NCBI RefSeq assembly: GCF_002591915.1
Contig: NZ_NIHB01000001.1
Span: 1,044,337 to 1,108,336 of the forward strand
Direction of reading: 5' to 3'
DNA length: 64,000 nucleotides
Source of the DNA: Marinicella litoralis
GTDB lineage: Bacteria; Pseudomonadota; Gammaproteobacteria; Xanthomonadales; Marinicellaceae
Shown piece after piece: positions 1 through 64,000 of this stretch. Numbering within the stretch: position 1 is the stretch's first letter; each line of letters begins with the position of its first letter. The position numbers and the translations under genes are program-made. Under the pieces are notes generated by a model. It did not search any database. It was not told the DNA's origin and worked only from the letters and a program-made list of their open reading frames with translations.

Positions 1-96
1 CTTTGGCTGATTTTGCTGAAATAAAGCCTCGTTTATCGTCCCTCAAGCAACGACCTGTTTCATCAACTAAATCAATGTAACTTGATAGATAAAAGG
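1..96 (-). pseudogene. REP-associated tyrosine transposase fragment (copy 0)
   Basis: These 96 bases match positions 1515-1610 of the intact transposase base for base, so this is a very recent partial duplicate. On the minus strand it encodes part of the C-terminal half; the 3' end of the gene lies beyond the window edge. The N-terminal part is missing. At base 97 homology stops and is replaced by the motif AATCAAGGACATACATTACTT, a near copy of the sequence that also abuts truncated copy 1 at 1091. It is therefore a broken copy whose breakpoint sits at a recurring motif. Confidence 0.85.
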
Positions 97-263
97 ACCA
101 ATCAAGGACATACATTACTTGTGGATGAAGAAATCTTTTTTTTGACTGAATATTTGATTGATAGTTGAAGAAATAGATACCAGTTTTGAGCTATTGGATA
201 CTGGTTTGTAGTGTTTGTTGAAATATCTTGTGTTTAGCCTGATTTAGACCGAGTTGGACGTCT

Positions 264-278
264 GCAGACAGTATCTGC
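264..278. repeat. Conserved hairpin 3' of truncated transposase
   Basis: GCAGA and TCTGC arms flank a 5-base loop, 26 bases beyond the stop codon of transposase copy 1. The same arms recur at 1308-1322 behind copy 2. The surrounding bases are also partly conserved (CGAG upstream, CTGCTG downstream). A structured 3' end is expected for single-strand tyrosine (Y1) transposons and REP-type elements, so this may be part of the element end. Confidence 0.5.
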
Positions 279-303
279 TGATTAATTATTGTGAGTTATT
301 GGG

Positions 304-1086
304 CTACTCCAAAGCAGGTGCAAGCTTAATTCCAAGCGTCCATTTGCGTTTAGTTTTTTTAGAATAATCTTTGAGCTGTTGAGCAGTCCCAACGGCTGTG
401 AAACCGATGGATTTAAAGCCTTTTAATTCGTCCAACCATGAATCGGGATTGATACCAATTTCATCAATAGCTTTGGCGGTTTTATTTGAGATAAAACCGC
501 GTTTGTTTCCTCGAATACAGCGTCCAGTTTCATCAACCAAATCAATGTAGCTTGATAGATAAAATGGTAAGTCATTTTCTGTTTTGCCGAAACCTGAAAG
601 CCATGTATTACTGTTTTCAATTCGCTCTTTAATCGAAGTGAATTCTGAGCCCCTCAAATCCTTAGCCATAGCTGCCCTGATTGGGTTCAAATCAACGTAA
701 GCCATACAAGTCAGTAACGCACGTTTGTCGAGTAATGCTTGACTCTTAAAGCGTGATTCCCAAAAGTGGCCTGTGCACTTATCTTCTTCATTGGCCATGC
801 GAGCAATGTACTCATTGATTGACTTCATATACCACGAAACAGACATCAGTCGAGCACGATACTCAGCCACATATTCCTTAACTTTACGAAGCTCAGCTTC
901 GGTATTAATTTCACCTTTAAGATAACGATCACAAAGTACAGGTATTGAGTATAAAGAACACCAAGTCATAAGCACCTGAGTGGCGTTCCATTCTTCATTC
1001 GAATTAACCTTCAAAACGATGTGAAAATGATTGCTCATGATGGCATAGGAACACACATCAATGGCGAAGACTGAAGTGACTTTTTT
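304..1086 (-). pseudogene. REP-associated tyrosine transposase, N-terminally truncated (copy 1)
   Basis: The open frame covers the HFH metal-binding motif (SNHFHIVLKV) and the YVDLNPIRA segment holding the presumed catalytic Tyr. By eye it is roughly 85-90% identical in protein to the intact copy at 1348-2283. About the first 60 residues are missing. Homology runs to about base 1086, and reading upstream in frame meets a TGA within the adjoining tandem repeat. A GTG at 1056 could start a 250-residue product, but it would lack the N-terminal strand of the Y1 fold. Probably inactive. Confidence 0.8.
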
Positions 1087-1166
1087 GAGGGGTAATCAGG
1101 GACATGCATTACTTAGAAACTAAAAAGAGGGGTAATCAGGGACATGCATTACTTAGAAACTAAAAA
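1087..1166. repeat. Perfect tandem duplication of a 40-bp unit
   Basis: The unit at 1087-1126 is repeated without change at 1127-1166. Each copy contains TAATCAGGGACATGCAT, the 17-mer found inverted at 2377-2393, followed by TACTTAGAAACTAAAAA. It lies exactly at the 5' breakpoint of truncated transposase copy 1, which suggests the duplication arose with the truncation or with insertion next to copy 2. Confidence 0.9.
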
Positions 1167-1307
1167 CCAAGTTTTTAGAGCGGATTGTGTCTAATAATTG
1201 ATTAATTTGAACTGCTATTTCATAGCAATGAGTCCATTTTTTTGATGAAGTCGGTTTTTAAGCTGTTCTGAGGTGGTTTTGGCAGATTTGAGCCGAGCCT
1301 GACGATT

Positions 1308-1322
1308 GCAGACATGATCTGC
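1308..1322. repeat. Conserved hairpin 3' of intact transposase
   Basis: GCAGA and TCTGC arms flank the loop CATGA, 26 bases past the transposase stop. It is the counterpart of the hairpin at 264-278: arms and flanking CG and TG bases are kept while the loop differs. Conservation of arms with a variable loop suggests selection on structure. Confidence 0.5.
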
Positions 1323-1347
1323 TGGTCAGGTTTTGATGGTTTGTGGG

Positions 1348-2283
1348 CTATTCCAGTGCTGGTGTAAGCTTAATTCCGAGCGTCCATTTGCGCTTAGTTT
1401 TGGCTGAATAATCTTTCAGTTGTTCAGCGGTTCCAACAGCGCTAAACCCGACTGATTTAAAGCCCTTTAATTCGTCTAACCAGGAGTCTGGGTCAATACC
1501 AATTTCATCAATGGCTTTGGCTGATTTTGCTGAAATAAAGCCTCGTTTATCGTCCCTCAAGCAACGACCTGTTTCATCAACTAAATCAATGTAACTTGAT
1601 AGATAAAAGGGTAGGTGATTATCACCTTTGCCGAAGCCTGATAGCCATGTACTAGTGTTCTCGATTCTCTCCTTGATTGAAGTGTATTCCGAACTCTTTA
1701 AATCCTTCGCTATTGAAGCCCGTATCGGATTCAAGTCCACGTAAGCCATACAGGTCAGTAATGCTCTTTCATCAAGTAGGGCTTGGCTTTTGAACCTACT
1801 TTCCCAGAAATGCCCTGTACACTTATCTTCTTCATTGGCCATACGAGCAACATACTCATTGATGGACTTCATATACCACGAGACCGACATTAATCTGGTG
1901 CGGTATTCAGCGACATACTCCTTGACTCGACGAAGCTCAGCTTCGGTGCTGATTTCACCTTTCAGATAGCGATCGCAAAGAACTGGTAGTGAGTACAAAG
2001 AACACCAAGTCATCAGCACCTGAGTGGCGTTCCATCCCTTGGTTGAATTGACCTTCAGAACGATATGAAAATGGTTACTCATGATGGCATAAGAACACAC
2101 ATCAATTGCAAACACAGATGTCACCTGTTTGATGCGATCAATCAGCCATTGGCGACGGTGCTCAAATGACTTACCTGATACCTCATCTTCACCACAAAGA
2201 AAGGCCCTGCGAACACACCTAGAGACGATGTGATAATAAGGCGTTTCCTCGATACAAATTTGTTGATTCCTTGCCACAGTCAT
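1348..2283 (-). CDS. REP-associated tyrosine transposase (Y1_Tnp, IS200-like)
   Basis: This 311-residue protein is of the single-strand DNA transposase (HUH/Y1) type. The N-terminal strand is PYYHIVSRCVRRAFLCG. The metal-binding HFH lies in AIMSNHFHIVLKV, and the presumed nucleophilic Tyr is in MAYVDLNPIRA, the signature of the RAYT group. The start at 2283 was chosen because GGAG lies 6-7 bases upstream (cGGAGtttttgtATG) and because family homology begins there; an in-frame ATG at 2382 lies inside the repeat and is unlikely. RAYT proteins nick and join REP hairpins. It is the only complete copy here and probably the source of the two broken ones. Confidence 0.88.
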   Translation of the reverse strand: MTVARNQQICIEETPYYHIVSRCVRRAFLCGEDEVSGKSFEHRRQWLIDRIKQVTSVFAIDVCSYAIMSNHFHIVLKVNSTKGWNATQVLMTWCSLYSLPVLCDRYLKGEISTEAELRRVKEYVAEYRTRLMSVSWYMKSINEYVARMANEEDKCTGHFWESRFKSQALLDERALLTCMAYVDLNPIRASIAKDLKSSEYTSIKERIENTSTWLSGFGKGDNHLPFYLSSYIDLVDETGRCLRDDKRGFISAKSAKAIDEIGIDPDSWLDELKGFKSVGFSAVGTAEQLKDYSAKTKRKWTLGIKLTPALE

Positions 2284-2376
2284 ACAAAAACTCCGTTTAA
2301 AAGTATGATTTTGGACTTTTAAGGCAAAATATTCTGTAGCAATTCTCTGATGAGTCTGTAAAAATATTCCTACGGG

Positions 2377-2404
2377 ATGCATGTCCCTGATTAGTCCCTG
2401 ATTA
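2377..2404. repeat. Inverted partner motif plus 11-bp direct repeat upstream of transposase
   Basis: Bases 2377-2393 are the inverse of the left motif, and GTCCCTGATTA is then repeated directly (2383-2393 and 2394-2404). GGGA/TCCC around TGCATG (2374-2387) can fold into a small hairpin. This is the 5' side of the intact transposase gene and the boundary before the cassette region. Confidence 0.6.
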
Positions 2405-2569
2405 GTCTTATATCCGTCTATAACCTACTATAGATGCATTAAATAATTTCCTATAATGTAAGAAATCAACAACTTATGATAATATCATGGTTTTTTTAAT
2501 GCATTTATAACAAGGTAAACAGATGATAGTATGCATAAATGCACCTATAATAAATTGTTCGATAAAGAA

Positions 2570-3205
2570 ATGAACCACGACGCACTAAAGATTCTCGAAG
2601 ATGCAATTTCCGACGTGGGCTACTGGCGCTATTGGTTCTCAGAGAAAGAAATGTTTCAGATCGAGTTTGGTGGCACACAACTTCACAACTCACCTCAGGA
2701 AGAGAACTCTCCACCTTCGGGAATTTTGGCGCTTAGATTCGTAAAGCCTTCATCAGTGGTGGCAATTGTTCGAGGAGAAGAAGAGGATTTTGAGTGGTTC
2801 GATAAGCTCTCCAAAGACGAAATAGAACCATTCACCGTATCATACGAAGAGTTCACGCTAACTGACTCATCACTAGCCCAAGAAATCATTCAAGGGGCTA
2901 AGAAGAAGAAAGAGATATCTTGCAGTAATGAGCAGTTGCCCAAGAAGGGTGGCTTTTATCTAGCGTTCTGGAGTGGCGATGTTGGAATGGCGATCCATGC
3001 GGAGCATGTGCAAGCGCTGAGTCACGATGGGGAATTGAGTCCAGAACTTATCAAAGAGAAGAATTCAAAGTGGTGGACTTATTGGAGAGAATATTGGGAT
3101 AGAAGGGATACGGATGCAGCCATGCCGCAGGATTATGCGTGTGAGGTCACCATTCCAGCAGGCACAGAAATTAATATCGAACAAGGCAGTGGAGGCAACG
3201 GCTAA
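2570..3205 (+). CDS. Hypothetical acidic protein, first cassette-like gene
   Basis: The 211-residue product has no signal peptide or membrane segment. It is rich in Asp/Glu and Trp (GYWRYWFSEKEMFQIEFGG near the start; KWWTYWREYWDRRD near residue 175). I do not recognise the family. The start at 2570 (MNHDALKILEDA) is preferred over the ATG at 2531, which lies within an inverted repeat (GCATTTAT/ATAAATGC, 2501-2542). A TATAAT at 2452-2457 could serve as promoter. The stop is followed after 34 bases by the next gene, which suggests joint expression. Confidence 0.6.
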   Translation: MNHDALKILEDAISDVGYWRYWFSEKEMFQIEFGGTQLHNSPQEENSPPSGILALRFVKPSSVVAIVRGEEEDFEWFDKLSKDEIEPFTVSYEEFTLTDSSLAQEIIQGAKKKKEISCSNEQLPKKGGFYLAFWSGDVGMAIHAEHVQALSHDGELSPELIKEKNSKWWTYWREYWDRRDTDAAMPQDYACEVTIPAGTEINIEQGSGGNG

Positions 3206-3231
3206 CGCCGCGCCTCACTTTTGACGTTAAA
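3199..3231 (+). repeat. Possible degenerate attC remnant
   Basis: GGCTAACG at the stop of the first cassette gene and CGTTAAAT about 25 bases later resemble the two outer boxes of an attC site in inverted relation. The span is only about 33 bases, too short for a complete site. It may be a deleted attC or chance. Confidence 0.25.
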
Positions 3232-3239
3232 TCACAATC

Positions 3240-3869
3240 ATGAAAATCATTTCAAAAATATATTTGTTACTAATTTTGTCTTTAGGGAGTGAGGCTGTTA
3301 TGTCCAGTGAAGTCCCGGACTGGGGAGGATTGGAAGTATTTAAATACAAGATCGATTTGACGAAGGTTGGCCCCGGAGTCTTTAGTTTTCTCGATGAGGA
3401 GTATTTAAAGAAAAATAAGGAGGTAATAGTGTTGACTTTTATGTCTTCAGGTTACGTTGAGCAGCATGGTTTTTCTGGTGAGAGTATAATTGGAGTAATG
3501 CCAGTAAGCGCCGAAAGGTTGGATTCGGAATCTTTTACTCAAAACAGCGCCTTTAGGGTCTTGGTGCAATCATTAGCAATTCGAGCAGACGAGCCAGGTT
3601 TACAAGACTTTATTGACAGGGATAAACCGGAAATGGTGGCTGCAATTGACAGAAGAACCGTTGATGTAATGAGTGAGGTTCCCAGCGAAGACATAATTGG
3701 TGTTTATAAAATAACCGGCAAGAAAATTACGAATTTTGAACCAAATAAGCACTATAAGTTTATTACTGGATCAGGTATAGCTAAGCTTACGCCAGGTATA
3801 GTAGAAGAACTAAAACAGATATATGGTAGCGAGGCCGGATTTAACAAAGGTAAGCACGATGACAAATAA
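3240..3869 (+). CDS. Hypothetical exported protein, cassette gene
   Basis: The 209-residue product has a probable signal peptide (MKIISKIYLLLILSLGSEAVMS, cleavage near residue 22). The mature part has no motif I know; FEPNKHYKFITGSGIAKLTPG near the end is the most structured-looking stretch. It ends in a charged tail (KGKHDDK) encoded inside the attC-like site at 3839-3920, typical of a cassette whose ORF runs into its recombination site. The neighbour downstream is also exported. Function unknown. Confidence 0.6.
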   Translation: MKIISKIYLLLILSLGSEAVMSSEVPDWGGLEVFKYKIDLTKVGPGVFSFLDEEYLKKNKEVIVLTFMSSGYVEQHGFSGESIIGVMPVSAERLDSESFTQNSAFRVLVQSLAIRADEPGLQDFIDRDKPEMVAAIDRRTVDVMSEVPSEDIIGVYKITGKKITNFEPNKHYKFITGSGIAKLTPGIVEELKQIYGSEAGFNKGKHDDK

Positions 3870-3920
3870 AAGCTCCGGCTTCACCTCCGCTTTCATTTGC
3901 TCGTGTTACCGACGTTATAC
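3839..3920 (+). repeat. attC-like recombination site
   Basis: The outer boxes are ATTTAAC (3839-3845) and GTTATAC (3914-3920). Between them the bottom strand can fold. GTAA/TTAC, CACGA/TCGTG, CAAAT/ATTTG and AAAGC/GCTTT pair in order, with an unpaired G after GTAA and a small internal loop, leaving a roughly 15-base terminal loop. Extrahelical bases and imperfect central pairing are hallmarks of attC. The upstream gene stops at 3869 inside the site and the next gene starts 13 bases after it. Confidence 0.6.
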
Positions 3921-3932
3921 GGCAAGGATAAT

Positions 3933-4577
3933 ATGAAGCACGGAGTTAAAATAATAGCTATGGGAATACTTTCACTATTTAGTTCAAAGGCAAATGCCTC
4001 GGTCGCGGCTGATTTTTGGAAATGGTTTCAAAAGAATGACGAGATGATTTTCAATTTTGAAAATGATACAGAGAAAACCTTCGATATACTATCTGCTGCT
4101 CTGACAAAAGTAGACCCTGAACTTACCTTCGAATTTAGCCCTGTTCGTGATAATGGAAAGAGGGAGTTTGTAATAAGTGCAGGCGGGATAAAAAAATCTT
4201 TCCCTTCAGTTGAATTACTATTCAATTCAGCTCCTAAATTAAAGCAATGGATAATCGTAAAGTTTCGTCCCAGAAGAACACCACTCAATGATCTTACTTT
4301 TGGCGGTATTTCAATAAAATCTGATGATGTTTACTACAATTTATATAAAGACGACGATAAGTTGGGTGTCATTTTGTTTTTTGATAATTACAGCGAGGAA
4401 CAGCACTCAACTTATGGGAACCTTGGCTATCTATTTTTGGATGAAGCTCTTGGAGAATATGACGTTGAAACTAAGCTAGGTTTTATTGAGTTTCATAATA
4501 AAAGCTCAGAGTACTTTGTCGATGCCAAACCACTTAAAGAGCTGGCAGAGCAAGTCGATGAGTATTACGATAATTAG
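3933..4577 (+). CDS. Hypothetical exported protein, cassette gene (FWKWFQKN family)
   Basis: The 214-residue product has a signal peptide (MKHGVKIIAMGILSLFSSKA, then NAS-VA). The mature N-terminus (DFWKWFQKNDEMIFNFE) and the stretch LTFEFSPVRDNGKREFVIS followed by WIIVKFRPRR resemble a widespread uncharacterised bacterial family, from memory and without a domain name I can vouch for. The start at 3933 is preferred to the ATG-less upstream extension at 3897, which overlaps the attC. An attC follows 11 bases after the stop. Function unknown. Confidence 0.65.
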   Translation: MKHGVKIIAMGILSLFSSKANASVAADFWKWFQKNDEMIFNFENDTEKTFDILSAALTKVDPELTFEFSPVRDNGKREFVISAGGIKKSFPSVELLFNSAPKLKQWIIVKFRPRRTPLNDLTFGGISIKSDDVYYNLYKDDDKLGVILFFDNYSEEQHSTYGNLGYLFLDEALGEYDVETKLGFIEFHNKSSEYFVDAKPLKELAEQVDEYYDN

Positions 4578-4587
4578 TTGTAATGTC

Positions 4588-4687
4588 GTATAACAAGTCA
4601 CTCAAAAGGACAAATAACAGTTGGTTTTTGTTCGTTCGTCGTTTATTTTAACCAACTGTTATTTGCCTCTTAGTGAAGCGTTATAAC
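4588..4687 (+). repeat. attC recombination site (best example)
   Basis: The outer boxes are GTATAAC (4588-4594) and GTTATAA (4680-4686). CACT pairs with AGTG and AGG with CCT. CAAATAACAGTTGGTT then pairs perfectly over 16 bases with AACCAACTGTTATTTG. A single extrahelical A follows AGG, the feature that sets strand choice in integron recombination. The central loop is T-rich. Geometry, length (100 bp) and position right after a stop codon all match an integron attC. Confidence 0.8.
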
Positions 4688-4690
4688 TCT

Positions 4691-5149
4691 ATGAAACGAT
4701 CAATACTCCTCTTAGGTCTCTTTGTTAATTTCACATCGGTGGCAAGTTCTCCAAGGGCATTTGATATTGAAAAAGTTTCATCATATGGAAAATTGTTGGG
4801 CACTGAATATTATGTTAATTTAGATGCATCTAAAGAATATATTAATGAAGCTTATAAAGTAGAAATAACATTAGAGATAAACAGGGTAAAGATGCAAATT
4901 CCTACGGAAGTTTTAAATGGATTTAAATACATTTCTTTAAACTCAATAGATATTCAATACCATTACGCTTCAATTGTAGTACTTCATGAAAATAATTATT
5001 TACCACGAGAAACATTTTCAATGAACATCGAATCTTCTGACAATAAAGAATGTGAAAACGATAATTCAGTTCTAAAATCTATCAATTTTACTTTTGAGTT
5101 AGACGGTTCTCTTCGGGAGATAGAAACGTTTGACCGATGTGAGTTATAA
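4691..5149 (+). CDS. Hypothetical exported protein, cassette gene
   Basis: The 152-residue product has a signal peptide (MKRSILLLGLFVNFTSVAS). The mature part is rich in beta-prone and Asn/Lys residues, with two cysteines near the C-terminus (NKECEND and FDRCEL) that could form a disulfide in the periplasm. The start at 4691 is used because an in-frame GTG at 4673 lies inside the attC. The stop TAA overlaps the first box of the next attC-like site at 5144. Strongly AT-rich codons (AAA, ATA, TTA) set it apart from the chromosomal genes downstream. Function unknown. Confidence 0.6.
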   Translation: MKRSILLLGLFVNFTSVASSPRAFDIEKVSSYGKLLGTEYYVNLDASKEYINEAYKVEITLEINRVKMQIPTEVLNGFKYISLNSIDIQYHYASIVVLHENNYLPRETFSMNIESSDNKECENDNSVLKSINFTFELDGSLREIETFDRCEL

Positions 5150-5242
5150 CAAAGAATTCAACGTGACATTTACTGCCTATAAGTCACTATTTCAATTAAA
5201 GACTAAGCAAGCATTAAAAAAACGTTAATATAAGCGTTATGT
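5144..5242 (+). repeat. attC-like recombination site, degenerate
   Basis: The outer boxes are TTATAAC (5144-5150) and GTTATGT (5236-5242), the latter of the GTTATGY type common in chromosomal integrons. ATAAC pairs with GTTAT and AACGT with ACGTT; the centre is loosely paired and A/T rich. It closes the last cassette, after which the convergent pirin gene begins. Confidence 0.5.
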
Positions 5243-5283
5243 GAATAAAATAAAATCTGTCCACCTTCCTTGAGTTGATTCAA

Positions 5284-6156
5284 TCATTCAGGCAATGGAA
5301 TAAACGCATCTTCATCACCAGGCACTTTTTCAAAGCGCTGGTGACGCCAATCATCCTTGGCTTGTTCTATGCGTTCCTTGCGGCTGGAGACAAAGTTCCA
5401 ATCGATGTAACGCTTGCTGATTTGTTCGCCGCCAATCAGGGCGATTCTGGTATGGTCTTGAGTCGCTGTGATGGTTATTTCAGCTGAATCCAAAACGGCC
5501 ATTTGCAAGGCATTTAAGGGTTGTTGGTTGATATCGATTTGACCATTGGCCACATACAATCCCCGTTCTTCAGCAACGGGTAAAATCAAACTTTGGCCTT
5601 GGGCCAAAGCAGCTTCAATGTACAAGGTCTCGGCAAAAGTTTTGACCGGTGAAGTCAGGCCATAAGCCGAACCCATCAGCACCCGCACCGCCACGCCGTC
5701 GATGTCAGTGGCGGGTATATCGGCACTGGCATAATGATAAAAAGCCGGCTCGATTTCCTCATCGGCTTCAGGCAAAGCCAGCCACAACTGCAATCCATGC
5801 AAACGATGTTGTTGATTGCGCACCTCGTCGCGTTCTCGTTCAGAATGAACGATGCCTTTGCCTGCGACCATTAAATTAACATCGCCTGGGACAATCGGTT
5901 CACTGGAGCCCAGTGAGTCGCGGTGCCATATTTCACCTTCGAACAAATAGGTGACTGTGGCCAAGTTGATGTGTGGGTGCGGTCTGACGTCGATGCCTTT
6001 TCCTGCAGGAAAATCTGCCGGTCCCATGTGATCAAAAAAGATCCAAGGGCCAATCATTTTCTGATTGGCTTGCGGTAGGATCCTACTGACTGAAAAGCCC
6101 CCCAAGTCTTTTTTGCGGGGCTCAATGATGTGTTTGATGTGGTGGTTAGGGTGCAT
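5284..6156 (-). CDS. Pirin family protein
   Basis: The 290-residue protein has the bicupin architecture of pirin/YhhW-type proteins. Iron ligands expected from human pirin are present as H60, H62, H104 and E106 (RPHPHINLATVTYLF and GIVHSERERDE). The N-terminal block GPWIFFDHMGPADFP is typical of the family. Bacterial members include quercetin 2,3-dioxygenases, but the physiological substrate is usually unknown and cannot be read here. It is convergent with the cassette cluster; its stop lies 41 bases past the last attC, so it marks the chromosomal side of that junction. Confidence 0.9.
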   Translation of the reverse strand: MHPNHHIKHIIEPRKKDLGGFSVSRILPQANQKMIGPWIFFDHMGPADFPAGKGIDVRPHPHINLATVTYLFEGEIWHRDSLGSSEPIVPGDVNLMVAGKGIVHSERERDEVRNQQHRLHGLQLWLALPEADEEIEPAFYHYASADIPATDIDGVAVRVLMGSAYGLTSPVKTFAETLYIEAALAQGQSLILPVAEERGLYVANGQIDINQQPLNALQMAVLDSAEITITATQDHTRIALIGGEQISKRYIDWNFVSSRKERIEQAKDDWRHQRFEKVPGDEDAFIPLPE

Positions 6157-6254
6157 GGTACGAATCGATTTTAAGTCATGATAATTCTATCATTTATTGA
6201 TGTGAGATGGACAGGCCAAATGGCAGCTACCCGAAGGCCATGGTTAACCCCGTG

Positions 6255-8213
6255 TCACTGGGCTGCTTCAAAATCATTGGCAAAAATGAGGTCAAAAGAC
6301 AAGGTGTTTGAGAATATGATGACCCCAGCTTCGTTGTCAGCGATGGCCAAGACTTGATCGCTGACCGTCACTTTTTTTGCCAATCCTGGGGTGTTTAAAC
6401 CAGATAAGTAAACCGGTTGGGTTGGGTCAGTTACATCGTACATCATCAATCCATACAATGCACCAGCGGCCAGATAAGCCACATTGTTGTGAACTTTTAC
6501 ACCTTCCATGGTAAAGATGAAGTCAATGTCTGCCACTTCATGCGCCATGCTGGGAATGCTGGTGTCCCAAATACGTAAACCATCGGTGTTATTGGCAATG
6601 TACAGGTAGTTGTCGACCCAATCAATACCAAAAACAGGTCTGTTCAAAGTGTGGGTAAACAAGGTTTGTGGGTTGGCTTTGTCTGAAAAATCAACCAAAT
6701 AAAAGCTCAATGCACCCGCGATGGCCAACAAATCACCGCTTTTAGCCACTTGACGTGCGGCGCCTTCCGACCATTGGGCCAGTAAATTAATTGAACCATC
6801 CTGGCTGATTTCCAACCACTTTAAGCCCTGGCTAGACACATCGCCACCGACGATCACTTCATTGTCATCAACCACCAGAATTTCATGGTTGCTGGAATAG
6901 CCTAACAAGTCATAAGGTGGTAATTCGACGGGTTGGGCTGGATTTGAAATGTCTGTTATCATTAATTGATTTGATGTGGTTCCCAGTACCAAGTCACCCA
7001 GTATGACCCCAGAAGTGAATGAGGATTCAGGATATAACCAAGCCATCAGGTTTGGTCTGGATGGGTTACCCAAGCTGAGCAAGGCCAAGCCGCTGTTGTC
7101 TGTGGCTGCTAACACGTAGCGGTCATCGCTGAAAATATGGATCGAGTTTTGTAACAAAGGCAATGCTTGAACCAAACTGGCTGAACCTTCTGTGAGGGCA
7201 GTTGATAGGTCATGACTTTCCAAATCATGATTGACAGTGAATGCACTGGGTGTAATCACATGAGCCACTTGATCGTCCAAGGTAAACCTGAATGCACCGG
7301 TGGTGGTTTCGTATAACAACATGGGGTTGTTGGGGTCTTGGATGTCAAATACTTTCAGCCCATCATTCAATTCAGCAACCACCAGGTGATCGGTACCCAT
7401 GGGCCTGACACCTCGAACATAATTGGTTTGGCTGTTGTCCATATCAAGCAAGGTATTCACAGCGATGACTGGTGAAGTTTGTAATTCAATCACGTTCAAG
7501 CCATCCAAGCCCTTGTCCAAATAAGCTTTGTCACCAGCTATGTGGATGCCGGTTAACCGGCTGAAATTACTGTCACGAAACACCAAAGACATCTGATTGA
7601 TGTCGGTGATATCCACCACCGACAAACCATCAAAACCATCGGCAATCCATGCATGGTCTGCATAGATTTCTACATCCCAAACGGAATTGATTCCCAGTTC
7701 AATGTAATCACCAACAATCTGAATGTTCAGTGGGTCACTGACATCCAAGGCAAACAACCCTTTGGGTGTTACCGTGGTGATTAAGGTGTTGTTGTCTTTG
7801 AAGGCCATGCCATAAGGGGCTCCACCTTGGTATTGTGCTGGTAATGTGCTGGCAGCGAAATCAAATCGACCCAACAGGTAAATGGATTCTGGATCGGCTA
7901 TATTCAATAAACTGACCCATTGTTGTTTGTCTGAGGCGGCCAATTTTGTTCCATCAGGACTGATGGTTAAATGCTCGATGGGACTGAGCAATCTAAAAGA
8001 GGAGTGAATGGCCGGTTGGTGATTGGCGTTGACAATTGCTACATGCAGTACGCCGCCTTCGGCAAAAAACAAATAATTATTGCCATTGGCTTGGTGCGAT
8101 ATCAACGTGTTGGCCGGTCCATAAGGCCAGTGACCTGCATAGTCAAAGTCAGCCAATTGGGCTGCGGCCCAATGGCACAGGATCAGTAAAATTACGCCAG
8201 TCATTGTTCTCAT
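6255..8213 (-). CDS. Exported LVIVD-repeat beta-propeller protein with C-terminal IFxxxFE motif
   Basis: The 652-residue product starts with a signal peptide (MRTMTGVILLILCHWAAAQ). Repeats of the type VDISDPxNxxxVG occur throughout (ALDVSDPLNIQIVGDY, VVDITDINQMSLVF, VFDIQDPNNPMLLYE, MITDISNPAQPVELP, MYDVTDPTQPVYLSG), which is the LVIVD repeat of extracellular beta-propellers. The C-terminus is SFDLIFANDFEAAQ, a variant of the tag seen on several exported proteins in this window. The start at 8213 has AGAGG 7 bases upstream and is preferred over an upstream in-frame start at 8252. Probably surface or periplasmic; ligand unknown. Confidence 0.8.
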   Translation of the reverse strand: MRTMTGVILLILCHWAAAQLADFDYAGHWPYGPANTLISHQANGNNYLFFAEGGVLHVAIVNANHQPAIHSSFRLLSPIEHLTISPDGTKLAASDKQQWVSLLNIADPESIYLLGRFDFAASTLPAQYQGGAPYGMAFKDNNTLITTVTPKGLFALDVSDPLNIQIVGDYIELGINSVWDVEIYADHAWIADGFDGLSVVDITDINQMSLVFRDSNFSRLTGIHIAGDKAYLDKGLDGLNVIELQTSPVIAVNTLLDMDNSQTNYVRGVRPMGTDHLVVAELNDGLKVFDIQDPNNPMLLYETTTGAFRFTLDDQVAHVITPSAFTVNHDLESHDLSTALTEGSASLVQALPLLQNSIHIFSDDRYVLAATDNSGLALLSLGNPSRPNLMAWLYPESSFTSGVILGDLVLGTTSNQLMITDISNPAQPVELPPYDLLGYSSNHEILVVDDNEVIVGGDVSSQGLKWLEISQDGSINLLAQWSEGAARQVAKSGDLLAIAGALSFYLVDFSDKANPQTLFTHTLNRPVFGIDWVDNYLYIANNTDGLRIWDTSIPSMAHEVADIDFIFTMEGVKVHNNVAYLAAGALYGLMMYDVTDPTQPVYLSGLNTPGLAKKVTVSDQVLAIADNEAGVIIFSNTLSFDLIFANDFEAAQ

Positions 8214-8374
8214 CACAAACCTCTGCACAATTGAAAATAAGCAGGTTAGCAAGTGTGGTATTTTTATACTTGAAATTAAGCTGAAAAATTCATGAAATAA
8301 ATATAAATGCCCACGGCAGACTCAATATTCACCTTAATTCAGTCAAGTCAGGGGAGGTGGTTATGCCAAAGGGG

Positions 8375-9007
8375 TTAGACCTTACGCAGGGTGAGGTTGA
8401 TGCGGTGTGCCCCCAGGTTTGGGTGGGGAATGCTGTGTTTGGTTTTCACACCATGGTAAATTAATCGAGCTGAACGACCCCATACCATCACATCACCATC
8501 ATACAATTCAATTTCCAGTGGTTTGTTGTTGCGTGCATCGCCGTAAATTTGAAATCGTGCACTCATGCCCAAAGACACAGAGACAATGGGTTGGCTCAAG
8601 TCAGGTTCATTTTTATCTTGGTGTGCGGTGAGTACTCGGCCTTGTTTGTAGTGGTTGATCAGACAGGCGTTGGGTTGAAAATTCTTGAAATTGGCATGTC
8701 TGGCAGCGGTCAATGCCAGTTGTTTGAATGGCTGTGGCATGGCGGGCCATGGCCGCTTGGAGCTGGGATCTTTGGCAGCATAACGATAGCCTGTGGGTTC
8801 ACTGATCCAGCCTAAATCGCCACAATTGGTCATTGAGATATTGAGTTTTTTACCGCCTGGGGTGTGCATGAACCGAAAGGGGGCTTGTGCAGTGACGGCT
8901 TTGACCTCATCAATCAATGACTCATATGAAGTGAAATTCCTGAGTAAATAAATGTCTTTTTGAATTTCTTCAATCAGTTGGCTGTTGGGTGAAAATAAAT
9001 CATTCAT
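8375..9007 (-). CDS. alkB: Alkylated DNA repair dioxygenase AlkB
   Basis: The 210-residue protein matches E. coli AlkB (216 residues) in length and motif spacing. The Fe(II) ligands are H129, D131 (TAHQDKNEPD) and H185 (IYHGVK); the 2-oxoglutarate-binding arginines are R202 and R208 (HRINLTLRKV). NHY, the expected substrate/cofactor segment, is at 118-120. It oxidatively removes 1-methyladenine and 3-methylcytosine lesions from DNA. It is not in an obvious ada operon here; the neighbour 3' on the same strand is the exported LVIVD protein, about 160 bases away. Confidence 0.93.
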   Translation of the reverse strand: MNDLFSPNSQLIEEIQKDIYLLRNFTSYESLIDEVKAVTAQAPFRFMHTPGGKKLNISMTNCGDLGWISEPTGYRYAAKDPSSKRPWPAMPQPFKQLALTAARHANFKNFQPNACLINHYKQGRVLTAHQDKNEPDLSQPIVSVSLGMSARFQIYGDARNNKPLEIELYDGDVMVWGRSARLIYHGVKTKHSIPHPNLGAHRINLTLRKV

Positions 9008-9126
9008 GGTTTTATTTAAACATGTGCATCAGCAAAAGCCAGAGAAAATTGACCTGTTATAATGGGTATTTTCTCATTGGTATTTCTGTCTGCAGTGAAA
9101 GTTGATTTTGTAGGGCTGTTTTCTGT

Positions 9127-10302
9127 ATGAAAAATAATCAGTCAAATAGAATGGCAAAAGTGAAAAGCATTTTTCATTACCTCAGCATAGGTTCAAAAGC
9201 AGGCAAAATACCTGAATTGGATGGTTTGCGAGCTTTGGCCATATTGTTGGTTTTATGCCATCATTTCATGACCTTTTACAGTGAAAATCACGGGTCATAT
9301 GTCAGGGGGTTGTTGCCTGAAGCCGTCAGTCATTTGTTATTCAATGCCTGGTTGGGTGTTGATTTATTTTTTGTTTTGAGTGGATATTTGATATTTCATC
9401 ATCTGCTCAATGTGCAGCAACATCCGAATAAAAAGCAGACTTATGGTCGCTATGCATTGAAACGTGTGCTGCGCACATTTCCGTTGTATTACGCCATCAT
9501 TTTGTTGGTCAGCTTGGGTTTAATTCCTTATTATCGAGTGGCTGCAGCCCCGTCTGAGTACTTGGTTCATTTTTTGTTTTTACAAGATTATTTGGGTGCC
9601 CACATATTGGTGCCATTGTGGTCATTGGCCACGGAAGAAAAGTTTTATATTTTGGCGCCGATATTTTTGCTGCTGACCAGGCGCTTATCACCGGTTAAAA
9701 CCATTGGGATCTTGGTGGTCTTTATGTTGTTTATGCTGGCTCTGAAAACTGTGGTGATGATTCAGTCTGACCAAGTTTTGAATCACACCAAGTTCTTTGA
9801 ACAATACCGGGCACCATTTCACTATGCCATGGTTTCAATTTTAGTGGGTGTGGTGGTGGCGATTTTGGCTCGACTGCCATCATCGAGCAAACGGCACAGT
9901 GCGGTTGTGGTGGCCACTGTATTGATTATTGTCATCATGTTGTTTACCAACTTATACAACCCAGAAAATTGGCTTGGACTGAATATATTACATTTACTGG
10001 TGGTGATGATTTTTGGTGTTTGGGTGTGGGCAGCGGTTAAAAATACAGGAGCATGGTATCTGCGGTTTTTAACTGGGCGGGTACTGAGGGTGGTGTCTGT
10101 CTTGTCATATTCACTTTATTTGACCCATTATACGGTGTTACCATGGGTTTATAGATTGCATAAACAACATGTGACCAGTGAACAAGCTTGGATTCATGCA
10201 GGCAGCTTTTTGTTGATTTACCTTGCGCTCACAGTCGCATTCAGTCTGTTGTTGCACTACTTGATTGAAAAACCGTTTTTAACCATCAAAGATCGTTTGT
10301 AG
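9127..10302 (+). CDS. Acyltransferase 3 family membrane protein
   Basis: The 391-residue protein has about ten hydrophobic segments. The family signature lies at residues 28-48 (IPELDGLRALAILLVLCHHF, with the conserved His pair). LWSLATEEKFYILAP matches the conserved [WS]xxxExxFY block. Members O-acylate sugars of lipopolysaccharide, peptidoglycan or other envelope glycans, taking acyl groups across the inner membrane. No clear ribosome site precedes the start; an internal ATG 24 bases on is an alternative. The substrate cannot be told because no polysaccharide genes are adjacent. Confidence 0.85.
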   Translation: MKNNQSNRMAKVKSIFHYLSIGSKAGKIPELDGLRALAILLVLCHHFMTFYSENHGSYVRGLLPEAVSHLLFNAWLGVDLFFVLSGYLIFHHLLNVQQHPNKKQTYGRYALKRVLRTFPLYYAIILLVSLGLIPYYRVAAAPSEYLVHFLFLQDYLGAHILVPLWSLATEEKFYILAPIFLLLTRRLSPVKTIGILVVFMLFMLALKTVVMIQSDQVLNHTKFFEQYRAPFHYAMVSILVGVVVAILARLPSSSKRHSAVVVATVLIIVIMLFTNLYNPENWLGLNILHLLVVMIFGVWVWAAVKNTGAWYLRFLTGRVLRVVSVLSYSLYLTHYTVLPWVYRLHKQHVTSEQAWIHAGSFLLIYLALTVAFSLLLHYLIEKPFLTIKDRL

Positions 10303-10374
10303 CGCCATCAATCAACGATATGACAGGCCCATTTAATGTGATGATTTTTTCAAAACAAAACCAAGGGTGACACA

Positions 10375-10989
10375 ATGACAGATCCTTTAGAGCCACCAAT
10401 CAAATCAGCTTCTCAAACAGCAAGAACCAGCCCTGAGCGTTTGAATTTCATTATTGCCGTCTGTGCGATATTAATCTCAGCGGCTTCTTTCTATGCCACC
10501 TATTTACAAGCGGATGCAGCCAACAAGCAGGTCAAAGCCATGACCTTACCGTTGATTCAATATGGTCACGGCAATGCCATGGGTGATGATGAAAAAGTGA
10601 TTAATTTCTCATTAAAAAATGCCGGCATCGGACCCGCTTTGTTGCGTACAGTTGAGTTTACCTACCAAGGAAAAACCTATGATCATATTTTTCAAATTCT
10701 CAATGATTGCTGTAAAACAGTGACTGACTTGTATTACACCGAAGAAAAACACGCCGCCAATGACTTACCACAGTTCATCACCAGCCCTTTGGTCAATACC
10801 ATCATTGCTGGGCAAGACAACCATGTGTTTTTGAAGTTCAAGTACCATGAAAAAACCAAAGAATTGTGGGAGTTGTTGAATGAGATCAGGTTTGATTTTG
10901 AATTTTCAGCTTGCTATTGTTCCATGTTAGATCAATGTTATACCGTGAATGAAAAAGCCGAAAGCCAAGCAGTGAAAGCCTGCCGCTAA
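10375..10989 (+). CDS. Hypothetical membrane-anchored protein
   Basis: The 204-residue product has one N-terminal membrane segment (FIIAVCAILISAASFYATYL, about residues 25-44), then a short charged linker and a likely extracytoplasmic beta-rich domain. KNAGIGPALLRTVEFTY resembles a motif common in small membrane-anchored proteins of unknown function. Five cysteines (CCK; CYCSM...QCY; ACR) suggest disulfides. It follows the acyltransferase by 72 bases on the same strand; functional linkage is not evident. Confidence 0.65.
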   Translation: MTDPLEPPIKSASQTARTSPERLNFIIAVCAILISAASFYATYLQADAANKQVKAMTLPLIQYGHGNAMGDDEKVINFSLKNAGIGPALLRTVEFTYQGKTYDHIFQILNDCCKTVTDLYYTEEKHAANDLPQFITSPLVNTIIAGQDNHVFLKFKYHEKTKELWELLNEIRFDFEFSACYCSMLDQCYTVNEKAESQAVKACR

Positions 10990-11030
10990 CTCAATCTATT
11001 GACTTTAAATGGGTTTATTTGAATTAATTT

Positions 11031-11059
11031 GAAACCTTTTTGTATCGGCTGTGTATAGT
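11031..11059 (+). promoter_or_regulatory. Candidate promoter of the ECF sigma operon
   Basis: GAAACC (11031-11036) followed after 17 bases by TATAGT (11054-11059) resembles the GAAC-type -35 element used by many ECF sigma factors, which often drive their own gene. The overlapping TTGAAA could alternatively be a housekeeping -35 with a long spacer. Distance to the ATG at 11087 is 27 bases. Confidence 0.3.
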
Positions 11060-11086
11060 TGCTTATGAACAGCTTGAATACACATA

Positions 11087-11707
11087 ATGAACCTGATGCC
11101 AAAATCTAACAGCCAGCAGAAAGCAGCACCATCGGTGCTTGATCTAGAAGAGCGTACTTGGCTGGGAGCCCATTTGCGAGGAGATCAACAGGCTTTTGCT
11201 AAGTTGATGCAAGCTTATAGAAAGCCAGTCTATAGTTTCCTGGTTCGCAATGGCATAGATTCAGCATGTAGGGACGATGTGTTTCAAGAAGTGTTTCTTA
11301 AAATTCACAAGTCAGCCCACAGTTACCAAGCCAATCGCCCGTTGAGTCCCTGGATATTCACCATTGCCATCAACACCATTCGCAATTTCCAAAGAAAAGT
11401 CCAACCGGCGATTCTGAGTCTTGAAGCCGCAGCAGTCATTGAGGATGAAGCACCATCGCCAGACAGTACAGCACAATTGGATGAAACCATTGATTGGTTG
11501 GAACAAGCAGTGATTCAATTGCCACCGGCACAGGCGGAGGCATTTACTTTGTCCATCATCAAAGGCATGAAAATCAAACAAGTGAGTGAAATTCTTGGAT
11601 TGCCTTTGAACACCATAAAAACCCAACTCAGGCGCGCTCGTCAAACTTTGTTAGATTCATTTCAATCAAACAAAGACAATCACCCAGGAGTCAAACATGA
11701 CCAATGA
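11087..11707 (+). CDS. ECF-type RNA polymerase sigma factor
   Basis: The 206-residue protein has sigma region 2 (QAFAKLMQAYRKPVYSFL through DDVFQEVFLKIH to PLSPWIFTIAINTIRN) and region 4 (LPPAQAEAFTLSIIKGMKIK followed by VSEILGLPLNTIKTQLRRA). It directs RNA polymerase to a specialised promoter set. The stop overlaps the start of the anti-sigma gene by 11 bases, so the two are translationally coupled. Regulation is presumably by that partner. Assignment to a numbered ECF group would need a profile search. Confidence 0.9.
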   Translation: MNLMPKSNSQQKAAPSVLDLEERTWLGAHLRGDQQAFAKLMQAYRKPVYSFLVRNGIDSACRDDVFQEVFLKIHKSAHSYQANRPLSPWIFTIAINTIRNFQRKVQPAILSLEAAAVIEDEAPSPDSTAQLDETIDWLEQAVIQLPPAQAEAFTLSIIKGMKIKQVSEILGLPLNTIKTQLRRARQTLLDSFQSNKDNHPGVKHDQ

Positions 11708-14354
11708 TATGAATAAATGTGATGACATCAGAAGTCAGTTATTTGAGTTAAATCCAACTGATTCATTGACCGAAAGTATGAAAAAACACTTGGATCAATG
11801 CGCCGCTTGTTCAAGCGTTCATCAAGACCTTATGGCCATCAATCAAGGGGTTCAATTGATGCCCGAACACGATGTTTCAGATGCAGTGTTTGACCAAACT
11901 TTGCAAGCCATACAAGCTGAAAAAACACCCAGTCACTTCAGACCCAAAGGCATCAATCCACAATGGGCCTCTGGACTGGCAGCTTCATTTGTGTTGGTGG
12001 CTGTGGCAGGCTTGATTTACAACGGTTCAATTTCTGAATTCCAAGCCGACTTCAATCAAGTGCCTGCCACTTCAGAGGTGGGTGCTGACACCAAAACTCG
12101 ATACAATCAGACCAACAAAGAGGCCGTTTCAGTCAATAAACCGGCAGCCGAAGAAGACAGAAAACGCGATGCCAACAAAGCAGAAACAGCAAGACAAGCT
12201 GGTGGCTTTACTGCAGCAGAACCCGAGATGAACGAGACAAAACCAGTGTCAGCGGAGCGGGTGGTCAATGTCCCTTTGGAACAATCAATCCCCGCCAAAC
12301 CCAAGGCAGTTAGTGCTGGTGTGCTGGCAGAAGTTTTGGCAGATCATACAGCCAGAAACGATGGGTTGGTAACCGTTGAAGACAGATTTGAATTCGCTGA
12401 TGATGAACAAGATCGCAGACAATCAGTGGGAAAAGCAGCCGTTACCGGTTCAAGATTAAAGCGATCAGAACCCTTGCCAGTCATTGAATCAGCTCATGAT
12501 GCGGATAAAACGTTGGATCAATTACTGCCCCATGTGCAACAGGTAGTCCCTGAGGCTGCTGTTGATTATGACCAAGGCGCTGTTGAGCTTAAAAAGCAAC
12601 AAGACCCAGTGGCTCAATTCAAGAACGCGGAATTAATGGCGTCTAAGGCTGAGAAGGGCGATTTAAAACCCAGTGCTGTGAGCACACCCAGGCGAGGTAC
12701 ACACAAAGATGGTTTGTTGGCCAACATGGAAGAAGGTGAAGCTTTTGCTTCAGACGATTCAATGGCAGGTGCTTTGGGTAGCGGCGCGCCCACTGACCAA
12801 AGTGTTGCCATGAAATACTTGGCAGATTTACAAAATACAGCACACCTTAAGTTCAAATCTGCCACCGGTTACTGGGCCAACAGTTATTTGCCCGGTGATC
12901 CAAATATGCGTTGGATCCAAGCCCAATTAAAACAAGACCATGGCTTGAACCTTCCGTTGATCCAACAAAATGTACAGCCATTTGATTATCCGACCCATGC
13001 CGCGTTGGCATTGTATTTAAACAGTGACCACCAATCCTTGAACGAATCTGGACCAACCAGAATGCGTTTACAAGTGGGTGTCCAAGCAGGTCAGCAAAAA
13101 GGCGGTCATCGCTCGGCCTTGAATTTGGCGGTGGTATTGGATTTGGGACTACCGCAAAAGTCATCGATGTACAAACAAGAGTCTATGGCTTTATTGCAAG
13201 CATTGCTTAAAGCCAAACAGCCGACCGATCAAATTTCAGTGTATGTTTCAGGTGGTGGCCAACTGATTGCTGCTGATGATTTCAGACATGGTCCCATTCA
13301 AGTGGCATTGGACCAATTGTTCAGCCAACCACAAACCAATGAATCTGATTTGTTGCAAACCTTAGCAACCGCCCATGCTTGGTTGAAAAGTCAAGATGAT
13401 CCCAATGCAGTGTTGGGTTCCAGTGCGGTGTTGTTGGTCTCTGCCAATCAGGCATTTGCCCAAACCACTGACCTTGCTTCAATCGAGACAAGGGTGCAAC
13501 AAAATGCCATTGATGGCATCACCCTCAGCACCGTTTCATTGGCTGGAATTGAGCACAGATTGCCCTTGCAGCGATTGGCATTGTTGGGGCAGGGTCACAG
13601 TCGTGTCTTGGCCGGCGCTCAAGATGCGCAAAGGTTGATTGATCAGGAACTGTTGGTGTCTTCTCGTGCGGTGGCCAGGGCTTTGCGTTTACAAATTAAA
13701 TTGGCCGAAGGTGTTCAGTTGATTGATGTATTGGATTCGTATGCTTTGAGTGAAGCCCAAGCCCAGAAAGTCAGGGATGCCGAACAAAGTTTAGATCAAA
13801 GGATGGCGAAGAATTTAGGCATTGCAGCTGACCGTGGTAAAGACGATGACGGCATACAAATAGTGATCCCCAGTTATTTTGCTGGTGACACCCATGTCAT
13901 CCTGTTGGATGTATTGGTTAATCGGCCGGGTCCGGTCGCGGAAGTATCGGCCAAGTACAAAGACTTGATCTATCTGCGCAATGCCACCAGCCAAAAGAGT
14001 TTACATCTGAGCACCGGACAAAACCAATTGGGCCCATTGGAATTGAATGTGATGAAAAATGTGTTGGCACAGCATTTGAGCCATACTGTTAAGCAGGCCA
14101 GTCAAGCCATTCGGCGCGGTGATCAAACCACTGCCGTGATGAAATTGCAGCACATACTTGAACTTTACCAAGGCATGAGACAACACATTCCAGCTTGGAA
14201 GTCAGATGCGGAAATGCAACAAGACGAATCCATCATTCAACAATACTTACATTTGTTGAACAGCCAATCTTCGATAAACCCCAAACAATATCAACTGATT
14301 GCTGATTCCATGCGTTTCATGAGTTGGCGAAAGTTAATCAGCCACAGTCCTTGA
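11697..14354 (+). CDS. Zinc-finger anti-sigma factor fused to degenerate VWA-like region
   Basis: The 885-residue protein has three parts. The N-terminus carries the HxxxCxxC anti-sigma zinc motif (H31, C35, C38 in KKHLDQCAACSS, plus C8). A membrane segment lies near residues 90-110 (ASGLAASFVLVAVAGLIY). A long Ala/Gln/Asp-rich linker leads to a C-terminal region from about residue 390 that begins with GYWANSYLPGDPNMRWIQAQL, typical of YfbK-like VWA proteins. The MIDAS DxSxS is not kept (AVVLDLGLPQKSS), so metal binding is doubtful. AGGAG precedes the start by 6 bases. It likely binds the sigma factor in the cytoplasm and senses an envelope signal outside. Confidence 0.8.
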   Translation: MTNDMNKCDDIRSQLFELNPTDSLTESMKKHLDQCAACSSVHQDLMAINQGVQLMPEHDVSDAVFDQTLQAIQAEKTPSHFRPKGINPQWASGLAASFVLVAVAGLIYNGSISEFQADFNQVPATSEVGADTKTRYNQTNKEAVSVNKPAAEEDRKRDANKAETARQAGGFTAAEPEMNETKPVSAERVVNVPLEQSIPAKPKAVSAGVLAEVLADHTARNDGLVTVEDRFEFADDEQDRRQSVGKAAVTGSRLKRSEPLPVIESAHDADKTLDQLLPHVQQVVPEAAVDYDQGAVELKKQQDPVAQFKNAELMASKAEKGDLKPSAVSTPRRGTHKDGLLANMEEGEAFASDDSMAGALGSGAPTDQSVAMKYLADLQNTAHLKFKSATGYWANSYLPGDPNMRWIQAQLKQDHGLNLPLIQQNVQPFDYPTHAALALYLNSDHQSLNESGPTRMRLQVGVQAGQQKGGHRSALNLAVVLDLGLPQKSSMYKQESMALLQALLKAKQPTDQISVYVSGGGQLIAADDFRHGPIQVALDQLFSQPQTNESDLLQTLATAHAWLKSQDDPNAVLGSSAVLLVSANQAFAQTTDLASIETRVQQNAIDGITLSTVSLAGIEHRLPLQRLALLGQGHSRVLAGAQDAQRLIDQELLVSSRAVARALRLQIKLAEGVQLIDVLDSYALSEAQAQKVRDAEQSLDQRMAKNLGIAADRGKDDDGIQIVIPSYFAGDTHVILLDVLVNRPGPVAEVSAKYKDLIYLRNATSQKSLHLSTGQNQLGPLELNVMKNVLAQHLSHTVKQASQAIRRGDQTTAVMKLQHILELYQGMRQHIPAWKSDAEMQQDESIIQQYLHLLNSQSSINPKQYQLIADSMRFMSWRKLISHSP

Positions 14355-14457
14355 CTGACCCAGTACTCACTCAACCAGTTTCACCATAACCTTTAATCAC
14401 GTCTAATGATGGTGCTTTGTTGCGCCAAAAAAAAGAACAAAACCAGAGGATAAAACC

Positions 14458-17400
14458 ATGAAAATATCACACCTGTTGTTATTCATTTTAGCGACATGGG
14501 CTTATGTCATGTCAGCCCATTCACAATCCACCGCTGAGGCAGTCGTCAGTCAGCCTGACCTGCACAACAATGGCGATGTCAGGATACCGCTGGCAAATTA
14601 CATCAAACTGATTGAAGACGCCAGAAATCCAGATTTGCCAGCCCCGGCTGCCTATGCCATTGGACAGTCTGATGTGACGGTTAAGCTCAGTGAACTGGAC
14701 GATCGCACCACGGCATACGTGACAGTCAATGCGCGCATCGAAGTGTTTGAGGATCAATGGAGTTTGATTCCGATTCTGCCCTATGGTGCAGCCATCACTG
14801 CAGTGACCATCAACGGCAAGTCGATCCAATTGGTACAAAATGCTGAGTGGATGTCTTGGAGTACCAACCAAGCGGGTACCGCCAATTTACAAATCAGTTA
14901 TTCAATTGATGCGGCTCGATCAGACCAAGGCCATGTGGTTCCTGTGCCCATACCGCGTGCATCTTCTACTCAATTAACCGTTGAGTTTTCTGGCAATGAG
15001 TTGGACATGGCGGTGATTCCAGCCTCGGATGTCAAAACCAGTCAACAAAATAAAATCAACCGAGTCACTGCCAACATCCCAACCACCTCGGCCTTGTTGA
15101 TTTCATGGCGAGTGCCAAGCAAACAACCTTATGTTCTCAGCCGGGCCAAGTACCAAGGGCAACTGCAGGACAAAGCCTTTACTTTTACTGCCGATTATCA
15201 AGTGGAAGTGTTCACGGGGGAGTCCATTCAATTGCCCTTGTTACCTAACTCAGTGACCTTAAATGACGTAAAAGTCGATGGCACAGCGGCCACCATCTTA
15301 GACCAGGAAGGTCAATTCAAAGTGTTGTTGCAAGGCAGGGGCAAACACCAAATCACTGTGGTTTTTCAATCAACGGTGAAGCAACAACAAGGGCCGCCAA
15401 GTGTGTCATTCCCTGTCCCTCGTGTCGCCATTTCGGAATTTGAATTGGTCTTAGCGGGCAATAAAGACATCAGCTATTATACGGGTCAACCAGACATCCA
15501 ATTGCAACTGGACCTCAAGCAAATCAATGGTCAGGTGAACAGCCAGTTCAAAGACAATGTCACCATTGGCCAAACCTTTATTCCGATGACCGATGTAGTC
15601 ACTTTTGCCTGGATAGACGCCATCCCCAAAGACAGCAAAACCGAAGTCAGGGCCAATGCCAATATCTACCATGCCATATCCGCCGAAGAAGGTGTGTTGT
15701 ACGGCAAGGGTCTGGTGGATTATGAAATCACCCATGGTGAAACATCCACCTTGTCGTTTCAAATACCCGCAACTGCGCAGGTGAATCGCATCACGGCAGT
15801 CACCGCTGGGATTTCAGATTGGACCGAAGCAAGCACCGATGAGGTCAAAACCATCAAAGTATTTTTAGACCGAAAAATCAAAGCCAATTTTCAATTGTTG
15901 GTTGAGTATGAACAGTTGTTGGGACAGCAAACCACAGCAAACAATGATCCAGCAGCGCTTGAAGCGATCAAAGTCCCCCTGATCAAAGCCTTGGCCATGC
16001 ATCGCCAACGGGGTATAGTGGCTTTGTTGGTGGGCAGCGAACTGACCCTGAAGCCAACCAAAGAACAAGGCGTCACCAGGGTGGGTGAAAATCAATTGCC
16101 GGCTTTTTTCCGCAACCAAATCAGCCAAACCATTGCCCACACGTTTAAATACACCAGTGACATGCCACAACTGACCGTGGAAACCATGGCGCCGATCAGA
16201 AAACAGGGCAAATACGATGCCCAAGTTGACACCTTAATTTCATTGGGTGAGGTCACCATGCGAGGCAGTGCGGGGATTCAAATTGATGTTAAATCAGGCA
16301 CCGTGTTGGCTTTGGATTTTGCCATCCCAGCAGGCGTGAATGTATTGCATGTCACCGGGCCGTCTTTGCGCATCCACAAAGTCATCACTGACCCAACCAA
16401 GGGTGCTGGCGCTGAACAATTAATCAAAGTTGAGTTCACCCAAGAAATGACCGGGCAGTTTCAACTAGAAGTTAATTATGAAAACATTTTGGAGGACAGC
16501 AAGTCTGAGTTGGAAGTGCCAACCATCCAAGTCACCGGTGCTGAGGTACAACATGGTCGAATTGCGGTTGAAGCATTGACTGCGGTTGAAATACAGGCCT
16601 CAAAAACCCTGCAATTATCAACTCTGGAGATCAATGAATTGCCACAACAATTGGTGTTAAAAACCACCAACCCCATATTGTTGGCATTCAAATACGTTAA
16701 CTCCAATACACCACACCAATTGAGCCTTAAAATGACCCGCCACCAAGAGTTGGCGGTTCAAGTGGCGGCGATTGAAACTGCCAACTACCAAACTTTGATC
16801 ACCGATGATGGCTTGGCAGTAACCACAGCGCGGTTCGATGTGCGTAACAGCCGTTTACAATTTTTGCGCTTGAGCCTACCGCTTGAGTCTGAAGTCTGGT
16901 CGGTATTTGTTAATGGCAAAGCCGAGAAACCAGCCAATGCCAATAACAACGACACCCACAGTGGCCAAAAAGACATTTTGATTAAAATGCTGAATTCGGC
17001 CACTGGGTTTCCAGTTGAAGTGGTGTATGCCACACCGATTAAGCAAATGGGCTTGTTTGGTACCATTTCATCGCAATTGCCACAACCGGACATGGTGGTG
17101 ACACACAGTTACTGGGATGTTTATTTGCCGGTGGGCCCAAATTATCAGGCGGTAGAAAGCAACATGAATCTGGTGACAGCCAAGCAATGGGTTGACCCAG
17201 CCAGGCATGCCACTTTAGGCGCCAAACAGGGCGCATCGCAGGTGGGTAAACCTTTGCGCATGACGGTGCCACAACAAGGCATTCAATACAGTTTTGAAAA
17301 GTTATACGCCAACCAATCTGATTCTCAAGCGGGCTTTCAAATCAGGTATGCCTCAGCGACTGGAAATCAGGTGGGCCTGTTGGTCAGTATCATCAGTGTG

Positions 17401-17610
17401 TTGATGATCTGGCTGGTCATTTTCGCCATCAAATCAAGTCAGCTGTCGCCACGTATTTTGGTTCCAGTCTTTATGCTGGGCTTGGTGGGTTTGATCTTGT
17501 CATTGGCCTATTTAAAATCCAATCCGGTGGCACCTTTGAGTACCGCATTGGCCGGCGGTTTGGTGTTTTTAATCATGGTGTTATCACCCAAATTTAAAAA
17601 CAGGCAGTAA
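14458..17610 (+). CDS. Giant exported/membrane protein of the ECF operon, unknown function
   Basis: The 1050-residue protein has a signal peptide (MKISHLLLFILATWAYVMSAHS). A very long beta-rich extracytoplasmic part follows, with repeated segments of similar character (VTINGKSIQL, VKVDGTAATI, VFVNGKAEKP), each resembling a strand-turn where a coefficient is set. Three hydrophobic segments lie at the C-terminus (about residues 970-1045). AGGA precedes the start. It is 103 bases downstream of the anti-sigma gene, same strand, and ends at a strong terminator, so it is the third gene of one operon. I do not recognise a named domain. A signal receptor or effector of the anti-sigma VWA region is an inference from context. 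Confidence 0.7.
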   Translation: MKISHLLLFILATWAYVMSAHSQSTAEAVVSQPDLHNNGDVRIPLANYIKLIEDARNPDLPAPAAYAIGQSDVTVKLSELDDRTTAYVTVNARIEVFEDQWSLIPILPYGAAITAVTINGKSIQLVQNAEWMSWSTNQAGTANLQISYSIDAARSDQGHVVPVPIPRASSTQLTVEFSGNELDMAVIPASDVKTSQQNKINRVTANIPTTSALLISWRVPSKQPYVLSRAKYQGQLQDKAFTFTADYQVEVFTGESIQLPLLPNSVTLNDVKVDGTAATILDQEGQFKVLLQGRGKHQITVVFQSTVKQQQGPPSVSFPVPRVAISEFELVLAGNKDISYYTGQPDIQLQLDLKQINGQVNSQFKDNVTIGQTFIPMTDVVTFAWIDAIPKDSKTEVRANANIYHAISAEEGVLYGKGLVDYEITHGETSTLSFQIPATAQVNRITAVTAGISDWTEASTDEVKTIKVFLDRKIKANFQLLVEYEQLLGQQTTANNDPAALEAIKVPLIKALAMHRQRGIVALLVGSELTLKPTKEQGVTRVGENQLPAFFRNQISQTIAHTFKYTSDMPQLTVETMAPIRKQGKYDAQVDTLISLGEVTMRGSAGIQIDVKSGTVLALDFAIPAGVNVLHVTGPSLRIHKVITDPTKGAGAEQLIKVEFTQEMTGQFQLEVNYENILEDSKSELEVPTIQVTGAEVQHGRIAVEALTAVEIQASKTLQLSTLEINELPQQLVLKTTNPILLAFKYVNSNTPHQLSLKMTRHQELAVQVAAIETANYQTLITDDGLAVTTARFDVRNSRLQFLRLSLPLESEVWSVFVNGKAEKPANANNNDTHSGQKDILIKMLNSATGFPVEVVYATPIKQMGLFGTISSQLPQPDMVVTHSYWDVYLPVGPNYQAVESNMNLVTAKQWVDPARHATLGAKQGASQVGKPLRMTVPQQGIQYSFEKLYANQSDSQAGFQIRYASATGNQVGLLVSIISVLMIWLVIFAIKSSQLSPRILVPVFMLGLVGLILSLAYLKSNPVAPLSTALAGGLVFLIMVLSPKFKNRQ

Positions 17611-17622
17611 CCGCAGCACACT

Positions 17623-17661
17623 GCACCATTGGCTGCATGATCCAGTCAATGGTGCTTTTTT
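17623..17661 (+). terminator. Intrinsic terminator of the ECF operon
   Basis: A nine-base stem GCACCATTG/CAATGGTGC (17623-17631 with 17647-17655) and a 15-base loop are followed directly by six T. It lies between the convergent ends of the giant protein gene and the methyltransferase gene. Confidence 0.8.
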
Positions 17662-17675
17662 ATTTCAGGGCCAGC

Positions 17676-18458
17676 TTATGCAGTGGGTGAGGATTTTTTG
17701 GCTTTGATGGCATAGACCATCGGTACATGATGGTCTTTGTGTGTTAAGTAAAACCGGCCCTTTTGTTTTTCTTGCATGCCGGCAAAACAATTGTAAGGAC
17801 TGTAATCAAATTCTTCGACCGACTCAATGACCAGGCCAGCCTTGATCAAAGCATTGATCACATCGCCCATTGGATGAGCCCAAACCGCAAACTCATGCTG
17901 GCTGCCATCGCAGTTTTCAGTGTAAGTGTCTTCCAGGCTGATATCTGGATCGTCCCGATGGAAGTACTCATAGCCTGCCATCAAATCAATGATCGGATGA
18001 AATTCAGCCATGTAAAAAGTCCCACCGGTTTTTAAACAACGACTGATCACTTGTGCCCAGCGAACTAAATCCGGTAACCAACAAATCGCGCCGTATGAGG
18101 TATAAACCAGGTCAAATTGTTGTTGATTGGACTCACCAAAGGAATAAACATCGGCAGCTATGAAGTCAGCCTTTAGCTGTGTTTTTGCTTTTAATTCATT
18201 GGCTTTTTGGATGGCGGCATCTGAAATATCAACCCCAGTCACCTCAGCACCCAGTCGCGCCCAAGACAAACTGTCCAAACCAAAATGACATTGTAAATGC
18301 AACAATGACAATCCAGCCACATCAGGCAAGGCCGCCAATTCAATTTCATTCAAAGCCGTTTTACCAGCGAGGAAGCCGGGTACGTCATAAAAATCAGAAT
18401 TGAAATGGGTTTCTACCCTTTGGTTCCAAGAGTGTTTGTTGGTCAGGAAATAGGACAT
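17676..18458 (-). CDS. Class I SAM-dependent methyltransferase
   Basis: The 260-residue protein has a Rossmann methyltransferase core. Motif I is LLHLQCHFGLDSLSWARLG with the acidic TGVDIS end of strand 2 following; an FIAADVYSF block matches the next motif and FDLVYTSYGAICWL the catalytic strand. HLQCHFGLD instead of the usual DLGCGxG is typical of a subgroup I cannot name. The substrate is not predictable from sequence; possibly a small molecule. Convergent with the ECF operon and divergent from the large exported haem protein gene. Confidence 0.85.
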   Translation of the reverse strand: MSYFLTNKHSWNQRVETHFNSDFYDVPGFLAGKTALNEIELAALPDVAGLSLLHLQCHFGLDSLSWARLGAEVTGVDISDAAIQKANELKAKTQLKADFIAADVYSFGESNQQQFDLVYTSYGAICWLPDLVRWAQVISRCLKTGGTFYMAEFHPIIDLMAGYEYFHRDDPDISLEDTYTENCDGSQHEFAVWAHPMGDVINALIKAGLVIESVEEFDYSPYNCFAGMQEKQKGRFYLTHKDHHVPMVYAIKAKKSSPTA

Positions 18459-18603
18459 GTATGCAATGCCAAGGGCTGTTTAAAAGGCATATTATAATAA
18501 AATGTGAATTAAAACGAAGGATTTGTGAGTAACGTCTCTTTAGTCTGCGTACATACGTACTATCATTCATGGCTTAACAGAGCGCTTAAAGCGAGGTTTC
18601 GGT

Positions 18604-21546
18604 ATGAAAAAGTCAGTGGTTGTTTGGTCGCTTTTGGTTTTACTGCAGGGTCTGCAAGAATTAAAAGCACAGGTTGATTATGACATCGTTTACGTCAGAC
18701 AAGTCAGGTTTGGCGACATGGTCAACACCACATGGCCGGAAATTTTTCATCCGGGGCGGATGGATGCAGGTGCTGATTTGATGCTGTTACACCCTGATGG
18801 TTCGGAAGAAATTTTAGTGGATTGTGAAACTTGTGGCGTCACCGATCCGGTGGTGTCATTCGATGCACAATGGGTCTATTACAGCTATTTTTATGATTTA
18901 AGCCAAGGCAGTCTGAATACCCAACGCGGTGATTTGCCGCACCAAGGTGCTGACATTTATCGCATTCATTTAAATTCACGGGTGATTGAACAACTGACAT
19001 TTGGCGAATTCACACCAAATACTGGCGCAGGTCATTGGGATGAAAGCAACCCCTTGAATCCCAGTTCCGAATTCAATCGATTGGGCTATGGCATTTTAAA
19101 TTTAGGACCGATGCCCTTACCCGGCGGTCGTTTGGCTTTTACCAGTAATCGCAATGGATTTGTTCCGACCAAAGGTTTTACCAACCCCACCATGCAATTG
19201 TATGTCATGGATGTTGATGGTTCCAATGTGGAAGCCATTGCACCGATGACCATTGGCAGTGCGCTGCACCCCACAGTCTTGAACGACGGGCGTTTGATGT
19301 TCTCCAGCTATGAAGCCCAGGGAATTCGTGATCGTCGACTGTGGGGTATTTGGACCATAGAACCAGACGGGCGTAAATGGGAACCGTTGGTCAGTGCCAT
19401 GACTTCACCCAATGCTTTTCACTTCATGACCCAAAATTCAGCCGGTGAAGTGATCGTGGAACAATACTACAACTTGAACAACAATGGCTTTGGTGCCTTG
19501 TTTAATTTGCCTTTGGATGTGCCACAAGGACAAGCCAAGTTTGGCAGCCCATTTCCAAACCTTAACCCACAGATAGATCAAACTGTCAGTCAGAATATTG
19601 GTGTACAACCTTTTCAAATGCCTTTCACTCCATGGGGTTATGAGGCGCTTACACCGATGACCCACCCAGGTGACAGCGCCGCGCCGGTTGGCAATAACAA
19701 TGTGGATCGGGTGGGAAAATTCACCCAACCTTCGGCGGCACCTGACAATGATTTGTTGGTGGTTTGGACGCCAGGGCCGGCCAATGATTTGAACCGACCC
19801 ACCACCATTCCTTATTACGATGGTGGCTTGTATGTGATCAATGACAGTGCTCAAGTTTGGCAACCAGAAGATTTGTTGTTGCTAAAAAATGACCCAGATT
19901 ATAACGAAGCTTGGCCGCGTGCGGTGGTCACTTGGCAAGCCATTCATGGCAACCCGGAACCGGCCACTCGAGATTGGTTGCCGAATGATGGCACTGAACA
20001 CCCAGCACTTGAAGCGGGCACGCCTTATGGCTTGGTGGGAACCAGCAGCTTGTATAAACGCGATACCTTTCCGGGCCGGGGCCGAGCTGAATTTGATGGT
20101 TTGGATCCATTCAACACTTCACAAAATCGAACCAGCAGTAATTGGGATTGGCAAGGGGCAGATGCCGGCAAATACCAGGACAGTGACATCTGGGCGATTC
20201 GAATTCTGGCAATGGAACCGAATACTGATCGCCGTTATGGACCGAATGCGGCCCATTATGGAACCGCCACAGATTACTATAATTTTGCCAATGAGCGCCT
20301 GCGCATCATGGGAGAAATACCGGTCAGAAAATCCAATCCAGACAGCAGCCCAGTGATGGATAATGACGGCAATCCTGACACCAGTTTTTTGGTTAAGATC
20401 CCTGCCGACACCCCGTTTACATTCCAAACCATTGATCGCAAAGGCATGGTTTTGAACATGTCACAAACATGGCACCAAGTTCGTCCAGGTGAAATGCGGG
20501 CTGATTGTGGTGGCTGTCATGCTCACAGCCAACAGTCTTTGGATTTTGCCACCACTGCAGCTAATTTACCCAATTACAGCATCCAAGATTTATCCACGGT
20601 CACACCCATGGTTACTTTGAATGAAAGCGGAGAAAATGAGGTGGAAAACGTGCCACAAAACATGGTCGATGTGGAGTTTTTCCAGGACATCAGACCGGTA
20701 CTCCAAAACCACTGTATCAGTTGTCACAATGACAGCCAACTGGCTGGTCAATTGGACTTGTCAGACCTTACATTGGTGGAGGATTTACCGGGTGATTATC
20801 GACGTTTGGCGAAAGATGAATCGGCTGAGTTTGGCCACCCACCGGTGATTCAAAATGGCGTCTGGCGCCAAACCAACGCCAGCCGTTATGTTCGAAAGTT
20901 CCAAAGTCGTCGCAGTTTGTTGGTATGGAAAATTTTTGGTGAACGCTTGGATGGCTGGGACAATGCAGACCACCCCACAGCATCAGTTCCAGGCGATGCC
21001 AACACCTTGCCCAATGGCGCCAATCCAGATCAGGCCGATTTGGATTTCATTGCCAGCACGGCACATCCCGCTGGCGGCATGACGGCTTTAAGTATGGCTG
21101 AGAAAATGGCAGTGGCACGTTGGATTGATTTGGGCGCGCCAATTGATTTGTCGGTGATCAGAGGCAACCCTGGTTTGGGGTGGTTTTTAGATGACCTAAA
21201 ACCCACCTTGACCATCAGTTCACCACGACTGAATGACAACCCAGAGCCAATCAACCAAATCATTCTGGGTATCGCCGATGCCAACTCAGGGATCGACTTT
21301 TCATCTTTATCCATCACCGCCGATTTTATAGTCAATGGACGACCGGCTGACACTGAATTGAGTGACTTGGCCAGTCAAACCAGCGCAGGGGTGTATCAAA
21401 TCAACCTCGATCAAGCGTTGCCAGCTGACCAGACAGAACGGCACCTCAGGGCCGAAGTGGCAGACAACCAAGGCAACATCAAACGGGTGGATGTCAGGTT
21501 TTACACCACCAACCCAGACATCATTTTTTCCGATGGATTTGATTGA
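18604..21546 (+). CDS. Exported di-haem propeller protein (hydrazine synthase alpha-like) with C-terminal IFSDGFD
   Basis: The 980-residue product has a signal peptide (MKKSVVVWSLLVLLQGLQELKAQ). The first half carries TolB/PD40-like strands (GADIYRIHLNSRVIEQLTFG, LYVMDVDGSNVEAI), as in the middle domain of hydrazine synthase alpha-type proteins. Two CxxCH haem c sites follow: ADCGGCHAH near residue 635 and NHCISCHND near 704, the second resembling the planctomycete-type cytochrome c domain. It ends in PDIIFSDGFD, the recurrent tag. GAGG precedes the ATG. A periplasmic or surface electron-transfer or oxidoreductase role is likely; real hydrazine synthesis is not implied. Confidence 0.75.
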   Translation: MKKSVVVWSLLVLLQGLQELKAQVDYDIVYVRQVRFGDMVNTTWPEIFHPGRMDAGADLMLLHPDGSEEILVDCETCGVTDPVVSFDAQWVYYSYFYDLSQGSLNTQRGDLPHQGADIYRIHLNSRVIEQLTFGEFTPNTGAGHWDESNPLNPSSEFNRLGYGILNLGPMPLPGGRLAFTSNRNGFVPTKGFTNPTMQLYVMDVDGSNVEAIAPMTIGSALHPTVLNDGRLMFSSYEAQGIRDRRLWGIWTIEPDGRKWEPLVSAMTSPNAFHFMTQNSAGEVIVEQYYNLNNNGFGALFNLPLDVPQGQAKFGSPFPNLNPQIDQTVSQNIGVQPFQMPFTPWGYEALTPMTHPGDSAAPVGNNNVDRVGKFTQPSAAPDNDLLVVWTPGPANDLNRPTTIPYYDGGLYVINDSAQVWQPEDLLLLKNDPDYNEAWPRAVVTWQAIHGNPEPATRDWLPNDGTEHPALEAGTPYGLVGTSSLYKRDTFPGRGRAEFDGLDPFNTSQNRTSSNWDWQGADAGKYQDSDIWAIRILAMEPNTDRRYGPNAAHYGTATDYYNFANERLRIMGEIPVRKSNPDSSPVMDNDGNPDTSFLVKIPADTPFTFQTIDRKGMVLNMSQTWHQVRPGEMRADCGGCHAHSQQSLDFATTAANLPNYSIQDLSTVTPMVTLNESGENEVENVPQNMVDVEFFQDIRPVLQNHCISCHNDSQLAGQLDLSDLTLVEDLPGDYRRLAKDESAEFGHPPVIQNGVWRQTNASRYVRKFQSRRSLLVWKIFGERLDGWDNADHPTASVPGDANTLPNGANPDQADLDFIASTAHPAGGMTALSMAEKMAVARWIDLGAPIDLSVIRGNPGLGWFLDDLKPTLTISSPRLNDNPEPINQIILGIADANSGIDFSSLSITADFIVNGRPADTELSDLASQTSAGVYQINLDQALPADQTERHLRAEVADNQGNIKRVDVRFYTTNPDIIFSDGFD

Positions 21547-21931
21547 CTTATTTGGTATTGACAAAAATTTATGGTGTTATGAAATAAGTGGGTCATTATA
21601 AAAACTGTCACGTCATTGGTTGTGATAAATAGCAAGTGATGACAGTAATTGCCATGCCTGTTTTAGTTGGCTGTGTGTAAATTTTCATTTTTTTCTCAAA
21701 AACCAGCCAAATATTCATAAAAAAGGTACTTATGGTTTTTTACTCATCTTTGTGCACTTATAATGCGACGCAATATCTGTCATGGATAAGGTTAATTGTT
21801 TAATGGTTATTATGACTTTAAAAAGCAAAAATTGGTTGAATGCAAAAACAGTTATGGTGAATTTTTCTTTCAATTGGCAGTAAATTAGAGAAGAAAACGT
21901 TGAATTTTATTTTAATTAGATGAGTGAGTAA
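21547..21931. other. Intergenic region upstream of the twin small-protein genes
   Basis: The 385 bases hold no gene I can support. An inverted repeat ACTGTCA/TGACAGT (21604-21610 with 21640-21646) has a further TCA/TGA pairing inside. It lacks a T run, so it is not a clear terminator. A TATAAT at 21759-21764 is a possible -10 for the small-protein genes but would give a leader of about 165 bases and has no good -35. Confidence 0.4.
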
Positions 21932-22231
21932 ATGATGAAAAAAAATATTATATTGAAAGTTTTGTTTGTGACCACCTCTTTGGTTCTAAGTTTTTCAGTA
22001 CTTTCTGAGCCAGGTTCAAATGGCCCAGGTGCCGCAGGAATGCATAAATGTAGCTTTCATTATGAAGCGCCATGGGGATTGGTTCCAGAGGGGACATTAG
22101 AGGCCTGTAAGGGCTCACCTAATTGGGGAAGCGCTTATAATCAACACATAAAAGACACAGAAGAAGTTGTCAATGGTCAGTTAAAGTCTCACAATCCAGA
22201 ACATTGTGTAGTCACAGAGCCATTCAGTTGA
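21932..22231 (+). CDS. Small exported three-cysteine protein, paralogue A
   Basis: The 99-residue product has a signal peptide (about residues 1-25, ending VLS-EP). The mature part has three cysteines, C40, C59 and C92. It shares with the next gene the C-x18-C spacing, an H-x-EAP segment after the first Cys, and the end HNPxxCxVxEP. I know no family. The second and third bases allow a start at 21932 or 21935. It stands 75 bases before its paralogue and upstream of the hybrid sensor. A secreted peptide, inhibitor or signal is possible; nothing shows which. Confidence 0.65.
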   Translation: MMKKNIILKVLFVTTSLVLSFSVLSEPGSNGPGAAGMHKCSFHYEAPWGLVPEGTLEACKGSPNWGSAYNQHIKDTEEVVNGQLKSHNPEHCVVTEPFS

Positions 22232-22306
22232 TTGACCACAGTCAATTGATTCGGTTACTATACCCGCTTCTGAAGTGATAAATTAACAGAGGCAGGTATA
22301 TAAGTA

Positions 22307-22618
22307 ATGAATAAAAACAACATATTGAGAACAGCCAGTTTATCTTTGGTATTGGCTTTTAGTTTCACCCCATACGTTCTGGCTGGTGGAGTTGGGATGG
22401 AGGGTGCTTTTAATTGTAGGTTACATGAAGAAGCACCATTTGCCACTGTTGATGTAGGCAGTGTAGATGCCTGTGATGCAGCCATGCCATTCAGACACAG
22501 AAAAAATCACATAGCAGAAACGGGAGGAGATCAGTCCGTCGGTGGTTCAGCTGGCAGTGATCCAGATACAGCCACTCACAATCCCAGAGATTGCATTGTG
22601 GTTGAGCCCAATAATTGA
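22307..22618 (+). CDS. Small exported three-cysteine protein, paralogue B
   Basis: The 103-residue product has a signal peptide (cleavage likely after YVLA near residue 26). Cysteines are C37, C56 and C96. Compared with paralogue A: FNCRLHEEAPF against HKCSFHYEAPW, and ATHNPRDCIVVEPNN against KSHNPEHCVVTEPFS. The middle is divergent and contains a Gly/Ser/Asp-rich insert (GGDQSVGGSAGSDPD). An odd number of cysteines leaves one free for dimerisation or modification. It is 131 bases from the hybrid two-component gene, same strand. Function unknown. Confidence 0.65.
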   Translation: MNKNNILRTASLSLVLAFSFTPYVLAGGVGMEGAFNCRLHEEAPFATVDVGSVDACDAAMPFRHRKNHIAETGGDQSVGGSAGSDPDTATHNPRDCIVVEPNN

Positions 22619-22749
22619 TATCAACATGACTTGAATTGGGCGGTTTAGCCAACCGTCCAATGATTTGGAAAAAAGACTAATTTAAAATTGGCTGTACATA
22701 TCAGATTGAAATACCTACAATCAGGTCAATTTCATTTTAATCTGTATTT

Positions 22750-25700
22750 GTGCGAAGAAACCTGCCTTCCCATCTTTTGGCGCATCCATTTTTTTTGCTT
22801 GGACGCACATCGCAGTTGATTATTCTTTGTTTATTCCTGGTTTTTTCCATCCAATCCGCTGCAGTTCAATTCAATCACCTATCAACTTCTGATGGCTTAA
22901 AAAGCTCAATCATAAGAAACATCACCAAAAGTCATGACGGATTTGTCTGGATAGGGACTTATAAGGGCTTGTATCAATTTGATGGTTACCAGTTGACTCA
23001 ATTCATGATGCCTGATGGTGAACCGTTCAATGAAGTCAGGTCAGTGGTCGAAGACAATGACGGTCATGTATGGATCGCTACATTATCTGATGGTATTTTT
23101 TATTATAGCGATGGCGTCATCGTTCAATATCCACAAATAAGTCCAGAAATTCATGGCGAATTTAATCACATGATTTTAGCCAGTGATGGTTTGTGGATTA
23201 TATACAGTAAAAAAATCATGCGCTTGAATGAAATGACTTTGCAAGTTGAACATGAAAACCGGTTGAACAATACCACCTATTCAGCCATTGATTTTGATAC
23301 TAACAACCTGTTTTTGGGCACTCAATTTGAAGTGATTAAATTCAATAAGATGACGGCAGAATATTCCTATTTACTGACCGAAACAACGACGGAAAACCGT
23401 AAAAAGTTGGTGATTCACCGTGATGTATCTGGCCTTATATGGTTAGGCCGCTCAGATGGCTTGTATCAATACGATGATGAGTGTCAATGTTTCACTGATC
23501 GCAATGACATATTAAGTGGAGTTGAGATATATGCATTGGCCTCAGACGATAAAGCGCTTTGGATTGGCACAACTAAGGATGGTCTGTTTCAATACAACTG
23601 GGCAACCAAAAATAGACTTCATTATGAATATAACAAGCTCAATCCAACAGGACTGAAAGACAACAGCATTATTTCACTATACAGCTCTGACGATATGCTG
23701 TGGCTGGGAACATTCAATAATGGACTTCAATATATCGATAAAAAAGCACTCACTTTTGGTGCGCTTTCCAGAACTGATTTATTCAATGAATGCCTGGACA
23801 GTCAAGTTATCTATGACATCTATGAAGAAGAGGTATCAGAACTTTGGTTGGCAACCAGCCAAGGGGTGGTTCTTGTAGACATGGGTCAGCAACGCTGTGT
23901 AACTTTCCAACCCGATAAAAATGACCCCAATGCCATTTCAAGCCAACTGGTTTATTCGTTTTACTCACAAGACAATGGGCTTTGGATTACTGGTTCAAAT
24001 GGTATTGACTATATCAATTTAAGTCACAAAAAAATTGAACCGACAAGCAGCGGATTACCGGTTAAAAGCAGCTATTTTATGGTTGCTCTAACAAATTCAA
24101 AATTTTTGATAGGTACCAGTGCTGGCTTGTATTCATATGACTTGGACTTAAATGAATCAAAAACCATTCTGGCCGAAAATGGTGATGAAGTGATGCACCA
24201 GTTTTACCTGTATCATGTCATGCCAGATCAGTCTTATGTTTTTGGTACCACGGGCGGCTTGTACCAATTGAGGGATGATTCATTACAAAAAATTTCCATT
24301 GAGTTAAGTGATGGTCATGAAGTTGTGGATATCACAGGTATGACTGCCGATTTACATGGGGGCTTGTTATTGGCTGCTGATGAGAAATATTTGTTCACTG
24401 TTGATGGTGCTATGAATGTCACGGATTACAGTGAATTGATTGCAGACGGTGAATTACAAGCATCAGTTTATGAAATGATTCCTGATGAAAATGGTGACTT
24501 TTGGATGTCCAGCGACAATGGAATTTTTAAAATTAACCTTAAAAACAGGTCCAGACATCATTTCAAAGAGACAGATGGACTACAAAGCAATGACTTCTTG
24601 AAAATAGCCAGCCACAGAGGCCAATCAGGAAAAATTTATTTCGGTGGCAGGCAAGGGTTCAATGCTTTTTATCCTGAAGAGATATCGATCAATACAGTGC
24701 CGCCAAAAGTGGTGATTACTGAAGTGTCGCAGCTGAATAAAACCATCAACGTGGGACAGCAAACTCAAGGCGGATTTGTTTTAAATAAGCCCATTAACCA
24801 AATGGAAAGCTTGGATTTAGGTCATAAAGATTTGTCCATTGGTTTTGAATTTGCAGCCTTGGATTTTGCCGATTCCATGCGCAATCAATATGCTTACCGA
24901 CTGTTGGGATTCAATGATGAGTGGAGCTATGTTGGTGCTGATAACCGCCAAGCCCATTACACCAACTTGAACCCTGGCAATTACACTTTTCAGGTCAAAG
25001 CTTCTAACAAAGACGGTGTTTGGAATGAAACGCCTAAATCCTTGTCGATCAAAGTTTATCCAGCACCATGGCTTTCGGCTTGGGCCTATTCAGCTTATAT
25101 ATTGGTTTTGGTTTTTTCAATTTGGGCTTTTATTCGATACAAAACCATCGCCAGTCGTAAACGCGCCAAACAACTGGAAGTAACGGTGGCGGAGCGAACC
25201 CAGGAAGTGGTGTTACAAAAAAGAATGGTGGAGTCTTTACTTGATCATAAAAATGAAGTTTTTGCCAATGTTACTCATGAATTCAAAACGCCTTTGTCCT
25301 TGATTTTGGGACCAACAGATCAATTGGCAGATGAACCTGAGTTGGCGGCATACCGCAGTCAATTGTCAATGATTCAGAGAAATGCCAAGCGATTGTTGTT
25401 GATGGTGGGACAAATTTTAAAGCTGTCGCAAGCCGAACAAAACAAAGAAGTTCTCAGGGAAACCCAAGCAGTCAGACCCACTTTATTGATGTTGTATGAA
25501 TCATTTTTACCCTTGGCAAAAGAAAAAGAGATGAGCTTGAAGTTGACCAATGAGATTGATGTTAACGTTTATGCAACAGCTGAATGTGTCGAAACAGTGA
25601 TAGGTAACCTCATTTCAAATGCATTGAAATATGCACCCAAAGGGGGGCACATCGATGTGACTTCTGCGTTGCATGATGGGCATATCTGCATCACGGTCAG

Positions 25701-26772
25701 TGACAATGGACCTGGCATCAGAGAACAAGATTTGGGGAAAATTTTTAATCGTTTTGTGCGTTTGGACAACCACAAAAACATCCAAGGTACTGGCATAGGT
25801 TTGGCCGTGGTTAAAGAAGTGGTTGAAGCCAACAACGGTTATGTCAAAGTAACCAGCGAGTGGGGTAAGGGGACCCAGTTCAGTGTGACCTTTCCAATCA
25901 CACAGTTGAATGTTGAGGGTACCATGAGCCGAGTGATGACCGACCAAATGGTTAACAACGTGACAATGGAAATGCATGAATCAACAAAACCTGCCAACAC
26001 CAGCAAACAAAGTAATGCTGTGTCTGTGTTGATCATCGAAGACAACTTGGACATGCAAAAACACACCGGTGATGTGTTAAGCGACCGTTTTAATTGCATG
26101 TTTGCAGACCGGGGTGAATTGGGCATCGCTCTGGCATTAAAAGAAGTGCCTGACATCATCATCTGTGATGTGATGATGCCTGGCATGGATGGTTATCAAG
26201 TGACTCGAATTTTGCGTCATGATGAGCGCACTTCTCACATCCCCATCATTTTGTTAACTGCCTTGAACACCAAAGAAAGTCGGATCAAAGGATGGCGAGA
26301 AAAAATTGATCGCTATATGACTAAACCGTTTGATGGGACAGAACTGAATGTGCAATTGGACAGCATGTTAAGTATCAGGAAATTGTTACAAGAAAAGACC
26401 AATCATGTGATCAATAACCACGATCCGATTGATTCACTTGATCTGTCTAAACAAGACCTTAAGTTCATAGAAAAACTGCAAGACGTGATTGCTCAATACC
26501 ATTCCAATGAATATTTTCAGAAAGCCGATTTGGCTGACAAAATGGCCGTCAGTGAACGCCAATTACTCAGAAAAGTAAAAGCTTTGATCGGTACAGGCCC
26601 CTTGGAAATGTTGCGTGATTATCGATTAGAGCAGGCAAAGCTGAGGTTAAAAGATGGCTACCAAGTGGGCCAAGTCAGTGTGGATTGTGGCTTTGGGTCC
26701 ATTTCTTATTTTGGCACATGTTTCAAGAAAAAATATGGTATGACGCCAAAACAATACCAACAATTGGATTAG
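22750..26772 (+). CDS. Hybrid two-component system protein (propeller sensor, kinase, receiver, AraC output)
   Basis: The 1340-residue protein joins all parts of a phosphorelay. An N-terminal signal/anchor (about 20-38) is followed by Reg_prop propeller blades to about 640 (GFVWIGTYKGLYQFDG, KALWIGTTKDGLFQYN). A Y_Y_Y domain lies near 700-765, a membrane helix near 778-796, and the HisKA box NVTHEFKTPLSLILGP near 840. HATPase motifs follow (NLISNALKYAP, VSDNGPGI, GTGIGLAV). The receiver has IICDVMMPGMDGYQV near 1138 and the AraC-type HTH runs from about 1250 to the end. The start is GTG. Such proteins sense periplasmic glycans or small ligands and control adjacent genes; the exported genes just downstream are plausible targets. 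Confidence 0.92.
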   Translation: MRRNLPSHLLAHPFFLLGRTSQLIILCLFLVFSIQSAAVQFNHLSTSDGLKSSIIRNITKSHDGFVWIGTYKGLYQFDGYQLTQFMMPDGEPFNEVRSVVEDNDGHVWIATLSDGIFYYSDGVIVQYPQISPEIHGEFNHMILASDGLWIIYSKKIMRLNEMTLQVEHENRLNNTTYSAIDFDTNNLFLGTQFEVIKFNKMTAEYSYLLTETTTENRKKLVIHRDVSGLIWLGRSDGLYQYDDECQCFTDRNDILSGVEIYALASDDKALWIGTTKDGLFQYNWATKNRLHYEYNKLNPTGLKDNSIISLYSSDDMLWLGTFNNGLQYIDKKALTFGALSRTDLFNECLDSQVIYDIYEEEVSELWLATSQGVVLVDMGQQRCVTFQPDKNDPNAISSQLVYSFYSQDNGLWITGSNGIDYINLSHKKIEPTSSGLPVKSSYFMVALTNSKFLIGTSAGLYSYDLDLNESKTILAENGDEVMHQFYLYHVMPDQSYVFGTTGGLYQLRDDSLQKISIELSDGHEVVDITGMTADLHGGLLLAADEKYLFTVDGAMNVTDYSELIADGELQASVYEMIPDENGDFWMSSDNGIFKINLKNRSRHHFKETDGLQSNDFLKIASHRGQSGKIYFGGRQGFNAFYPEEISINTVPPKVVITEVSQLNKTINVGQQTQGGFVLNKPINQMESLDLGHKDLSIGFEFAALDFADSMRNQYAYRLLGFNDEWSYVGADNRQAHYTNLNPGNYTFQVKASNKDGVWNETPKSLSIKVYPAPWLSAWAYSAYILVLVFSIWAFIRYKTIASRKRAKQLEVTVAERTQEVVLQKRMVESLLDHKNEVFANVTHEFKTPLSLILGPTDQLADEPELAAYRSQLSMIQRNAKRLLLMVGQILKLSQAEQNKEVLRETQAVRPTLLMLYESFLPLAKEKEMSLKLTNEIDVNVYATAECVETVIGNLISNALKYAPKGGHIDVTSALHDGHICITVSDNGPGIREQDLGKIFNRFVRLDNHKNIQGTGIGLAVVKEVVEANNGYVKVTSEWGKGTQFSVTFPITQLNVEGTMSRVMTDQMVNNVTMEMHESTKPANTSKQSNAVSVLIIEDNLDMQKHTGDVLSDRFNCMFADRGELGIALALKEVPDIIICDVMMPGMDGYQVTRILRHDERTSHIPIILLTALNTKESRIKGWREKIDRYMTKPFDGTELNVQLDSMLSIRKLLQEKTNHVINNHDPIDSLDLSKQDLKFIEKLQDVIAQYHSNEYFQKADLADKMAVSERQLLRKVKALIGTGPLEMLRDYRLEQAKLRLKDGYQVGQVSVDCGFGSISYFGTCFKKKYGMTPKQYQQLD

Positions 26773-26812
26773 TTTTTCGGTCTTAGACGATTGTATAGTG
26801 CCAACTCAATCA

Positions 26813-26839
26813 CAGTAAAATAGCTCGTGTTCAGTAAAA
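26813..26839 (+). promoter_or_regulatory. Possible AraC-type direct repeat
   Basis: CAGTAAAA occurs at 26813-26820 and 26832-26839, a 19-base period, in the gap between the hybrid regulator and the beta-helix protein gene. AraC-type output domains bind direct repeats, so it could be the regulator's own target. The sequence is short and AT-rich, so chance is possible. Confidence 0.25.
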
Positions 26840-26888
26840 GTATAGGCATGTATCTTCAGCTATCTTTATTTATATTTGGCAGGGTAAA

Positions 26889-28862
26889 ATGTTTTTTTTA
26901 ATGCTTACTTTGGTTTCTGGTTTTGTTCAAGGGTCACCGAACTGTGATGTGATTTATGTCCATGGATTTGAGTCAGGTGGGCCAACCACAGAAGTCTGTG
27001 AAGCCCCAATCATTGCTGACATGGGTATGCACACAGTGAGCCATGGTGATACCTTTGTATACCAGCCACAGATTTCAGGCGAAGTGGTGCTTTGCCGAAA
27101 AGACATGGGTCATGATGAGGTCAATGTTGACTCAGTTTCTGGATTAATCACTTGGGATACTTCCGAATTGTTGTTTGGCCGTGGGTTTTACATTCGCATT
27201 AAATGCAGCAATTACCATGGTTCTGCCTGGGCATCGATGGTGGTTCATGTTGATAAATCTGGCAGCAGTCAATTGCGGGTGGCAGGTGAAAATGGAGTGT
27301 CACCCTTTATTGCTGTGGCTGCCAGTGAAATGCAAGGTGGCGATACTGTGGTGTTTCCAGATGGACTTTATCCAGTTTCGGTCAGCCAGGATGAAAGTTT
27401 TGAGAACGCGCTCAAGACCACCACGGATGTACCCAGTAATGGCAGTGCTGATCAATTCAGTACCATCATGGCAGCATCACCCGGTGGTGTATTGATTTCA
27501 GGAGCGGCACATGATGGTATTCCAAAACAAAAAAACGCCATACAAATGGCTTCCAGTAACTATGTCGCATTGGTAGGATTTAAAATCGCTGATGTACTCA
27601 GAGAATCTTTCACTTCATCAAATGGCAACCATTTATTGGTCGAGTTCATCGGTACTGCCGGAGCTGGTACCAACAACTTACCTTGTTCAAATTTTATTGA
27701 AGCCAGAGAAGGTTGGTGTTCAAAGGCTGGTATGCGAGCCAACAATGGAACCCCTTTGTTTCAAGCTAATTACGATTGGGGCCATAACCGCTATGGCATC
27801 ATGACTCGATCTACCACTGCCTCCATTACCCGTCGTTCATTTGTACGCTTAGATGAGCATCGCGGTGATCAACCTTATGGTGGATTCAGTGATTATTGCG
27901 ATCAGGCCCATTTAAGCCAAGACAATGTGGTGTTTGATTCCTTGGCAATTGCGGCACCACATTATAAAAATTATGCGGGCTTGTCGGCATTTCCTGCCAC
28001 TGGTTGTGAAAATATGGTCTCTGAATTAAAAGTTAAAGGCTTAATGGCAGTCAATAATAAGTTGTCATTGTCTTTGATGGATTCACAGGCTGGCGTGGAT
28101 AACGAATGGGTAAACATCGTATCATATGATTCTGAAGCCACTTGTACACCACAAGGAAATCGTTGTGCGGCACCATTATTACAGTCTGATAAAATTTTGA
28201 ATGTGCGTGAATCATTCTTCGGTCAGGCCAGGGCATTTAATAACAACATCAGCGGTCCACCGGCCTTTGGAGAAGAAATTATCTTACAGGAGAATGTCAC
28301 CTTGTTTGATGTATTTGATGAAACTGATCAAGGGTCACCACCGCGTTATTTACCTGAATCCTTGTTGTATTTCAGCGGTAAATCAGACACCTTTCATGGA
28401 GACCCTGGTTTTCAAGAGATGACCACAGTCAGGCGTTGGCCCATTTCTGGTGAGGACATCATGGCTGCCAGTATGCAATCATATTTCAACTCGGCAGCAT
28501 TTAAAGTTGGTGGAGGAACTGTGGCAGTAGATGGCAATCGTGGCGCTGTGGCAGAAGGTGAAACCATGTCAGAATACTTTTGGGCCTATATGGATCCTTT
28601 GATCCCCCCATTGGTGGTCAGGGTCAAGGATCTGGGAGCTACGCATCGGATAGCATGGGAACACTTAAGCAGTCATCGACGGACATCAGTCATTGGTTGG
28701 AAAGTGGTTTGTACATCCAGTGGCAACACCACTTTGGTCATCCTTGATGAAAATCAACTCAGTTATGAACACCCTGCAGGTTCATGTACGTCCTATGCTG
28801 TCAAAACTATGTACTTCGCAGGTGAAAGTGGGATTGCTTACAGTGAGGTACCAGTCCAATGA
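26889..28862 (+). CDS. Exported beta-helix-like protein with N-terminal VIYVHGFE motif
   Basis: The 657-residue product has a signal peptide (MFFLMLTLVSGFVQGS). Directly after it comes PNCDVIYVHGFESGG, the tag that other proteins here carry at the C-terminus. An Ig-like stretch follows (GDTFVYQPQISGEVVLC). Repeated beta strands then run from about residue 135 onward (GGDTVVFPDGLYPVSV, NYVALVGFKIADVL, NHLLVEFIG), as in right-handed beta-helix enzymes such as polysaccharide lyases. Catalytic residues cannot be assigned. The stop overlaps the next start (ATGA), so the pair is translationally coupled. Lying behind the hybrid sensor suggests glycan-linked control. Confidence 0.6.
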   Translation: MFFLMLTLVSGFVQGSPNCDVIYVHGFESGGPTTEVCEAPIIADMGMHTVSHGDTFVYQPQISGEVVLCRKDMGHDEVNVDSVSGLITWDTSELLFGRGFYIRIKCSNYHGSAWASMVVHVDKSGSSQLRVAGENGVSPFIAVAASEMQGGDTVVFPDGLYPVSVSQDESFENALKTTTDVPSNGSADQFSTIMAASPGGVLISGAAHDGIPKQKNAIQMASSNYVALVGFKIADVLRESFTSSNGNHLLVEFIGTAGAGTNNLPCSNFIEAREGWCSKAGMRANNGTPLFQANYDWGHNRYGIMTRSTTASITRRSFVRLDEHRGDQPYGGFSDYCDQAHLSQDNVVFDSLAIAAPHYKNYAGLSAFPATGCENMVSELKVKGLMAVNNKLSLSLMDSQAGVDNEWVNIVSYDSEATCTPQGNRCAAPLLQSDKILNVRESFFGQARAFNNNISGPPAFGEEIILQENVTLFDVFDETDQGSPPRYLPESLLYFSGKSDTFHGDPGFQEMTTVRRWPISGEDIMAASMQSYFNSAAFKVGGGTVAVDGNRGAVAEGETMSEYFWAYMDPLIPPLVVRVKDLGATHRIAWEHLSSHRRTSVIGWKVVCTSSGNTTLVILDENQLSYEHPAGSCTSYAVKTMYFAGESGIAYSEVPVQ

Positions 28863-29761
28863 AACCTGTATTAATTTTGTTGGTTTTGTTGGGCGCCCCA
28901 ATACACCATTCCGCAACGAATGCCTCGCCATTTCCGATAGAAAACTATCAAAATCCCAATGACATGGTGGCTTGGTCATCAGTGGCTAATTTGTCGGGCA
29001 TCACCCATAACTGGGTGGCAGATGAGTATGTTACCGTACACCAAAACCAATACTGTCGATTTGATGCCCAACTGAATGAATTGGGCTGCGGTTCATTGGC
29101 TTGTGGGGATTGTGAAGACATCAGTTTCCTAGGAACCAATGGCGAATTCTATGAATATGCCTTGGTTGAGGAGGGTGGCGCAGAAGGTTCGGTGGCCATA
29201 GTGCAATCACCCATCAGCACCCACAACCTCAGGCTTGATCAAGTTGATGTGCAGTGGTTGACCTATGCCAATACTGCAGGTGGTGATGCCGGTGAAGGCG
29301 TGGCTTATGATGCCTTGAACCAAATATTTTATGTTTGTATAGAAGACCCACAAATGCAAGTCCTCAGTTTTCAAAGACCCACGGACTCTAGTGATGCCAC
29401 TTTCTCAGATGGCTCTTTGGTGGTGACTGAAGCCTTGTCATTTGCTCAATTGAGCGGCTTATTGGGTGGAGGGGCGGATTTGTCCAGTTGTTACTATGAT
29501 CAGCTGACGGGTCGATTGTTGTTGCTGTCGCACATCGGGCATAAGCTCAGTGACATTGATCTATCCGGAGTTTTACATGGCCAAATTGAGTTGCCTCAGG
29601 CCCAAGTGGAGGGTTTTACGTTCAACGCAGACTTTACGCAATTGCTGGTGGTGGCTGAGCCCAATTTACGACAAATATACTACGCTTCTGATGTGATTTT
29701 CAGTGATGGATTTGAGTCAGTTTTTGTTTCAAATAACGAGATTATACGCACCTTATGGTAA
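28859..29761 (+). CDS. Exported SdiA-regulated (YjiK-like) propeller protein with IFSDGFE motif
   Basis: The 300-residue product has a signal peptide (MKPVLILLVLLGAPIHHSATNA). The core matches SdiA-regulated/YjiK proteins: LSGITHNWVADEYVTV at the start, GVAYDALNQIFYVCIE in the middle, DLSSCYYDQLTGRLLLLSH and QVEGFTFNADFTQLLVVAEP near the end. The tag DVIFSDGFES occurs 14 residues before the C-terminus and is followed by a polar and then hydrophobic end. It overlaps the upstream beta-helix gene by four bases. A periplasmic or surface phytase/lactonase-like propeller is the usual fold; the ligand is unknown. Confidence 0.75.
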   Translation: MKPVLILLVLLGAPIHHSATNASPFPIENYQNPNDMVAWSSVANLSGITHNWVADEYVTVHQNQYCRFDAQLNELGCGSLACGDCEDISFLGTNGEFYEYALVEEGGAEGSVAIVQSPISTHNLRLDQVDVQWLTYANTAGGDAGEGVAYDALNQIFYVCIEDPQMQVLSFQRPTDSSDATFSDGSLVVTEALSFAQLSGLLGGGADLSSCYYDQLTGRLLLLSHIGHKLSDIDLSGVLHGQIELPQAQVEGFTFNADFTQLLVVAEPNLRQIYYASDVIFSDGFESVFVSNNEIIRTLW

Positions 29762-29813
29762 GCTTTGAAGGGTGAATATATGAGCTTAATAATGACAACA
29801 GTTGGGAATTTAA

Positions 29814-30536
29814 ATGGAAAAATTGGTTAACTTTCAAATCGACAATAACATCGCTTGGATCATGATGGATGATGGACAAAAAAACGTCATCTCACCGGCC
29901 ATGATTGCCCAGTTAAACCAGGCTTTGGATAAGGCTGAAAAAGCTGGCGCCGTGGTGGTTTTAACCGGTCGACAAGATGTTTTCAGTGCGGGATTTGATT
30001 TAAAGGTATTTAAGTCCAGCGCCAGTGAAACCTTGAAAATGTTGATGGGTGGGTTTACTTTATCCAGACGCTTGTTGGCGTTTCCGACACCAGTCATCAT
30101 TGCCTGTAATGGCCACGCCATTGCCATGGGTTCATTTTTGTTGTTATCAGGCGATTATCGCATTGGCGTTGAGGGTGATTTTAAAATCGTTGCCAATGAA
30201 GTGCAAATTGGGCTGACCATGCCTTTTTCAGCGATGGAAATTTGTCGCCAGCGTTTGAATCCCTCGCATTATGATCGGGCGGTTTTGTTGTCAGAATGTT
30301 TCCATCCACAAACGGCCATTGGCGCCGGTTTTCTTGATCAAGTGGTGGCCAAAGAAGACTTGAATGCGACGGTTTTACTGTGCGCTAAGCAATACGCCAC
30401 ACTGCATGCCAAAGCGCACAAAGCCAGTAAATTAAGAACCAGAAGAAAAATGTTACGAACCTTGGGCTGGGCGATTCACAAAGACCGCTTTGATTTTATC
30501 AAACAAGGTATTCTTAGGGCGATCAAGAAAAAATGA
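29814..30536 (+). CDS. Enoyl-CoA hydratase/isomerase (crotonase) family protein
   Basis: The 240-residue protein has the crotonase fold. The first oxyanion-hole segment is FSAGFDLKVFK and the second is GHAIAMGSFLLLSGDYRI. NEVQIGL supplies a Glu at the position of the first catalytic acid; the second acid is not evident, so hydratase activity is uncertain and isomerase or thioesterase-type chemistry is possible. It ends with a strongly basic tail (RAIKKK). Convergent with the TetR gene, 16 bases apart. A role in fatty acid metabolism would fit the TetR neighbour but is only suggested by proximity. Confidence 0.85.
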   Translation: MEKLVNFQIDNNIAWIMMDDGQKNVISPAMIAQLNQALDKAEKAGAVVVLTGRQDVFSAGFDLKVFKSSASETLKMLMGGFTLSRRLLAFPTPVIIACNGHAIAMGSFLLLSGDYRIGVEGDFKIVANEVQIGLTMPFSAMEICRQRLNPSHYDRAVLLSECFHPQTAIGAGFLDQVVAKEDLNATVLLCAKQYATLHAKAHKASKLRTRRKMLRTLGWAIHKDRFDFIKQGILRAIKKK

Positions 30537-30552
30537 CCGGCTGAAAGTGGTT

Positions 30553-31098
30553 TCAAATCATGTAATCAGCAAAGATCAATTCCAGTTCTTCTGGGCTCAA
30601 TGGACGGTAGAAAAAATCCACACCCACCACCAAAGCATACAAAATCAACCCATGTTTTTTGACATCGATTGGGTCGTCATACAAATCGCCGAGCAGTTTT
30701 AGCAAATACTGGTGTCTTTGTTGATAAACTGATGTGACAAATTTTTTGACTGCCTCATCCTGAAAGGACCAGGCATTGATTTCAAATTCCAAGCGGTTGC
30801 CGTTGATGGCGCCATCGATGCATTGGCGGCCTAAAATAGATAATTTTTCTCGACTGGTTTTGCCCTGTTCAGCCTGTTCGATAAAGCCTTGGGTGAAGCG
30901 CTGTTTCCAGTAAGCCAGAACCTGCATTTCGTAATCGCGTTTGGATTTAAACCAATGGTAAAAACTGCCTTTGGTGACATTGAGTTGAGCACAGAGTGCT
31001 TTGATTTTTAGTGCACGCCAGCCGATGGTATCCAAGGTCTGGATACCTTTTTTTAACCACGCCAATTGGCTGTTGTTGTCGTTGTTCGTTACACTCAT
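30553..31098 (-). CDS. TetR family transcriptional regulator
   Basis: The 181-residue protein has the TetR DNA-binding helix-turn-helix at residues about 15-60 (WRALKIKALCAQLNVTKGSFYHWFKSKRD). The C-terminal ligand-binding part is variable. The ATG at 31098 is the first usable start; an upstream ATG runs into TGA after three codons. It is divergent from the PPOX-type gene. Two perfect palindromes in the gap (31249-31296) are the obvious operators, implying control of the divergent gene and perhaps autoregulation. The ligand is unknown. Confidence 0.9.
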   Translation of the reverse strand: MSVTNNDNNSQLAWLKKGIQTLDTIGWRALKIKALCAQLNVTKGSFYHWFKSKRDYEMQVLAYWKQRFTQGFIEQAEQGKTSREKLSILGRQCIDGAINGNRLEFEINAWSFQDEAVKKFVTSVYQQRHQYLLKLLGDLYDDPIDVKKHGLILYALVVGVDFFYRPLSPEELELIFADYMI

Positions 31099-31248
31099 TT
31101 GTTGTTCATGGTTTTAGCGTTGTTTTGGGATGGCGCTTCTTGCCACATACTGATTAAAAATCGTTGATTAATTCAGCATGTGGATTAACCCTGTGACATC
31201 AGGGATAAACAATTCAGGCAAGACTGAAAATTTAAATACCCATTGCAG

Positions 31249-31296
31249 CATACCTTGTGGTATGTTACATTGATTGTCAGCATACCTCAAGGTATG
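31249..31296. promoter_or_regulatory. Paired operator palindromes, likely TetR sites
   Basis: CATACCTTGTGGTATG (31249-31264) and CATACCTCAAGGTATG (31281-31296) are perfect 6-4-6 inverted repeats with the same arms and different centres. Their starts are 32 bases apart, close to three helical turns, so dimers would sit on the same DNA face. The second palindrome ends 19 bases before the ATG of the PPOX-type gene. Position between a TetR gene and its divergent neighbour supports the assignment. Confidence 0.85.
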
Positions 31297-31315
31297 TTTA
31301 TTTGAGGAGAAACCC

Positions 31316-31801
31316 ATGCAAATCAATGATCAGTTGTTTAAAACCAAAATCAAACCATTGTTCTCTCAGGCGGTTTTCGTTGCTGTGGCCACCGTCAACC
31401 AAGCAGGCATGCCGCATGTAACGCCCATCGGCAGCGTGGTGCTGAAAGACAAAAACAGGGGTTGGTTCTTTCAAAAGTTCACCAAAAACATACCGCAAAA
31501 CGCTGAGCATTGTGAATACGCCACCCTGATGGCAGTCAACGATGGTAAATGGTTCTGGCTCAAATCCTTGATAAAAGGTCAATTCAAACAGCCTCCAGCC
31601 ATGCGTTTATTGGTGAAACTGGGCGACTTAAGACCCGCGACAGAAGCCGAAGCACAAAAATTCAAGCGCCGGGTGAGCCTTTTCAAGCACAGCAAAGGCC
31701 ATGCCCTGATGTGGCAAGACATGGCCAACATCCGCGAATTCGAAATCATTGAATACAAACCCATCTACATCGGCCAAATGACCGCCAAGCAATTGACATA
31801 A
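31316..31801 (+). CDS. Pyridoxamine 5'-phosphate oxidase-like flavin protein
   Basis: The 161-residue protein resembles split-barrel PPOX/FMN-binding proteins: VFVAVATVNQAGMPHVTPIG near the N-terminus, followed by a strand with GWFFQKFTKNIPQNAEHCEYATLM, typical of small flavin or F420-like reductases that act on small molecules. TGAGGAG lies upstream of the ATG at 31316, which is why that start is used and not an in-frame start at 31274 that falls in the operator region. Predicted to be repressed by the divergent TetR. The natural substrate is unknown. Confidence 0.8.
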   Translation: MQINDQLFKTKIKPLFSQAVFVAVATVNQAGMPHVTPIGSVVLKDKNRGWFFQKFTKNIPQNAEHCEYATLMAVNDGKWFWLKSLIKGQFKQPPAMRLLVKLGDLRPATEAEAQKFKRRVSLFKHSKGHALMWQDMANIREFEIIEYKPIYIGQMTAKQLT

Positions 31802-31925
31802 ATAACTTTGAATACCTGTGGAAATTACTTCATTGGCATGTAAAAATTTATGGCTTGAGGCGCCAGTATTCGATCTGCTGCCGATTGGCGGCATGAGTTG
31901 TGCTCAGATTTCAGGAGACTAGACA

Positions 31926-32321
31926 GTGAGTGATGAACAAGCAATACGAGAATTATTCAATAATTGGATCAAAGCAACCACCGAAGGCAATTTGGAATTG
32001 GCGCGACAATGCATCGCTGACGATGCGGTATTTTTAGTGCCCGGTGCAGGAGAGATGGACAAGGAAACTTTTGCGCAAGGCGCTGCGGGCGGTTCGCCTG
32101 AGGAGTCCCCAATTGATTTTGAGCTGGACAGCCAAATCCGTGAGCTGAAGGTGTTTGGTGACCAAGCCTGTCTTTGGATTGAATCGAAATTGCTGTGTAA
32201 GCCGAAAAACGGCGATCCAAGCACAACCATGGCGGGTCACTCACTTTCGGTGTTAGAAAAGCGCGCTGGTCGTTGGCAAATCATTCGTGATGCCAACACC
32301 ATGACCGTGGTTGCTGCGTAA
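31926..32321 (+). CDS. SnoaL-like / SgcJ-EcaC type protein (DUF4440-like)
   Basis: The 131-residue protein has the NTF2-like fold. EQAIRELFNNWIKATTEGNLELARQCIADDAVFLVPG is the classic N-terminal helix pair and first strand, and HSLSVLEKRAGRWQIIRDANTM the closing strands. Members are small hydrolases, isomerases or proteins of unknown role. The start is GTG with AGGAG about 9 bases upstream. It follows the PPOX-type gene by 124 bases in the same direction and could be in the same TetR regulon, but an own promoter is possible. Confidence 0.8.
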   Translation: MSDEQAIRELFNNWIKATTEGNLELARQCIADDAVFLVPGAGEMDKETFAQGAAGGSPEESPIDFELDSQIRELKVFGDQACLWIESKLLCKPKNGDPSTTMAGHSLSVLEKRAGRWQIIRDANTMTVVAA

Positions 32322-32572
32322 GTTTGGCTGTTAATTCGTCTTATTGCCTGTCACTGAATATGCCGTTTAAAACCTATGCACCTTCTTCAAGCAAACACCC
32401 TCAAATCATATTTTTACGGATTTCATATTTTCTCTGCCTGTATATTACTGTGGTAGGTATGGTTTAACCTGGCTGGGATACCGTATTGATTGAACTGCTG
32501 GAATTTCTGTGCTAATGTGAAATAAAAATAAGAAGCTGCAAAAGCTCTGAACTAAAAACCTGGGAGTAAAAC

Positions 32573-35059
32573 ATGAAGTCAATAAGTACGCTTAACGTGC
32601 GCTTTTTTGTGTGCACCATTCTGATTTTTATAATCAATCCAACTCTGGTCTTAGGTCAAGCCCCTGTGGGGTATTACAGCACCATTGACGAAACCAATCC
32701 AACCACACTCAGAAACTCCATACATAACATCATTGATGATCACACGCGCTATCCTTATACGTCGTCAGCCGTGGACACTTGGGATGTATTGGAAATTGCT
32801 GATGAAGATCAAGACAATGCGGGCAATGTCATCACCATTTATCAGAATGACACCAATGCCAAAGAGGGTGGTGGTAACACCTTTTATAACCGCGAACATT
32901 CTTGGCCCAAATCATACGGCTTCCCGAATGATGGCAGCACCAACTACCCTTATACGGACATGCACCATTTATTCATCGCCGACAGTGGTTACAATTCTTC
33001 ACGCAGCAACAAGCCGTATGACTATTGTATTTCGGGTTGTGCTGAAAAAGTCACACTGGTCAATAACTCACGCGGTGGTCCGGGCATTTCAAATTGGACG
33101 GCAGGCTCATTCACCCAGGGCATGTGGGAAGTCTGGCAAGGACGCAAAGGCGATGTCGCCAGGGCTTTGATGTATATGGATGTGCGTTATGAAGGTGGCA
33201 CCCATGGGGTGACCGGCGTAGCAGAACCAGATTTAATTTTAACTGATGATCTGACACTGATCGAAAACTCAAATGCCGGCAGTAATTTATCAACTGCGTA
33301 TATGGGTTTGTTATCGGTGCTGATTACTTGGCACAACGATGACCCTGTCGATCTCATTGAATTACAACATGCCGAAGCTGTTTACAGTTTTCAAGGCAAC
33401 CGCAACCCCTTTGTAGACCACCCTGAATGGGTGGAATGTGTCTTTGAGTTGGTTTGTAATGGTGGTGGTACTGACACCACAGCACCCAGCCAGGTCAGTG
33501 GTTTATCGGCTGTTGCCAATACCAGCACTATCGATTTAGATTGGTTCGATAACACCGAGGCTGATTTGGCAGGTTACGATGTTTATCGCAGCCAAACTTC
33601 AGGCAGTGGTTATGTGAAAATCAACAGCAATCAATTGTCGCTGTCAGCGTATGCAGACAGCAGCATCACAGGTGGCACCACTTATTATTATGTGGTGACA
33701 GCCAGTGACATCACTGGCAATGAATCAATCAACAGCAACCAAGTGACGGTAACGGCACAATCATCAGGCGGTGGTACCTCAACGGCCTGGATCAATGAAA
33801 TTCACTATGACAACAAGGGCAAAGACCGCAATGAATCGGTAGAAATTGCGGGTCCGGCTGGCACCGATGTTTCAGGATGGACTTTGGATGCTTACAATGG
33901 CAGCACCGGTTTGGTCTATGATTCAATCAGTTTGTCTGGAACCATTGCGATGGAAGAAAATTGTATGGGCACCTTGGCCTTCGATTATGCCGGTCTGCAA
34001 AATGGATCACCGGACGGCGTGGCTTTGGTTGATTCCGTGGGCCAAGTCTTAGATTTTATAAGCTATGAAGGCAGTTTTACCGCCAACGACGGTGCGGCCA
34101 ATGGCCTGGTGTCGCATGACATCAATGTGTCAGAAACTGCTTCAACCAGCAGAAATCATTCGCTGCAATTGGGTGGAACAGGATCATCAGCGGCTGACTT
34201 TACTTGGCAATCTGCACAAAGTGCCACCAACGGCAATGTCAACAGCAACCAAGTGTTTGATGGTTGTGGTGCAGACACCACGGCACCATCGGCGCCGTTG
34301 AATCTGTCCGCCAATGCCAGTGATGCTCAAGTGGCACTGACATGGCAAGCCAACACTGAAAATGATTTGGCTGGCTATCATTTATTGCGCAGTACTTCAC
34401 CAGGTGGCTCGTATACCCAAGTTAACGGTTCGATCATTGTTGATACCCTGTATTTTGATACCTCGGTGAACAATGGAACCACTTATTATTATGTGCTCAA
34501 TGCTGTTGATTCAACCGGCAATGTGTCAACCAACAGCAGTGAAGTCAGCGCCACACCGACAGCACCTGTTGTCAGCAGTGATGTTTGGATCAACGAAATA
34601 CATTATGACAACGATTCCACCGATGTGGGTGAATTTGTAGAGATTGCCGGTGGTGCGGGTATTGATATAAGCGGTTGGCAAATCCTTCTGTACAATGGCA
34701 GTGGAGGTGCTGTTTATAAAACAGTGAACCTGTCTGGGGTGATACCCAATCAGCAAAATTCATTTGGTACCATTCCATTTGACATCAGTGGCATTCAAAA
34801 CGGTGCGCCTGATGGCTTGGCCTTGGTGGATGCTGCTGGTGTGGTGATTGAGTTTCTCAGTTATGAAGGCACGCTGACAGCGGTCGATGGTGCGGCTGCA
34901 GGCATGACTTCAGTCAACATAGGCGTCAGCGAAACCGGTTCTACCCCAGCGGGCTATTCATTGCAAAGGGCGGGATCTGGCATAGCGGCCAGCGACTTTG
35001 TATTTACCGCGCCGCAATCTGAAACTTACGGCCTGGTCAATACAGGCCAGTCATTTTAA
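32573..35059 (+). CDS. Exported modular endonuclease I with FN3 and lamin-tail-like modules
   Basis: The 828-residue product has a signal peptide (about residues 1-28, ending LVLG-QA). Residues about 30-290 are an endonuclease I/NucM domain: FYNREHSWPKSYGF, TDMHHLFIADSGYNSSRSN, GDVARALMYMDVRY, and LQHAEAVYSFQGNRNPFVDH. Two modules follow, each a fibronectin type III domain (DTTAPSQVSGLS, DTTAPSAPLNLS) plus a lamin-tail-like domain (WINEIHYDNKGKDRNE, WINEIHYDNDSTDVGE). GGGAG precedes the start. Secreted DNA degradation for nutrients or biofilm matrix turnover is likely. It lacks the IFxDGFE tag seen on its neighbours. Confidence 0.9.
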   Translation: MKSISTLNVRFFVCTILIFIINPTLVLGQAPVGYYSTIDETNPTTLRNSIHNIIDDHTRYPYTSSAVDTWDVLEIADEDQDNAGNVITIYQNDTNAKEGGGNTFYNREHSWPKSYGFPNDGSTNYPYTDMHHLFIADSGYNSSRSNKPYDYCISGCAEKVTLVNNSRGGPGISNWTAGSFTQGMWEVWQGRKGDVARALMYMDVRYEGGTHGVTGVAEPDLILTDDLTLIENSNAGSNLSTAYMGLLSVLITWHNDDPVDLIELQHAEAVYSFQGNRNPFVDHPEWVECVFELVCNGGGTDTTAPSQVSGLSAVANTSTIDLDWFDNTEADLAGYDVYRSQTSGSGYVKINSNQLSLSAYADSSITGGTTYYYVVTASDITGNESINSNQVTVTAQSSGGGTSTAWINEIHYDNKGKDRNESVEIAGPAGTDVSGWTLDAYNGSTGLVYDSISLSGTIAMEENCMGTLAFDYAGLQNGSPDGVALVDSVGQVLDFISYEGSFTANDGAANGLVSHDINVSETASTSRNHSLQLGGTGSSAADFTWQSAQSATNGNVNSNQVFDGCGADTTAPSAPLNLSANASDAQVALTWQANTENDLAGYHLLRSTSPGGSYTQVNGSIIVDTLYFDTSVNNGTTYYYVLNAVDSTGNVSTNSSEVSATPTAPVVSSDVWINEIHYDNDSTDVGEFVEIAGGAGIDISGWQILLYNGSGGAVYKTVNLSGVIPNQQNSFGTIPFDISGIQNGAPDGLALVDAAGVVIEFLSYEGTLTAVDGAAAGMTSVNIGVSETGSTPAGYSLQRAGSGIAASDFVFTAPQSETYGLVNTGQSF

Positions 35060-35081
35060 ACACCCTTAACGAAACCGATAC

Positions 35082-35110
35082 AAAAAAACCCACTTTCTGG
35101 TGGGTTTTTT
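35082..35110 (+). terminator. Intrinsic terminator of the endonuclease gene
   Basis: The 11-base stem AAAAAACCCAC/GTGGGTTTTTT with a six-base loop ends in a T run. It is symmetrical, with A on the left and T on the right, so it can also end transcription of the convergent pair at 35166-36358. Confidence 0.85.
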
Positions 35111-35165
35111 ATTGGGTGCTGCGGAAGCTGAAAAAATGACAGCACAGCCAAGAAGCCACAGGGTA

Positions 35166-35822
35166 TCAGTTATCGATTAATTCGGTAAACAGCACGCCAC
35201 AACCACTGGCATCGGTACAAACGCTGTCGGTGTAAGGTGGCACAGTAGAGTGAATGATATTCAGGTAATACAGCGTGTTCTTTTCCAAGATACATTTTAC
35301 AACCAAATCAGTTGGTGATGGATTGTCCTTGGTGGTCCAGCGCAGAACGGGGGCGGTGGATCCACCGGCATATTGGCCACCAACCACACAGCGACCGCGC
35401 CCGACATCAGGTGAGCTGACATTGAAATCACCTGGGCATTTGCTGAGTGATACGGTATAAGAGGCTGGGGTGTAATTGGCTGTCGGTTGTTCAAATGAAT
35501 TTTTCCGTAGATACAGTGTAAGCGGAGTGGTAACAGGGAAAGTGGCGTATTTATTGATCGGTATGGCAAACGAAAATGACGATGAGGTGGAGTCGCCAAA
35601 AGGGTTGCCAGAAAAAGCCTCGTAAGACATGGTTTGTGGCGTTGTTCCTACAGGTGGTTGGTGCAGGGTGCAATCTGTCTCGGGTCCGATCAAAGCACCG
35701 GAAACCAATGAAGCATTCTCAGCATCTACATTGATCTTTAATTCAGCCGTTTCATCCAAGTCGTAGAAATATTGGGCAGCCATAGAGTCAAAAGCAAACA
35801 GCAAAAGAAGCAATTGTTTCAT
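35166..35822 (-). CDS. Hypothetical exported protein (second of a coupled pair)
   Basis: The 218-residue product has a short signal peptide (MKQLLLLLFAFDSMAAQ). The mature part is beta-rich with about seven cysteines (DCTLHQP; SKCPGD; GRCVVGG; VKCILEK; SVCTDASGCG), suggesting several disulfides. I know no family. The start overlaps the stop of the upstream gene by four bases (35819-35822), so the two are translationally coupled and probably act together. No IFxDGFE tag. Confidence 0.6.
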   Translation of the reverse strand: MKQLLLLLFAFDSMAAQYFYDLDETAELKINVDAENASLVSGALIGPETDCTLHQPPVGTTPQTMSYEAFSGNPFGDSTSSSFSFAIPINKYATFPVTTPLTLYLRKNSFEQPTANYTPASYTVSLSKCPGDFNVSSPDVGRGRCVVGGQYAGGSTAPVLRWTTKDNPSPTDLVVKCILEKNTLYYLNIIHSTVPPYTDSVCTDASGCGVLFTELIDN

Positions 35823-36358
35823 TCGAATCCTCCGAGAAAAATGATTTCTCTTGGGTCAATAAACTCAACCCCATTGTCACAGACGATGTCGCCGTTGATG
35901 GAGTCGTATTTAAAATAAAGGTTGTTGCCGTCGGTAAACACCAGTGCATCTGAATCTGCTTTGAATTCAATAGACAGGCCGTTCAGTAAGATTCGAGGTG
36001 GGTCAGTTGGAATGATTCCGCTCGCTGAGGTACAGTTGTTGAGGTTACTGGTCTCAGTAAACAGGTGTAAATCCGAATAAAAGTTGACTTCAACGGTATC
36101 ACTCAAAGGGTAGCGATAGCCATCAATGACAATGAAGTGGTTGTTGCTTGTGCAGCCGGCCGTGTTGATGATAATGACATCGTCGGCCGATCCGTTGTTG
36201 ATCACAGCGGCTTGGAATTGGCAGGTGCTGTGTGTGTATGAAATCGGAAACAACAAATCAGAATACAAGACAGGTGAGCCATCATTGATTACATTGAATG
36301 TCCACAGTGCTTGTGAAGACATCGGTGTTAATAAAAAGATCAGTGTTAACAATTTCAT
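35819..36358 (-). CDS. Hypothetical exported protein ending in IIFLGGFE
   Basis: The 179-residue product has a signal peptide (MKLLTLIFLLTPMSSQA). The mature part is beta-rich with four cysteines (STCQFQA; TAGCTSN; NNCTSAS; DIVCDNG). It ends exactly in DPREIIFLGGFE, a variant of the C-terminal tag on other exported proteins here. First gene of a coupled two-gene unit. Function unknown; the tag suggests the same sorting or anchoring route. Confidence 0.65.
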   Translation of the reverse strand: MKLLTLIFLLTPMSSQALWTFNVINDGSPVLYSDLLFPISYTHSTCQFQAAVINNGSADDVIIINTAGCTSNNHFIVIDGYRYPLSDTVEVNFYSDLHLFTETSNLNNCTSASGIIPTDPPRILLNGLSIEFKADSDALVFTDGNNLYFKYDSINGDIVCDNGVEFIDPREIIFLGGFE

Positions 36359-36567
36359 GTTTTTGCCCTGTTTTTAAATTCAGCCACCAGTCATATTTTA
36401 CCAGATCAGCTTGAGTCAAAACGGCAGGTCAATGGCCCGATGTTTTGGCATCAATTGAATCAGTATAAACGGTGTAGTCAGCAAGCTCAAGGCAGCAAGT
36501 CAGAATTTGCAGGGCTGGGTCACACAATGAAGTTTTCAGTCAAACAGCTAAAGTGGCTTCCACAAAA

Positions 36568-36594
36568 CAAAAAAAAGCACCCAGATGGGTGCTT
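36568..36594 (-). terminator. Intrinsic terminator of nrdJ
   Basis: AAGCACCC/GGGTGCTT (36575-36582 with 36587-36594) and loop AGAT have a run of A on the low-coordinate side, which is a T run on the minus strand. It lies about 25 bases past the nrdJ stop. Confidence 0.85.
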
Positions 36595-36619
36595 AGTTCT
36601 GACTGTTATTGGCTGAATA

Positions 36620-39157
36620 TTAGCCACATTTAGAGGAACCACAACTCTTACAAGTCAGGCAGCCTTCTTGGTAAATCAGTTCGGTAGATTGGCAGTTTTC
36701 ACAGGTACCTTTGCCCACTTTGGTGCCATCTTCGATGTACTTTTTCAATGCACGGGTAACGCCGTTTTTCCAAGTGTTGATTGATTCGCTGTCCAATTGT
36801 AAACTGTTGATCAACTCCACCACTTTTTCAATTGGCATGCCGTGTCTTAAGGTGCTGGAAATCAGTTTGGCATAATTCCAAAATTCTGGATTGAATTTAT
36901 GTGACAAACCTTCAACTGTGGTTTTGTAGCCACGTTTGTTACAGAATTGGAAATCATAACGTGAGGAACCATCATCCATAAAGCTTTTTATGATCAAGCC
37001 AGTTTCAATCGATCTGGGCAGGAAGATGCCATCTTCATCATCGGCCAAACCAGTGAAAATTTCATAGGGTTTACCATTGATGGTGCCGACAAAAGCAATC
37101 CATTTTTCTTTGTTGTTATGGAACCTAACCACTTCAGCATCCAATACTTCAGGACGCTTGGTGGGGAAGTCAACCAACTCATCGGTTTTTTCCTCGTTGG
37201 AGATCAGTACACCTGAACGGGAGCCATCGCGGTAAACTGTAACGCCTTTACAACCCACTTTCCAAGCTTCCATATATAATTTACCCACCAGTTTTTCATT
37301 GACGTCTTCTGGCAGATTGATGGTCACGCTGATGCTGTGATCAACCCATTTTTGAACCGCACCTTGCATCCGCACTTTACTCAACCAATCCACATCGTTT
37401 GAAGTGGCTTTGTGATAGGGTGATTTCTTGATCAAGGCATTCAGTTCTTTCTGTGCATAGTTTTTACTGGTGTCATAACCATTCACTTCCATCCATTGTT
37501 TGAAACGGTGGTGGAACACAATGTATTCTTCCCATGAATCACCCACTTCATCAACAAAGTCCACCCTGGCGTCTTTGTCATTGGGATTGACTTTGCGGCG
37601 GCGTTTGTAAACGGGCATAAACACCGGCTCAATACCAGACGATGTCTGGGTCATTAAACTGGTGGTTCCCGTCGGTGCAATGGTCAATAGCGCAATGTTG
37701 CGACGACCGTGCTTGACCATTTCATCGTACAACGAGGGATCGGCTTCCTTAAGACGCTGGATGAATGGGTTGTCTTGTTCACGGCTGCTGTCATAGATAC
37801 CAAAAGCACCACGTTCTTTGGCCATTTCGACCGAAGCTCGGTAAGTTTCAATGGCGATGGTTTTATGCACCTGCTCGGTCAATAAGTTACCTTCTTCGCT
37901 GCCATAGCGAATGCCCAAAGCGGCCAGCATGTCACCTTCCGCAGTGATGCCAATGCCTGTTCGGCGTCCTTCATTGGCTTTGGTTTTGATGTTCAGCCAC
38001 AGGTTTTTCTCGATGCGTTTGACTTCATCGGTTTCCGGATCAGCTTCAATTTTGTCGATGATTGAATCAATTTTTTCCAATTCCAAATCAATGATGTCAT
38101 CCATCAAGCGTTGTGCTTTGCCGACATGGTCAATGAACAGGCTTTGGTTGAATTCGGCTTTGTCAGTAAATGGATGGTCAACGTATGAAAATAAGTTGAT
38201 GGCCAACAAACGACATGAATCATAAGGACACAATGGAATTTCACCACATGGGTTGGTGGAGACTGTTTTATAACCCAAGTCAGCATAACAATCAGGTACC
38301 GATTCGCGGGTGATGGTGTCCCAAAATAAAATACCAGGCTCAGCTGATTTCCATGCATTGTGGATGATTTTTTTCCACAACTTACGGGCTTTGATGTCTT
38401 TGGTGAATTGTGGTTTGTCACTGTAGATGGGGTATTTTTGGTGGTAATCGCTGTTGTCGCTGACGGCTTTCATGAATTCATCGTCAATCCGCACAGAGAC
38501 GTTGGCGCCGGTGACTTTGCCTTGTTCCATTTTTGCATCAATGAAATTTTCTGCATCTGGGTGGTTGATGGAAACCGATAACATCAAAGCACCACGACGA
38601 CCATCTTGTGCCACTTCACGCGTAGAGTTTGAATAACGTTCCATAAAAGGAACGATGCCGGTGGATGTCAATGCTGAGTTTTTGACAGCAGAGCCACTGG
38701 GTCTGATGTGTGACAAGTCATGACCCACTCCGCCACGGCGTTTCATCAGTTGTACCTGTTCTTGGTCAATTTTCATGATTCCGCCATAAGAGTCGGATTC
38801 GCCATCGTTACCAATCACAAAACAATTTGACAGCGAGGCGATTTGGTGTGGGTTACCAATACCGGTCATGGGACCACCTTGTGGTACCAAGTATTTAAAG
38901 TCTTGAATTAAGGCGAAGACATCTGATTGAGACAATGGGTTGGGGTATTTTTTTTCAACCCGCGCAATTTCTGCAGCCAACCTGTGGTGCATGTCATCTG
39001 GAGTTTTCTCATACACATGACCTTCCGAGTCTTTCAAAGCGTATTTATTGACCCAGACTCGAGCCGCCAAATCATCGCCTTTGAAATATTCTAAAGCGGC
39101 TTGATAAGCTTCATCTTGTGTATAAGATGGCAGCTCAGTTAATAATGATGCTTGCAT
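36620..39157 (-). CDS. nrdJ: Adenosylcobalamin-dependent (class II) ribonucleotide reductase
   Basis: The 845-residue protein reduces ribonucleotides to deoxyribonucleotides using B12, with no oxygen requirement. STNPCGEIPLCPYDSCRLL carries the active-site Cys/Glu loop. RRGGVGHDLSHIRPSGS and TNP blocks match the family, and APTGTTSLMTQTSSGIEPVF matches the nucleotide loop. The C-terminus has a zinc-type cluster, CENCQ then CLTCKSCGSSKCG, which carries the redox cysteines. The start is at 39157 with GGGAC upstream. No class I nrdA/B is seen in the window. The next genes upstream on the same strand are 550 bases away. Confidence 0.95.
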   Translation of the reverse strand: MQASLLTELPSYTQDEAYQAALEYFKGDDLAARVWVNKYALKDSEGHVYEKTPDDMHHRLAAEIARVEKKYPNPLSQSDVFALIQDFKYLVPQGGPMTGIGNPHQIASLSNCFVIGNDGESDSYGGIMKIDQEQVQLMKRRGGVGHDLSHIRPSGSAVKNSALTSTGIVPFMERYSNSTREVAQDGRRGALMLSVSINHPDAENFIDAKMEQGKVTGANVSVRIDDEFMKAVSDNSDYHQKYPIYSDKPQFTKDIKARKLWKKIIHNAWKSAEPGILFWDTITRESVPDCYADLGYKTVSTNPCGEIPLCPYDSCRLLAINLFSYVDHPFTDKAEFNQSLFIDHVGKAQRLMDDIIDLELEKIDSIIDKIEADPETDEVKRIEKNLWLNIKTKANEGRRTGIGITAEGDMLAALGIRYGSEEGNLLTEQVHKTIAIETYRASVEMAKERGAFGIYDSSREQDNPFIQRLKEADPSLYDEMVKHGRRNIALLTIAPTGTTSLMTQTSSGIEPVFMPVYKRRRKVNPNDKDARVDFVDEVGDSWEEYIVFHHRFKQWMEVNGYDTSKNYAQKELNALIKKSPYHKATSNDVDWLSKVRMQGAVQKWVDHSISVTINLPEDVNEKLVGKLYMEAWKVGCKGVTVYRDGSRSGVLISNEEKTDELVDFPTKRPEVLDAEVVRFHNNKEKWIAFVGTINGKPYEIFTGLADDEDGIFLPRSIETGLIIKSFMDDGSSRYDFQFCNKRGYKTTVEGLSHKFNPEFWNYAKLISSTLRHGMPIEKVVELINSLQLDSESINTWKNGVTRALKKYIEDGTKVGKGTCENCQSTELIYQEGCLTCKSCGSSKCG

Positions 39158-39707
39158 ATTTTTTGTCCCAACTTGTTTGTTCTGATGTTTAAAATTTGAA
39201 ATACTTTTTTAATTGGAAAATATTATTTTTTTCAATTAAAAGGTGATTTTGTAAAATTAGCAGAAAAATAAATTATCAATAATTTCAATTGTTTAGTTCG
39301 AATGTCCTGTATTCTGAAATAAAAGCAAAATTAATTATATTCTTTATTTTCAATGACTTATCTGGTTTACACGCAATCACACTGGCTGTTTCTTCGGTAG
39401 GAGAATATATCATACTAGGGCACTGCAAATCCATTCAAAAGTGTTAACTTTTTAATTTAAAAATTACAAAAGTTTCCCAAAAAAATAAATTTTAAAAATA
39501 AATTTAATGGTGACTGAATGGTAATTGCTGACTGAACACAGTTCTGAGGATGGTTTTGACTGGCTTTTACAGGCCTATTTATGGGCAGTTGAATCAGTGT
39601 GTTGGGATAATGAGGTTCATTGAAGTTAAGTTTGCTGTTTGCATGAATGGATCACTACATACACTTGATATGATATAAATAGATTGTTTGTTGCTTGAGC
39701 CGATGGA
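39158..39707. other. AT-rich intergenic region upstream of nrdJ
   Basis: Five hundred and fifty bases without a gene, very A/T rich with poly-A and poly-T tracts near 39210-39500. On the minus strand a TATAAT (plus-strand 39334-39339) could be the nrdJ -10, but no good -35 matches. I looked for a cobalamin riboswitch and for NrdR boxes and could not recognise either by eye. It also holds the 3' side of the NYN gene. Confidence 0.5.
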
Positions 39708-40184
39708 TCAATGCGCTTGTAGCCAGTTGGCATTGATTGGTATGAATTTAGAGGCGGTGTTGATCAGGGCATCAGCGGTTAATTGGGTGACACCGTATAC
39801 ATGGGTTTTTACCGCGTATTTTTCCATCACATGCTTGAGCAGCATGGCAAAATCGCCATCACCGGAAAGTAACACGATTTGATCCAAGTCTTTGGCGGCT
39901 TCTAAGATGTCGATGGTGATACCCACGTCCCAATCGCCTTTGGCCGAACCATCACTGCGTTGAATGAATGGTTTTAGCTTGACCTCAAAACCAATGTGTC
40001 TGAGGGCGCTTTGAAACTTTTTTTGATCATCCACATTGCGGCTGATGGCATAGGCATTGGCGGTGATGATTTCACCTTGTTCACTGAGGTGCTGCCAGAA
40101 ACCGCGGTAATCAAATGAGCGACCAAAGGCGTCTCTGGTGGTGTAGTAAATATTTTGTACATCAACAAAAACGCCGATTTTCAT
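39708..40184 (-). CDS. NYN domain protein (LabA/DUF88-like)
   Basis: The 158-residue protein has the PIN-like NYN nuclease fold. Acidic residues are in the expected places: GVFVDVQNIYYTTRD at the N-terminus, KGDWDVGITIDILE and LLSGDGDFAMLLKHV. NYN proteins are predicted RNA-processing nucleases. Its ATG follows the stop codon of the helicase with no gap (TAA then ATG), so the two are co-translated and may act on RNA together. Confidence 0.9.
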   Translation of the reverse strand: MKIGVFVDVQNIYYTTRDAFGRSFDYRGFWQHLSEQGEIITANAYAISRNVDDQKKFQSALRHIGFEVKLKPFIQRSDGSAKGDWDVGITIDILEAAKDLDQIVLLSGDGDFAMLLKHVMEKYAVKTHVYGVTQLTADALINTASKFIPINANWLQAH

Positions 40185-41999
40185 TTAGCTTCTTGATCCG
40201 CTTGAACGAGGTCCTGCAGATCTTTGGCCAGCAGATCGGCCACTACCAGAGCGGTTGGCACCAGCCCGGTTACCACTGGCTTGATTGCCACCGGCTCGGT
40301 TGCCACTGGGTCTGCTTTTATTTTGACCTTTGTAACCGCCAGTAGAATGACGGCCTTCAGCACTTGAGCCTGATCTGCCATCAGCAGAACGGTTTCTTTG
40401 TCCTGGGTTGCCTGATGGTTTTTTGTAGGGTGACTTCTTAAAAGGAGCGCTTTCATCAGCTGATCGTCGGTCATCCGACTTGAACGGCTTTTTGAAGTTG
40501 TTGTTTTTTCCTTTGTAGTTAGAACGTTTGTTGCCGCCTTCATTGTCGCTGTCTTTGTTCCAAGGACTTTGCCCAGACCGGCGTTGACCTTCTTTGGCTT
40601 GCAGGCTGCGTTCACGTGCTTCTTGATTTTCTTTTTCAGAACGGTTGGCCCATTTTTCTTTGATTGAAGCTTTGACAAAAGGTCTGGTTTTGGGCTTCTT
40701 GGGTTTTTTCTTGTTGCGTGCTTCGGTTTCAAGTTTGGCCCTGAATTTGTTGCTGTCCTTTTGGTATTGTTTGGCTTTTTCTTTCGCCTGTTGTTTGTAA
40801 GGTGCTGGTCTTTTTGGTTTGTTGGCATAACTGCCACGCATGGCTTCTTTGGACTCAGGCACATCATGGGTTGGTTCAAAATCGTCAACAATGACTCGCT
40901 TGAGTTTGTTGCCAATCAATTTTTCCACATCAAACAACTGGACAAATTCATCGGCACTGACCAATGACACGGCTTCACCTTCGGCACCGGCTCGGCCCGT
41001 ACGACCAATCCGATGCACATAATCCTCAGGTACATTGGGTAAGTCAAAGTTAACCACATGGGGTAACAGGTCAATATCAATACCACGGGCAGCGATGTCT
41101 GTAGCCACCAATACTCGCACTTTGCCATCTTTGAAAGCGGCCAGTGCTTTGGTTCTTGCAGCTTGACTCTTGTTGCCATGAATGGCCAAAGAAGTGACAC
41201 CGAATTTTTCTAAATATTCTGACAGTTTATTTGATCCATGTTTGGTGCGACAGAACACCAAAACTTGTTGCCATTGGCCTTGTGCCACAAGGTGCAACAG
41301 CAATTCTTTTTTACGTTTCTTATCAACCGGATGCATGACTTGCGCCACCCTTTCTGCGGTTGTGGTTTGTGGGTCAATTGATATTTCAACTGGGTTTTTG
41401 GTGATGCCTTTGGCTAATTGTCTGATTTCTTTGGAAAACGTGGCTGAAAACATCAGGTTTTGTCTTTTATTTGGTAACACATGCATGATGCGTTTGATGT
41501 CATGGATAAAACCCATGTCCAACATGCGGTCGGCTTCATCAAGTACCAACACTTCCAGATCATCAAATCGAACTGCATTTTGGCTGTATAGATCCAACAA
41601 TCGTCCAGGAGTGGCCACCAATATATCGACACCACGTCTGAGTTTTTGCATTTGTGGGTTGATTTTCACCCCACCAAAAACCACGGCTGAACGCAAGTTC
41701 ATGTATTTGCCATAGGTCATCACACTGGCTTCAACCTGTGCGGCCAACTCTCTTGTGGGTGTCAGAATCAGGGTGCGGGCACAGTTGGATTTAACTGGCT
41801 TGCCTCTGCTGAGCAATTCTAATATGGGAAGGGTAAAACCAGCAGTTTTTCCGGTACCTGTTTGGGCGGCTGCCATCACGTCTCTACCAGCTAAAACGGC
41901 AGGTATGGCTTGGGCTTGAATGGGTGAGGGTGTATCGTAGCCTTCTTCAGACACTGCGCGCAGCAGCGGCTTTGAAAGACCGAGTTCGGTAAATTTCAT
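40185..41999 (-). CDS. rhlE: DEAD-box RNA helicase, RhlE type
   Basis: The 604-residue protein has all helicase motifs in order: Q motif ([11 protein letters not shown]), [21 protein letters not shown] with surrounding [14 protein letters not shown], and [10 protein letters not shown]. The last third is a Lys/Arg/Ser/Gly-rich unstructured tail with repeats near the end ([20 protein letters not shown]), typical of RNA-binding tails. It unwinds RNA in ribosome assembly and decay. A 21-bp tandem repeat lies in its leader. The NYN gene follows directly. Confidence 0.92.
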
Positions 42000-42023
42000 T
42001 TATTTTTCTCTGTATTTAGTAAC

Positions 42024-42065
42024 AGCACATTGGGCTGTTTGCACAGCACTTGAGGCTGTTTGCAC
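42024..42065 (-). repeat. 21-bp tandem repeat in the rhlE leader
   Basis: Unit 42024-42044 (agcacattgggctgtttgc and ac) is repeated at 42045-42065 with three differences; a third, very degraded unit follows. It lies 24-66 bases upstream of the helicase start on the minus strand. The 12-base core GGCTGTTTGCAC is identical in both units. The 21-base period equals two helical turns. Confidence 0.7.
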
Positions 42066-42228
42066 TTTGGGTTGTGCGACAAATATCAGAAAAGTAGAAT
42101 TGCTGTTTTGCGCACGCTTATGAGCCTGTTGACTCAATCTTTGCCCGTCTTTTTCAGCGGGAGGCGTACTTTACCTGAAGTGACGGGTAATTACCACCTA
42201 TAATCCTGTTTAATCGAAATGAACGGCT

Positions 42229-44625
42229 TCAGTTGTCAAAACCATGAACAAAAATGGTGTCAACAAGCAGTGCAGTACAGAGGCTGCCAGACGCTTTGAC
42301 CTTGATGTCATCGATGTGCCAGCCATCGCGGGTGACTGAGCTGTCGGTAGTCAGTCGAAACCGAAGTTTTAATTCGTTAGAGCCATTGGGTGGGTTCAAG
42401 GGTTCAATTTCTTGTTGCCATTGGTCTTGATTGTTACAGGTTGAGATTTCTTGCCAGCTGCCACCATCAAACTGTACTTCGAAATGACCATAATCATAAC
42501 CGGCTTCGGTGTCACAATGACTCATGTAGCTGACTTCAAGTGACTGGGCATCAGTGATTGAAATGGCAGGTGTGGTTAAGGACAGGTTGAGGTTGTCGCT
42601 GTAGTTACCACCAGGGCTGTCACTCCAGGCATTGTTGGGGCTGACACTCAATTCATTGCTGATGGCCCAAGGGTTTTGGTTGTTCCAATTGGGTGAGCCA
42701 CTTTCCATGTCATCGCTGAAAATATCACAAAAAGGATGCAATTGGATGTCTTGTACCAACTGTGTGCCTGCAACCAGGTTGAGGTTGCTGAGGGTCTGAC
42801 TGGAGTAATTGGCTGCTGATACCACCAGGTCGGCTTGGCCCGGTTGTACCCACTGTGAGTAGGAACCATCGCTGACAGTGAGGGCATTGGATTGGTTGAT
42901 TTGTAACAAACCGCCAGGGATGGCATTGCCGGTCAAAGCATCAGTCACTGTGCCGGTTAAATGAGCCACTTCATTTTCAAGCACCACATCGACAAATTTG
43001 GCAAAGGTAGCACCGGCTCGCAGGCCATCGGAAGCATGAACATAGACCAAGTTCTTGCCAGTTGTTAAGCCAGTTGTACTGATCGTGCTGTTAAAGTCTT
43101 CTTGGACTTCATCGTAGTTACCGTCAGTGGCAGCCAAAGCGGTGCCGGAGGTGGCTTGGGTGGGTAATTGATTGATGTACGCGGTCACTGATTGGATCGA
43201 TTCGGTGCTCTGTGGACCATTGGCCTGGCTGTAACGATCATCATTGGCGGTGCCTGAAACCTGGATGTTGCTGTCTGCAAGAACCACATTTGGTATCAAT
43301 AATAAGTTTTCAATGTCAGGCCCCAAGGGTTGTTTATAAGGTGCTTGCGCCACCCTGGCCAAATACATCAAGGCATCCAGGTTGTCAGGTAAAACCGTGC
43401 TTTCAAAGGAATTACAGTCTTGAAAAAACGAAGTGCCTAACTCAAACACCAATGACGCAATACCCAATTCGCCATAGGTGGTGTCTATGGAGGCGCCGTT
43501 GACTGGATACAAATCGCTGGCCGACTCCGGTAAATAGTCATTGAACCAAGCGGTTCTTTTACTTAAGGCTTGGAATTGATTGTCATTGGGTGAAAGACTG
43601 CCGGTAAAACCCCATGGATAAAGTACCAATTGACTGTAGCTGTGTATGTCAACAAAAACACCACTGGTGTCATCAGCCACTGGGTCATTGATGCCAGGGC
43701 CTCGGTGGTCATCGAAAATCTCACGGATATAGGCCATTTGTGCCATCAGCTCAGGTTCTGATTCAGCTGAACTGCCGCCATAGGTGGGCCCGCATTGATC
43801 ATTTCCGGTAGCCCATTCGAATTGATAATTTCGATTCAAGTCAGCGCCGCGATCATTGCTGCTTGGTGAGCAATAATCCTGATTGGTGTTCTTGCGCCAC
43901 AACAAGCCGGTTTCAGCTTGTTTTCTGCCATCGGGGTTGGTTTGTAATGAGAAGTGGATTTCATGGTGATCTAATATCCAGGTGACATCGGCATTGAGGC
44001 CGTATTGAGACAACAAATATTCGGCAAATCGGGTGTTCAATTCAGCCGTTGCGTACTCTCTGGCATGGATGGCAGAGGCCAAAAATAAAATGGGCTTGTC
44101 GCCTATGGTGCTTTGATTGGTGAGTTTGAGTATTCGAATGTCATGGCCAGCCAGGCCGTTAACGGTTTTTTCCCAACTGTCTCCAATGTCCAATACTTCG
44201 GCCAAATTGGGGTGATTCAACTCCATTTGATCCATTCTTTGGAAGGTTTCTTCCACCGTTGAATAACAAGCAAAACCAGGAATACCTGTACCCATTTTAT
44301 TGCTAAGGTGGCTGTTTGCTTTGATGTTCTGTTGGTCCAAGGCGTGCTGCGCCATCAACTTGTGGTCCAGGTACATCGGCAAGTCTAAGTCATGAAGTTT
44401 TTGCAAGGTGCTGGGGTCTTGGATGTATACAATGGCAAATTGTTGTTGTTGATTAACTGCCCAAACATCACTCAATGCGTCTAATGATTGTAATTGTTTT
44501 TGGTGTTGAAAATGAATCCTGGCGATTGAAGGGTAATCAATGCTTTGGTTTTTATTTAATGGTTGTGTGTCTATGGCCCATGAAAATTGGCACCAAAGCA
44601 GGGATAAAAGAAAAAAAGGTTTCAT
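42229..44625 (-). CDS. Exported M14 zinc carboxypeptidase ending in IFVHGFDN
   Basis: The 798-residue product has a signal peptide (MKPFFLLSLLWCQFSWA). An M14 peptidase domain covers about 120-440. Zinc ligands are in ASAIHAREYATAEL (H and E near 187-190) and in FVDIHSYSQLVLYPWG; SLQTNPDGRKQAETG and GADLNRNYQFEW bind substrate, and VFELGTSF holds the catalytic Glu. A carboxypeptidase-regulatory repeat (GTVTDALTGNAIPGG) and a C-terminal adhesion-like domain (DDMESGSPNWNNQNPW) follow. It ends in VDTIFVHGFDN, the tag. Extracellular peptide trimming is likely. Confidence 0.9.
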   Translation of the reverse strand: MKPFFLLSLLWCQFSWAIDTQPLNKNQSIDYPSIARIHFQHQKQLQSLDALSDVWAVNQQQQFAIVYIQDPSTLQKLHDLDLPMYLDHKLMAQHALDQQNIKANSHLSNKMGTGIPGFACYSTVEETFQRMDQMELNHPNLAEVLDIGDSWEKTVNGLAGHDIRILKLTNQSTIGDKPILFLASAIHAREYATAELNTRFAEYLLSQYGLNADVTWILDHHEIHFSLQTNPDGRKQAETGLLWRKNTNQDYCSPSSNDRGADLNRNYQFEWATGNDQCGPTYGGSSAESEPELMAQMAYIREIFDDHRGPGINDPVADDTSGVFVDIHSYSQLVLYPWGFTGSLSPNDNQFQALSKRTAWFNDYLPESASDLYPVNGASIDTTYGELGIASLVFELGTSFFQDCNSFESTVLPDNLDALMYLARVAQAPYKQPLGPDIENLLLIPNVVLADSNIQVSGTANDDRYSQANGPQSTESIQSVTAYINQLPTQATSGTALAATDGNYDEVQEDFNSTISTTGLTTGKNLVYVHASDGLRAGATFAKFVDVVLENEVAHLTGTVTDALTGNAIPGGLLQINQSNALTVSDGSYSQWVQPGQADLVVSAANYSSQTLSNLNLVAGTQLVQDIQLHPFCDIFSDDMESGSPNWNNQNPWAISNELSVSPNNAWSDSPGGNYSDNLNLSLTTPAISITDAQSLEVSYMSHCDTEAGYDYGHFEVQFDGGSWQEISTCNNQDQWQQEIEPLNPPNGSNELKLRFRLTTDSSVTRDGWHIDDIKVKASGSLCTALLVDTIFVHGFDN

Positions 44626-44646
44626 GGGTATACTCAGTTTGTGGGT

Positions 44647-44883
44647 TTATGAATTGATGTCGTTCAGCAGTTTTTCCAGGGCGTCCAGTTTGGCCCGGGT
44701 CTTGGCCAATACCGCTTTTTGTACTTCGAACTCTTCGCGGGTGACCAAATCGGCCTTTTGTAAGGTGGCGGTAAGGATTGATTTCATGTTTTGGCTGAAA
44801 TCTTGGCGCATGGTTTTCAAATCATCAGGAATGAATTTTTCAACTTTGTTAACTATGTCTTCAACTACTTCTGCTTTAATCAT
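44647..44883 (-). CDS. ubiK: Ubiquinone biosynthesis accessory factor UbiK
   Basis: The 78-residue protein has the membrane fusogenic BMFP coiled-coil: a short amphipathic N-terminus (IVNKVEKFIP), then TMRQDFSQNMKSILTATLQK, then a Leu-rich coil (LAKTRAKLDALEKLLNDI). UbiK helps UbiJ and the Ubi complex in ubiquinone synthesis under aerobic conditions. Divergent from rnr across about 100 bases and 21 bases upstream of the carboxypeptidase start on the same strand. Confidence 0.88.
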   Translation of the reverse strand: MIKAEVVEDIVNKVEKFIPDDLKTMRQDFSQNMKSILTATLQKADLVTREEFEVQKAVLAKTRAKLDALEKLLNDINS

Positions 44884-44948
44884 GTGGGTTCATAGGGTCA
44901 ATGGCATTCAATTTTAACATAAACGCTGCTTAAGTTTAAAAGTAGAAT

Positions 44949-44979
44949 TTGCAAGCAAACCAGTTTCTTAATGTATAAT
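44949..44979 (+). promoter_or_regulatory. rnr promoter, possibly giving a leaderless transcript
   Basis: TATAAT at 44974-44979 lies seven bases before the ATG at 44986, with TTGCAA at 44949-44954 as a -35 at a long 19-base spacing. No ribosome site precedes the ATG. If this -10 is used, transcription would begin at or very near the A of the start codon. Confidence 0.45.
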
Positions 44980-44985
44980 GGCGCC

Positions 44986-47310
44986 ATGAAAAATCCATTT
45001 AATATCCCTGATCCGGAATTTGCAGATCAAGTCAAAAAATATAAAAACCCCATCCCCAGCAGAAACGCCCTGATTCAATTTCTTGAAACAGAAAAAAAAC
45101 TACTCAAACTCGAAACCATCGCAGTCAAAATTGGCGTACAGAATGATGAACAGTTTGAAGGTTTAAGAATTCGTTTAAGAACCATGGTCCGTGATGGCCA
45201 ATTATTGGTCAATCGTCGAGGCGGTTATGGGGTCAGAAAAAAACTAGAACTAACCCAAGGTCGCGTCAGCGCACACAGTGACGGCTTTGGCTTCCTGATT
45301 TCAGATGAACTGGAAGAAGATGCTTTCATCACCCCCAAACAAATGCGTATGGTGATGGATGGCGACATGGTATTGGCCGATGTCCAACCTGCCTACAAAG
45401 GCAATGGCAAGCACGATGCCTTTATCGTTGAAGTGTTACAACGGGCTCATGCCACTGTGGCAGGACGTTTGATTGATGAAGAAGGATTGGCCTATGTCAA
45501 AGCCGACAATTCTCGCATCAGTGACATCATGATTCCACAAGAAGGCAAAGGCTCGGCCAAACACAATGACTATGTCACTGTCAGCATCAAAAAATACCCC
45601 GATAAAAATCGCCCCGCTTTTGGTGAGGTGATTGCCATTCTGGGACAACAGCTGAATCATGAACTTTCCATGCAGTTAACCATTGTCAGTGAAGGTTTGC
45701 CACATGAGTGGCCTGCTGGTGTTGAAAACTTCAGGGCACAGATTCCCAAAGAAGTGGTTGAGGCGCATATTGGGCCACACAAAGACATCCGCCACATTCC
45801 ATTGGTTACCATTGATGGCGCCGATGCCAGAGATTTTGATGATGCGGTGTATGTCGAGCCCACAGCCAAAGGTTATAAACTGTTGGTCGCGATTGCCGAT
45901 GTTTCTACTTATGTGCGACCTGATTACCCTTTAGACAAGGAAGCCTATAACCGAGGCACTTCGGTTTATTTTCCAGGAAAAGTGATTCCCATGCTGCCCT
46001 TGGAATTATCCAATGGCATTTGTTCATTGAATCCGAATGTCGATCGCTTGAGCATGGTCTGTGAAATGCACATCAATGAGGTAGGAGAAATTCAGTCTTA
46101 TGAATTCTACCGTGGTTTGATGCATTCTCATGCACGCATTACTTATGATGAAGCCTGGGCGTATCTTGAATCGGGTGAAAACAGCAAAGGCTGGTCACGC
46201 AAGGTGACTGAGTCCTTGGACCATCAATACCAGTTGTTCAAAGCCTTGCAAGTTGAAAAACAAGCACGCGGCGGCATTGAATTCAATTCATCCGATGTGT
46301 TCATTTCCATCGGTGAAGATGGCATGGTTTCTGACATCCAGCAATACACCCGCAATGATGCCCATAAATTGATTGAAAATTTCATGATATCAGCCAATGT
46401 TTGTGCCGCAAAATTCATTGAGAAGCATGAAGTCCCGGCTTCGTTCCGTTGTCACAACCCGCCGCCGGAAAGCAAAGTCAAAGACTTGGTCACATTTTTG
46501 AAAGGTTTGGGTGTAACGCCTCATTTTCGGGAAGACCCAAGCCCTAAAGATTTGACCCAATTATTGGATCAGATTCAACACAGAGAAGATAAAAATTTGA
46601 TTGAACAAGTGGTTTTGCGTTCACAATCATTGGCATCTTATGAATCCACCAATGCTGGACATTTCGGCTTGGCCTTAACCCATTATGCTCATTTCACTTC
46701 ACCAATCAGGCGGTACCCTGATTTGATGGTGCATCGAGCGATAGATCACATTGTTTATCACAAAGGTGAGCAATATCATTACAGTGAAGCGCAGGCGGCT
46801 GAAATGAACAAACAATGTTCGATGACTGAACGTCGGGCTGAAACGGCTTCACGAGAAGTGGATGCACGTTTGAAATGTTTGTTTATGCAACAGTTCATTG
46901 GCGATGAAATGATCGGCACTGTATCTGGTGTGACTCGATTTGGTTTGTTCGTGCAGTTGGTTCAATACCAAGTAGACGGTTTGATTCATGTCACCTCATT
47001 GCCCAATGATTATTACCACCATGACCCCATCAAGCATCAATTGACCGGTGAACGTGGTGGCAATCAATTCATGTTAACTGACCAAGTGGCGATTAAAATT
47101 GCGGCAGTTGATTTGGATGACCGTAAAATAGATTTCGAATTTGTTGGTAAAATCAATGCCAAAGGTGAGATTCAAAAATCTAAAAAGAGTGACGTAAAAA
47201 GCAATAAAAAATCCAATAAAAAACCCCAAAAAGGCAAAAACAAACAAGATGAACCTGCCGGTAAAAAAGGCAAAAGTAAGCGTCGCAGGAGTCGCAAAAA
47301 ACCATCATGA
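44986..47310 (+). CDS. rnr: Ribonuclease R
   Basis: The 774-residue 3'-5' exoribonuclease has N-terminal helix-turn-helix and cold-shock domains (GGYGVRKKLELTQGRVSAH, FGFLI), then the RNB core (GADARDFDDAVYVE with the catalytic aspartates). The S1 domain follows (GTVSGVTRFGLFVQLV, DGLIHVTSLPND), and then a long Lys-rich tail from about residue 725, as in E. coli. It degrades structured RNA and defective tmRNA-tagged messages. The ATG at 44986 was chosen because an upstream ATG (44971) overlaps the -10. It is usually followed by rlmB, which here lies 9.7 kb away. Confidence 0.95.
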   Translation: MKNPFNIPDPEFADQVKKYKNPIPSRNALIQFLETEKKLLKLETIAVKIGVQNDEQFEGLRIRLRTMVRDGQLLVNRRGGYGVRKKLELTQGRVSAHSDGFGFLISDELEEDAFITPKQMRMVMDGDMVLADVQPAYKGNGKHDAFIVEVLQRAHATVAGRLIDEEGLAYVKADNSRISDIMIPQEGKGSAKHNDYVTVSIKKYPDKNRPAFGEVIAILGQQLNHELSMQLTIVSEGLPHEWPAGVENFRAQIPKEVVEAHIGPHKDIRHIPLVTIDGADARDFDDAVYVEPTAKGYKLLVAIADVSTYVRPDYPLDKEAYNRGTSVYFPGKVIPMLPLELSNGICSLNPNVDRLSMVCEMHINEVGEIQSYEFYRGLMHSHARITYDEAWAYLESGENSKGWSRKVTESLDHQYQLFKALQVEKQARGGIEFNSSDVFISIGEDGMVSDIQQYTRNDAHKLIENFMISANVCAAKFIEKHEVPASFRCHNPPPESKVKDLVTFLKGLGVTPHFREDPSPKDLTQLLDQIQHREDKNLIEQVVLRSQSLASYESTNAGHFGLALTHYAHFTSPIRRYPDLMVHRAIDHIVYHKGEQYHYSEAQAAEMNKQCSMTERRAETASREVDARLKCLFMQQFIGDEMIGTVSGVTRFGLFVQLVQYQVDGLIHVTSLPNDYYHHDPIKHQLTGERGGNQFMLTDQVAIKIAAVDLDDRKIDFEFVGKINAKGEIQKSKKSDVKSNKKSNKKPQKGKNKQDEPAGKKGKSKRRRSRKKPS

Positions 47311-47421
47311 GTTGAAGAAGCCAAGCCCAATGGCTTACTGCATGCGATTGTGCTTTGTTATCAATGGTTTTAAGTGACGGTAAGGAGTCTGCATTGCTGC
47401 GGAATGAAAAAATTTGCCCTA

Positions 47422-47430
47422 TGGTATAAT
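47422..47430 (+). promoter_or_regulatory. Extended -10 promoter of the acyltransferase-like gene
   Basis: TGGTATAAT is a full extended -10 (TGnTATAAT). It needs no strong -35. Distance to the ATG at 47466 is 35 bases, and GGA lies 6 bases before the ATG. Confidence 0.5.
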
Positions 47431-47465
47431 CTTTTATTCAATTTGCAACACATCAAAGGACGGCC

Positions 47466-48665
47466 ATGAACATCATTGATCAAGTTAAGGACAAACTTCA
47501 TAGGCACCAAGAAAGGCACAGTGAATCAGGATATCGATTTGTCTTTGCAGACAGCATTGCGTTTATCAATGCCAATGATTGGGATTGGGTGGCCAAACAC
47601 CATTCTGTGTTTTTGAGTCGTCGGTATTTAGCAGCGATTGAAGGGTGTTCACCTGAGAACACCGAACAAAGGTATGCCATGGCCTATAATCAGCAAAATC
47701 AACCAGTGGTCATTGTGGCCTGCCAAGTGGCCCAAATTGGTGGTGAGCAGCTGACTCAAGAATCAGGCAAGTTGACAGAAAAAATCAGAAAAAGTTATCA
47801 AGAACGGGTGTTGGTTTGTGGTAATTTGGTCTCCAGTGGATTACATGGCGTGGGCTTCGCCTTGAACTTTGATCCTGAAAAGGCTTGGCGCATTGCCGCT
47901 GAAATATTATACAAAATCAGACGTGCCGAAAAACTTTCTGGGAAAATTGATTTTGTCATGATCAAGGACATCAAAAAGCCCCTGTTAAAACCGTCGGAAG
48001 TGTTGGAACGTTATTCATACAGGCGCATCCAAACTGACCCAGATATGGTGCTGGAATTGGGTGACGCCGTGTCAACATTTGATGATTATTTGGCCTTGTT
48101 GACCACCAAATACCGGGGGCGCATCAAAAAAATCATCAAAACTTTGGAGCAAGCTGAACTGCGTTGTGAAAAGTTAATGCTTGATGAAAGCAGTGACGAC
48201 AAAGTACATGGCTTGTATTTACAGGTTGAAGCCAAGTCTGCCACCCGTATGGCCACCTTACCCAAAGGTTATTTCTTGGCTTTACAACAAGCCTTGGGCG
48301 AAGATTTTTGTTGTTATGGCATCACCTCATCGGAGGGCTTGGTTGGTTTTGTCTCGGTGGTTAAGGACGGCAAAGAGGCCGTTGCCTATTATGTTGGCCT
48401 GGATTACCAGGTCAATCAAAAGTTGCCGATATATTTTAGGTTATTACAGTTGGTGGTTGAGACCGCCATAGACTGGGGTTGTGAAAAAGTACTGTTCGGG
48501 CGCACGGCCTTAGAGCCAAAGGCCAGTTTGGGCGCCGAGCCGGTGGAAGAGTTTGTCTGGGCCAGACACCGGGTACCAGTGGTGAATTTCATGATTCGTA
48601 AATTATTTCGCAATGTACCCTTTGACATCGCCCCAGAACGATCTGTCAAAAAGAAACAATCATGA
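47466..48665 (+). CDS. GNAT/FemAB-like acyltransferase family protein
   Basis: The 399-residue protein has two similar halves. The second half carries GNAT-like strands and helices: EGLVGFVSVVKDGKEAVAYY followed by VGLDYQ and PIYFRLLQLVVETAIDWG, then KVLFGRTALEPKASLG. It resembles proteins annotated as peptidoglycan or N-acyltransferase (COG3146/FemAB-like). The N-terminal half has no motif I can name. It ends in a basic tail. The first gene of the block between rnr and rlmB. Acyl donor and acceptor are unknown. Confidence 0.6.
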   Translation: MNIIDQVKDKLHRHQERHSESGYRFVFADSIAFINANDWDWVAKHHSVFLSRRYLAAIEGCSPENTEQRYAMAYNQQNQPVVIVACQVAQIGGEQLTQESGKLTEKIRKSYQERVLVCGNLVSSGLHGVGFALNFDPEKAWRIAAEILYKIRRAEKLSGKIDFVMIKDIKKPLLKPSEVLERYSYRRIQTDPDMVLELGDAVSTFDDYLALLTTKYRGRIKKIIKTLEQAELRCEKLMLDESSDDKVHGLYLQVEAKSATRMATLPKGYFLALQQALGEDFCCYGITSSEGLVGFVSVVKDGKEAVAYYVGLDYQVNQKLPIYFRLLQLVVETAIDWGCEKVLFGRTALEPKASLGAEPVEEFVWARHRVPVVNFMIRKLFRNVPFDIAPERSVKKKQS

Positions 48666-48741
48666 AGGCATTGATGGCTTTTTGAAGTCCAATGGATTAT
48701 GCTTTTTATGCAATGATACGTTACCTACTACGAATACAGTA

Positions 48742-49302
48742 ATGACATTAGATACCAATTTAACTGAATACATCCTGGCATACTCTGACGGAGATTCTGT
48801 TGCTTTGGATGTGATCATTGAAGCTTTGTATGATCAACTTAAACTGGCCGCAGCCAAGCAACTGAACAAACTCAATCCAGAATCTATTTCAGCCAACGAC
48901 TTGGTTCATGAAGTGTATTTGAAATTTTCCGCCAACCAATCTTTCAATGCCAACAGTCGAATGCATTTTATGGCCATTGCAGCCACTGCCATGCGGCAAT
49001 TAATCATTGATCAACTCAAAGCCAAAAAAAGACAAAAAAGAGGCGGCGATTTATATGCCACCACATTGTCTGATAAAAAAATGCCATTGAATGACAATGC
49101 ACTGGAAATTATATCTGTCAATGAGGCCCTCAGTAAATTAAGAGCAATTGACCCCAAATTAGCGCAAACCGTGGAATGTCGTTATTTTGCTGGGTATACA
49201 GAACAGGAAACCGCCGAAGCATTGAATGTGAATGTTCGGACAGTCAGGCGGTATTGGTCCAGATCAAAGCGATGGTTGTTGTTGGAGTTGTCGAATGAAT
49301 GA
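48742..49302 (+). CDS. ECF sigma factor of the Ser/Thr-kinase-linked type
   Basis: The 186-residue protein has sigma region 2 (DLVHEVYLKFSANQSF, RMHFMAIAATAMRQLIIDQL) and region 4 (ALSKLRAIDPKLAQTVECRY, TEQETAEALNVNVRTVRRYW). It matches the group often called TIGR02999, whose members lie next to Ser/Thr kinases. The start at 48742 is preferred because the in-frame stretch from 48613 overlaps the previous gene and is not sigma-like. The stop overlaps the kinase start by eight bases. No anti-sigma factor is seen; control by the kinase is the known pattern. Confidence 0.85.
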   Translation: MTLDTNLTEYILAYSDGDSVALDVIIEALYDQLKLAAAKQLNKLNPESISANDLVHEVYLKFSANQSFNANSRMHFMAIAATAMRQLIIDQLKAKKRQKRGGDLYATTLSDKKMPLNDNALEIISVNEALSKLRAIDPKLAQTVECRYFAGYTEQETAEALNVNVRTVRRYWSRSKRWLLLELSNE

Positions 49303-52300
49303 TGCCACAGAACAAGCCTTACTGAAGCAAGCATTGATGTTGGACATCAAAGAAAGGACCTTGTTTCTTGATGCCATCAGTGATCCCAAACTTAAACAAA
49401 AAATAGAATATTTGTTACAAGATGACACCGAGCTCACTGCCTTTATGATTGGCACTGCAGCAGGTTCAAACTCGTTAAAACAACCCAACATACAAGACTT
49501 AAAACCCGGTGATAAAATTCAAAGGATTTTAATCATCAAGTTGATTGCCAAGGGAGGCATGGGATCCGTTTATTTGGCATACGATGAACGATTGAAAAGG
49601 AATGTGGCCGTCAAGACCATCCGCGCTGAATTAACCCAAAATGCTTCTAGCCGGCAAAGGTTTGAACAAGAAGCACAAATTTTATCGCAAATTAACCACC
49701 CTTCAATTTGCCAAATTTATGATTATATTGAAGCCGACCATGGTGATTTGTTGGTGCTTGAATTGGTCCAAGGAAAGACTTTAAAACACCATGATTTACC
49801 CTATGATCAGTTATTGGATGCACTGATTCAGATTGCATCGGCATTGTGTGCTGCACACGAAAAAGGTGTGATTCACCGTGATTTGAAACCAGACAACATC
49901 ATGCTGACCGCTGACGGAAAAATCAAAGTGCTTGATTTTGGAATTGCTAAATCTCAAGGTCACAAAAGGTCTCATGAAGCAGAGAATAACATCGGTTTGA
50001 TTGATGAGCCTATTTCGCAGAACATCACCAAGCTCGGTTCTTTGATGGGGACCTTGGTTTATATGAGTCCTGAACAGGCATCCACACTGCCCATTACTGA
50101 AGCCAGTGACCTGTATTCATTCGGTATCATCATGCAGGAGTTGCTTACCGGGACGGCGGCTTACAGGCTCGAAAATACCGAAGACCTGAGGAATCAAGTA
50201 ATCAATGCCACGCCGATTGCGGCGGAATCATTGAGCAAGGATTTTCAAGAGTTGATTTTGGCATTGACCCAAAAGCTCCCAACAAGTAGGCCAACGGCTC
50301 AACAGGTGTTACATCGACTGCAGCAGATAAAAAACAAACCTGAAGAATTGAAATTGAAAAAACGCAATGCAGCCTTTGTTTCATTGATTGTTTTGTTGCT
50401 GGTTTTTGTTTGGTGGCAGTGGGATCGTTTCAAACAGAAAGAAAGCAAAATCAATTGGATCACCGAAACCAAGGAACAGATAGACATCAACCAAAAGCAA
50501 CTGACTCAAGTGTATAGCCTGCCCAAACATGACATCACAAACAGTAAACTCAAAATAAGCCAACGACAAAAACTGATTTCAGAGCGGATTCATGCCAACC
50601 CAGCACTGGCTGAACATGAAAAAAACAAATTGTTGGGAGAATCTTATTTTGCCATTGCTGAATACGCTGATGCGGTTAAATATTTCCAAGCGGCATGGGA
50701 TTTGGGCGATCAAACCAGCGAAATGGCACTTGATTTAGCCAGGGCACATGATTTGCTGTATTGGCAATATGCCTACCACCTAACCGTCGAAGGATTGTCG
50801 GAATTCGAGCAACAAAGGCTGCTGGATATCAATAAAGCGCATTTGGAAAAAGCGCGGTGGTATTATCAGTTTGATGGAGAAAATAAAGAGCCTCAATCTT
50901 CTTTGATCAAAGCACATTCACTTTTCTTTTCTGGTGAATACCAGCAAGCACTTGATGCTTTGGATAAAGCAACAGCGGCCAAGGAGGGTGATTATTTGGT
51001 GTTTGAATTTGAAGGCAGAATTTACCGAACCTTGTACAACCAACTGATCAGTGATGGTGAAACTGACAAAGCCATGCAACATCTTCGCTTGGCAGAAAAT
51101 GCCTTTAAACAAGCAATCAGCTATGGTCGCAGCTACCCACAACCTTATGCCAGCTTATGCCATGTTCAACAATTGTATATTGAGAATGCCATTTATCGGA
51201 CGGGTGAGGACCCCACTGCGTTTTATCATCAGGCTGCAGCAGATTGTAAACAGTTGATGGATATCAATCCTCGTGACAGTTATGCCTTTAACAGCATGGC
51301 CACCAATGCATATAGGTTGGCCGAATGGATGAATCGCAATGGTATAGATGCAACAGACATGTTGGCTGAAGCCTTGATGTGGAATCAACAATCGATGGAA
51401 CTTAACCCCGATGCCATTGCTTATGAAACCAAAGCCATCATACATGACATCATGGCACTTAAAAAACAGGAGTCAGGACAAAATCCCTTGGCTGATATTG
51501 CGCTGGCATTGAAAGCCTATGACAAGGTGCTGGCGTTAGACCCCAGTAGAATTTCAAAAACCACTGGGAATATTTGCTATGCCATGGTGGTCAAATTTCA
51601 GCATTTGTTGGCACATGGACAGCCCATGTTTGATGACCTTGCTATGATTGATGAATTACTGCAGCGTGAACAAGCATCCCCTTATAAAAAGGACACCCAT
51701 TATTCAAGCCTTTATGGCAACTTGGGATATGTCTATTTGTTGGCTGCTTATTCACATCGACAACACAATCAGCCTGTCGAGCCCTGGGTCAACCAAAGCC
51801 TGAGTGCCTATCAACATTCCATTGATGCGAGTAAGTCCAACCCATTCGCTTTTGCAGGCATGGCAGACAACCAGGTTTTACTGGCAGAAATGGCACTTGC
51901 AAGTGGTCAAGACACGGGTCCAATTATTGAAGAGGCCACCAAACGGGTTAAGCAATCATTGGCGATCAGCCAAGGGTTTTATTGGCCGATATTGACTCAA
52001 GGCAACATCGAAAAACTCAAAGCCCGTGATGCAATCAACAAAGAACTTGACCCCATTCCATACATCAATACAGGTCATGAATACTTTAAACATTCGATTG
52101 GCATCAATCCAAAATATGCGCCCACCCATGTATTTCATGCTGAACTGTATTATCTTGAAATGCAAGCCGTCAACCATAAGCAACAACAATCGGCATTTGA
52201 TCAAGCCGTTGCAGCCATCAACCAAGCGCTGGCGATCGATGAAAACATCGCAGAAGCCTGGCTGTTAAAAGCCAAGCTGCTTGAATTTGCACTTGAGCAT

Positions 52301-52390
52301 CAAATTAAACACACAGCCATCCATCTCAGTCATCAACAATTAATGGATAAAGCCCAGGCCATCAACCCGATGGCGTTGTTGTCTCTATAA
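49295..52390 (+). CDS. Ser/Thr protein kinase with membrane segment and TPR-rich C-terminus
   Basis: The 1031-residue protein begins with a short helical region typical of sigma-linked kinases. The kinase domain runs from about 73 to 340: AKGGMGSVYLAYDERL, VAVKTIR with the Lys, HRDLKPDNIML, VLDFGIAK, and GTLVYMSPEQ. A membrane helix lies near 358-380 (FVSLIVLLLVFVWWQW), followed by TPR-like repeats to the end (AEHEKNKLLGESYFAIAEYA, DALDKATAAKEGDYLVFEFE). GGAG precedes the ATG, which lies inside the sigma stop. It probably senses an extracytoplasmic or protein signal through the TPR part and acts on the sigma factor. Confidence 0.9.
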   Translation: MNDATEQALLKQALMLDIKERTLFLDAISDPKLKQKIEYLLQDDTELTAFMIGTAAGSNSLKQPNIQDLKPGDKIQRILIIKLIAKGGMGSVYLAYDERLKRNVAVKTIRAELTQNASSRQRFEQEAQILSQINHPSICQIYDYIEADHGDLLVLELVQGKTLKHHDLPYDQLLDALIQIASALCAAHEKGVIHRDLKPDNIMLTADGKIKVLDFGIAKSQGHKRSHEAENNIGLIDEPISQNITKLGSLMGTLVYMSPEQASTLPITEASDLYSFGIIMQELLTGTAAYRLENTEDLRNQVINATPIAAESLSKDFQELILALTQKLPTSRPTAQQVLHRLQQIKNKPEELKLKKRNAAFVSLIVLLLVFVWWQWDRFKQKESKINWITETKEQIDINQKQLTQVYSLPKHDITNSKLKISQRQKLISERIHANPALAEHEKNKLLGESYFAIAEYADAVKYFQAAWDLGDQTSEMALDLARAHDLLYWQYAYHLTVEGLSEFEQQRLLDINKAHLEKARWYYQFDGENKEPQSSLIKAHSLFFSGEYQQALDALDKATAAKEGDYLVFEFEGRIYRTLYNQLISDGETDKAMQHLRLAENAFKQAISYGRSYPQPYASLCHVQQLYIENAIYRTGEDPTAFYHQAAADCKQLMDINPRDSYAFNSMATNAYRLAEWMNRNGIDATDMLAEALMWNQQSMELNPDAIAYETKAIIHDIMALKKQESGQNPLADIALALKAYDKVLALDPSRISKTTGNICYAMVVKFQHLLAHGQPMFDDLAMIDELLQREQASPYKKDTHYSSLYGNLGYVYLLAAYSHRQHNQPVEPWVNQSLSAYQHSIDASKSNPFAFAGMADNQVLLAEMALASGQDTGPIIEEATKRVKQSLAISQGFYWPILTQGNIEKLKARDAINKELDPIPYINTGHEYFKHSIGINPKYAPTHVFHAELYYLEMQAVNHKQQQSAFDQAVAAINQALAIDENIAEAWLLKAKLLEFALEHQIKHTAIHLSHQQLMDKAQAINPMALLSL

Positions 52391-52429
52391 GATAAGAAAT
52401 TCATATTAAAATGAATGGTACCCTTTGAT

Positions 52430-54022
52430 TCAAGTACCCAACGGTTCGGATAAATTTTGTTTTAAGCTTTGCAAATGTTCTATGGCTTGACCAACGGTTT
52501 CAATGTCATCCAGTAAATTGGGGTTGAATGGACTTTTTTGATTCATTTGTGAGATGTAATGCGCTCCCACCAGAATGGATTTTTGTAAATCATTCAACGG
52601 ATCGTCGGCATAATCTTTATCACTGGTTTGAGGTATACATGGTTCATCAATGACTGGAAAATTGGTTCGTTTTGTATCCGAAAATACCGAACCAAAAGAA
52701 GGCGCCTGCTTGTCTCTGTCCGTCAACCCTTCCAGGTCCCATTTTTCACACATGGTTTTGATAAAAGAGCAATGTTCATATGGGTCATTGATGATGGTGT
52801 TTTCAGGCAAGTAAGCGGAAACCATCACCATGGGTACCCTGATGCCAAGGCGATCGAATCTGAACCCTTTTTGTCCAGGTGCCTGACTCAATGCTGTAGG
52901 CAGCTGGGGCGGAGCGATGTGGTCAAAGCACCCACCGTGCTCATCATATGTAATGATTAATAAAGTGTTGTCTTTGTATTGACTGGACATCAATGAGGTG
53001 TAGACATCCCAAATTAACTTTTCACCCAATAGCACTGAGCCCTCTCGGGTCGGTCCATCATCATCAATCAGGCCCACATCGACTGAAGAAGGGTGCTGGT
53101 CATTGTGTTGTCCCAGGAATTTGGGTTCAATGAATGCGTATTGCGGTAACTGGCCTGTTTTCAGGTCATTTTTAAAAGCAGTGAGTTTATCACCAGCGCG
53201 GATCACATTTTTGTGTTTAAAATTGTTGACCAATTCAGTCAGTGAAAATGAGTCTTCGATATAGACGGCATGGGAAATTTTATTTGCTTTCATGCGGTCA
53301 AACAGGGTTTTTTGTTTCCATACATTTTTCGCCCAAGAAGCCATTGCTTTGACGTCCCTCCAAGCACCACCTGAGTCCAATGGATTGACCACTTTGCCTG
53401 CTGAAGTGCCGGCATGCCAAAAAGACCGGTTACACCATGTTTGACTCGGTACTGAACAAAACCAATGGTCAAAAACAGCAAATTCTTTGGCCAAGGTGCT
53501 CAATACATTGACCTGACAAGGCTTGAAGCATTGCATGATTGCACTGTACATATCATAACCTGGGTCGTTGTAGTGCTTGCCCTTCTTGCTGTTCAAGGCA
53601 TTGAGTGTATTGACATAATCTTTGATAAAGCCATCCATTGGCGGTGGGTTGGGTACTGAGCTCGGCATGTTGTAGGGCGCAACCATGTTGGCAGCCGAAA
53701 CACGGCAATTATCCGGGTTGATGTAGTTATAGATTTGGCTGTTGACATGTTGATAAACCTCACCTGGGTCAGGGAATGGTTGGTGATAATTTGTGGCTTT
53801 AAAGGGTTTTATTGATGGGTGTTGGGTAAAATCTTTGACCCATGAGGGTACGGGCAAGGCGCCATCAAATTGATTTAAACCTGCGAATTTTTTACCAGCA
53901 GGCACTTCCTCGTCGGTGTATAAGTAACCCAGCAGATTATCGAATGAACGATTTTCCAACATCAACACGACCACATGATCAAAGGTTGCCAATCCTTTTT
54001 TATCAGCAGATACTTTTTGCAT
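52430..54022 (-). CDS. Phospholipase C / phosphoesterase family protein (PF04185 type)
   Basis: The 530-residue protein has the alkaline-phosphatase-like PLC fold: DHVVVLMLENRSFDNLLGYL at the N-terminus, and ITYDEHGGCFDHIAPP carrying metal-binding Asp/His near the centre. IPMV-like and SFIKTMCEKWDLE blocks follow. GGGGGA lies directly before the ATG, a strong ribosome site. No signal peptide is apparent, unlike most secreted PLCs, so it may be cytoplasmic or exported by another route. Convergent with the kinase gene, about 40 bases apart. Confidence 0.85.
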   Translation of the reverse strand: MQKVSADKKGLATFDHVVVLMLENRSFDNLLGYLYTDEEVPAGKKFAGLNQFDGALPVPSWVKDFTQHPSIKPFKATNYHQPFPDPGEVYQHVNSQIYNYINPDNCRVSAANMVAPYNMPSSVPNPPPMDGFIKDYVNTLNALNSKKGKHYNDPGYDMYSAIMQCFKPCQVNVLSTLAKEFAVFDHWFCSVPSQTWCNRSFWHAGTSAGKVVNPLDSGGAWRDVKAMASWAKNVWKQKTLFDRMKANKISHAVYIEDSFSLTELVNNFKHKNVIRAGDKLTAFKNDLKTGQLPQYAFIEPKFLGQHNDQHPSSVDVGLIDDDGPTREGSVLLGEKLIWDVYTSLMSSQYKDNTLLIITYDEHGGCFDHIAPPQLPTALSQAPGQKGFRFDRLGIRVPMVMVSAYLPENTIINDPYEHCSFIKTMCEKWDLEGLTDRDKQAPSFGSVFSDTKRTNFPVIDEPCIPQTSDKDYADDPLNDLQKSILVGAHYISQMNQKSPFNPNLLDDIETVGQAIEHLQSLKQNLSEPLGT

Positions 54023-54394
54023 AATTCCCCCTTAAACGAATGTTTCAGCAAATACCAGTGAAATGGAGTGATGACTGCTTTGCTGATTAATTTTTTAATT
54101 GTTGTGTTTTTTATTTATTATACATTAATCACAGATAATATGTGCATCACAGAATAATTCACTCAATGGGCTCGTAAACTCATGGGTCTTGCCTCATCAA
54201 ACACTGGTTTTTTAGAATTTATAATCACAACGGTGAAAAGTATGGACCCTTGACTGGTTTGATTATTCAACAGTGTGGATTGGTTTTCACCATGAGGGTT
54301 TTATTCAATGTAAAAACAAATTGCGTTTCTGTTGTCCTGTGTTTCATTGATGTGTCGTGAAGTTCAATAAGTCAAACTTATTGGAATCATTAAA
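54023..54394. other. Intergenic region between phosphoesterase and fibre genes
   Basis: The 372 bases separate two divergent genes and hold no further gene I can support. They are A/T rich near 54090-54160. A perfect inverted repeat lies at 54365-54383 next to the fibre gene start. No convincing -35/-10 pair was found. Confidence 0.4.
54365..54383. promoter_or_regulatory. Perfect inverted repeat upstream of the fibre gene
   Basis: CAATAAGT and ACTTATTG flank the loop CAA. The second arm runs straight into GGAATC, the only ribosome-site-like sequence, 9-11 bases before the ATG at 54395. It could be an operator or a hairpin that hides the ribosome site. Confidence 0.4.
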
Positions 54395-56503
54395 ATGAAA
54401 CAAAAACTGAATATTTTTATCGCGGCGGTCTTAATCATCATCAGCACTTTTGGGAATGTAAAAGCAGCCACTCAACAAGGTTCCTATTTTACCTACCAAG
54501 GTGAATTGATGGCCAACAGCGTGGCAGCCAACGGTGCTTATGACATCACGGTAGAATTGTATGATGCAATGACTGGCGGCTTGATGGTCAGCAGTCAAGC
54601 ATTGACATCCGTTGCCGTTGTTGATGGTATATTTTCAATTCAAGTAGATGTTGGAGACGTGCCATTTATGGGCAATGAAAACTGGATTGAGTTAAAAGTT
54701 CGACCCGCCAGTACTGGGACGTTTACTACATTAACACCTCGTCAGTTGATTACCAATTCGCCTTACGCCATCCAATCACAGTTCGTTGGCGAAGACGGTG
54801 TTGACGCCGCGTCAATCAAAGACAACAGTATTCTGAACAGTCACTTAAGCAATGGTATTGTTGATACCGCAGAGTTAATTGATTTGGCGGTTACCAACGC
54901 AAAAATTGCCAGCGGTGCGATCACCACAGGAAAAATAGCATTGGGTGCGGTGCGAACGGATGAGATTTTGAACGGCACCATCGTGGCAGCAGATGTTGAT
55001 TCAAATTCAATCCAGCAACGGGTCAGTGCTGCATGCAACGCAGGAAGCAGCATCCGACAAATCAACAGTGATGGATCGGTCGCTTGTGAAACCGATGACA
55101 CCGGTGGCAGCAGTGGATGGGGTCTCAGCGGTAATGCAGGAACCAACCCGGCAACCCAATTTCTGGGCACCTCGGATGATGCAGACTTTGTGATGAAAGT
55201 GGATGGGTCGCAAGTTGCTTTTTTTGATGCTTCCAGCCGAAATATTATTTTTGGCACAGACACCAACACCATTGGATTTGAAGGCAAAGACTCAAGTATA
55301 GCGGGTGGCAGTGGTAATACCATCAATGTAAACTCGTTGAGTAGCCACATGACCATCGGTGGTGGAAGTGATAACGCAATCACCACAGCCGCAGCAGGCG
55401 GCAACTCATCCAATGTAACCATAGCTGGAGGTAGGGATAATGTAGCAGCCAGAGAAGCCGCGACCATTGGTGGTGGTAAAAGAAACCAAGCCATACAATT
55501 ATTTTCAACGGTGTCAGGTGGCCTCTCCAACAAAGCCACTGCCGAAGCATCCACAGTGCCAGGAGGCGAAAGCAATACAGCGGGCGGAAAACACAGTTTT
55601 GCTGCAGGTAGAACGGCAGTGGTCAGAGATGCGGCTGCTGTTGGCGGCGGCGACACCGATGGTGATGAAGGCACATTTATCTGGTCATCAAGAGACTCTT
55701 ACTTTACCTCTACTGGGCCTGAACAATTTTTGATTCAAGCCGACGGCGGTGTCGGTATTGGTACCAATGAACCAAAATCACCCATTCATTTGGTGGGTTC
55801 TGGCACATCAAACAGTTCGATCCCCGGGTCAGATGAAGTGATGTTGCTGTTAGAGTCAAATTCTGCCAATGGTGATGTGGCCCTCGTACTGGATAAAAAC
55901 TCAGAAAATTCTCATGCAAGCTTGGTATTTTCAGAAAATGGTCAAATCGCCTATGACATGCGGGAAACAGCCGCTTCGGGTATTGAGTTCAATAGTTATG
56001 ACAGTTCAAGTATAGCCACTTTGATCATGCGATTGATAGCCACCACGGGCGTCCCCAATCGAGTTGATATCAATGGCAATCTTGAGCCGCAAAGCGGTAA
56101 CACTTTCAATTTTGGTAGTGCCTTATTTCGTTGGAAAAACATCTATACAGTTAACCCTGTCGATGTCAGTTCTGATAAACGATTGAAGTCGCAGATTGAA
56201 AATTTGGATTATGGTTTGGCTGAAGTTTTGGCCATGCGCCCCGTCAGTTATTACTGGAAAAATGGAGACACTGAACAGTTGCACCTGGGATTGATTGCAC
56301 AGGAAGTAGAAAACATAGTGCCTGAAATCGTCAGTAAGACCGCAGATCAAGCTGCCATGCGATCCATGCGCTATACAGAGCTGGTGCCAGTGTTGATTAA
56401 AGCCACCCAAGAACAGCAAATCATCATTGACCAACAAAACCATAAAATTGAAAAATTACAGGCTTTGGTAGAAGGTCTGATTTCAGTTCAAAACCAAAAA
56501 TAG
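54395..56503 (+). CDS. Exported fibre protein with YadA-head-like repeats and S74 chaperone domain
   Basis: The 702-residue product has a signal peptide (MKQKLNIFIAAVLIIISTFG, to KA). The middle is a repeated left-handed beta-roll (AGGSGNTINV, IGGGSDNAIT, IAGGRDNVAA, IGGGKRNQAI, VSGGLSNKAT, VPGGESNTAG, AAGRTAVV), as in trimeric autotransporter heads. The C-terminus, from about residue 588, is an intramolecular chaperone of the Peptidase_S74 type (SSDKRLKSQIENLDYGLA, GLIAQEVENIVPEIV). The Ser-Asp-Lys-Arg-Leu-Lys site is where self-cleavage would occur. A trimeric fibre at the cell surface is likely. It is followed in 10 bases by the tagged small gene. Confidence 0.85.
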   Translation: MKQKLNIFIAAVLIIISTFGNVKAATQQGSYFTYQGELMANSVAANGAYDITVELYDAMTGGLMVSSQALTSVAVVDGIFSIQVDVGDVPFMGNENWIELKVRPASTGTFTTLTPRQLITNSPYAIQSQFVGEDGVDAASIKDNSILNSHLSNGIVDTAELIDLAVTNAKIASGAITTGKIALGAVRTDEILNGTIVAADVDSNSIQQRVSAACNAGSSIRQINSDGSVACETDDTGGSSGWGLSGNAGTNPATQFLGTSDDADFVMKVDGSQVAFFDASSRNIIFGTDTNTIGFEGKDSSIAGGSGNTINVNSLSSHMTIGGGSDNAITTAAAGGNSSNVTIAGGRDNVAAREAATIGGGKRNQAIQLFSTVSGGLSNKATAEASTVPGGESNTAGGKHSFAAGRTAVVRDAAAVGGGDTDGDEGTFIWSSRDSYFTSTGPEQFLIQADGGVGIGTNEPKSPIHLVGSGTSNSSIPGSDEVMLLLESNSANGDVALVLDKNSENSHASLVFSENGQIAYDMRETAASGIEFNSYDSSSIATLIMRLIATTGVPNRVDINGNLEPQSGNTFNFGSALFRWKNIYTVNPVDVSSDKRLKSQIENLDYGLAEVLAMRPVSYYWKNGDTEQLHLGLIAQEVENIVPEIVSKTADQAAMRSMRYTELVPVLIKATQEQQIIIDQQNHKIEKLQALVEGLISVQNQK

Positions 56504-56513
56504 GAGCATTCGC

Positions 56514-56804
56514 ATGATTAATTTTAAGGTGTTGCTGCTCAGTCTGTTGATGCTTTCTGTGGCTTTTCATGGCAAGGCAAAAGATTCAAACTCAGAAACT
56601 TCCCAGGGAGCGATTCAGTATGCCATCAAGAAACACACCATAGATGCTGGGGGCGGTCAATCAGCAGCTGGTCAGTTTAAGCTCACTGGTACCATGGGCC
56701 AATTTGATGGCAACCACCTTGCCTCAGGTGGTTTCTATGTCTTTAAAGGTGGGTTTCATAGTAAACACAATAATGACTTGATTTTCCAACATGGCTTTGA
56801 CTAA
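56514..56804 (+). CDS. Small exported protein ending in LIFQHGFD
   Basis: The 96-residue product has a signal peptide (MINFKVLLLSLLMLSVAFHGKA). The short mature part contains IDAGGGQSAAGQFKLTGTMG and LASGGFYVFKGGFH, a motif pair seen in many longer bacterial cell-surface proteins (GGGxSxGGxYxLSGTIGQ type). It ends exactly in NNDLIFQHGFD, the recurrent tag. It is 10 bases after the fibre gene with GGAG upstream, so the two are one operon. A small surface partner of the fibre is likely. Confidence 0.7.
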   Translation: MINFKVLLLSLLMLSVAFHGKAKDSNSETSQGAIQYAIKKHTIDAGGGQSAAGQFKLTGTMGQFDGNHLASGGFYVFKGGFHSKHNNDLIFQHGFD

Positions 56805-56913
56805 ACAAGGCATTCAAACCTCGTCGGTGAGTCAATCCATTAAAGTGAACCATGCAATGCTGATTTGACTGGTGCCGATGCCATGGTTTTGTTCTATAAT
56901 TTGTGCTTGGTTG

Positions 56914-56976
56914 AAAGCTGAATGTAATCAGCTTTTCATAAGGTGTCATATGACCACTGCTGGTGGTCATTACTTT
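56914..56976 (+). terminator. Two hairpins ahead of rlmB
   Basis: AAAGCTGA/TCAGCTTT (56914-56921 with 56928-56935) and ATGACCAC/GTGGTCAT (56950-56957 with 56963-56970), the second followed by TACTTTTT. They lie after the fibre operon and inside what would be the rlmB leader if the TATAAT at 56895-56900 is its -10. Either a terminator of the upstream operon or an attenuating leader. Confidence 0.5.
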
Positions 56977-57017
56977 TTAGCATGAAGAGGTGCAACTTGA
57001 TGGTTGCAACGGAGTTT

Positions 57018-57764
57018 ATGAGTACAGAAAAAAACAACCTGATTTTTGGCATCCACGCCGTTGAGATGGCACTTAAGGCTGGTGATCAAGTCACAGAAAT
57101 TTGGTTGCAAAAAGATGCACAGAACAAACGCTTATTAAACTTATTGATGGCAGTAGAAAAGTCTGGGCTGCGAATCAATCGGGTGAGCCTTCAAGATCTT
57201 GATCGCTTATGTAATGAACGCCACCAAGGTGTGGTGGCGAGTATTCATGCCGTGCATTTGAAATCTGAGAAAGACCTCAAAGTGGCTTTAAAGCAATGGG
57301 ACAAGCCGTTGATTCTGATTTTAGACTGTATAGAGGACCCGAGGAATTTGGGTGCCTGTTTGCGCAGTGCCGATGCGGCTGGGGTTACGGCAGTGGTTTT
57401 TGGTAAGGACAAATCTGCCTCCATCACACCGATCACTCACAAAACAGCGGCCGGTGCCGTTGAACATTTAGAGTTATTTCAAGTGACCAATCTGGTGCGC
57501 GCCATTGAAGCCATAAAAGAAGCAGGGGTTTGGGTTTATGGAACGGCATTGGATGAAGCAAGCATGGATATTTATCAAGCGGATTTAACCGGCCCAGTAG
57601 CCATCATTTTAGGCAATGAGGGCAAAGGCCTGCGACATTTGGTGAAGCAATCCTGTGACCATTTGATACACATTCCAATGGCCGGCGAAGTACAATCATT
57701 GAATGTTTCAGTGGCCACGGGAGTGGCCTTGTTTGAGGTCGTGAGACAGCGAAATTTGGCGTGA
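57018..57764 (+). CDS. rlmB: 23S rRNA (guanosine-2'-O)-methyltransferase RlmB
   Basis: The 248-residue SpoU-type methyltransferase modifies G2251 of 23S rRNA. NLIFGIHAVEMAL at the N-terminus matches E. coli RlmB. The trefoil-knot motifs are ILDCIEDPRNLGACLRSADA, IILGNEGKGLRHLV and IPMAGEVQSLNVSVATGVAL. GGAG lies 4 bases before the ATG at 57018, which also fits the E. coli start. In many gammaproteobacteria it follows rnr directly; here the two are apart. Confidence 0.95.
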   Translation: MSTEKNNLIFGIHAVEMALKAGDQVTEIWLQKDAQNKRLLNLLMAVEKSGLRINRVSLQDLDRLCNERHQGVVASIHAVHLKSEKDLKVALKQWDKPLILILDCIEDPRNLGACLRSADAAGVTAVVFGKDKSASITPITHKTAAGAVEHLELFQVTNLVRAIEAIKEAGVWVYGTALDEASMDIYQADLTGPVAIILGNEGKGLRHLVKQSCDHLIHIPMAGEVQSLNVSVATGVALFEVVRQRNLA

Positions 57765-57844
57765 TAAATGGCTTGTCACACCAACAACAGATACATTGAG
57801 GACCTTGAAACCAGGGTTTAATTAATACATTGACAGGACAATTT

Positions 57845-58126
57845 ATGCTGAAAAGTATTCAACACAATCCAGAATCACACCGGTTTGAAGTTCATCTAGA
57901 AGGTCTCAACGCTTATATGAGCTATGTCTTAACCGAGGACGTCATCGAATACAACCACACCATAGTACCCAAAGCTTTGGGGGGTAGGGGGATTGGTTCA
58001 GAATTGGTTAAATATGGCCTGGCATATGCGCGAGTCAATCACTTAGCGGTGATTCCAAGCTGTTCTTTTGTGGCGGCATACATTCAAAAACACCCTGAAT
58101 TTCAAGACTTGTTGGTGGACCAATGA
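57845..58126 (+). CDS. GNAT family N-acetyltransferase (small, COG2388-like)
   Basis: The 93-residue protein is one GNAT domain. The acetyl-CoA loop is ALGGRGIGSELVKYGLAYAR, and the C-terminus IPSCSFVAAYIQKHPEFQDL is typical of this small group. AGGA is 6 bases before the ATG at 57845. It overlaps the DUF4124-type gene by four bases, suggesting coupled translation. Confidence 0.85.
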   Translation: MLKSIQHNPESHRFEVHLEGLNAYMSYVLTEDVIEYNHTIVPKALGGRGIGSELVKYGLAYARVNHLAVIPSCSFVAAYIQKHPEFQDLLVDQ

Positions 58127-58719
58127 GCAAGGCTTTGCTGTTATTTTTAAGCGTTCCGGTGTTTGTTTTTGCAGGACCGGTTTATCAATGTGAAAGTTTG
58201 GATGGCAGCCATGTATATCAGGACCAAGCCTGCAAGGGTGAAACATTGAAAGTGATCGATGATGGTGAAGAAAAACACAAAGCCATGTTTACCCAGGCGA
58301 TGGTTCAAGTACTGGCCAAGCTAACCCAGAAAAAAGCCACAGCGTACAATGATTCAACCAAAATGAAAGCGATGGAGGTGCTGGCGATGACTGATGCTGC
58401 CAAAAGTTATGCATTCACGCAAGTTTATGCGGTGTCAACCAAGTATTGTGGCAGGGATGTTGAATCCGCTCTTTTGAATTATCAAAACCAAGCTTCTGAA
58501 GTGATTGCTTTGGGTGCTTATTATTACAGTCAAGGTATTGATGCCAATTTGGATGGTAATGATTTCAGCCAATCAGGTCAGCAACTCACTGCAGCCTTGT
58601 ATGAAATGACAAAGGGCTTAGATTTGGAACATCAAAAGGCCAGTGAATCGGAACTAGTAAGAAAATGTAAAGAAGCCAAAAATGCGCTGAACTCCTTGGC
58701 GTTTTTGTATTCAAATTAA
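58123..58719 (+). CDS. Exported DUF4124-type protein
   Basis: The 198-residue product has a signal peptide (MSKALLLFLSVPVFVFA). The first mature stretch VYQCESLDGSHVYQDQACKG is a DUF4124-like motif (two Cys, DGxxVYQDxxC) known from periplasmic proteins of gammaproteobacteria. The rest is helical and soluble with a few cysteines. Translation is coupled to the upstream GNAT gene. Function unknown. Confidence 0.75.
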   Translation: MSKALLLFLSVPVFVFAGPVYQCESLDGSHVYQDQACKGETLKVIDDGEEKHKAMFTQAMVQVLAKLTQKKATAYNDSTKMKAMEVLAMTDAAKSYAFTQVYAVSTKYCGRDVESALLNYQNQASEVIALGAYYYSQGIDANLDGNDFSQSGQQLTAALYEMTKGLDLEHQKASESELVRKCKEAKNALNSLAFLYSN

Positions 58720-58796
58720 TGAATACAGACCTGACGAAGGTTGCCAACCGCTTAGACTTCGATTTGCAATTTAACTCTCAAAGGAATTAATATGCC

Positions 58797-59825
58797 ATGA
58801 TGATTTGGCTTGATGCATTTTTTCGTTTTTCTGGGGTGGGCATGTTGTTGTTCACTGTCTTTATGGCACTGCGGGATTTATCCAAATCATCTTCATTGGT
58901 TTTGTTGTTGTTGGTTCAGCTTTGTATGCTTTGTCACTTTCTGGGGTTTACCCCCAATCATTTTAATCTGCCATATGGTATAAGAGTGAGTTTTAGGCTG
59001 ATAGATGTATTTTTATTAAGTACAGTCTGGTTGTTTGTCTTGTCTTTGTTCCAAAAAAATTTCAGAGTCAATTTTTTTCATGTTTTAACCGCTGTACTGA
59101 TGGGTTGGGTCATGTTGATGGAACGGTTCGTTTATTTTGGTTGGCTTGATGACTTACCTGGCTGGTGGCCCAGTATGGTTAACAGCATGGCTTTCATATT
59201 GGTCATGCATATGCTGGCAGTGACCCTGTTAGGTCGCAATGATGATTTATTGGAAAAACGAAGAAAATCTCGTTTGTACATGGTTTTGGTGATCGCCACT
59301 TCAACATTGTTGACTTTGGTATTAGGTTCAATGTTGTTACAAGAATACCAAGCAACGGTAAATGTAATCAGTTTATCACCTGCCATTTTCGGTATGGCTG
59401 TTTGGATGTTGCAAATTGAGCCGAATACCTTTTCTTTTAAACCTAATAACCAGTTGGATAAAGTCAAATTTTCGGCAAGGGATCATGCATTGCAACTTAA
59501 ATTGGATGAGGTCATTGAACGGCATCGGTGTTATTTAGAACCGAATATTACGATTGATACATTGGCCAGTCGATTGGCTGTGAGTGCACCCAGATTGAGG
59601 GTTTTTATTAATCATCAATTGGGGTTTAGTAATTTCAGTAGTTACATCAACAGTTATCGAATTGAAGCGATAAAAACAGCTTTGCAAGACAATAACAAAG
59701 AGCACATTCCGATTTTGACACTGGCTTTGAATCATGGTTTCAATTCTTTGGCGCCATTCAACCGTGCATTTAAGCAACAAGTGGGCCTTACACCTTCTGT
59801 ATACCGAAAAAATCTAGCAAAATAA
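58797..59825 (+). CDS. Membrane-anchored AraC family regulator
   Basis: The 342-residue protein has about seven N-terminal membrane segments (residues 1-205). A cytoplasmic AraC-type HTH runs from about 235 to 340 (ITIDTLASRLAVSAPRLRVF, FSNFSSYINSYRIEAIKTAL, LALNHGFNSLAPFNRAFKQQ). AGGA lies about 15 bases upstream of the start, with a competing short ATG between. An 11-bp direct repeat directly downstream and in front of the amidohydrolase gene is the likely binding site. The signal is unknown. Confidence 0.88.
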   Translation: MMIWLDAFFRFSGVGMLLFTVFMALRDLSKSSSLVLLLLVQLCMLCHFLGFTPNHFNLPYGIRVSFRLIDVFLLSTVWLFVLSLFQKNFRVNFFHVLTAVLMGWVMLMERFVYFGWLDDLPGWWPSMVNSMAFILVMHMLAVTLLGRNDDLLEKRRKSRLYMVLVIATSTLLTLVLGSMLLQEYQATVNVISLSPAIFGMAVWMLQIEPNTFSFKPNNQLDKVKFSARDHALQLKLDEVIERHRCYLEPNITIDTLASRLAVSAPRLRVFINHQLGFSNFSSYINSYRIEAIKTALQDNNKEHIPILTLALNHGFNSLAPFNRAFKQQVGLTPSVYRKNLAK

Positions 59826-59829
59826 CAGA

Positions 59830-59861
59830 TTCGATCAGACTTTATATATTTTCGATCAGAC
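59830..59861 (+). promoter_or_regulatory. AraC-type operator: 11-bp direct repeats with 21-bp period
   Basis: TTCGATCAGAC occurs at 59830-59840 and 59851-59861. AraC proteins bind direct repeats two helical turns apart, and 21 bases is exactly that. It lies 5 bases after the AraC stop and 50 bases before the amidohydrolase ATG, so the upstream regulator is the natural candidate. Confidence 0.75.
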
Positions 59862-59911
59862 GAACAAGGCATAAAAACATATCATGTTGGTTTTCATTTA
59901 GGTGTATTAAC

Positions 59912-61441
59912 ATGTCTATTAAATTATTCAAAACAGTGCTAATGTGGTTGCTAATCATGTTATTGGTTGCTATAGGTTTTACATTGTTTTGGCTCAACAA
60001 TGAGGTCAATAAATTTTGGGGTGCACACACAGAAGTAGTCAATCCTGACCTGTTTATAAATCCGCAAGTGCATATGGCCCTCACCAATGTCAATGTGTTA
60101 TCTGTGGATGGTGAACGAATGATTCCCAATCAAACTGTAGTGATCAACCAAGGTCTCATCGAGTCAGTGGGTGCTGATTTCAATGTTACTGCTGGAATTG
60201 AAATGATCGATGCAAACGGCCAATTCTTAATCCCTGGCTTAATCGATTCTCACGTTCATTTGTGGCAAAGTCCTAATGATTTATTATTGTACTTGGCCAA
60301 CGGTGTTACCCATGTCAGGGAAATGAACGGCAGCGAAGAACATTTAAATTGGAAATCTGAAGTGACTGCAGGTCGCCCTGGTCCCGATTTGTTTGTGGCT
60401 TCCAGACGGCACAACAACAGTGGTTTAATCAAAGGCTGGTTCAACCGTTGGACTGCAAAAATGAACAACGCACATGATGTGGATGAAATTGAATCAGATA
60501 CATTAATCTTGAAGAATAAAGGCTATGATGCGATTAAAATTTATACATTTCTTGATAAAAAATTTTTCCAGGCCTTCAATCGGGCTGCTCCCAGAATAGG
60601 AATGAAGTTACTAGGCCACATACCAATCTCAATGGAACTGTCAAAGGTTTGGGGTTCGAACTTGAAAGAATTGGCGCACATTGAAGAACTGGTGAAAGCT
60701 TTGGATCGTGAATTTGGCGGTTATGACAGTCATTCGGCCGAATCATTTTTAGCTTTTGTTGAACAACGCAGTGACGAAGTGGTGTCGCAGTTACTTAAAA
60801 ATGACATGGCGGTGGTATCTACTTTGAATTTAGTGGAAAGTTTTGCGGGCCAAAAAGCAGATATTTCAAACGCGCTCCATGGGGTTGATTTGGGCTTTGT
60901 TAATCCCGGAATCATCGAAGCAACAGTTCCTGCAATTCGCGTAATGGGTTGGTTACCTGAAGTCAATATATATCGTTTACCTGCAGATTATCCTGCTGTT
61001 CGCAAGGAGGGAAATCAAGTGTATTGGAAAGCTTATGCACATGCACACAAAATATTATTGTATGCCATGGCCGCCAAAGGCGTTCGGGTGTTGGCAGGAA
61101 CCGATGCCAATGTACCTGTCATGGTGCCGGGTTTTTCATTGCACAATGAATTGTTGTCGTTGACCCAAGCGGGCATGAATCAAGCACAGGCGTTACGATC
61201 TGCCACCAGCGAACCAGCGAAGTGGATGAACCTTAAAATAGGCAGTGTACAATCAGGCTATCAAGCAGATTTGTTGCTGCTTGATGCCAACCCACTGCTT
61301 GATATTGAAAATACCCAGAAAATTAAGGCTGTGATCAATAATGGTCGATTGTATGAGCATCAACAATTGGAGGTCATGTTAAATGCTGTAAGGGCTGCCA
61401 ATGATCACAGCCGCAAACAATCAATAGCTGGTTTCGAATAG
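59912..61441 (+). CDS. Membrane-anchored amidohydrolase family protein
   Basis: The 509-residue protein starts with a membrane anchor (LMWLLIMLLVAIGFTLFWL region, about residues 10-30). The metal-binding HxH is in LIDSHVHLWQSP. GYDAIKIYTFLD has the Lys expected to be carbamylated, HIPIS and AHIEEL supply further His, and LAGTDANVPVM the Asp, as in binuclear amidohydrolases (imidazolonepropionase/prolidase-like). It hydrolyses a cyclic amide, ester or dipeptide; the substrate is not predictable. Under the adjacent AraC regulator by position and by the direct repeat. Confidence 0.88.
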   Translation: MSIKLFKTVLMWLLIMLLVAIGFTLFWLNNEVNKFWGAHTEVVNPDLFINPQVHMALTNVNVLSVDGERMIPNQTVVINQGLIESVGADFNVTAGIEMIDANGQFLIPGLIDSHVHLWQSPNDLLLYLANGVTHVREMNGSEEHLNWKSEVTAGRPGPDLFVASRRHNNSGLIKGWFNRWTAKMNNAHDVDEIESDTLILKNKGYDAIKIYTFLDKKFFQAFNRAAPRIGMKLLGHIPISMELSKVWGSNLKELAHIEELVKALDREFGGYDSHSAESFLAFVEQRSDEVVSQLLKNDMAVVSTLNLVESFAGQKADISNALHGVDLGFVNPGIIEATVPAIRVMGWLPEVNIYRLPADYPAVRKEGNQVYWKAYAHAHKILLYAMAAKGVRVLAGTDANVPVMVPGFSLHNELLSLTQAGMNQAQALRSATSEPAKWMNLKIGSVQSGYQADLLLLDANPLLDIENTQKIKAVINNGRLYEHQQLEVMLNAVRAANDHSRKQSIAGFE

Positions 61442-61499
61442 ATCTAAAAGGAAAAGAGGTAAAACCAGTTATATATATTGGGTTTTACCTCAATCGCAT

Positions 61500-61952
61500 T
61501 TATACCATTGACCACAAATTTTTGATGGTTGGGAATTCAGGTGCAAATAATTCAAACATCAGCCCAAACAGCCAACCGGAAATGGTAAAACCTAGGATGT
61601 ACAAGCCAGTCAATGGAAGCAGTGAATCTGCGAAAAACTGGTAGGTATTGTGATCGACTTTTCCCATCATATTAAATAAAACCACGATTGAAAATAACAA
61701 ACCTGTTATCAAGCCAAAGCGAAAACCATCGGCTAAACTTTCGTTGGGCTTCATGTATAAAAAAGCTGCAAAGCTCAGTGCTGCACCTTGGAGCATCCAT
61801 GTAAGTAAATGTGTCCAGCTGAATAGCTCTACATGAATCAACCAGTTAAAACCGGCATAAATGGTAAATCCTGCTTTGTTTGACATGATTAACTCAATCA
61901 TTATAAACACTGATACAAATGAGAGTGTTGAGAAGACAGCATACTTTTTCAT
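61500..61952 (-). CDS. Small membrane protein with four helices
   Basis: The 150-residue product has four predicted membrane segments (FVSVFIMIELIMSNKAGFTI, LTWMLQGAALSFAAFLYM, ITGLLFSIVVLFNMMG, YILGFTISGWLFGLMF). AGGT lies shortly before the ATG at 61952, preferred over an in-frame start at 62021 that overlaps the palindromic operator. Divergent from the HxlR gene and probably its target. No family is recognised with confidence. Confidence 0.7.
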   Translation of the reverse strand: MKKYAVFSTLSFVSVFIMIELIMSNKAGFTIYAGFNWLIHVELFSWTHLLTWMLQGAALSFAAFLYMKPNESLADGFRFGLITGLLFSIVVLFNMMGKVDHNTYQFFADSLLPLTGLYILGFTISGWLFGLMFELFAPEFPTIKNLWSMV

Positions 61953-61963
61953 GGTAACCTCGA

Positions 61964-62019
61964 TAGCTTGCAAAATGAAAGTAATTCCCAGTTTACTTAA
62001 TAGCTTGCAATTTGCAAGC
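61964..62019. promoter_or_regulatory. Palindrome and half site between HxlR and membrane protein genes
   Basis: GCTTGCAATTTGCAAGC (62003-62019) is a perfect 17-base palindrome around a central T. The half site TAGCTTGCAA recurs at 61964-61973. Both lie in the gap between the divergent genes; the palindrome ends 20 bases before the HxlR ATG. HxlR dimers bind such palindromes. Confidence 0.75.
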
Positions 62020-62039
62020 ATTTTGTTTATTATTTGCTC

Positions 62040-62477
62040 ATGACTAAAAACAACACCTACAAATTAACGGTTTGCCCCATGACCTATGTATTGGAAATAC
62101 TGGGCGATAAATGGAGTTTTTTGATTATTCGTGACATGTTGTTCAAGGGTTGTTGTCGCTATAAACAATTTATTGACAGTGATGAAGGGGTGGCCACCAA
62201 TATCCTGGCCGATCGATTAAAAAAGCTCACCAAACATGGACTGATCACTCAATGTAAAGACCCTGAAAATGGCCGTCAAAAGCTGTATCATTTGACTGAA
62301 AAGGGTTTGGACCTGATTCCATCCATTTTACAACTGGTCAAGTGGAGCGGACATTATGATTGTAATACTGTTTTGTCTGAAAAAATCATGCATTATTTGA
62401 ATGAGCGTTTTGATGAAGCGGTTGAAATCGTCCGGAACGAATATTTAAACAACCGCCATCAGCCTGATCAGACATGA
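62040..62477 (+). CDS. HxlR family transcriptional regulator
   Basis: The 145-residue protein has a winged helix typical of HxlR: CPMTYVLEILGDKWSFLIIR followed by RYKQFIDSDEGVATNILADR, with the winged strand KLYHLTEKGLDLIP. The ATG at 62040 fits the family N-terminus. It probably controls its divergent membrane gene and itself through the palindrome at 62003. Signals for HxlR include aldehydes and electrophiles; here unknown. Convergent with leuB, ending three bases from it. Confidence 0.88.
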   Translation: MTKNNTYKLTVCPMTYVLEILGDKWSFLIIRDMLFKGCCRYKQFIDSDEGVATNILADRLKKLTKHGLITQCKDPENGRQKLYHLTEKGLDLIPSILQLVKWSGHYDCNTVLSEKIMHYLNERFDEAVEIVRNEYLNNRHQPDQT

Positions 62478-62480
62478 TGC

Positions 62481-63548
62481 TCACAAATGATGCAATATCT
62501 CATCGGTAAATGCTTGGGTGCCTACTGCGCGCCTACCCACTTGCATGATGTCCTGAGTTCTAAAACCAGCATCTAAGGTATTTTCAATGGCCTTTTCTAT
62601 GGCATTGGCTTCAGTATGAAGATCAAAAGAATGTCTTAACATCATGGCCAGTGACAAGATTTGTGCCATTGGGTTGGCCTTATTTTGGCCAGCAATGTCT
62701 GGTGCAGATCCTCCCGACGGTTCATACAAACCAAAGCCCTTAGAACTGAAGCTGGCAGATGGCATCATGCCTAAACTACCGGGCAGGGCACTGGCGGCAT
62801 CGGATAGGATGTCTCCAAATAAATTACTGGTGGCAATCACATCGAACTGCGCAGGATTTAAAATCAATTGCATGGCGCAGTTGTCTACCAACATGTGAGT
62901 CAAGGTGATCTCAGGATATTGTTTGGCCACTTGTTGAAAAACTTGCCGCCAAAGTTTTGAAGTATCTAACACATTGGCTTTATCGACAGACACCACTTGT
63001 TGTTTTCTGGTGGCGGCGATTTTGAATGCGTGGTGCGCCACTTGAGCAATTTGATTTTCATCGTATTTGGCTGTATCTTCTGCAATTTTGTAGCCATTTG
63101 CTGTGTATGTGCGTTTTTCTCCAAAATATACATCGCCCAGTAATTCACGCAATATAAGGATTTCATCACAAGCTTCCAAGCGTTCATTTTTCAATGGAGA
63201 GATGTCTTTGAGGGCAGGATAAAATTTGGCAGGTCGACTGTTAATGGCCAGCTTTAAATGATTCCTTAGTGCCAAGATCGAATTGACTTCGCAGTTTTTC
63301 CATTGGGGCTGTTCGGCCGCTTCGATCGGACCTCCGACGGACCCAAATAATACGGCATCACAAACATCAATTAATTGCTTGGTGGCTGTTGGAAAATGAC
63401 TTTTATATTGGCAGTAGGCGGCTCCGCCAATCAGGCCATGTTTGGTGGTAATTTGTGGGGCCACCTGTTGCAGTACCCTTAATGTTTGTGCCATCACTTC
63501 GGGACCAATGCCATCACCTGCCAATACTGCGATTGATGGATTCATCAT
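62481..63548 (-). CDS. leuB: 3-isopropylmalate dehydrogenase
   Basis: The 355-residue enzyme catalyses the third step of leucine synthesis, NAD-dependent oxidation and decarboxylation of 3-isopropylmalate. Signatures are [15 protein letters not shown] at the N-terminus, [15 protein letters not shown] for substrate binding, [11 protein letters not shown], and [20 protein letters not shown] for metal and substrate. [20 protein letters not shown] is the cofactor loop. The start (ATG ATG at 63548) overlaps the leuD stop by four bases. Confidence 0.96.
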
Positions 63549-64000
63549 GACGATGTGCCTAATTGTTGTGGATAATTTATGAACAATTGTCGATTAATCG
63601 ACTGCTTTTTATGCTGCACTGTGGCTGCTTGGTGGCTCATCAAATAATCCAGCTCACTGTGCCCTTGGGTGATGCAGTATTGAAAGAAGGGGTTGAGCAT
63701 AAAATCAAAATGCAGTTGTGCAGTCTTCGCATGAGAATACAGCAAGTCAATTTCTATGGTTTGTGGTGTGAATTTGTTCAATTCGGCCAATTGTTGGCAG
63801 ATGTCGATTGATTGTTCAATTAACACCAACCCATTTTTACGTGCATTGTTGCTGAAAATATCGGCAAATGATGGCGCTATGATGGCTGCAAAACCCAATT
63901 CTTGAATCGCCCACACGGCATGCTCACGCGATGAACCACAGCCAAAATTATCGCCAGTGATTAATACTTTGGCATTCTGATATTGAGGCTGGTTAAGCAC
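63545..64000 (-). CDS. leuD: 3-isopropylmalate dehydratase small subunit (3' part)
   Basis: The 151 residues seen contain the LeuD core: [20 protein letters not shown]-type block (here [20 protein letters not shown]) followed by [20 protein letters not shown]. It works with LeuC to isomerise 2- to 3-isopropylmalate. The gene enters from beyond the window, so its N-terminus is not seen; the ATG at 64000 is not claimed as its start. Translational overlap with leuB indicates a leuCDB-type operon. Confidence 0.93.

Follow-up and report, generated by a model that had tools for sequence, protein, structure and literature searches.

A nine-residue terminal motif on unrelated exported proteins of Marinicella litoralis, a candidate address label for a canonical type II secretion system

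Tags of the PEP-CTERM/exosortase and LPXTG/sortase types sit on dozens of carriers per genome, and their presence follows that of a machine. The C-terminal domain (CTD) of type IX secretion (T9SS) cargo, known from Bacteroidota, is folded and comprises about 80 residues. GlyGly-CTERM/rhombosortase and MYXO-CTERM/myxosortase tags are tripartite, with a motif, a transmembrane helix and a basic tail, and are cut by an intramembrane protease; the cited reports link GlyGly-CTERM (PMC3237569) as well as MYXO-CTERM (PMC11980579) to the type II secretion system (T2SS). How the T2SS, whose substrates enter the periplasm by Sec or Tat (PMC12369372), chooses its cargo has been an open question for a long time: the accounts cited here state that no linear signal common to its substrates is known, and favour structural recognition (PMC7949064, PMC12369372). 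The single substrates they describe are PelI, with its loop 3 and OutC/OutD, and VesB, with its Ig fold and the EpsC PDZ domain, and recognition is attributed to GspC (PDZ) and GspD (PMC7949064, PMC12369372).

Here we describe a tag of nine residues, with the consensus D-[LVI]-I-F-x-[DNHS]-G-F-[DE], that came to light in a 64-kb stretch of the M. litoralis genome (the window). A first-pass annotation of the window had placed it on seven genes, and a six-frame scan recovered all seven copies where they had been reported (Table 1). A loose pattern gave nine matches in the window, seven of them the tags; of the other two, the match at 52742 lies in an antisense frame and that at 29979 is an internal site in an enoyl-CoA-hydratase-like protein. 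The distances to the stop (0, 0, 0, 1, 3 and 14 residues, plus the N-terminal copy) agree with the annotation, which had the motif within four residues of the C-terminus in five proteins, 14 residues in in one and behind the signal peptide in one. Its claim that the attached domains differ also holds, as these comprise an LVIVD propeller, an HZS-alpha domain, an SdiA-regulated-like protein and an M14 carboxypeptidase, with three of the seven carriers lacking a Pfam match over cut-off. None of the NCBIfam matches on the seven proteins covers the tag. Beyond a variable linker, the tag of the M14 carboxypeptidase persists in six aligned homologues, of which two are partial; in a predicted model of this protein (mean pLDDT 59, pTM 0.43), of which we use only the low confidence of the tail, pLDDT falls below 50 at residues 786-798, past the last predicted strand (769-780). 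The ending LFTELIDN, shared by two other proteins, was considered as a second tag and rejected in favour of homology.

Table 1. Tags and their carrier proteins in the window (window positions)
Feature	Position	Strand	Remark
Tag DLIFANDFE	6267..6293	-	3 residues short of stop of 6255-8252
Tag DIIFSDGFD	21517..21543	+	exact C-terminus of 18604-21546
Tag DVIYVHGFE	26946..26972	+	in 26889-28862; N-terminal, directly behind signal peptide
Tag DVIFSDGFE	29690..29716	+	14 residues short of stop of 28859-29761
Tag EIIFLGGFE	35822..35848	-	exact C-terminus of 35819-36358
Tag DTIFVHGFD	42235..42261	-	1 residue short of stop of 42229-44625
Tag DLIFQHGFD	56775..56801	+	exact C-terminus of 56514-56804
Carrier, exported LVIVD propeller, choice-of-anchor-B-like	6255..8252	-	Pfam; choice-of-anchor B below its cut-off
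Carrier, exported HZS-alpha-domain protein with CxxCH motifs	18604..21546	+	Pfam; cytochrome models below cut-off
Carrier with tag at mature N-terminus	26889..28862	+	six-frame scan
Carrier, exported SdiA-regulated-like protein	28859..29761	+	Pfam
Carrier, small exported protein without Pfam match	35819..36358	-	Pfam
Carrier, exported M14 carboxypeptidase with CarboxypepD_reg and InhA-like MAM domains	42229..44625	-	Pfam
Carrier, 96-aa exported protein without Pfam match	56514..56804	+	Pfam

Across the whole genome (3.35 Mb), the motif gave 78 sites versus 8 for the reversed pattern when no stop was required, and 27 versus 0 when it had to end exactly at one; its frequency exceeds chance. The motif is enriched at C-termini: 54 of the 77 in-frame sites lie no more than 15 residues (a cut of our choosing) from where an ORF of 90 amino acids or longer ends, 48 of them within five residues and 26 exactly at the stop, the other six being 10-15 residues away. 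Positions that the search did not impose are conserved too: aspartate stands at position -2 in 43 of the 54 C-terminal sites, and D, N, H or S occupies motif position 4 in 48 of these versus 7 of the 23 other sites. Three loci (L058, L071, L076) carry tandem copies at a single C-terminus, and some copies, in the window as well as in other genomes, are N-terminal behind a signal peptide. Instead of the equal frequency in cytoplasmic proteins or at internal positions that would speak against a tag, only four internal sites were found in long ORFs that lack a called signal peptide (window 29979, L067, L088 and L105), three of which have V or M at position 1.

The carriers are exported proteins. 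By a strict rule, signal peptides were called in 38 of 51 tag proteins versus 59 of 204 genes at these loci that lack the tag (Fisher p = 4e-9), so that the presumed enrichment on signal-peptide proteins was borne out; this rule replaced a first, lenient one, under which 120 of 199 neighbours passed along with 49 of 54 tag sites. Eleven of the remaining 13 tag proteins have starts that by eye resemble Sec or Tat signals. Tat-like starts (twin-arginine-like) are found on two DUF1501-type carriers (L078 and L106) and on carriers from other genomes (L129, L293, L299). Since the carriers use Sec or Tat, the tag would act after translocation. They thus have the signal peptides of T2SS substrates, and the genome encodes a T2SS. 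A type I (T1SS) C-terminal signal was rejected, as such signals go with the lack of an N-terminal signal peptide, which the 38 strict calls contradict.

The cargo is also diverse genome-wide: 52 carriers match 46 Pfam families, some of which overlap. This set consists of 50 of the 51 tag proteins listed, without L119, together with L258:1053-2945 and the window propeller; the N-terminally tagged 26889-28862 lies outside it. NCBIfam matches (E up to 0.001) include M36 peptidases of the rhombosortase and myxosortase types, choice-of-anchor Q, B and J, ExeM/NucH nuclease and LapA aminopeptidase, cargo types that elsewhere carry other sorting tags or use the T2SS, and a T9SS-type M6 family matches one carrier. 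The tag occupies the place where homologous families have GlyGly-CTERM, MYXO-CTERM, LPXTG or T9SS signals, yet no model of the tag itself, nor one of the PEP-CTERM or LPXTG type, was among the 25 of 29 NCBIfam families listed for the carriers, and no published description was found in the literature searched by motif and CTERM families. Exported carriers, terminal position, unrelated domains and no family model among the matches listed support the tag as a candidate sorting, anchoring or export signal, the simplest explanation already offered by the first-pass annotation.

The resemblance to described tags is partial. GlyGly-CTERM and MYXO-CTERM are likewise short C-terminal tags on many unrelated exported proteins, with overlapping cargo families, but the present tag can also be N-terminal and has neither helix nor basic tail: no transmembrane helix or basic cluster follows the motif in the 54 C-terminal copies. 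About half of these (28 of 54) have trailing residues at all, and in 199 tags, a set partly picked by exact-end patterns, only 2 of 103 trailing residues are K or R. With PEP-CTERM and LPXTG the tag shares dozens of carriers per genome; in those systems, however, the signature precedes a transmembrane segment and a charged tail, both missing here. The T9SS CTD is also a C-terminal signal on diverse cargo, yet it is folded and belongs to Bacteroidota, whereas the present tag is nine residues long and occurs in Gammaproteobacteria. Finally, the signals of PelI and VesB operate, as this one would, after Sec or Tat, and the GspC considered below has the same PDZ fold; they are structural, substrate-specific and not shared, in contrast to a common linear motif on dozens of unrelated proteins.

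A co-occurring secretion gene, for which the first-pass annotation had proposed to look, emerged from 151 genomes of the host's order: the canonical T2SS is a strong candidate, through the association of the tag with its GspC (GspC-A, T2SSC plus PDZ by Pfam). GspC-A was counted as present from 120 bits upwards (lowest kept, 129.8 in G089; G061, at 88.7, was taken as absent). Median net sites were 30 in 83 GspC-A-positive and 4 in 68 GspC-A-negative genomes (Mann-Whitney p = 1.8e-14), and at least 25 net sites occurred in 44/83 versus 1/68; the single exception among these 45 tag-rich genomes, G113, is a 460-contig assembly. Permuting genera within families never reached the observed difference (0/20000), as against 17568/20000 for the flagellar FliF, the one unrelated control gene; this excludes simple between-family confounding, with four families providing the informative contrasts. 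In family f2, the sole GspC-A-positive genome is the sole tag-rich one, the 23 negative genomes having at most 6 net sites, and in f12 the four GspC-A-positive genera are the four richest in tags, negative genomes reaching at most 16. In f1, the GspC, GspD and GspG of this system are missing from G019 (100% complete), which has no exact-end tag.

The association is not without exceptions. It does not hold in family f8, and GspC is present with few sites in families f7 and f9 (genus g12), G082 and G127. Conversely, 4 of the 68 GspC-A-negative genomes have at least 20 net sites. Three of these (G113, G048 and G059) are draft assemblies with GspC-A-positive congeners, in which class-A GspD was not found either. 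The fourth, G097, kept its tags without canonical GspC and high-scoring GspG, and 8 of its 23 sites are real tags (seven C-terminal, one behind a signal peptide); G063, also without canonical T2SS, has 22 sites and 2 real tags in the 6 loci seen. Lack of the canonical T2SS therefore does not mean lack of tags. The reversed-pattern control understates the background: 15 of the 23 sites in G097 are not tags, so that its net count is too high, a bias against the association.

In this order, the canonical T2SS has gspCDEF in one locus and its pseudopilin genes in another. Most genomes also carry a second T2SS, which we take to be Xps-type. The host has two GspD and two GspG over cut-offs, and T2SSC, E and F by Pfam; its other T2SS genes were labelled by gene order and resemblance, and GspL and GspM of the canonical system were not located in the genome. 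A same-strand gene for a tagged protein lies on each side of host gspCDEF within 19.5 kb (L258). A high-scoring GspG (at least 164 bits) accompanies a lower-scoring one in 15/15 GspC-A-positive genomes tested and 0/8 negative ones (best 126.9). By fold comparison, the PDZ domain predicted for GspC-A best matches that of Vibrio EpsC; the GspC model likewise matches experimental PDZ structures from DegP, DegQ and CtpA.

The best explanation, to which we give slightly better than even credence, would be a linear post-translocation sorting signal read by the canonical T2SS. Carriers would cross the inner membrane by Sec or Tat, and the tag, presumably a flexible extension past the folded domain that is mostly C-terminal and sometimes at the mature N-terminus, would then act in the periplasm. 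Co-occurrence suggests that a single machine, the order's canonical T2SS, reads it, and the likeliest reading surface might be the GspC PDZ, the N-domains that GspD has in the periplasm, or both; cargo would then pass the outer membrane to the surface or the medium. The trailing residues in 28/54 C-terminal copies speak against a PDZ domain binding a free carboxylate in the classical way. Given somewhat less than an even chance, the fuller proposition is a portable nine-residue signal on dozens of unrelated T2SS substrates, read via GspC-PDZ/GspD and usable from either end.

Co-occurrence of tag and T2SS, directly observed within families, does not amount to causation, and other readers have to be weighed. 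The tag might serve in surface anchoring or processing and be recognised by a different factor, such as an outer-membrane-side sorting protein or a transpeptidase-like enzyme, with the T2SS correlating as its clients' exit route, as for GlyGly-CTERM and MYXO-CTERM. We consider this unlikely, though worth taking seriously: cargo types match proteins that are anchored elsewhere, G097 and G063 have real tags without a canonical T2SS, and the cited report describes the MYXO-CTERM anchor tag as separate from T2SS transport (PMC11980579). On the other side, there is no helix or basic tail, 48/54 copies ending within five residues, and the clusters listed (199 loci, 1153 ORFs around tag sites) hold no dedicated-looking neighbour gene, the recurring ones being carriers and generic genes. 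Rhombosortase was rejected as the reader, as the host's best match scores 46.5 bits against a cut-off of 84 and the 12 of 151 genomes that pass are all GspC-A-negative. Moreover, the tag tracks one T2SS subclass, while for GlyGly-CTERM the cited account found none (PMC3237569).

That the Xps-type T2SS reads the tag, or that both systems can, with the canonical one adding capacity, seems improbable. It would accommodate G097 and G063, tagged with only a GspD of the other class (in G097 one type II GspD, whose class rests on its score and length) plus a PilQ-like secretin, as well as G019 and G001, the only 2 of 69 genomes without type II GspD over cut-off, neither of which has exact-end tags; but the draft assembly of G113 also shows no GspD over cut-off and has 21. 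The Xps-type is less likely as sole explanation, given that it occurs in f2 and f12 genomes with few tags: all six f2 genomes whose cluster was read carry it, and the nine GspC-A-negative f12 genomes tested have type II GspD over cut-off. More doubtful still is a C-terminal cap or a degradation or quality-control signal, for instance one that protects from tail-specific proteases or that addresses PDZ proteases of the DegS/DegP type. A terminal, hydrophobic-acidic tag on periplasm-crossing proteins would suit it, and the DegP, DegQ and CtpA fold matches attest that proteases with comparable PDZ domains occur in general; yet some tags are N-terminal, the tag associates with a secretion machine, and it abounds in a single order while its close relatives have almost none. 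Such proteases are, to our knowledge, nearly universal. Least probable, and very much so, is a functionless mobile C-terminal cassette spread by shared descent, with T2SS co-occurrence a phylogenetic coincidence. Clade structure in the order is indeed strong, and the flagellar control gene is also clade-associated, negatively; the motif is nevertheless kept while the upstream linker varies, tandem copies stand at one C-terminus, and the within-family permutation goes against it.

Reading by the canonical T2SS would make the tag a candidate address label, short and portable, of a kind that this machine is believed to lack, and a tag that tracks one T2SS subclass lends itself to direct testing. 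If confirmed, it could serve as a sequence-level predictor of T2SS cargo, a portable secretion tag and an easy route to the structure of a signal-GspC/GspD complex. Should the T2SS link fail, some 50 proteins of a single genome would still bear a terminal sorting tag, free of any transmembrane segment, that needs a reader.

In a class-wide sample, the tag is rich only in the host's order. Exact-end patterns turned up once each in 13 of 227 genomes from other orders, versus 4 reversed-pattern sites; these are raw pattern matches, slightly above the control, and a few of them may be true tags. In a single scan of other classes and phyla, a record labelled Bacillota was among the matches listed.

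The tag, a nine-residue element with the consensus D-[LVI]-I-F-x-[DNHS]-G-F-[DE], was recovered by a six-frame scan of the window at all seven genes (7/7) where the first-pass annotation had reported it, five times at most three residues from the stop codon, once at 14 residues and once after a signal peptide. As that annotation had described, the seven carriers bear unrelated domains; no NCBIfam match on them covers the tag. In the window's own genome (3.35 Mb, 21 contigs), the motif directly before a stop codon (exact-end) occurs at 27 sites versus none for the reversed pattern, and without the stop requirement at 78 sites versus 8. We read 77 sites in frame from their fetched surroundings and, by a cut of our own, counted as C-terminal those followed by at most 15 residues in an ORF no shorter than 90 aa. 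The anticipated enrichment at the C-terminus was evident in 54/77 sites, 48 of them at most five residues from the end and 26 exactly at the stop. Among these 54, positions left free in the search were constrained as well (D at -2 in 43, L, V or I at -1 in 42), motif position 1 was always I, though V and M were also permitted, and position 4 was D, N, H or S in 48/54 versus 7/23 of the other sites. Three loci (L058, L071, L076) carry tandem copies on a single C-terminus. Besides, tag-like motifs in two short ORFs (L089 and L068; Table) may represent decayed carriers or chance.

The expected enrichment of signal peptides was likewise observed: by a strict rule-based method, 38/51 carriers were positive compared with 59/204 untagged genes of the same loci. 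Eleven of the 13 negative carriers resemble Sec or Tat signals by eye, and two are uncertain (one each in L078 and L119). Twin-arginine-like starts mark a cluster of DUF1501-type carriers (L078, L106, L129), and the tag follows the signal peptide at the N-terminus in L041/L069, L214 (with SDF), L289, genome G097 (L303/L345) and the window. Pfam assigned 52 carriers to 46 families, some being overlapping models; the matches listed (25 of 46) include subtilases, M14, M28 and reprolysin-type proteases, FG-GAP and BNR repeats, GSDH, endonuclease I, LVIVD and DUF1501, among others. NCBIfam matches, taken at E up to 0.001 with per-carrier cut-offs not given, comprise among the best 25 of 29 families the myxosortase-dependent and rhombosortase-dependent M36 types (six carriers each), choice-of-anchor Q, B and J, CSLREA, ExeM/NucH and LapA. 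Thus, the tag occupies the slot of other sorting signals in homologues. Across six aligned M14 carriers (two partial) it is retained behind a linker of variable length, and in a low-confidence predicted model of an M14 carrier it is disordered past the last strand.

Searching 69 genomes of the order with TIGR02517 showed that most tag-rich genomes encode two type II secretins; no GspD match was found in G019, and G001 had one below cut-off. The loci fall into two types. One is a canonical gspCDEF locus, which is often syntenic (rho, rhlE, gspC, D, E, F, ftsE, ftsX, response regulator, ung, rpoH). The other is an EFGHIJKLMND cluster, which we take to be Xps-type and in which model support covers GspD and GspG alone. 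In the own genome, Pfam identifies T2SSC + PDZ, a secretin, T2SSE and T2SSF at the canonical locus; in the predicted GspC model, a membrane helix and a beta domain accompany a PDZ domain, for which the Vibrio EpsC PDZ is the best match among solved structures. Canonical GspG, the component with model support, lies in a separate locus, followed by look-alikes of H, I, J and K (own genome) or H to N (G117); canonical GspL and GspM were not located in the own genome. GspG of at least 164 bits, plus a lower-scoring GspG, was present in 15/15 GspC-positive genomes tested, and a high-scoring GspG in 0/8 GspC-negative ones (best 126.9 bits).

A canonical GspC profile built from 17 sequences divides the order into 83 genomes with and 68 without this protein. 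Net tag sites (sites without stop requirement minus the reversed control) had medians of 30 and 4, respectively; at least 25 were found in 44/83 versus 1/68 genomes, at least 20 in 51/83 versus 4/68, and at least two exact-end sites in 50/83 versus 1/68. The GspC-negative exception at 25 net sites and for exact ends, G113, is a 460-contig assembly with two GspD matches, both sub-cut-off. With genomes collapsed to 64 genera and shuffled within families, the observed difference was matched in 0/20000 shuffles, and in 17568/20000 for the patchy control gene FliF; the canonical T2SS is a strong candidate for the co-occurring secretion genes that the first-pass annotation had proposed to look for. 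Families f1, f2 and f12 agree with the association, and f8 disagrees. Its member G097 lacks both the canonical GspC and a high-scoring GspG and has a single type II GspD, and still shows, among 23 sites, seven real C-terminal tags and one after a signal peptide. Of the 22 sites in G063, those in the six loci seen include two real tags. Canonical GspC is also missing from G048, with 24 net sites in a draft 90% complete, and from G059, with 20 net sites in a draft 77% complete. Conversely, canonical GspC accompanies few sites in f7, genus g12 of f9, G082 and G127, and sites seen in tag-poor GspC-bearing genomes gave two tagged proteins in G006 and none in G009 and G037. Occurrence of the tag thus does not strictly depend on the machine, nor is the machine enough for it; what follows the canonical T2SS is tag abundance.

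Exact-end sites occur in 64/151 genomes of the order, with tag-poor genomes beside tag-rich ones (e.g. G019 in the window's own family). Outside the order, 13/227 genomes of the class sample have one such site each, versus four reversed-pattern sites, all counted as raw pattern matches. Named records with the tag, among the matches listed (80 of 116 stretches), include Marinicella, Dokdonella, Pseudofulvimonas and Lysobacterales MAGs, along with further records under other labels. Rhombosortase exceeded its cut-off in 12/151 genomes, none with canonical GspC, possibly a mutual exclusion of two sorting solutions.

The presence of both Sec and Tat carriers, the placement at either terminus, the absence of a membrane anchor and the T2SS association point to periplasmic recognition of the tag as a predicted T2SS cargo signal. 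Tagged proteins would be translocated by Sec or Tat and then recognised in the periplasm as T2SS cargo. Two studies report contacts of substrate loops and Ig folds with the GspC PDZ and GspD (PMC7949064, PMC12369372). In 28/54 C-terminal copies residues trail the motif, which speaks for recognition of a strand or loop and against binding of the carboxylate. With D/N-G at its centre, the motif would suit a tight beta-turn flanked by two short strands. Sorting tags as such are a known kind. Unlike those known, the present tag has neither a helix nor an identified processing enzyme, tolerates the N-terminus and follows one T2SS subclass, whereas PMC3237569 reports finding no such T2SS subclass for GlyGly-CTERM. 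No description of the tag was found in the literature searched by motif strings and CTERM families.

Several neighbouring genes deserve mention (Table). The L142 relative of the small tagged protein adjoins an exported protein that carries no tag and, by eye, begins much like window 54395-56503; ORF clustering did not group these two. The ending CGVLFTELIDN, common to two proteins with signal-peptide-like starts, was considered as a shared tag and rejected, as homology explains it (68.6% identity over 169 aa).

Coordinates of the features discussed (bare numbers are window positions)
Feature	Position	Observation
Window	G000:C1:1044337-1108336	placement in own genome
Similar gene pair	304-1056 and 1348-2382 (-)	putative REP-associated (Y1-type) transposases, by resemblance
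CGVLFTELIDN protein	35166-35822 (-)	adjoins tag gene
CGVLFTELIDN protein	L259:12429-13685	adjoins Xps-type T2SS cluster
Window protein	54395-56503	
Small tagged protein	56514-56804	tagged relatives in L142 and L212
Canonical T2SS, own genome	G000:C12:722000-741500 (L258)	one of two loci
Canonical T2SS, own genome	G000:C16:109000-128500 (L320)	one of two loci
Tagged gene	L258:1053-2981	no Pfam match; downstream of canonical T2SS locus, same strand; homologue at equivalent place in G064 (L282); tag read in L258 copy
Carrier	L078:7558-9042	uncertain signal
Tag-like motif	G000:C12:378496 (L089)	end of 58-aa ORF
Tag-like motif	G000:C1:719523 (L068)	88-aa ORF, 27 residues before end
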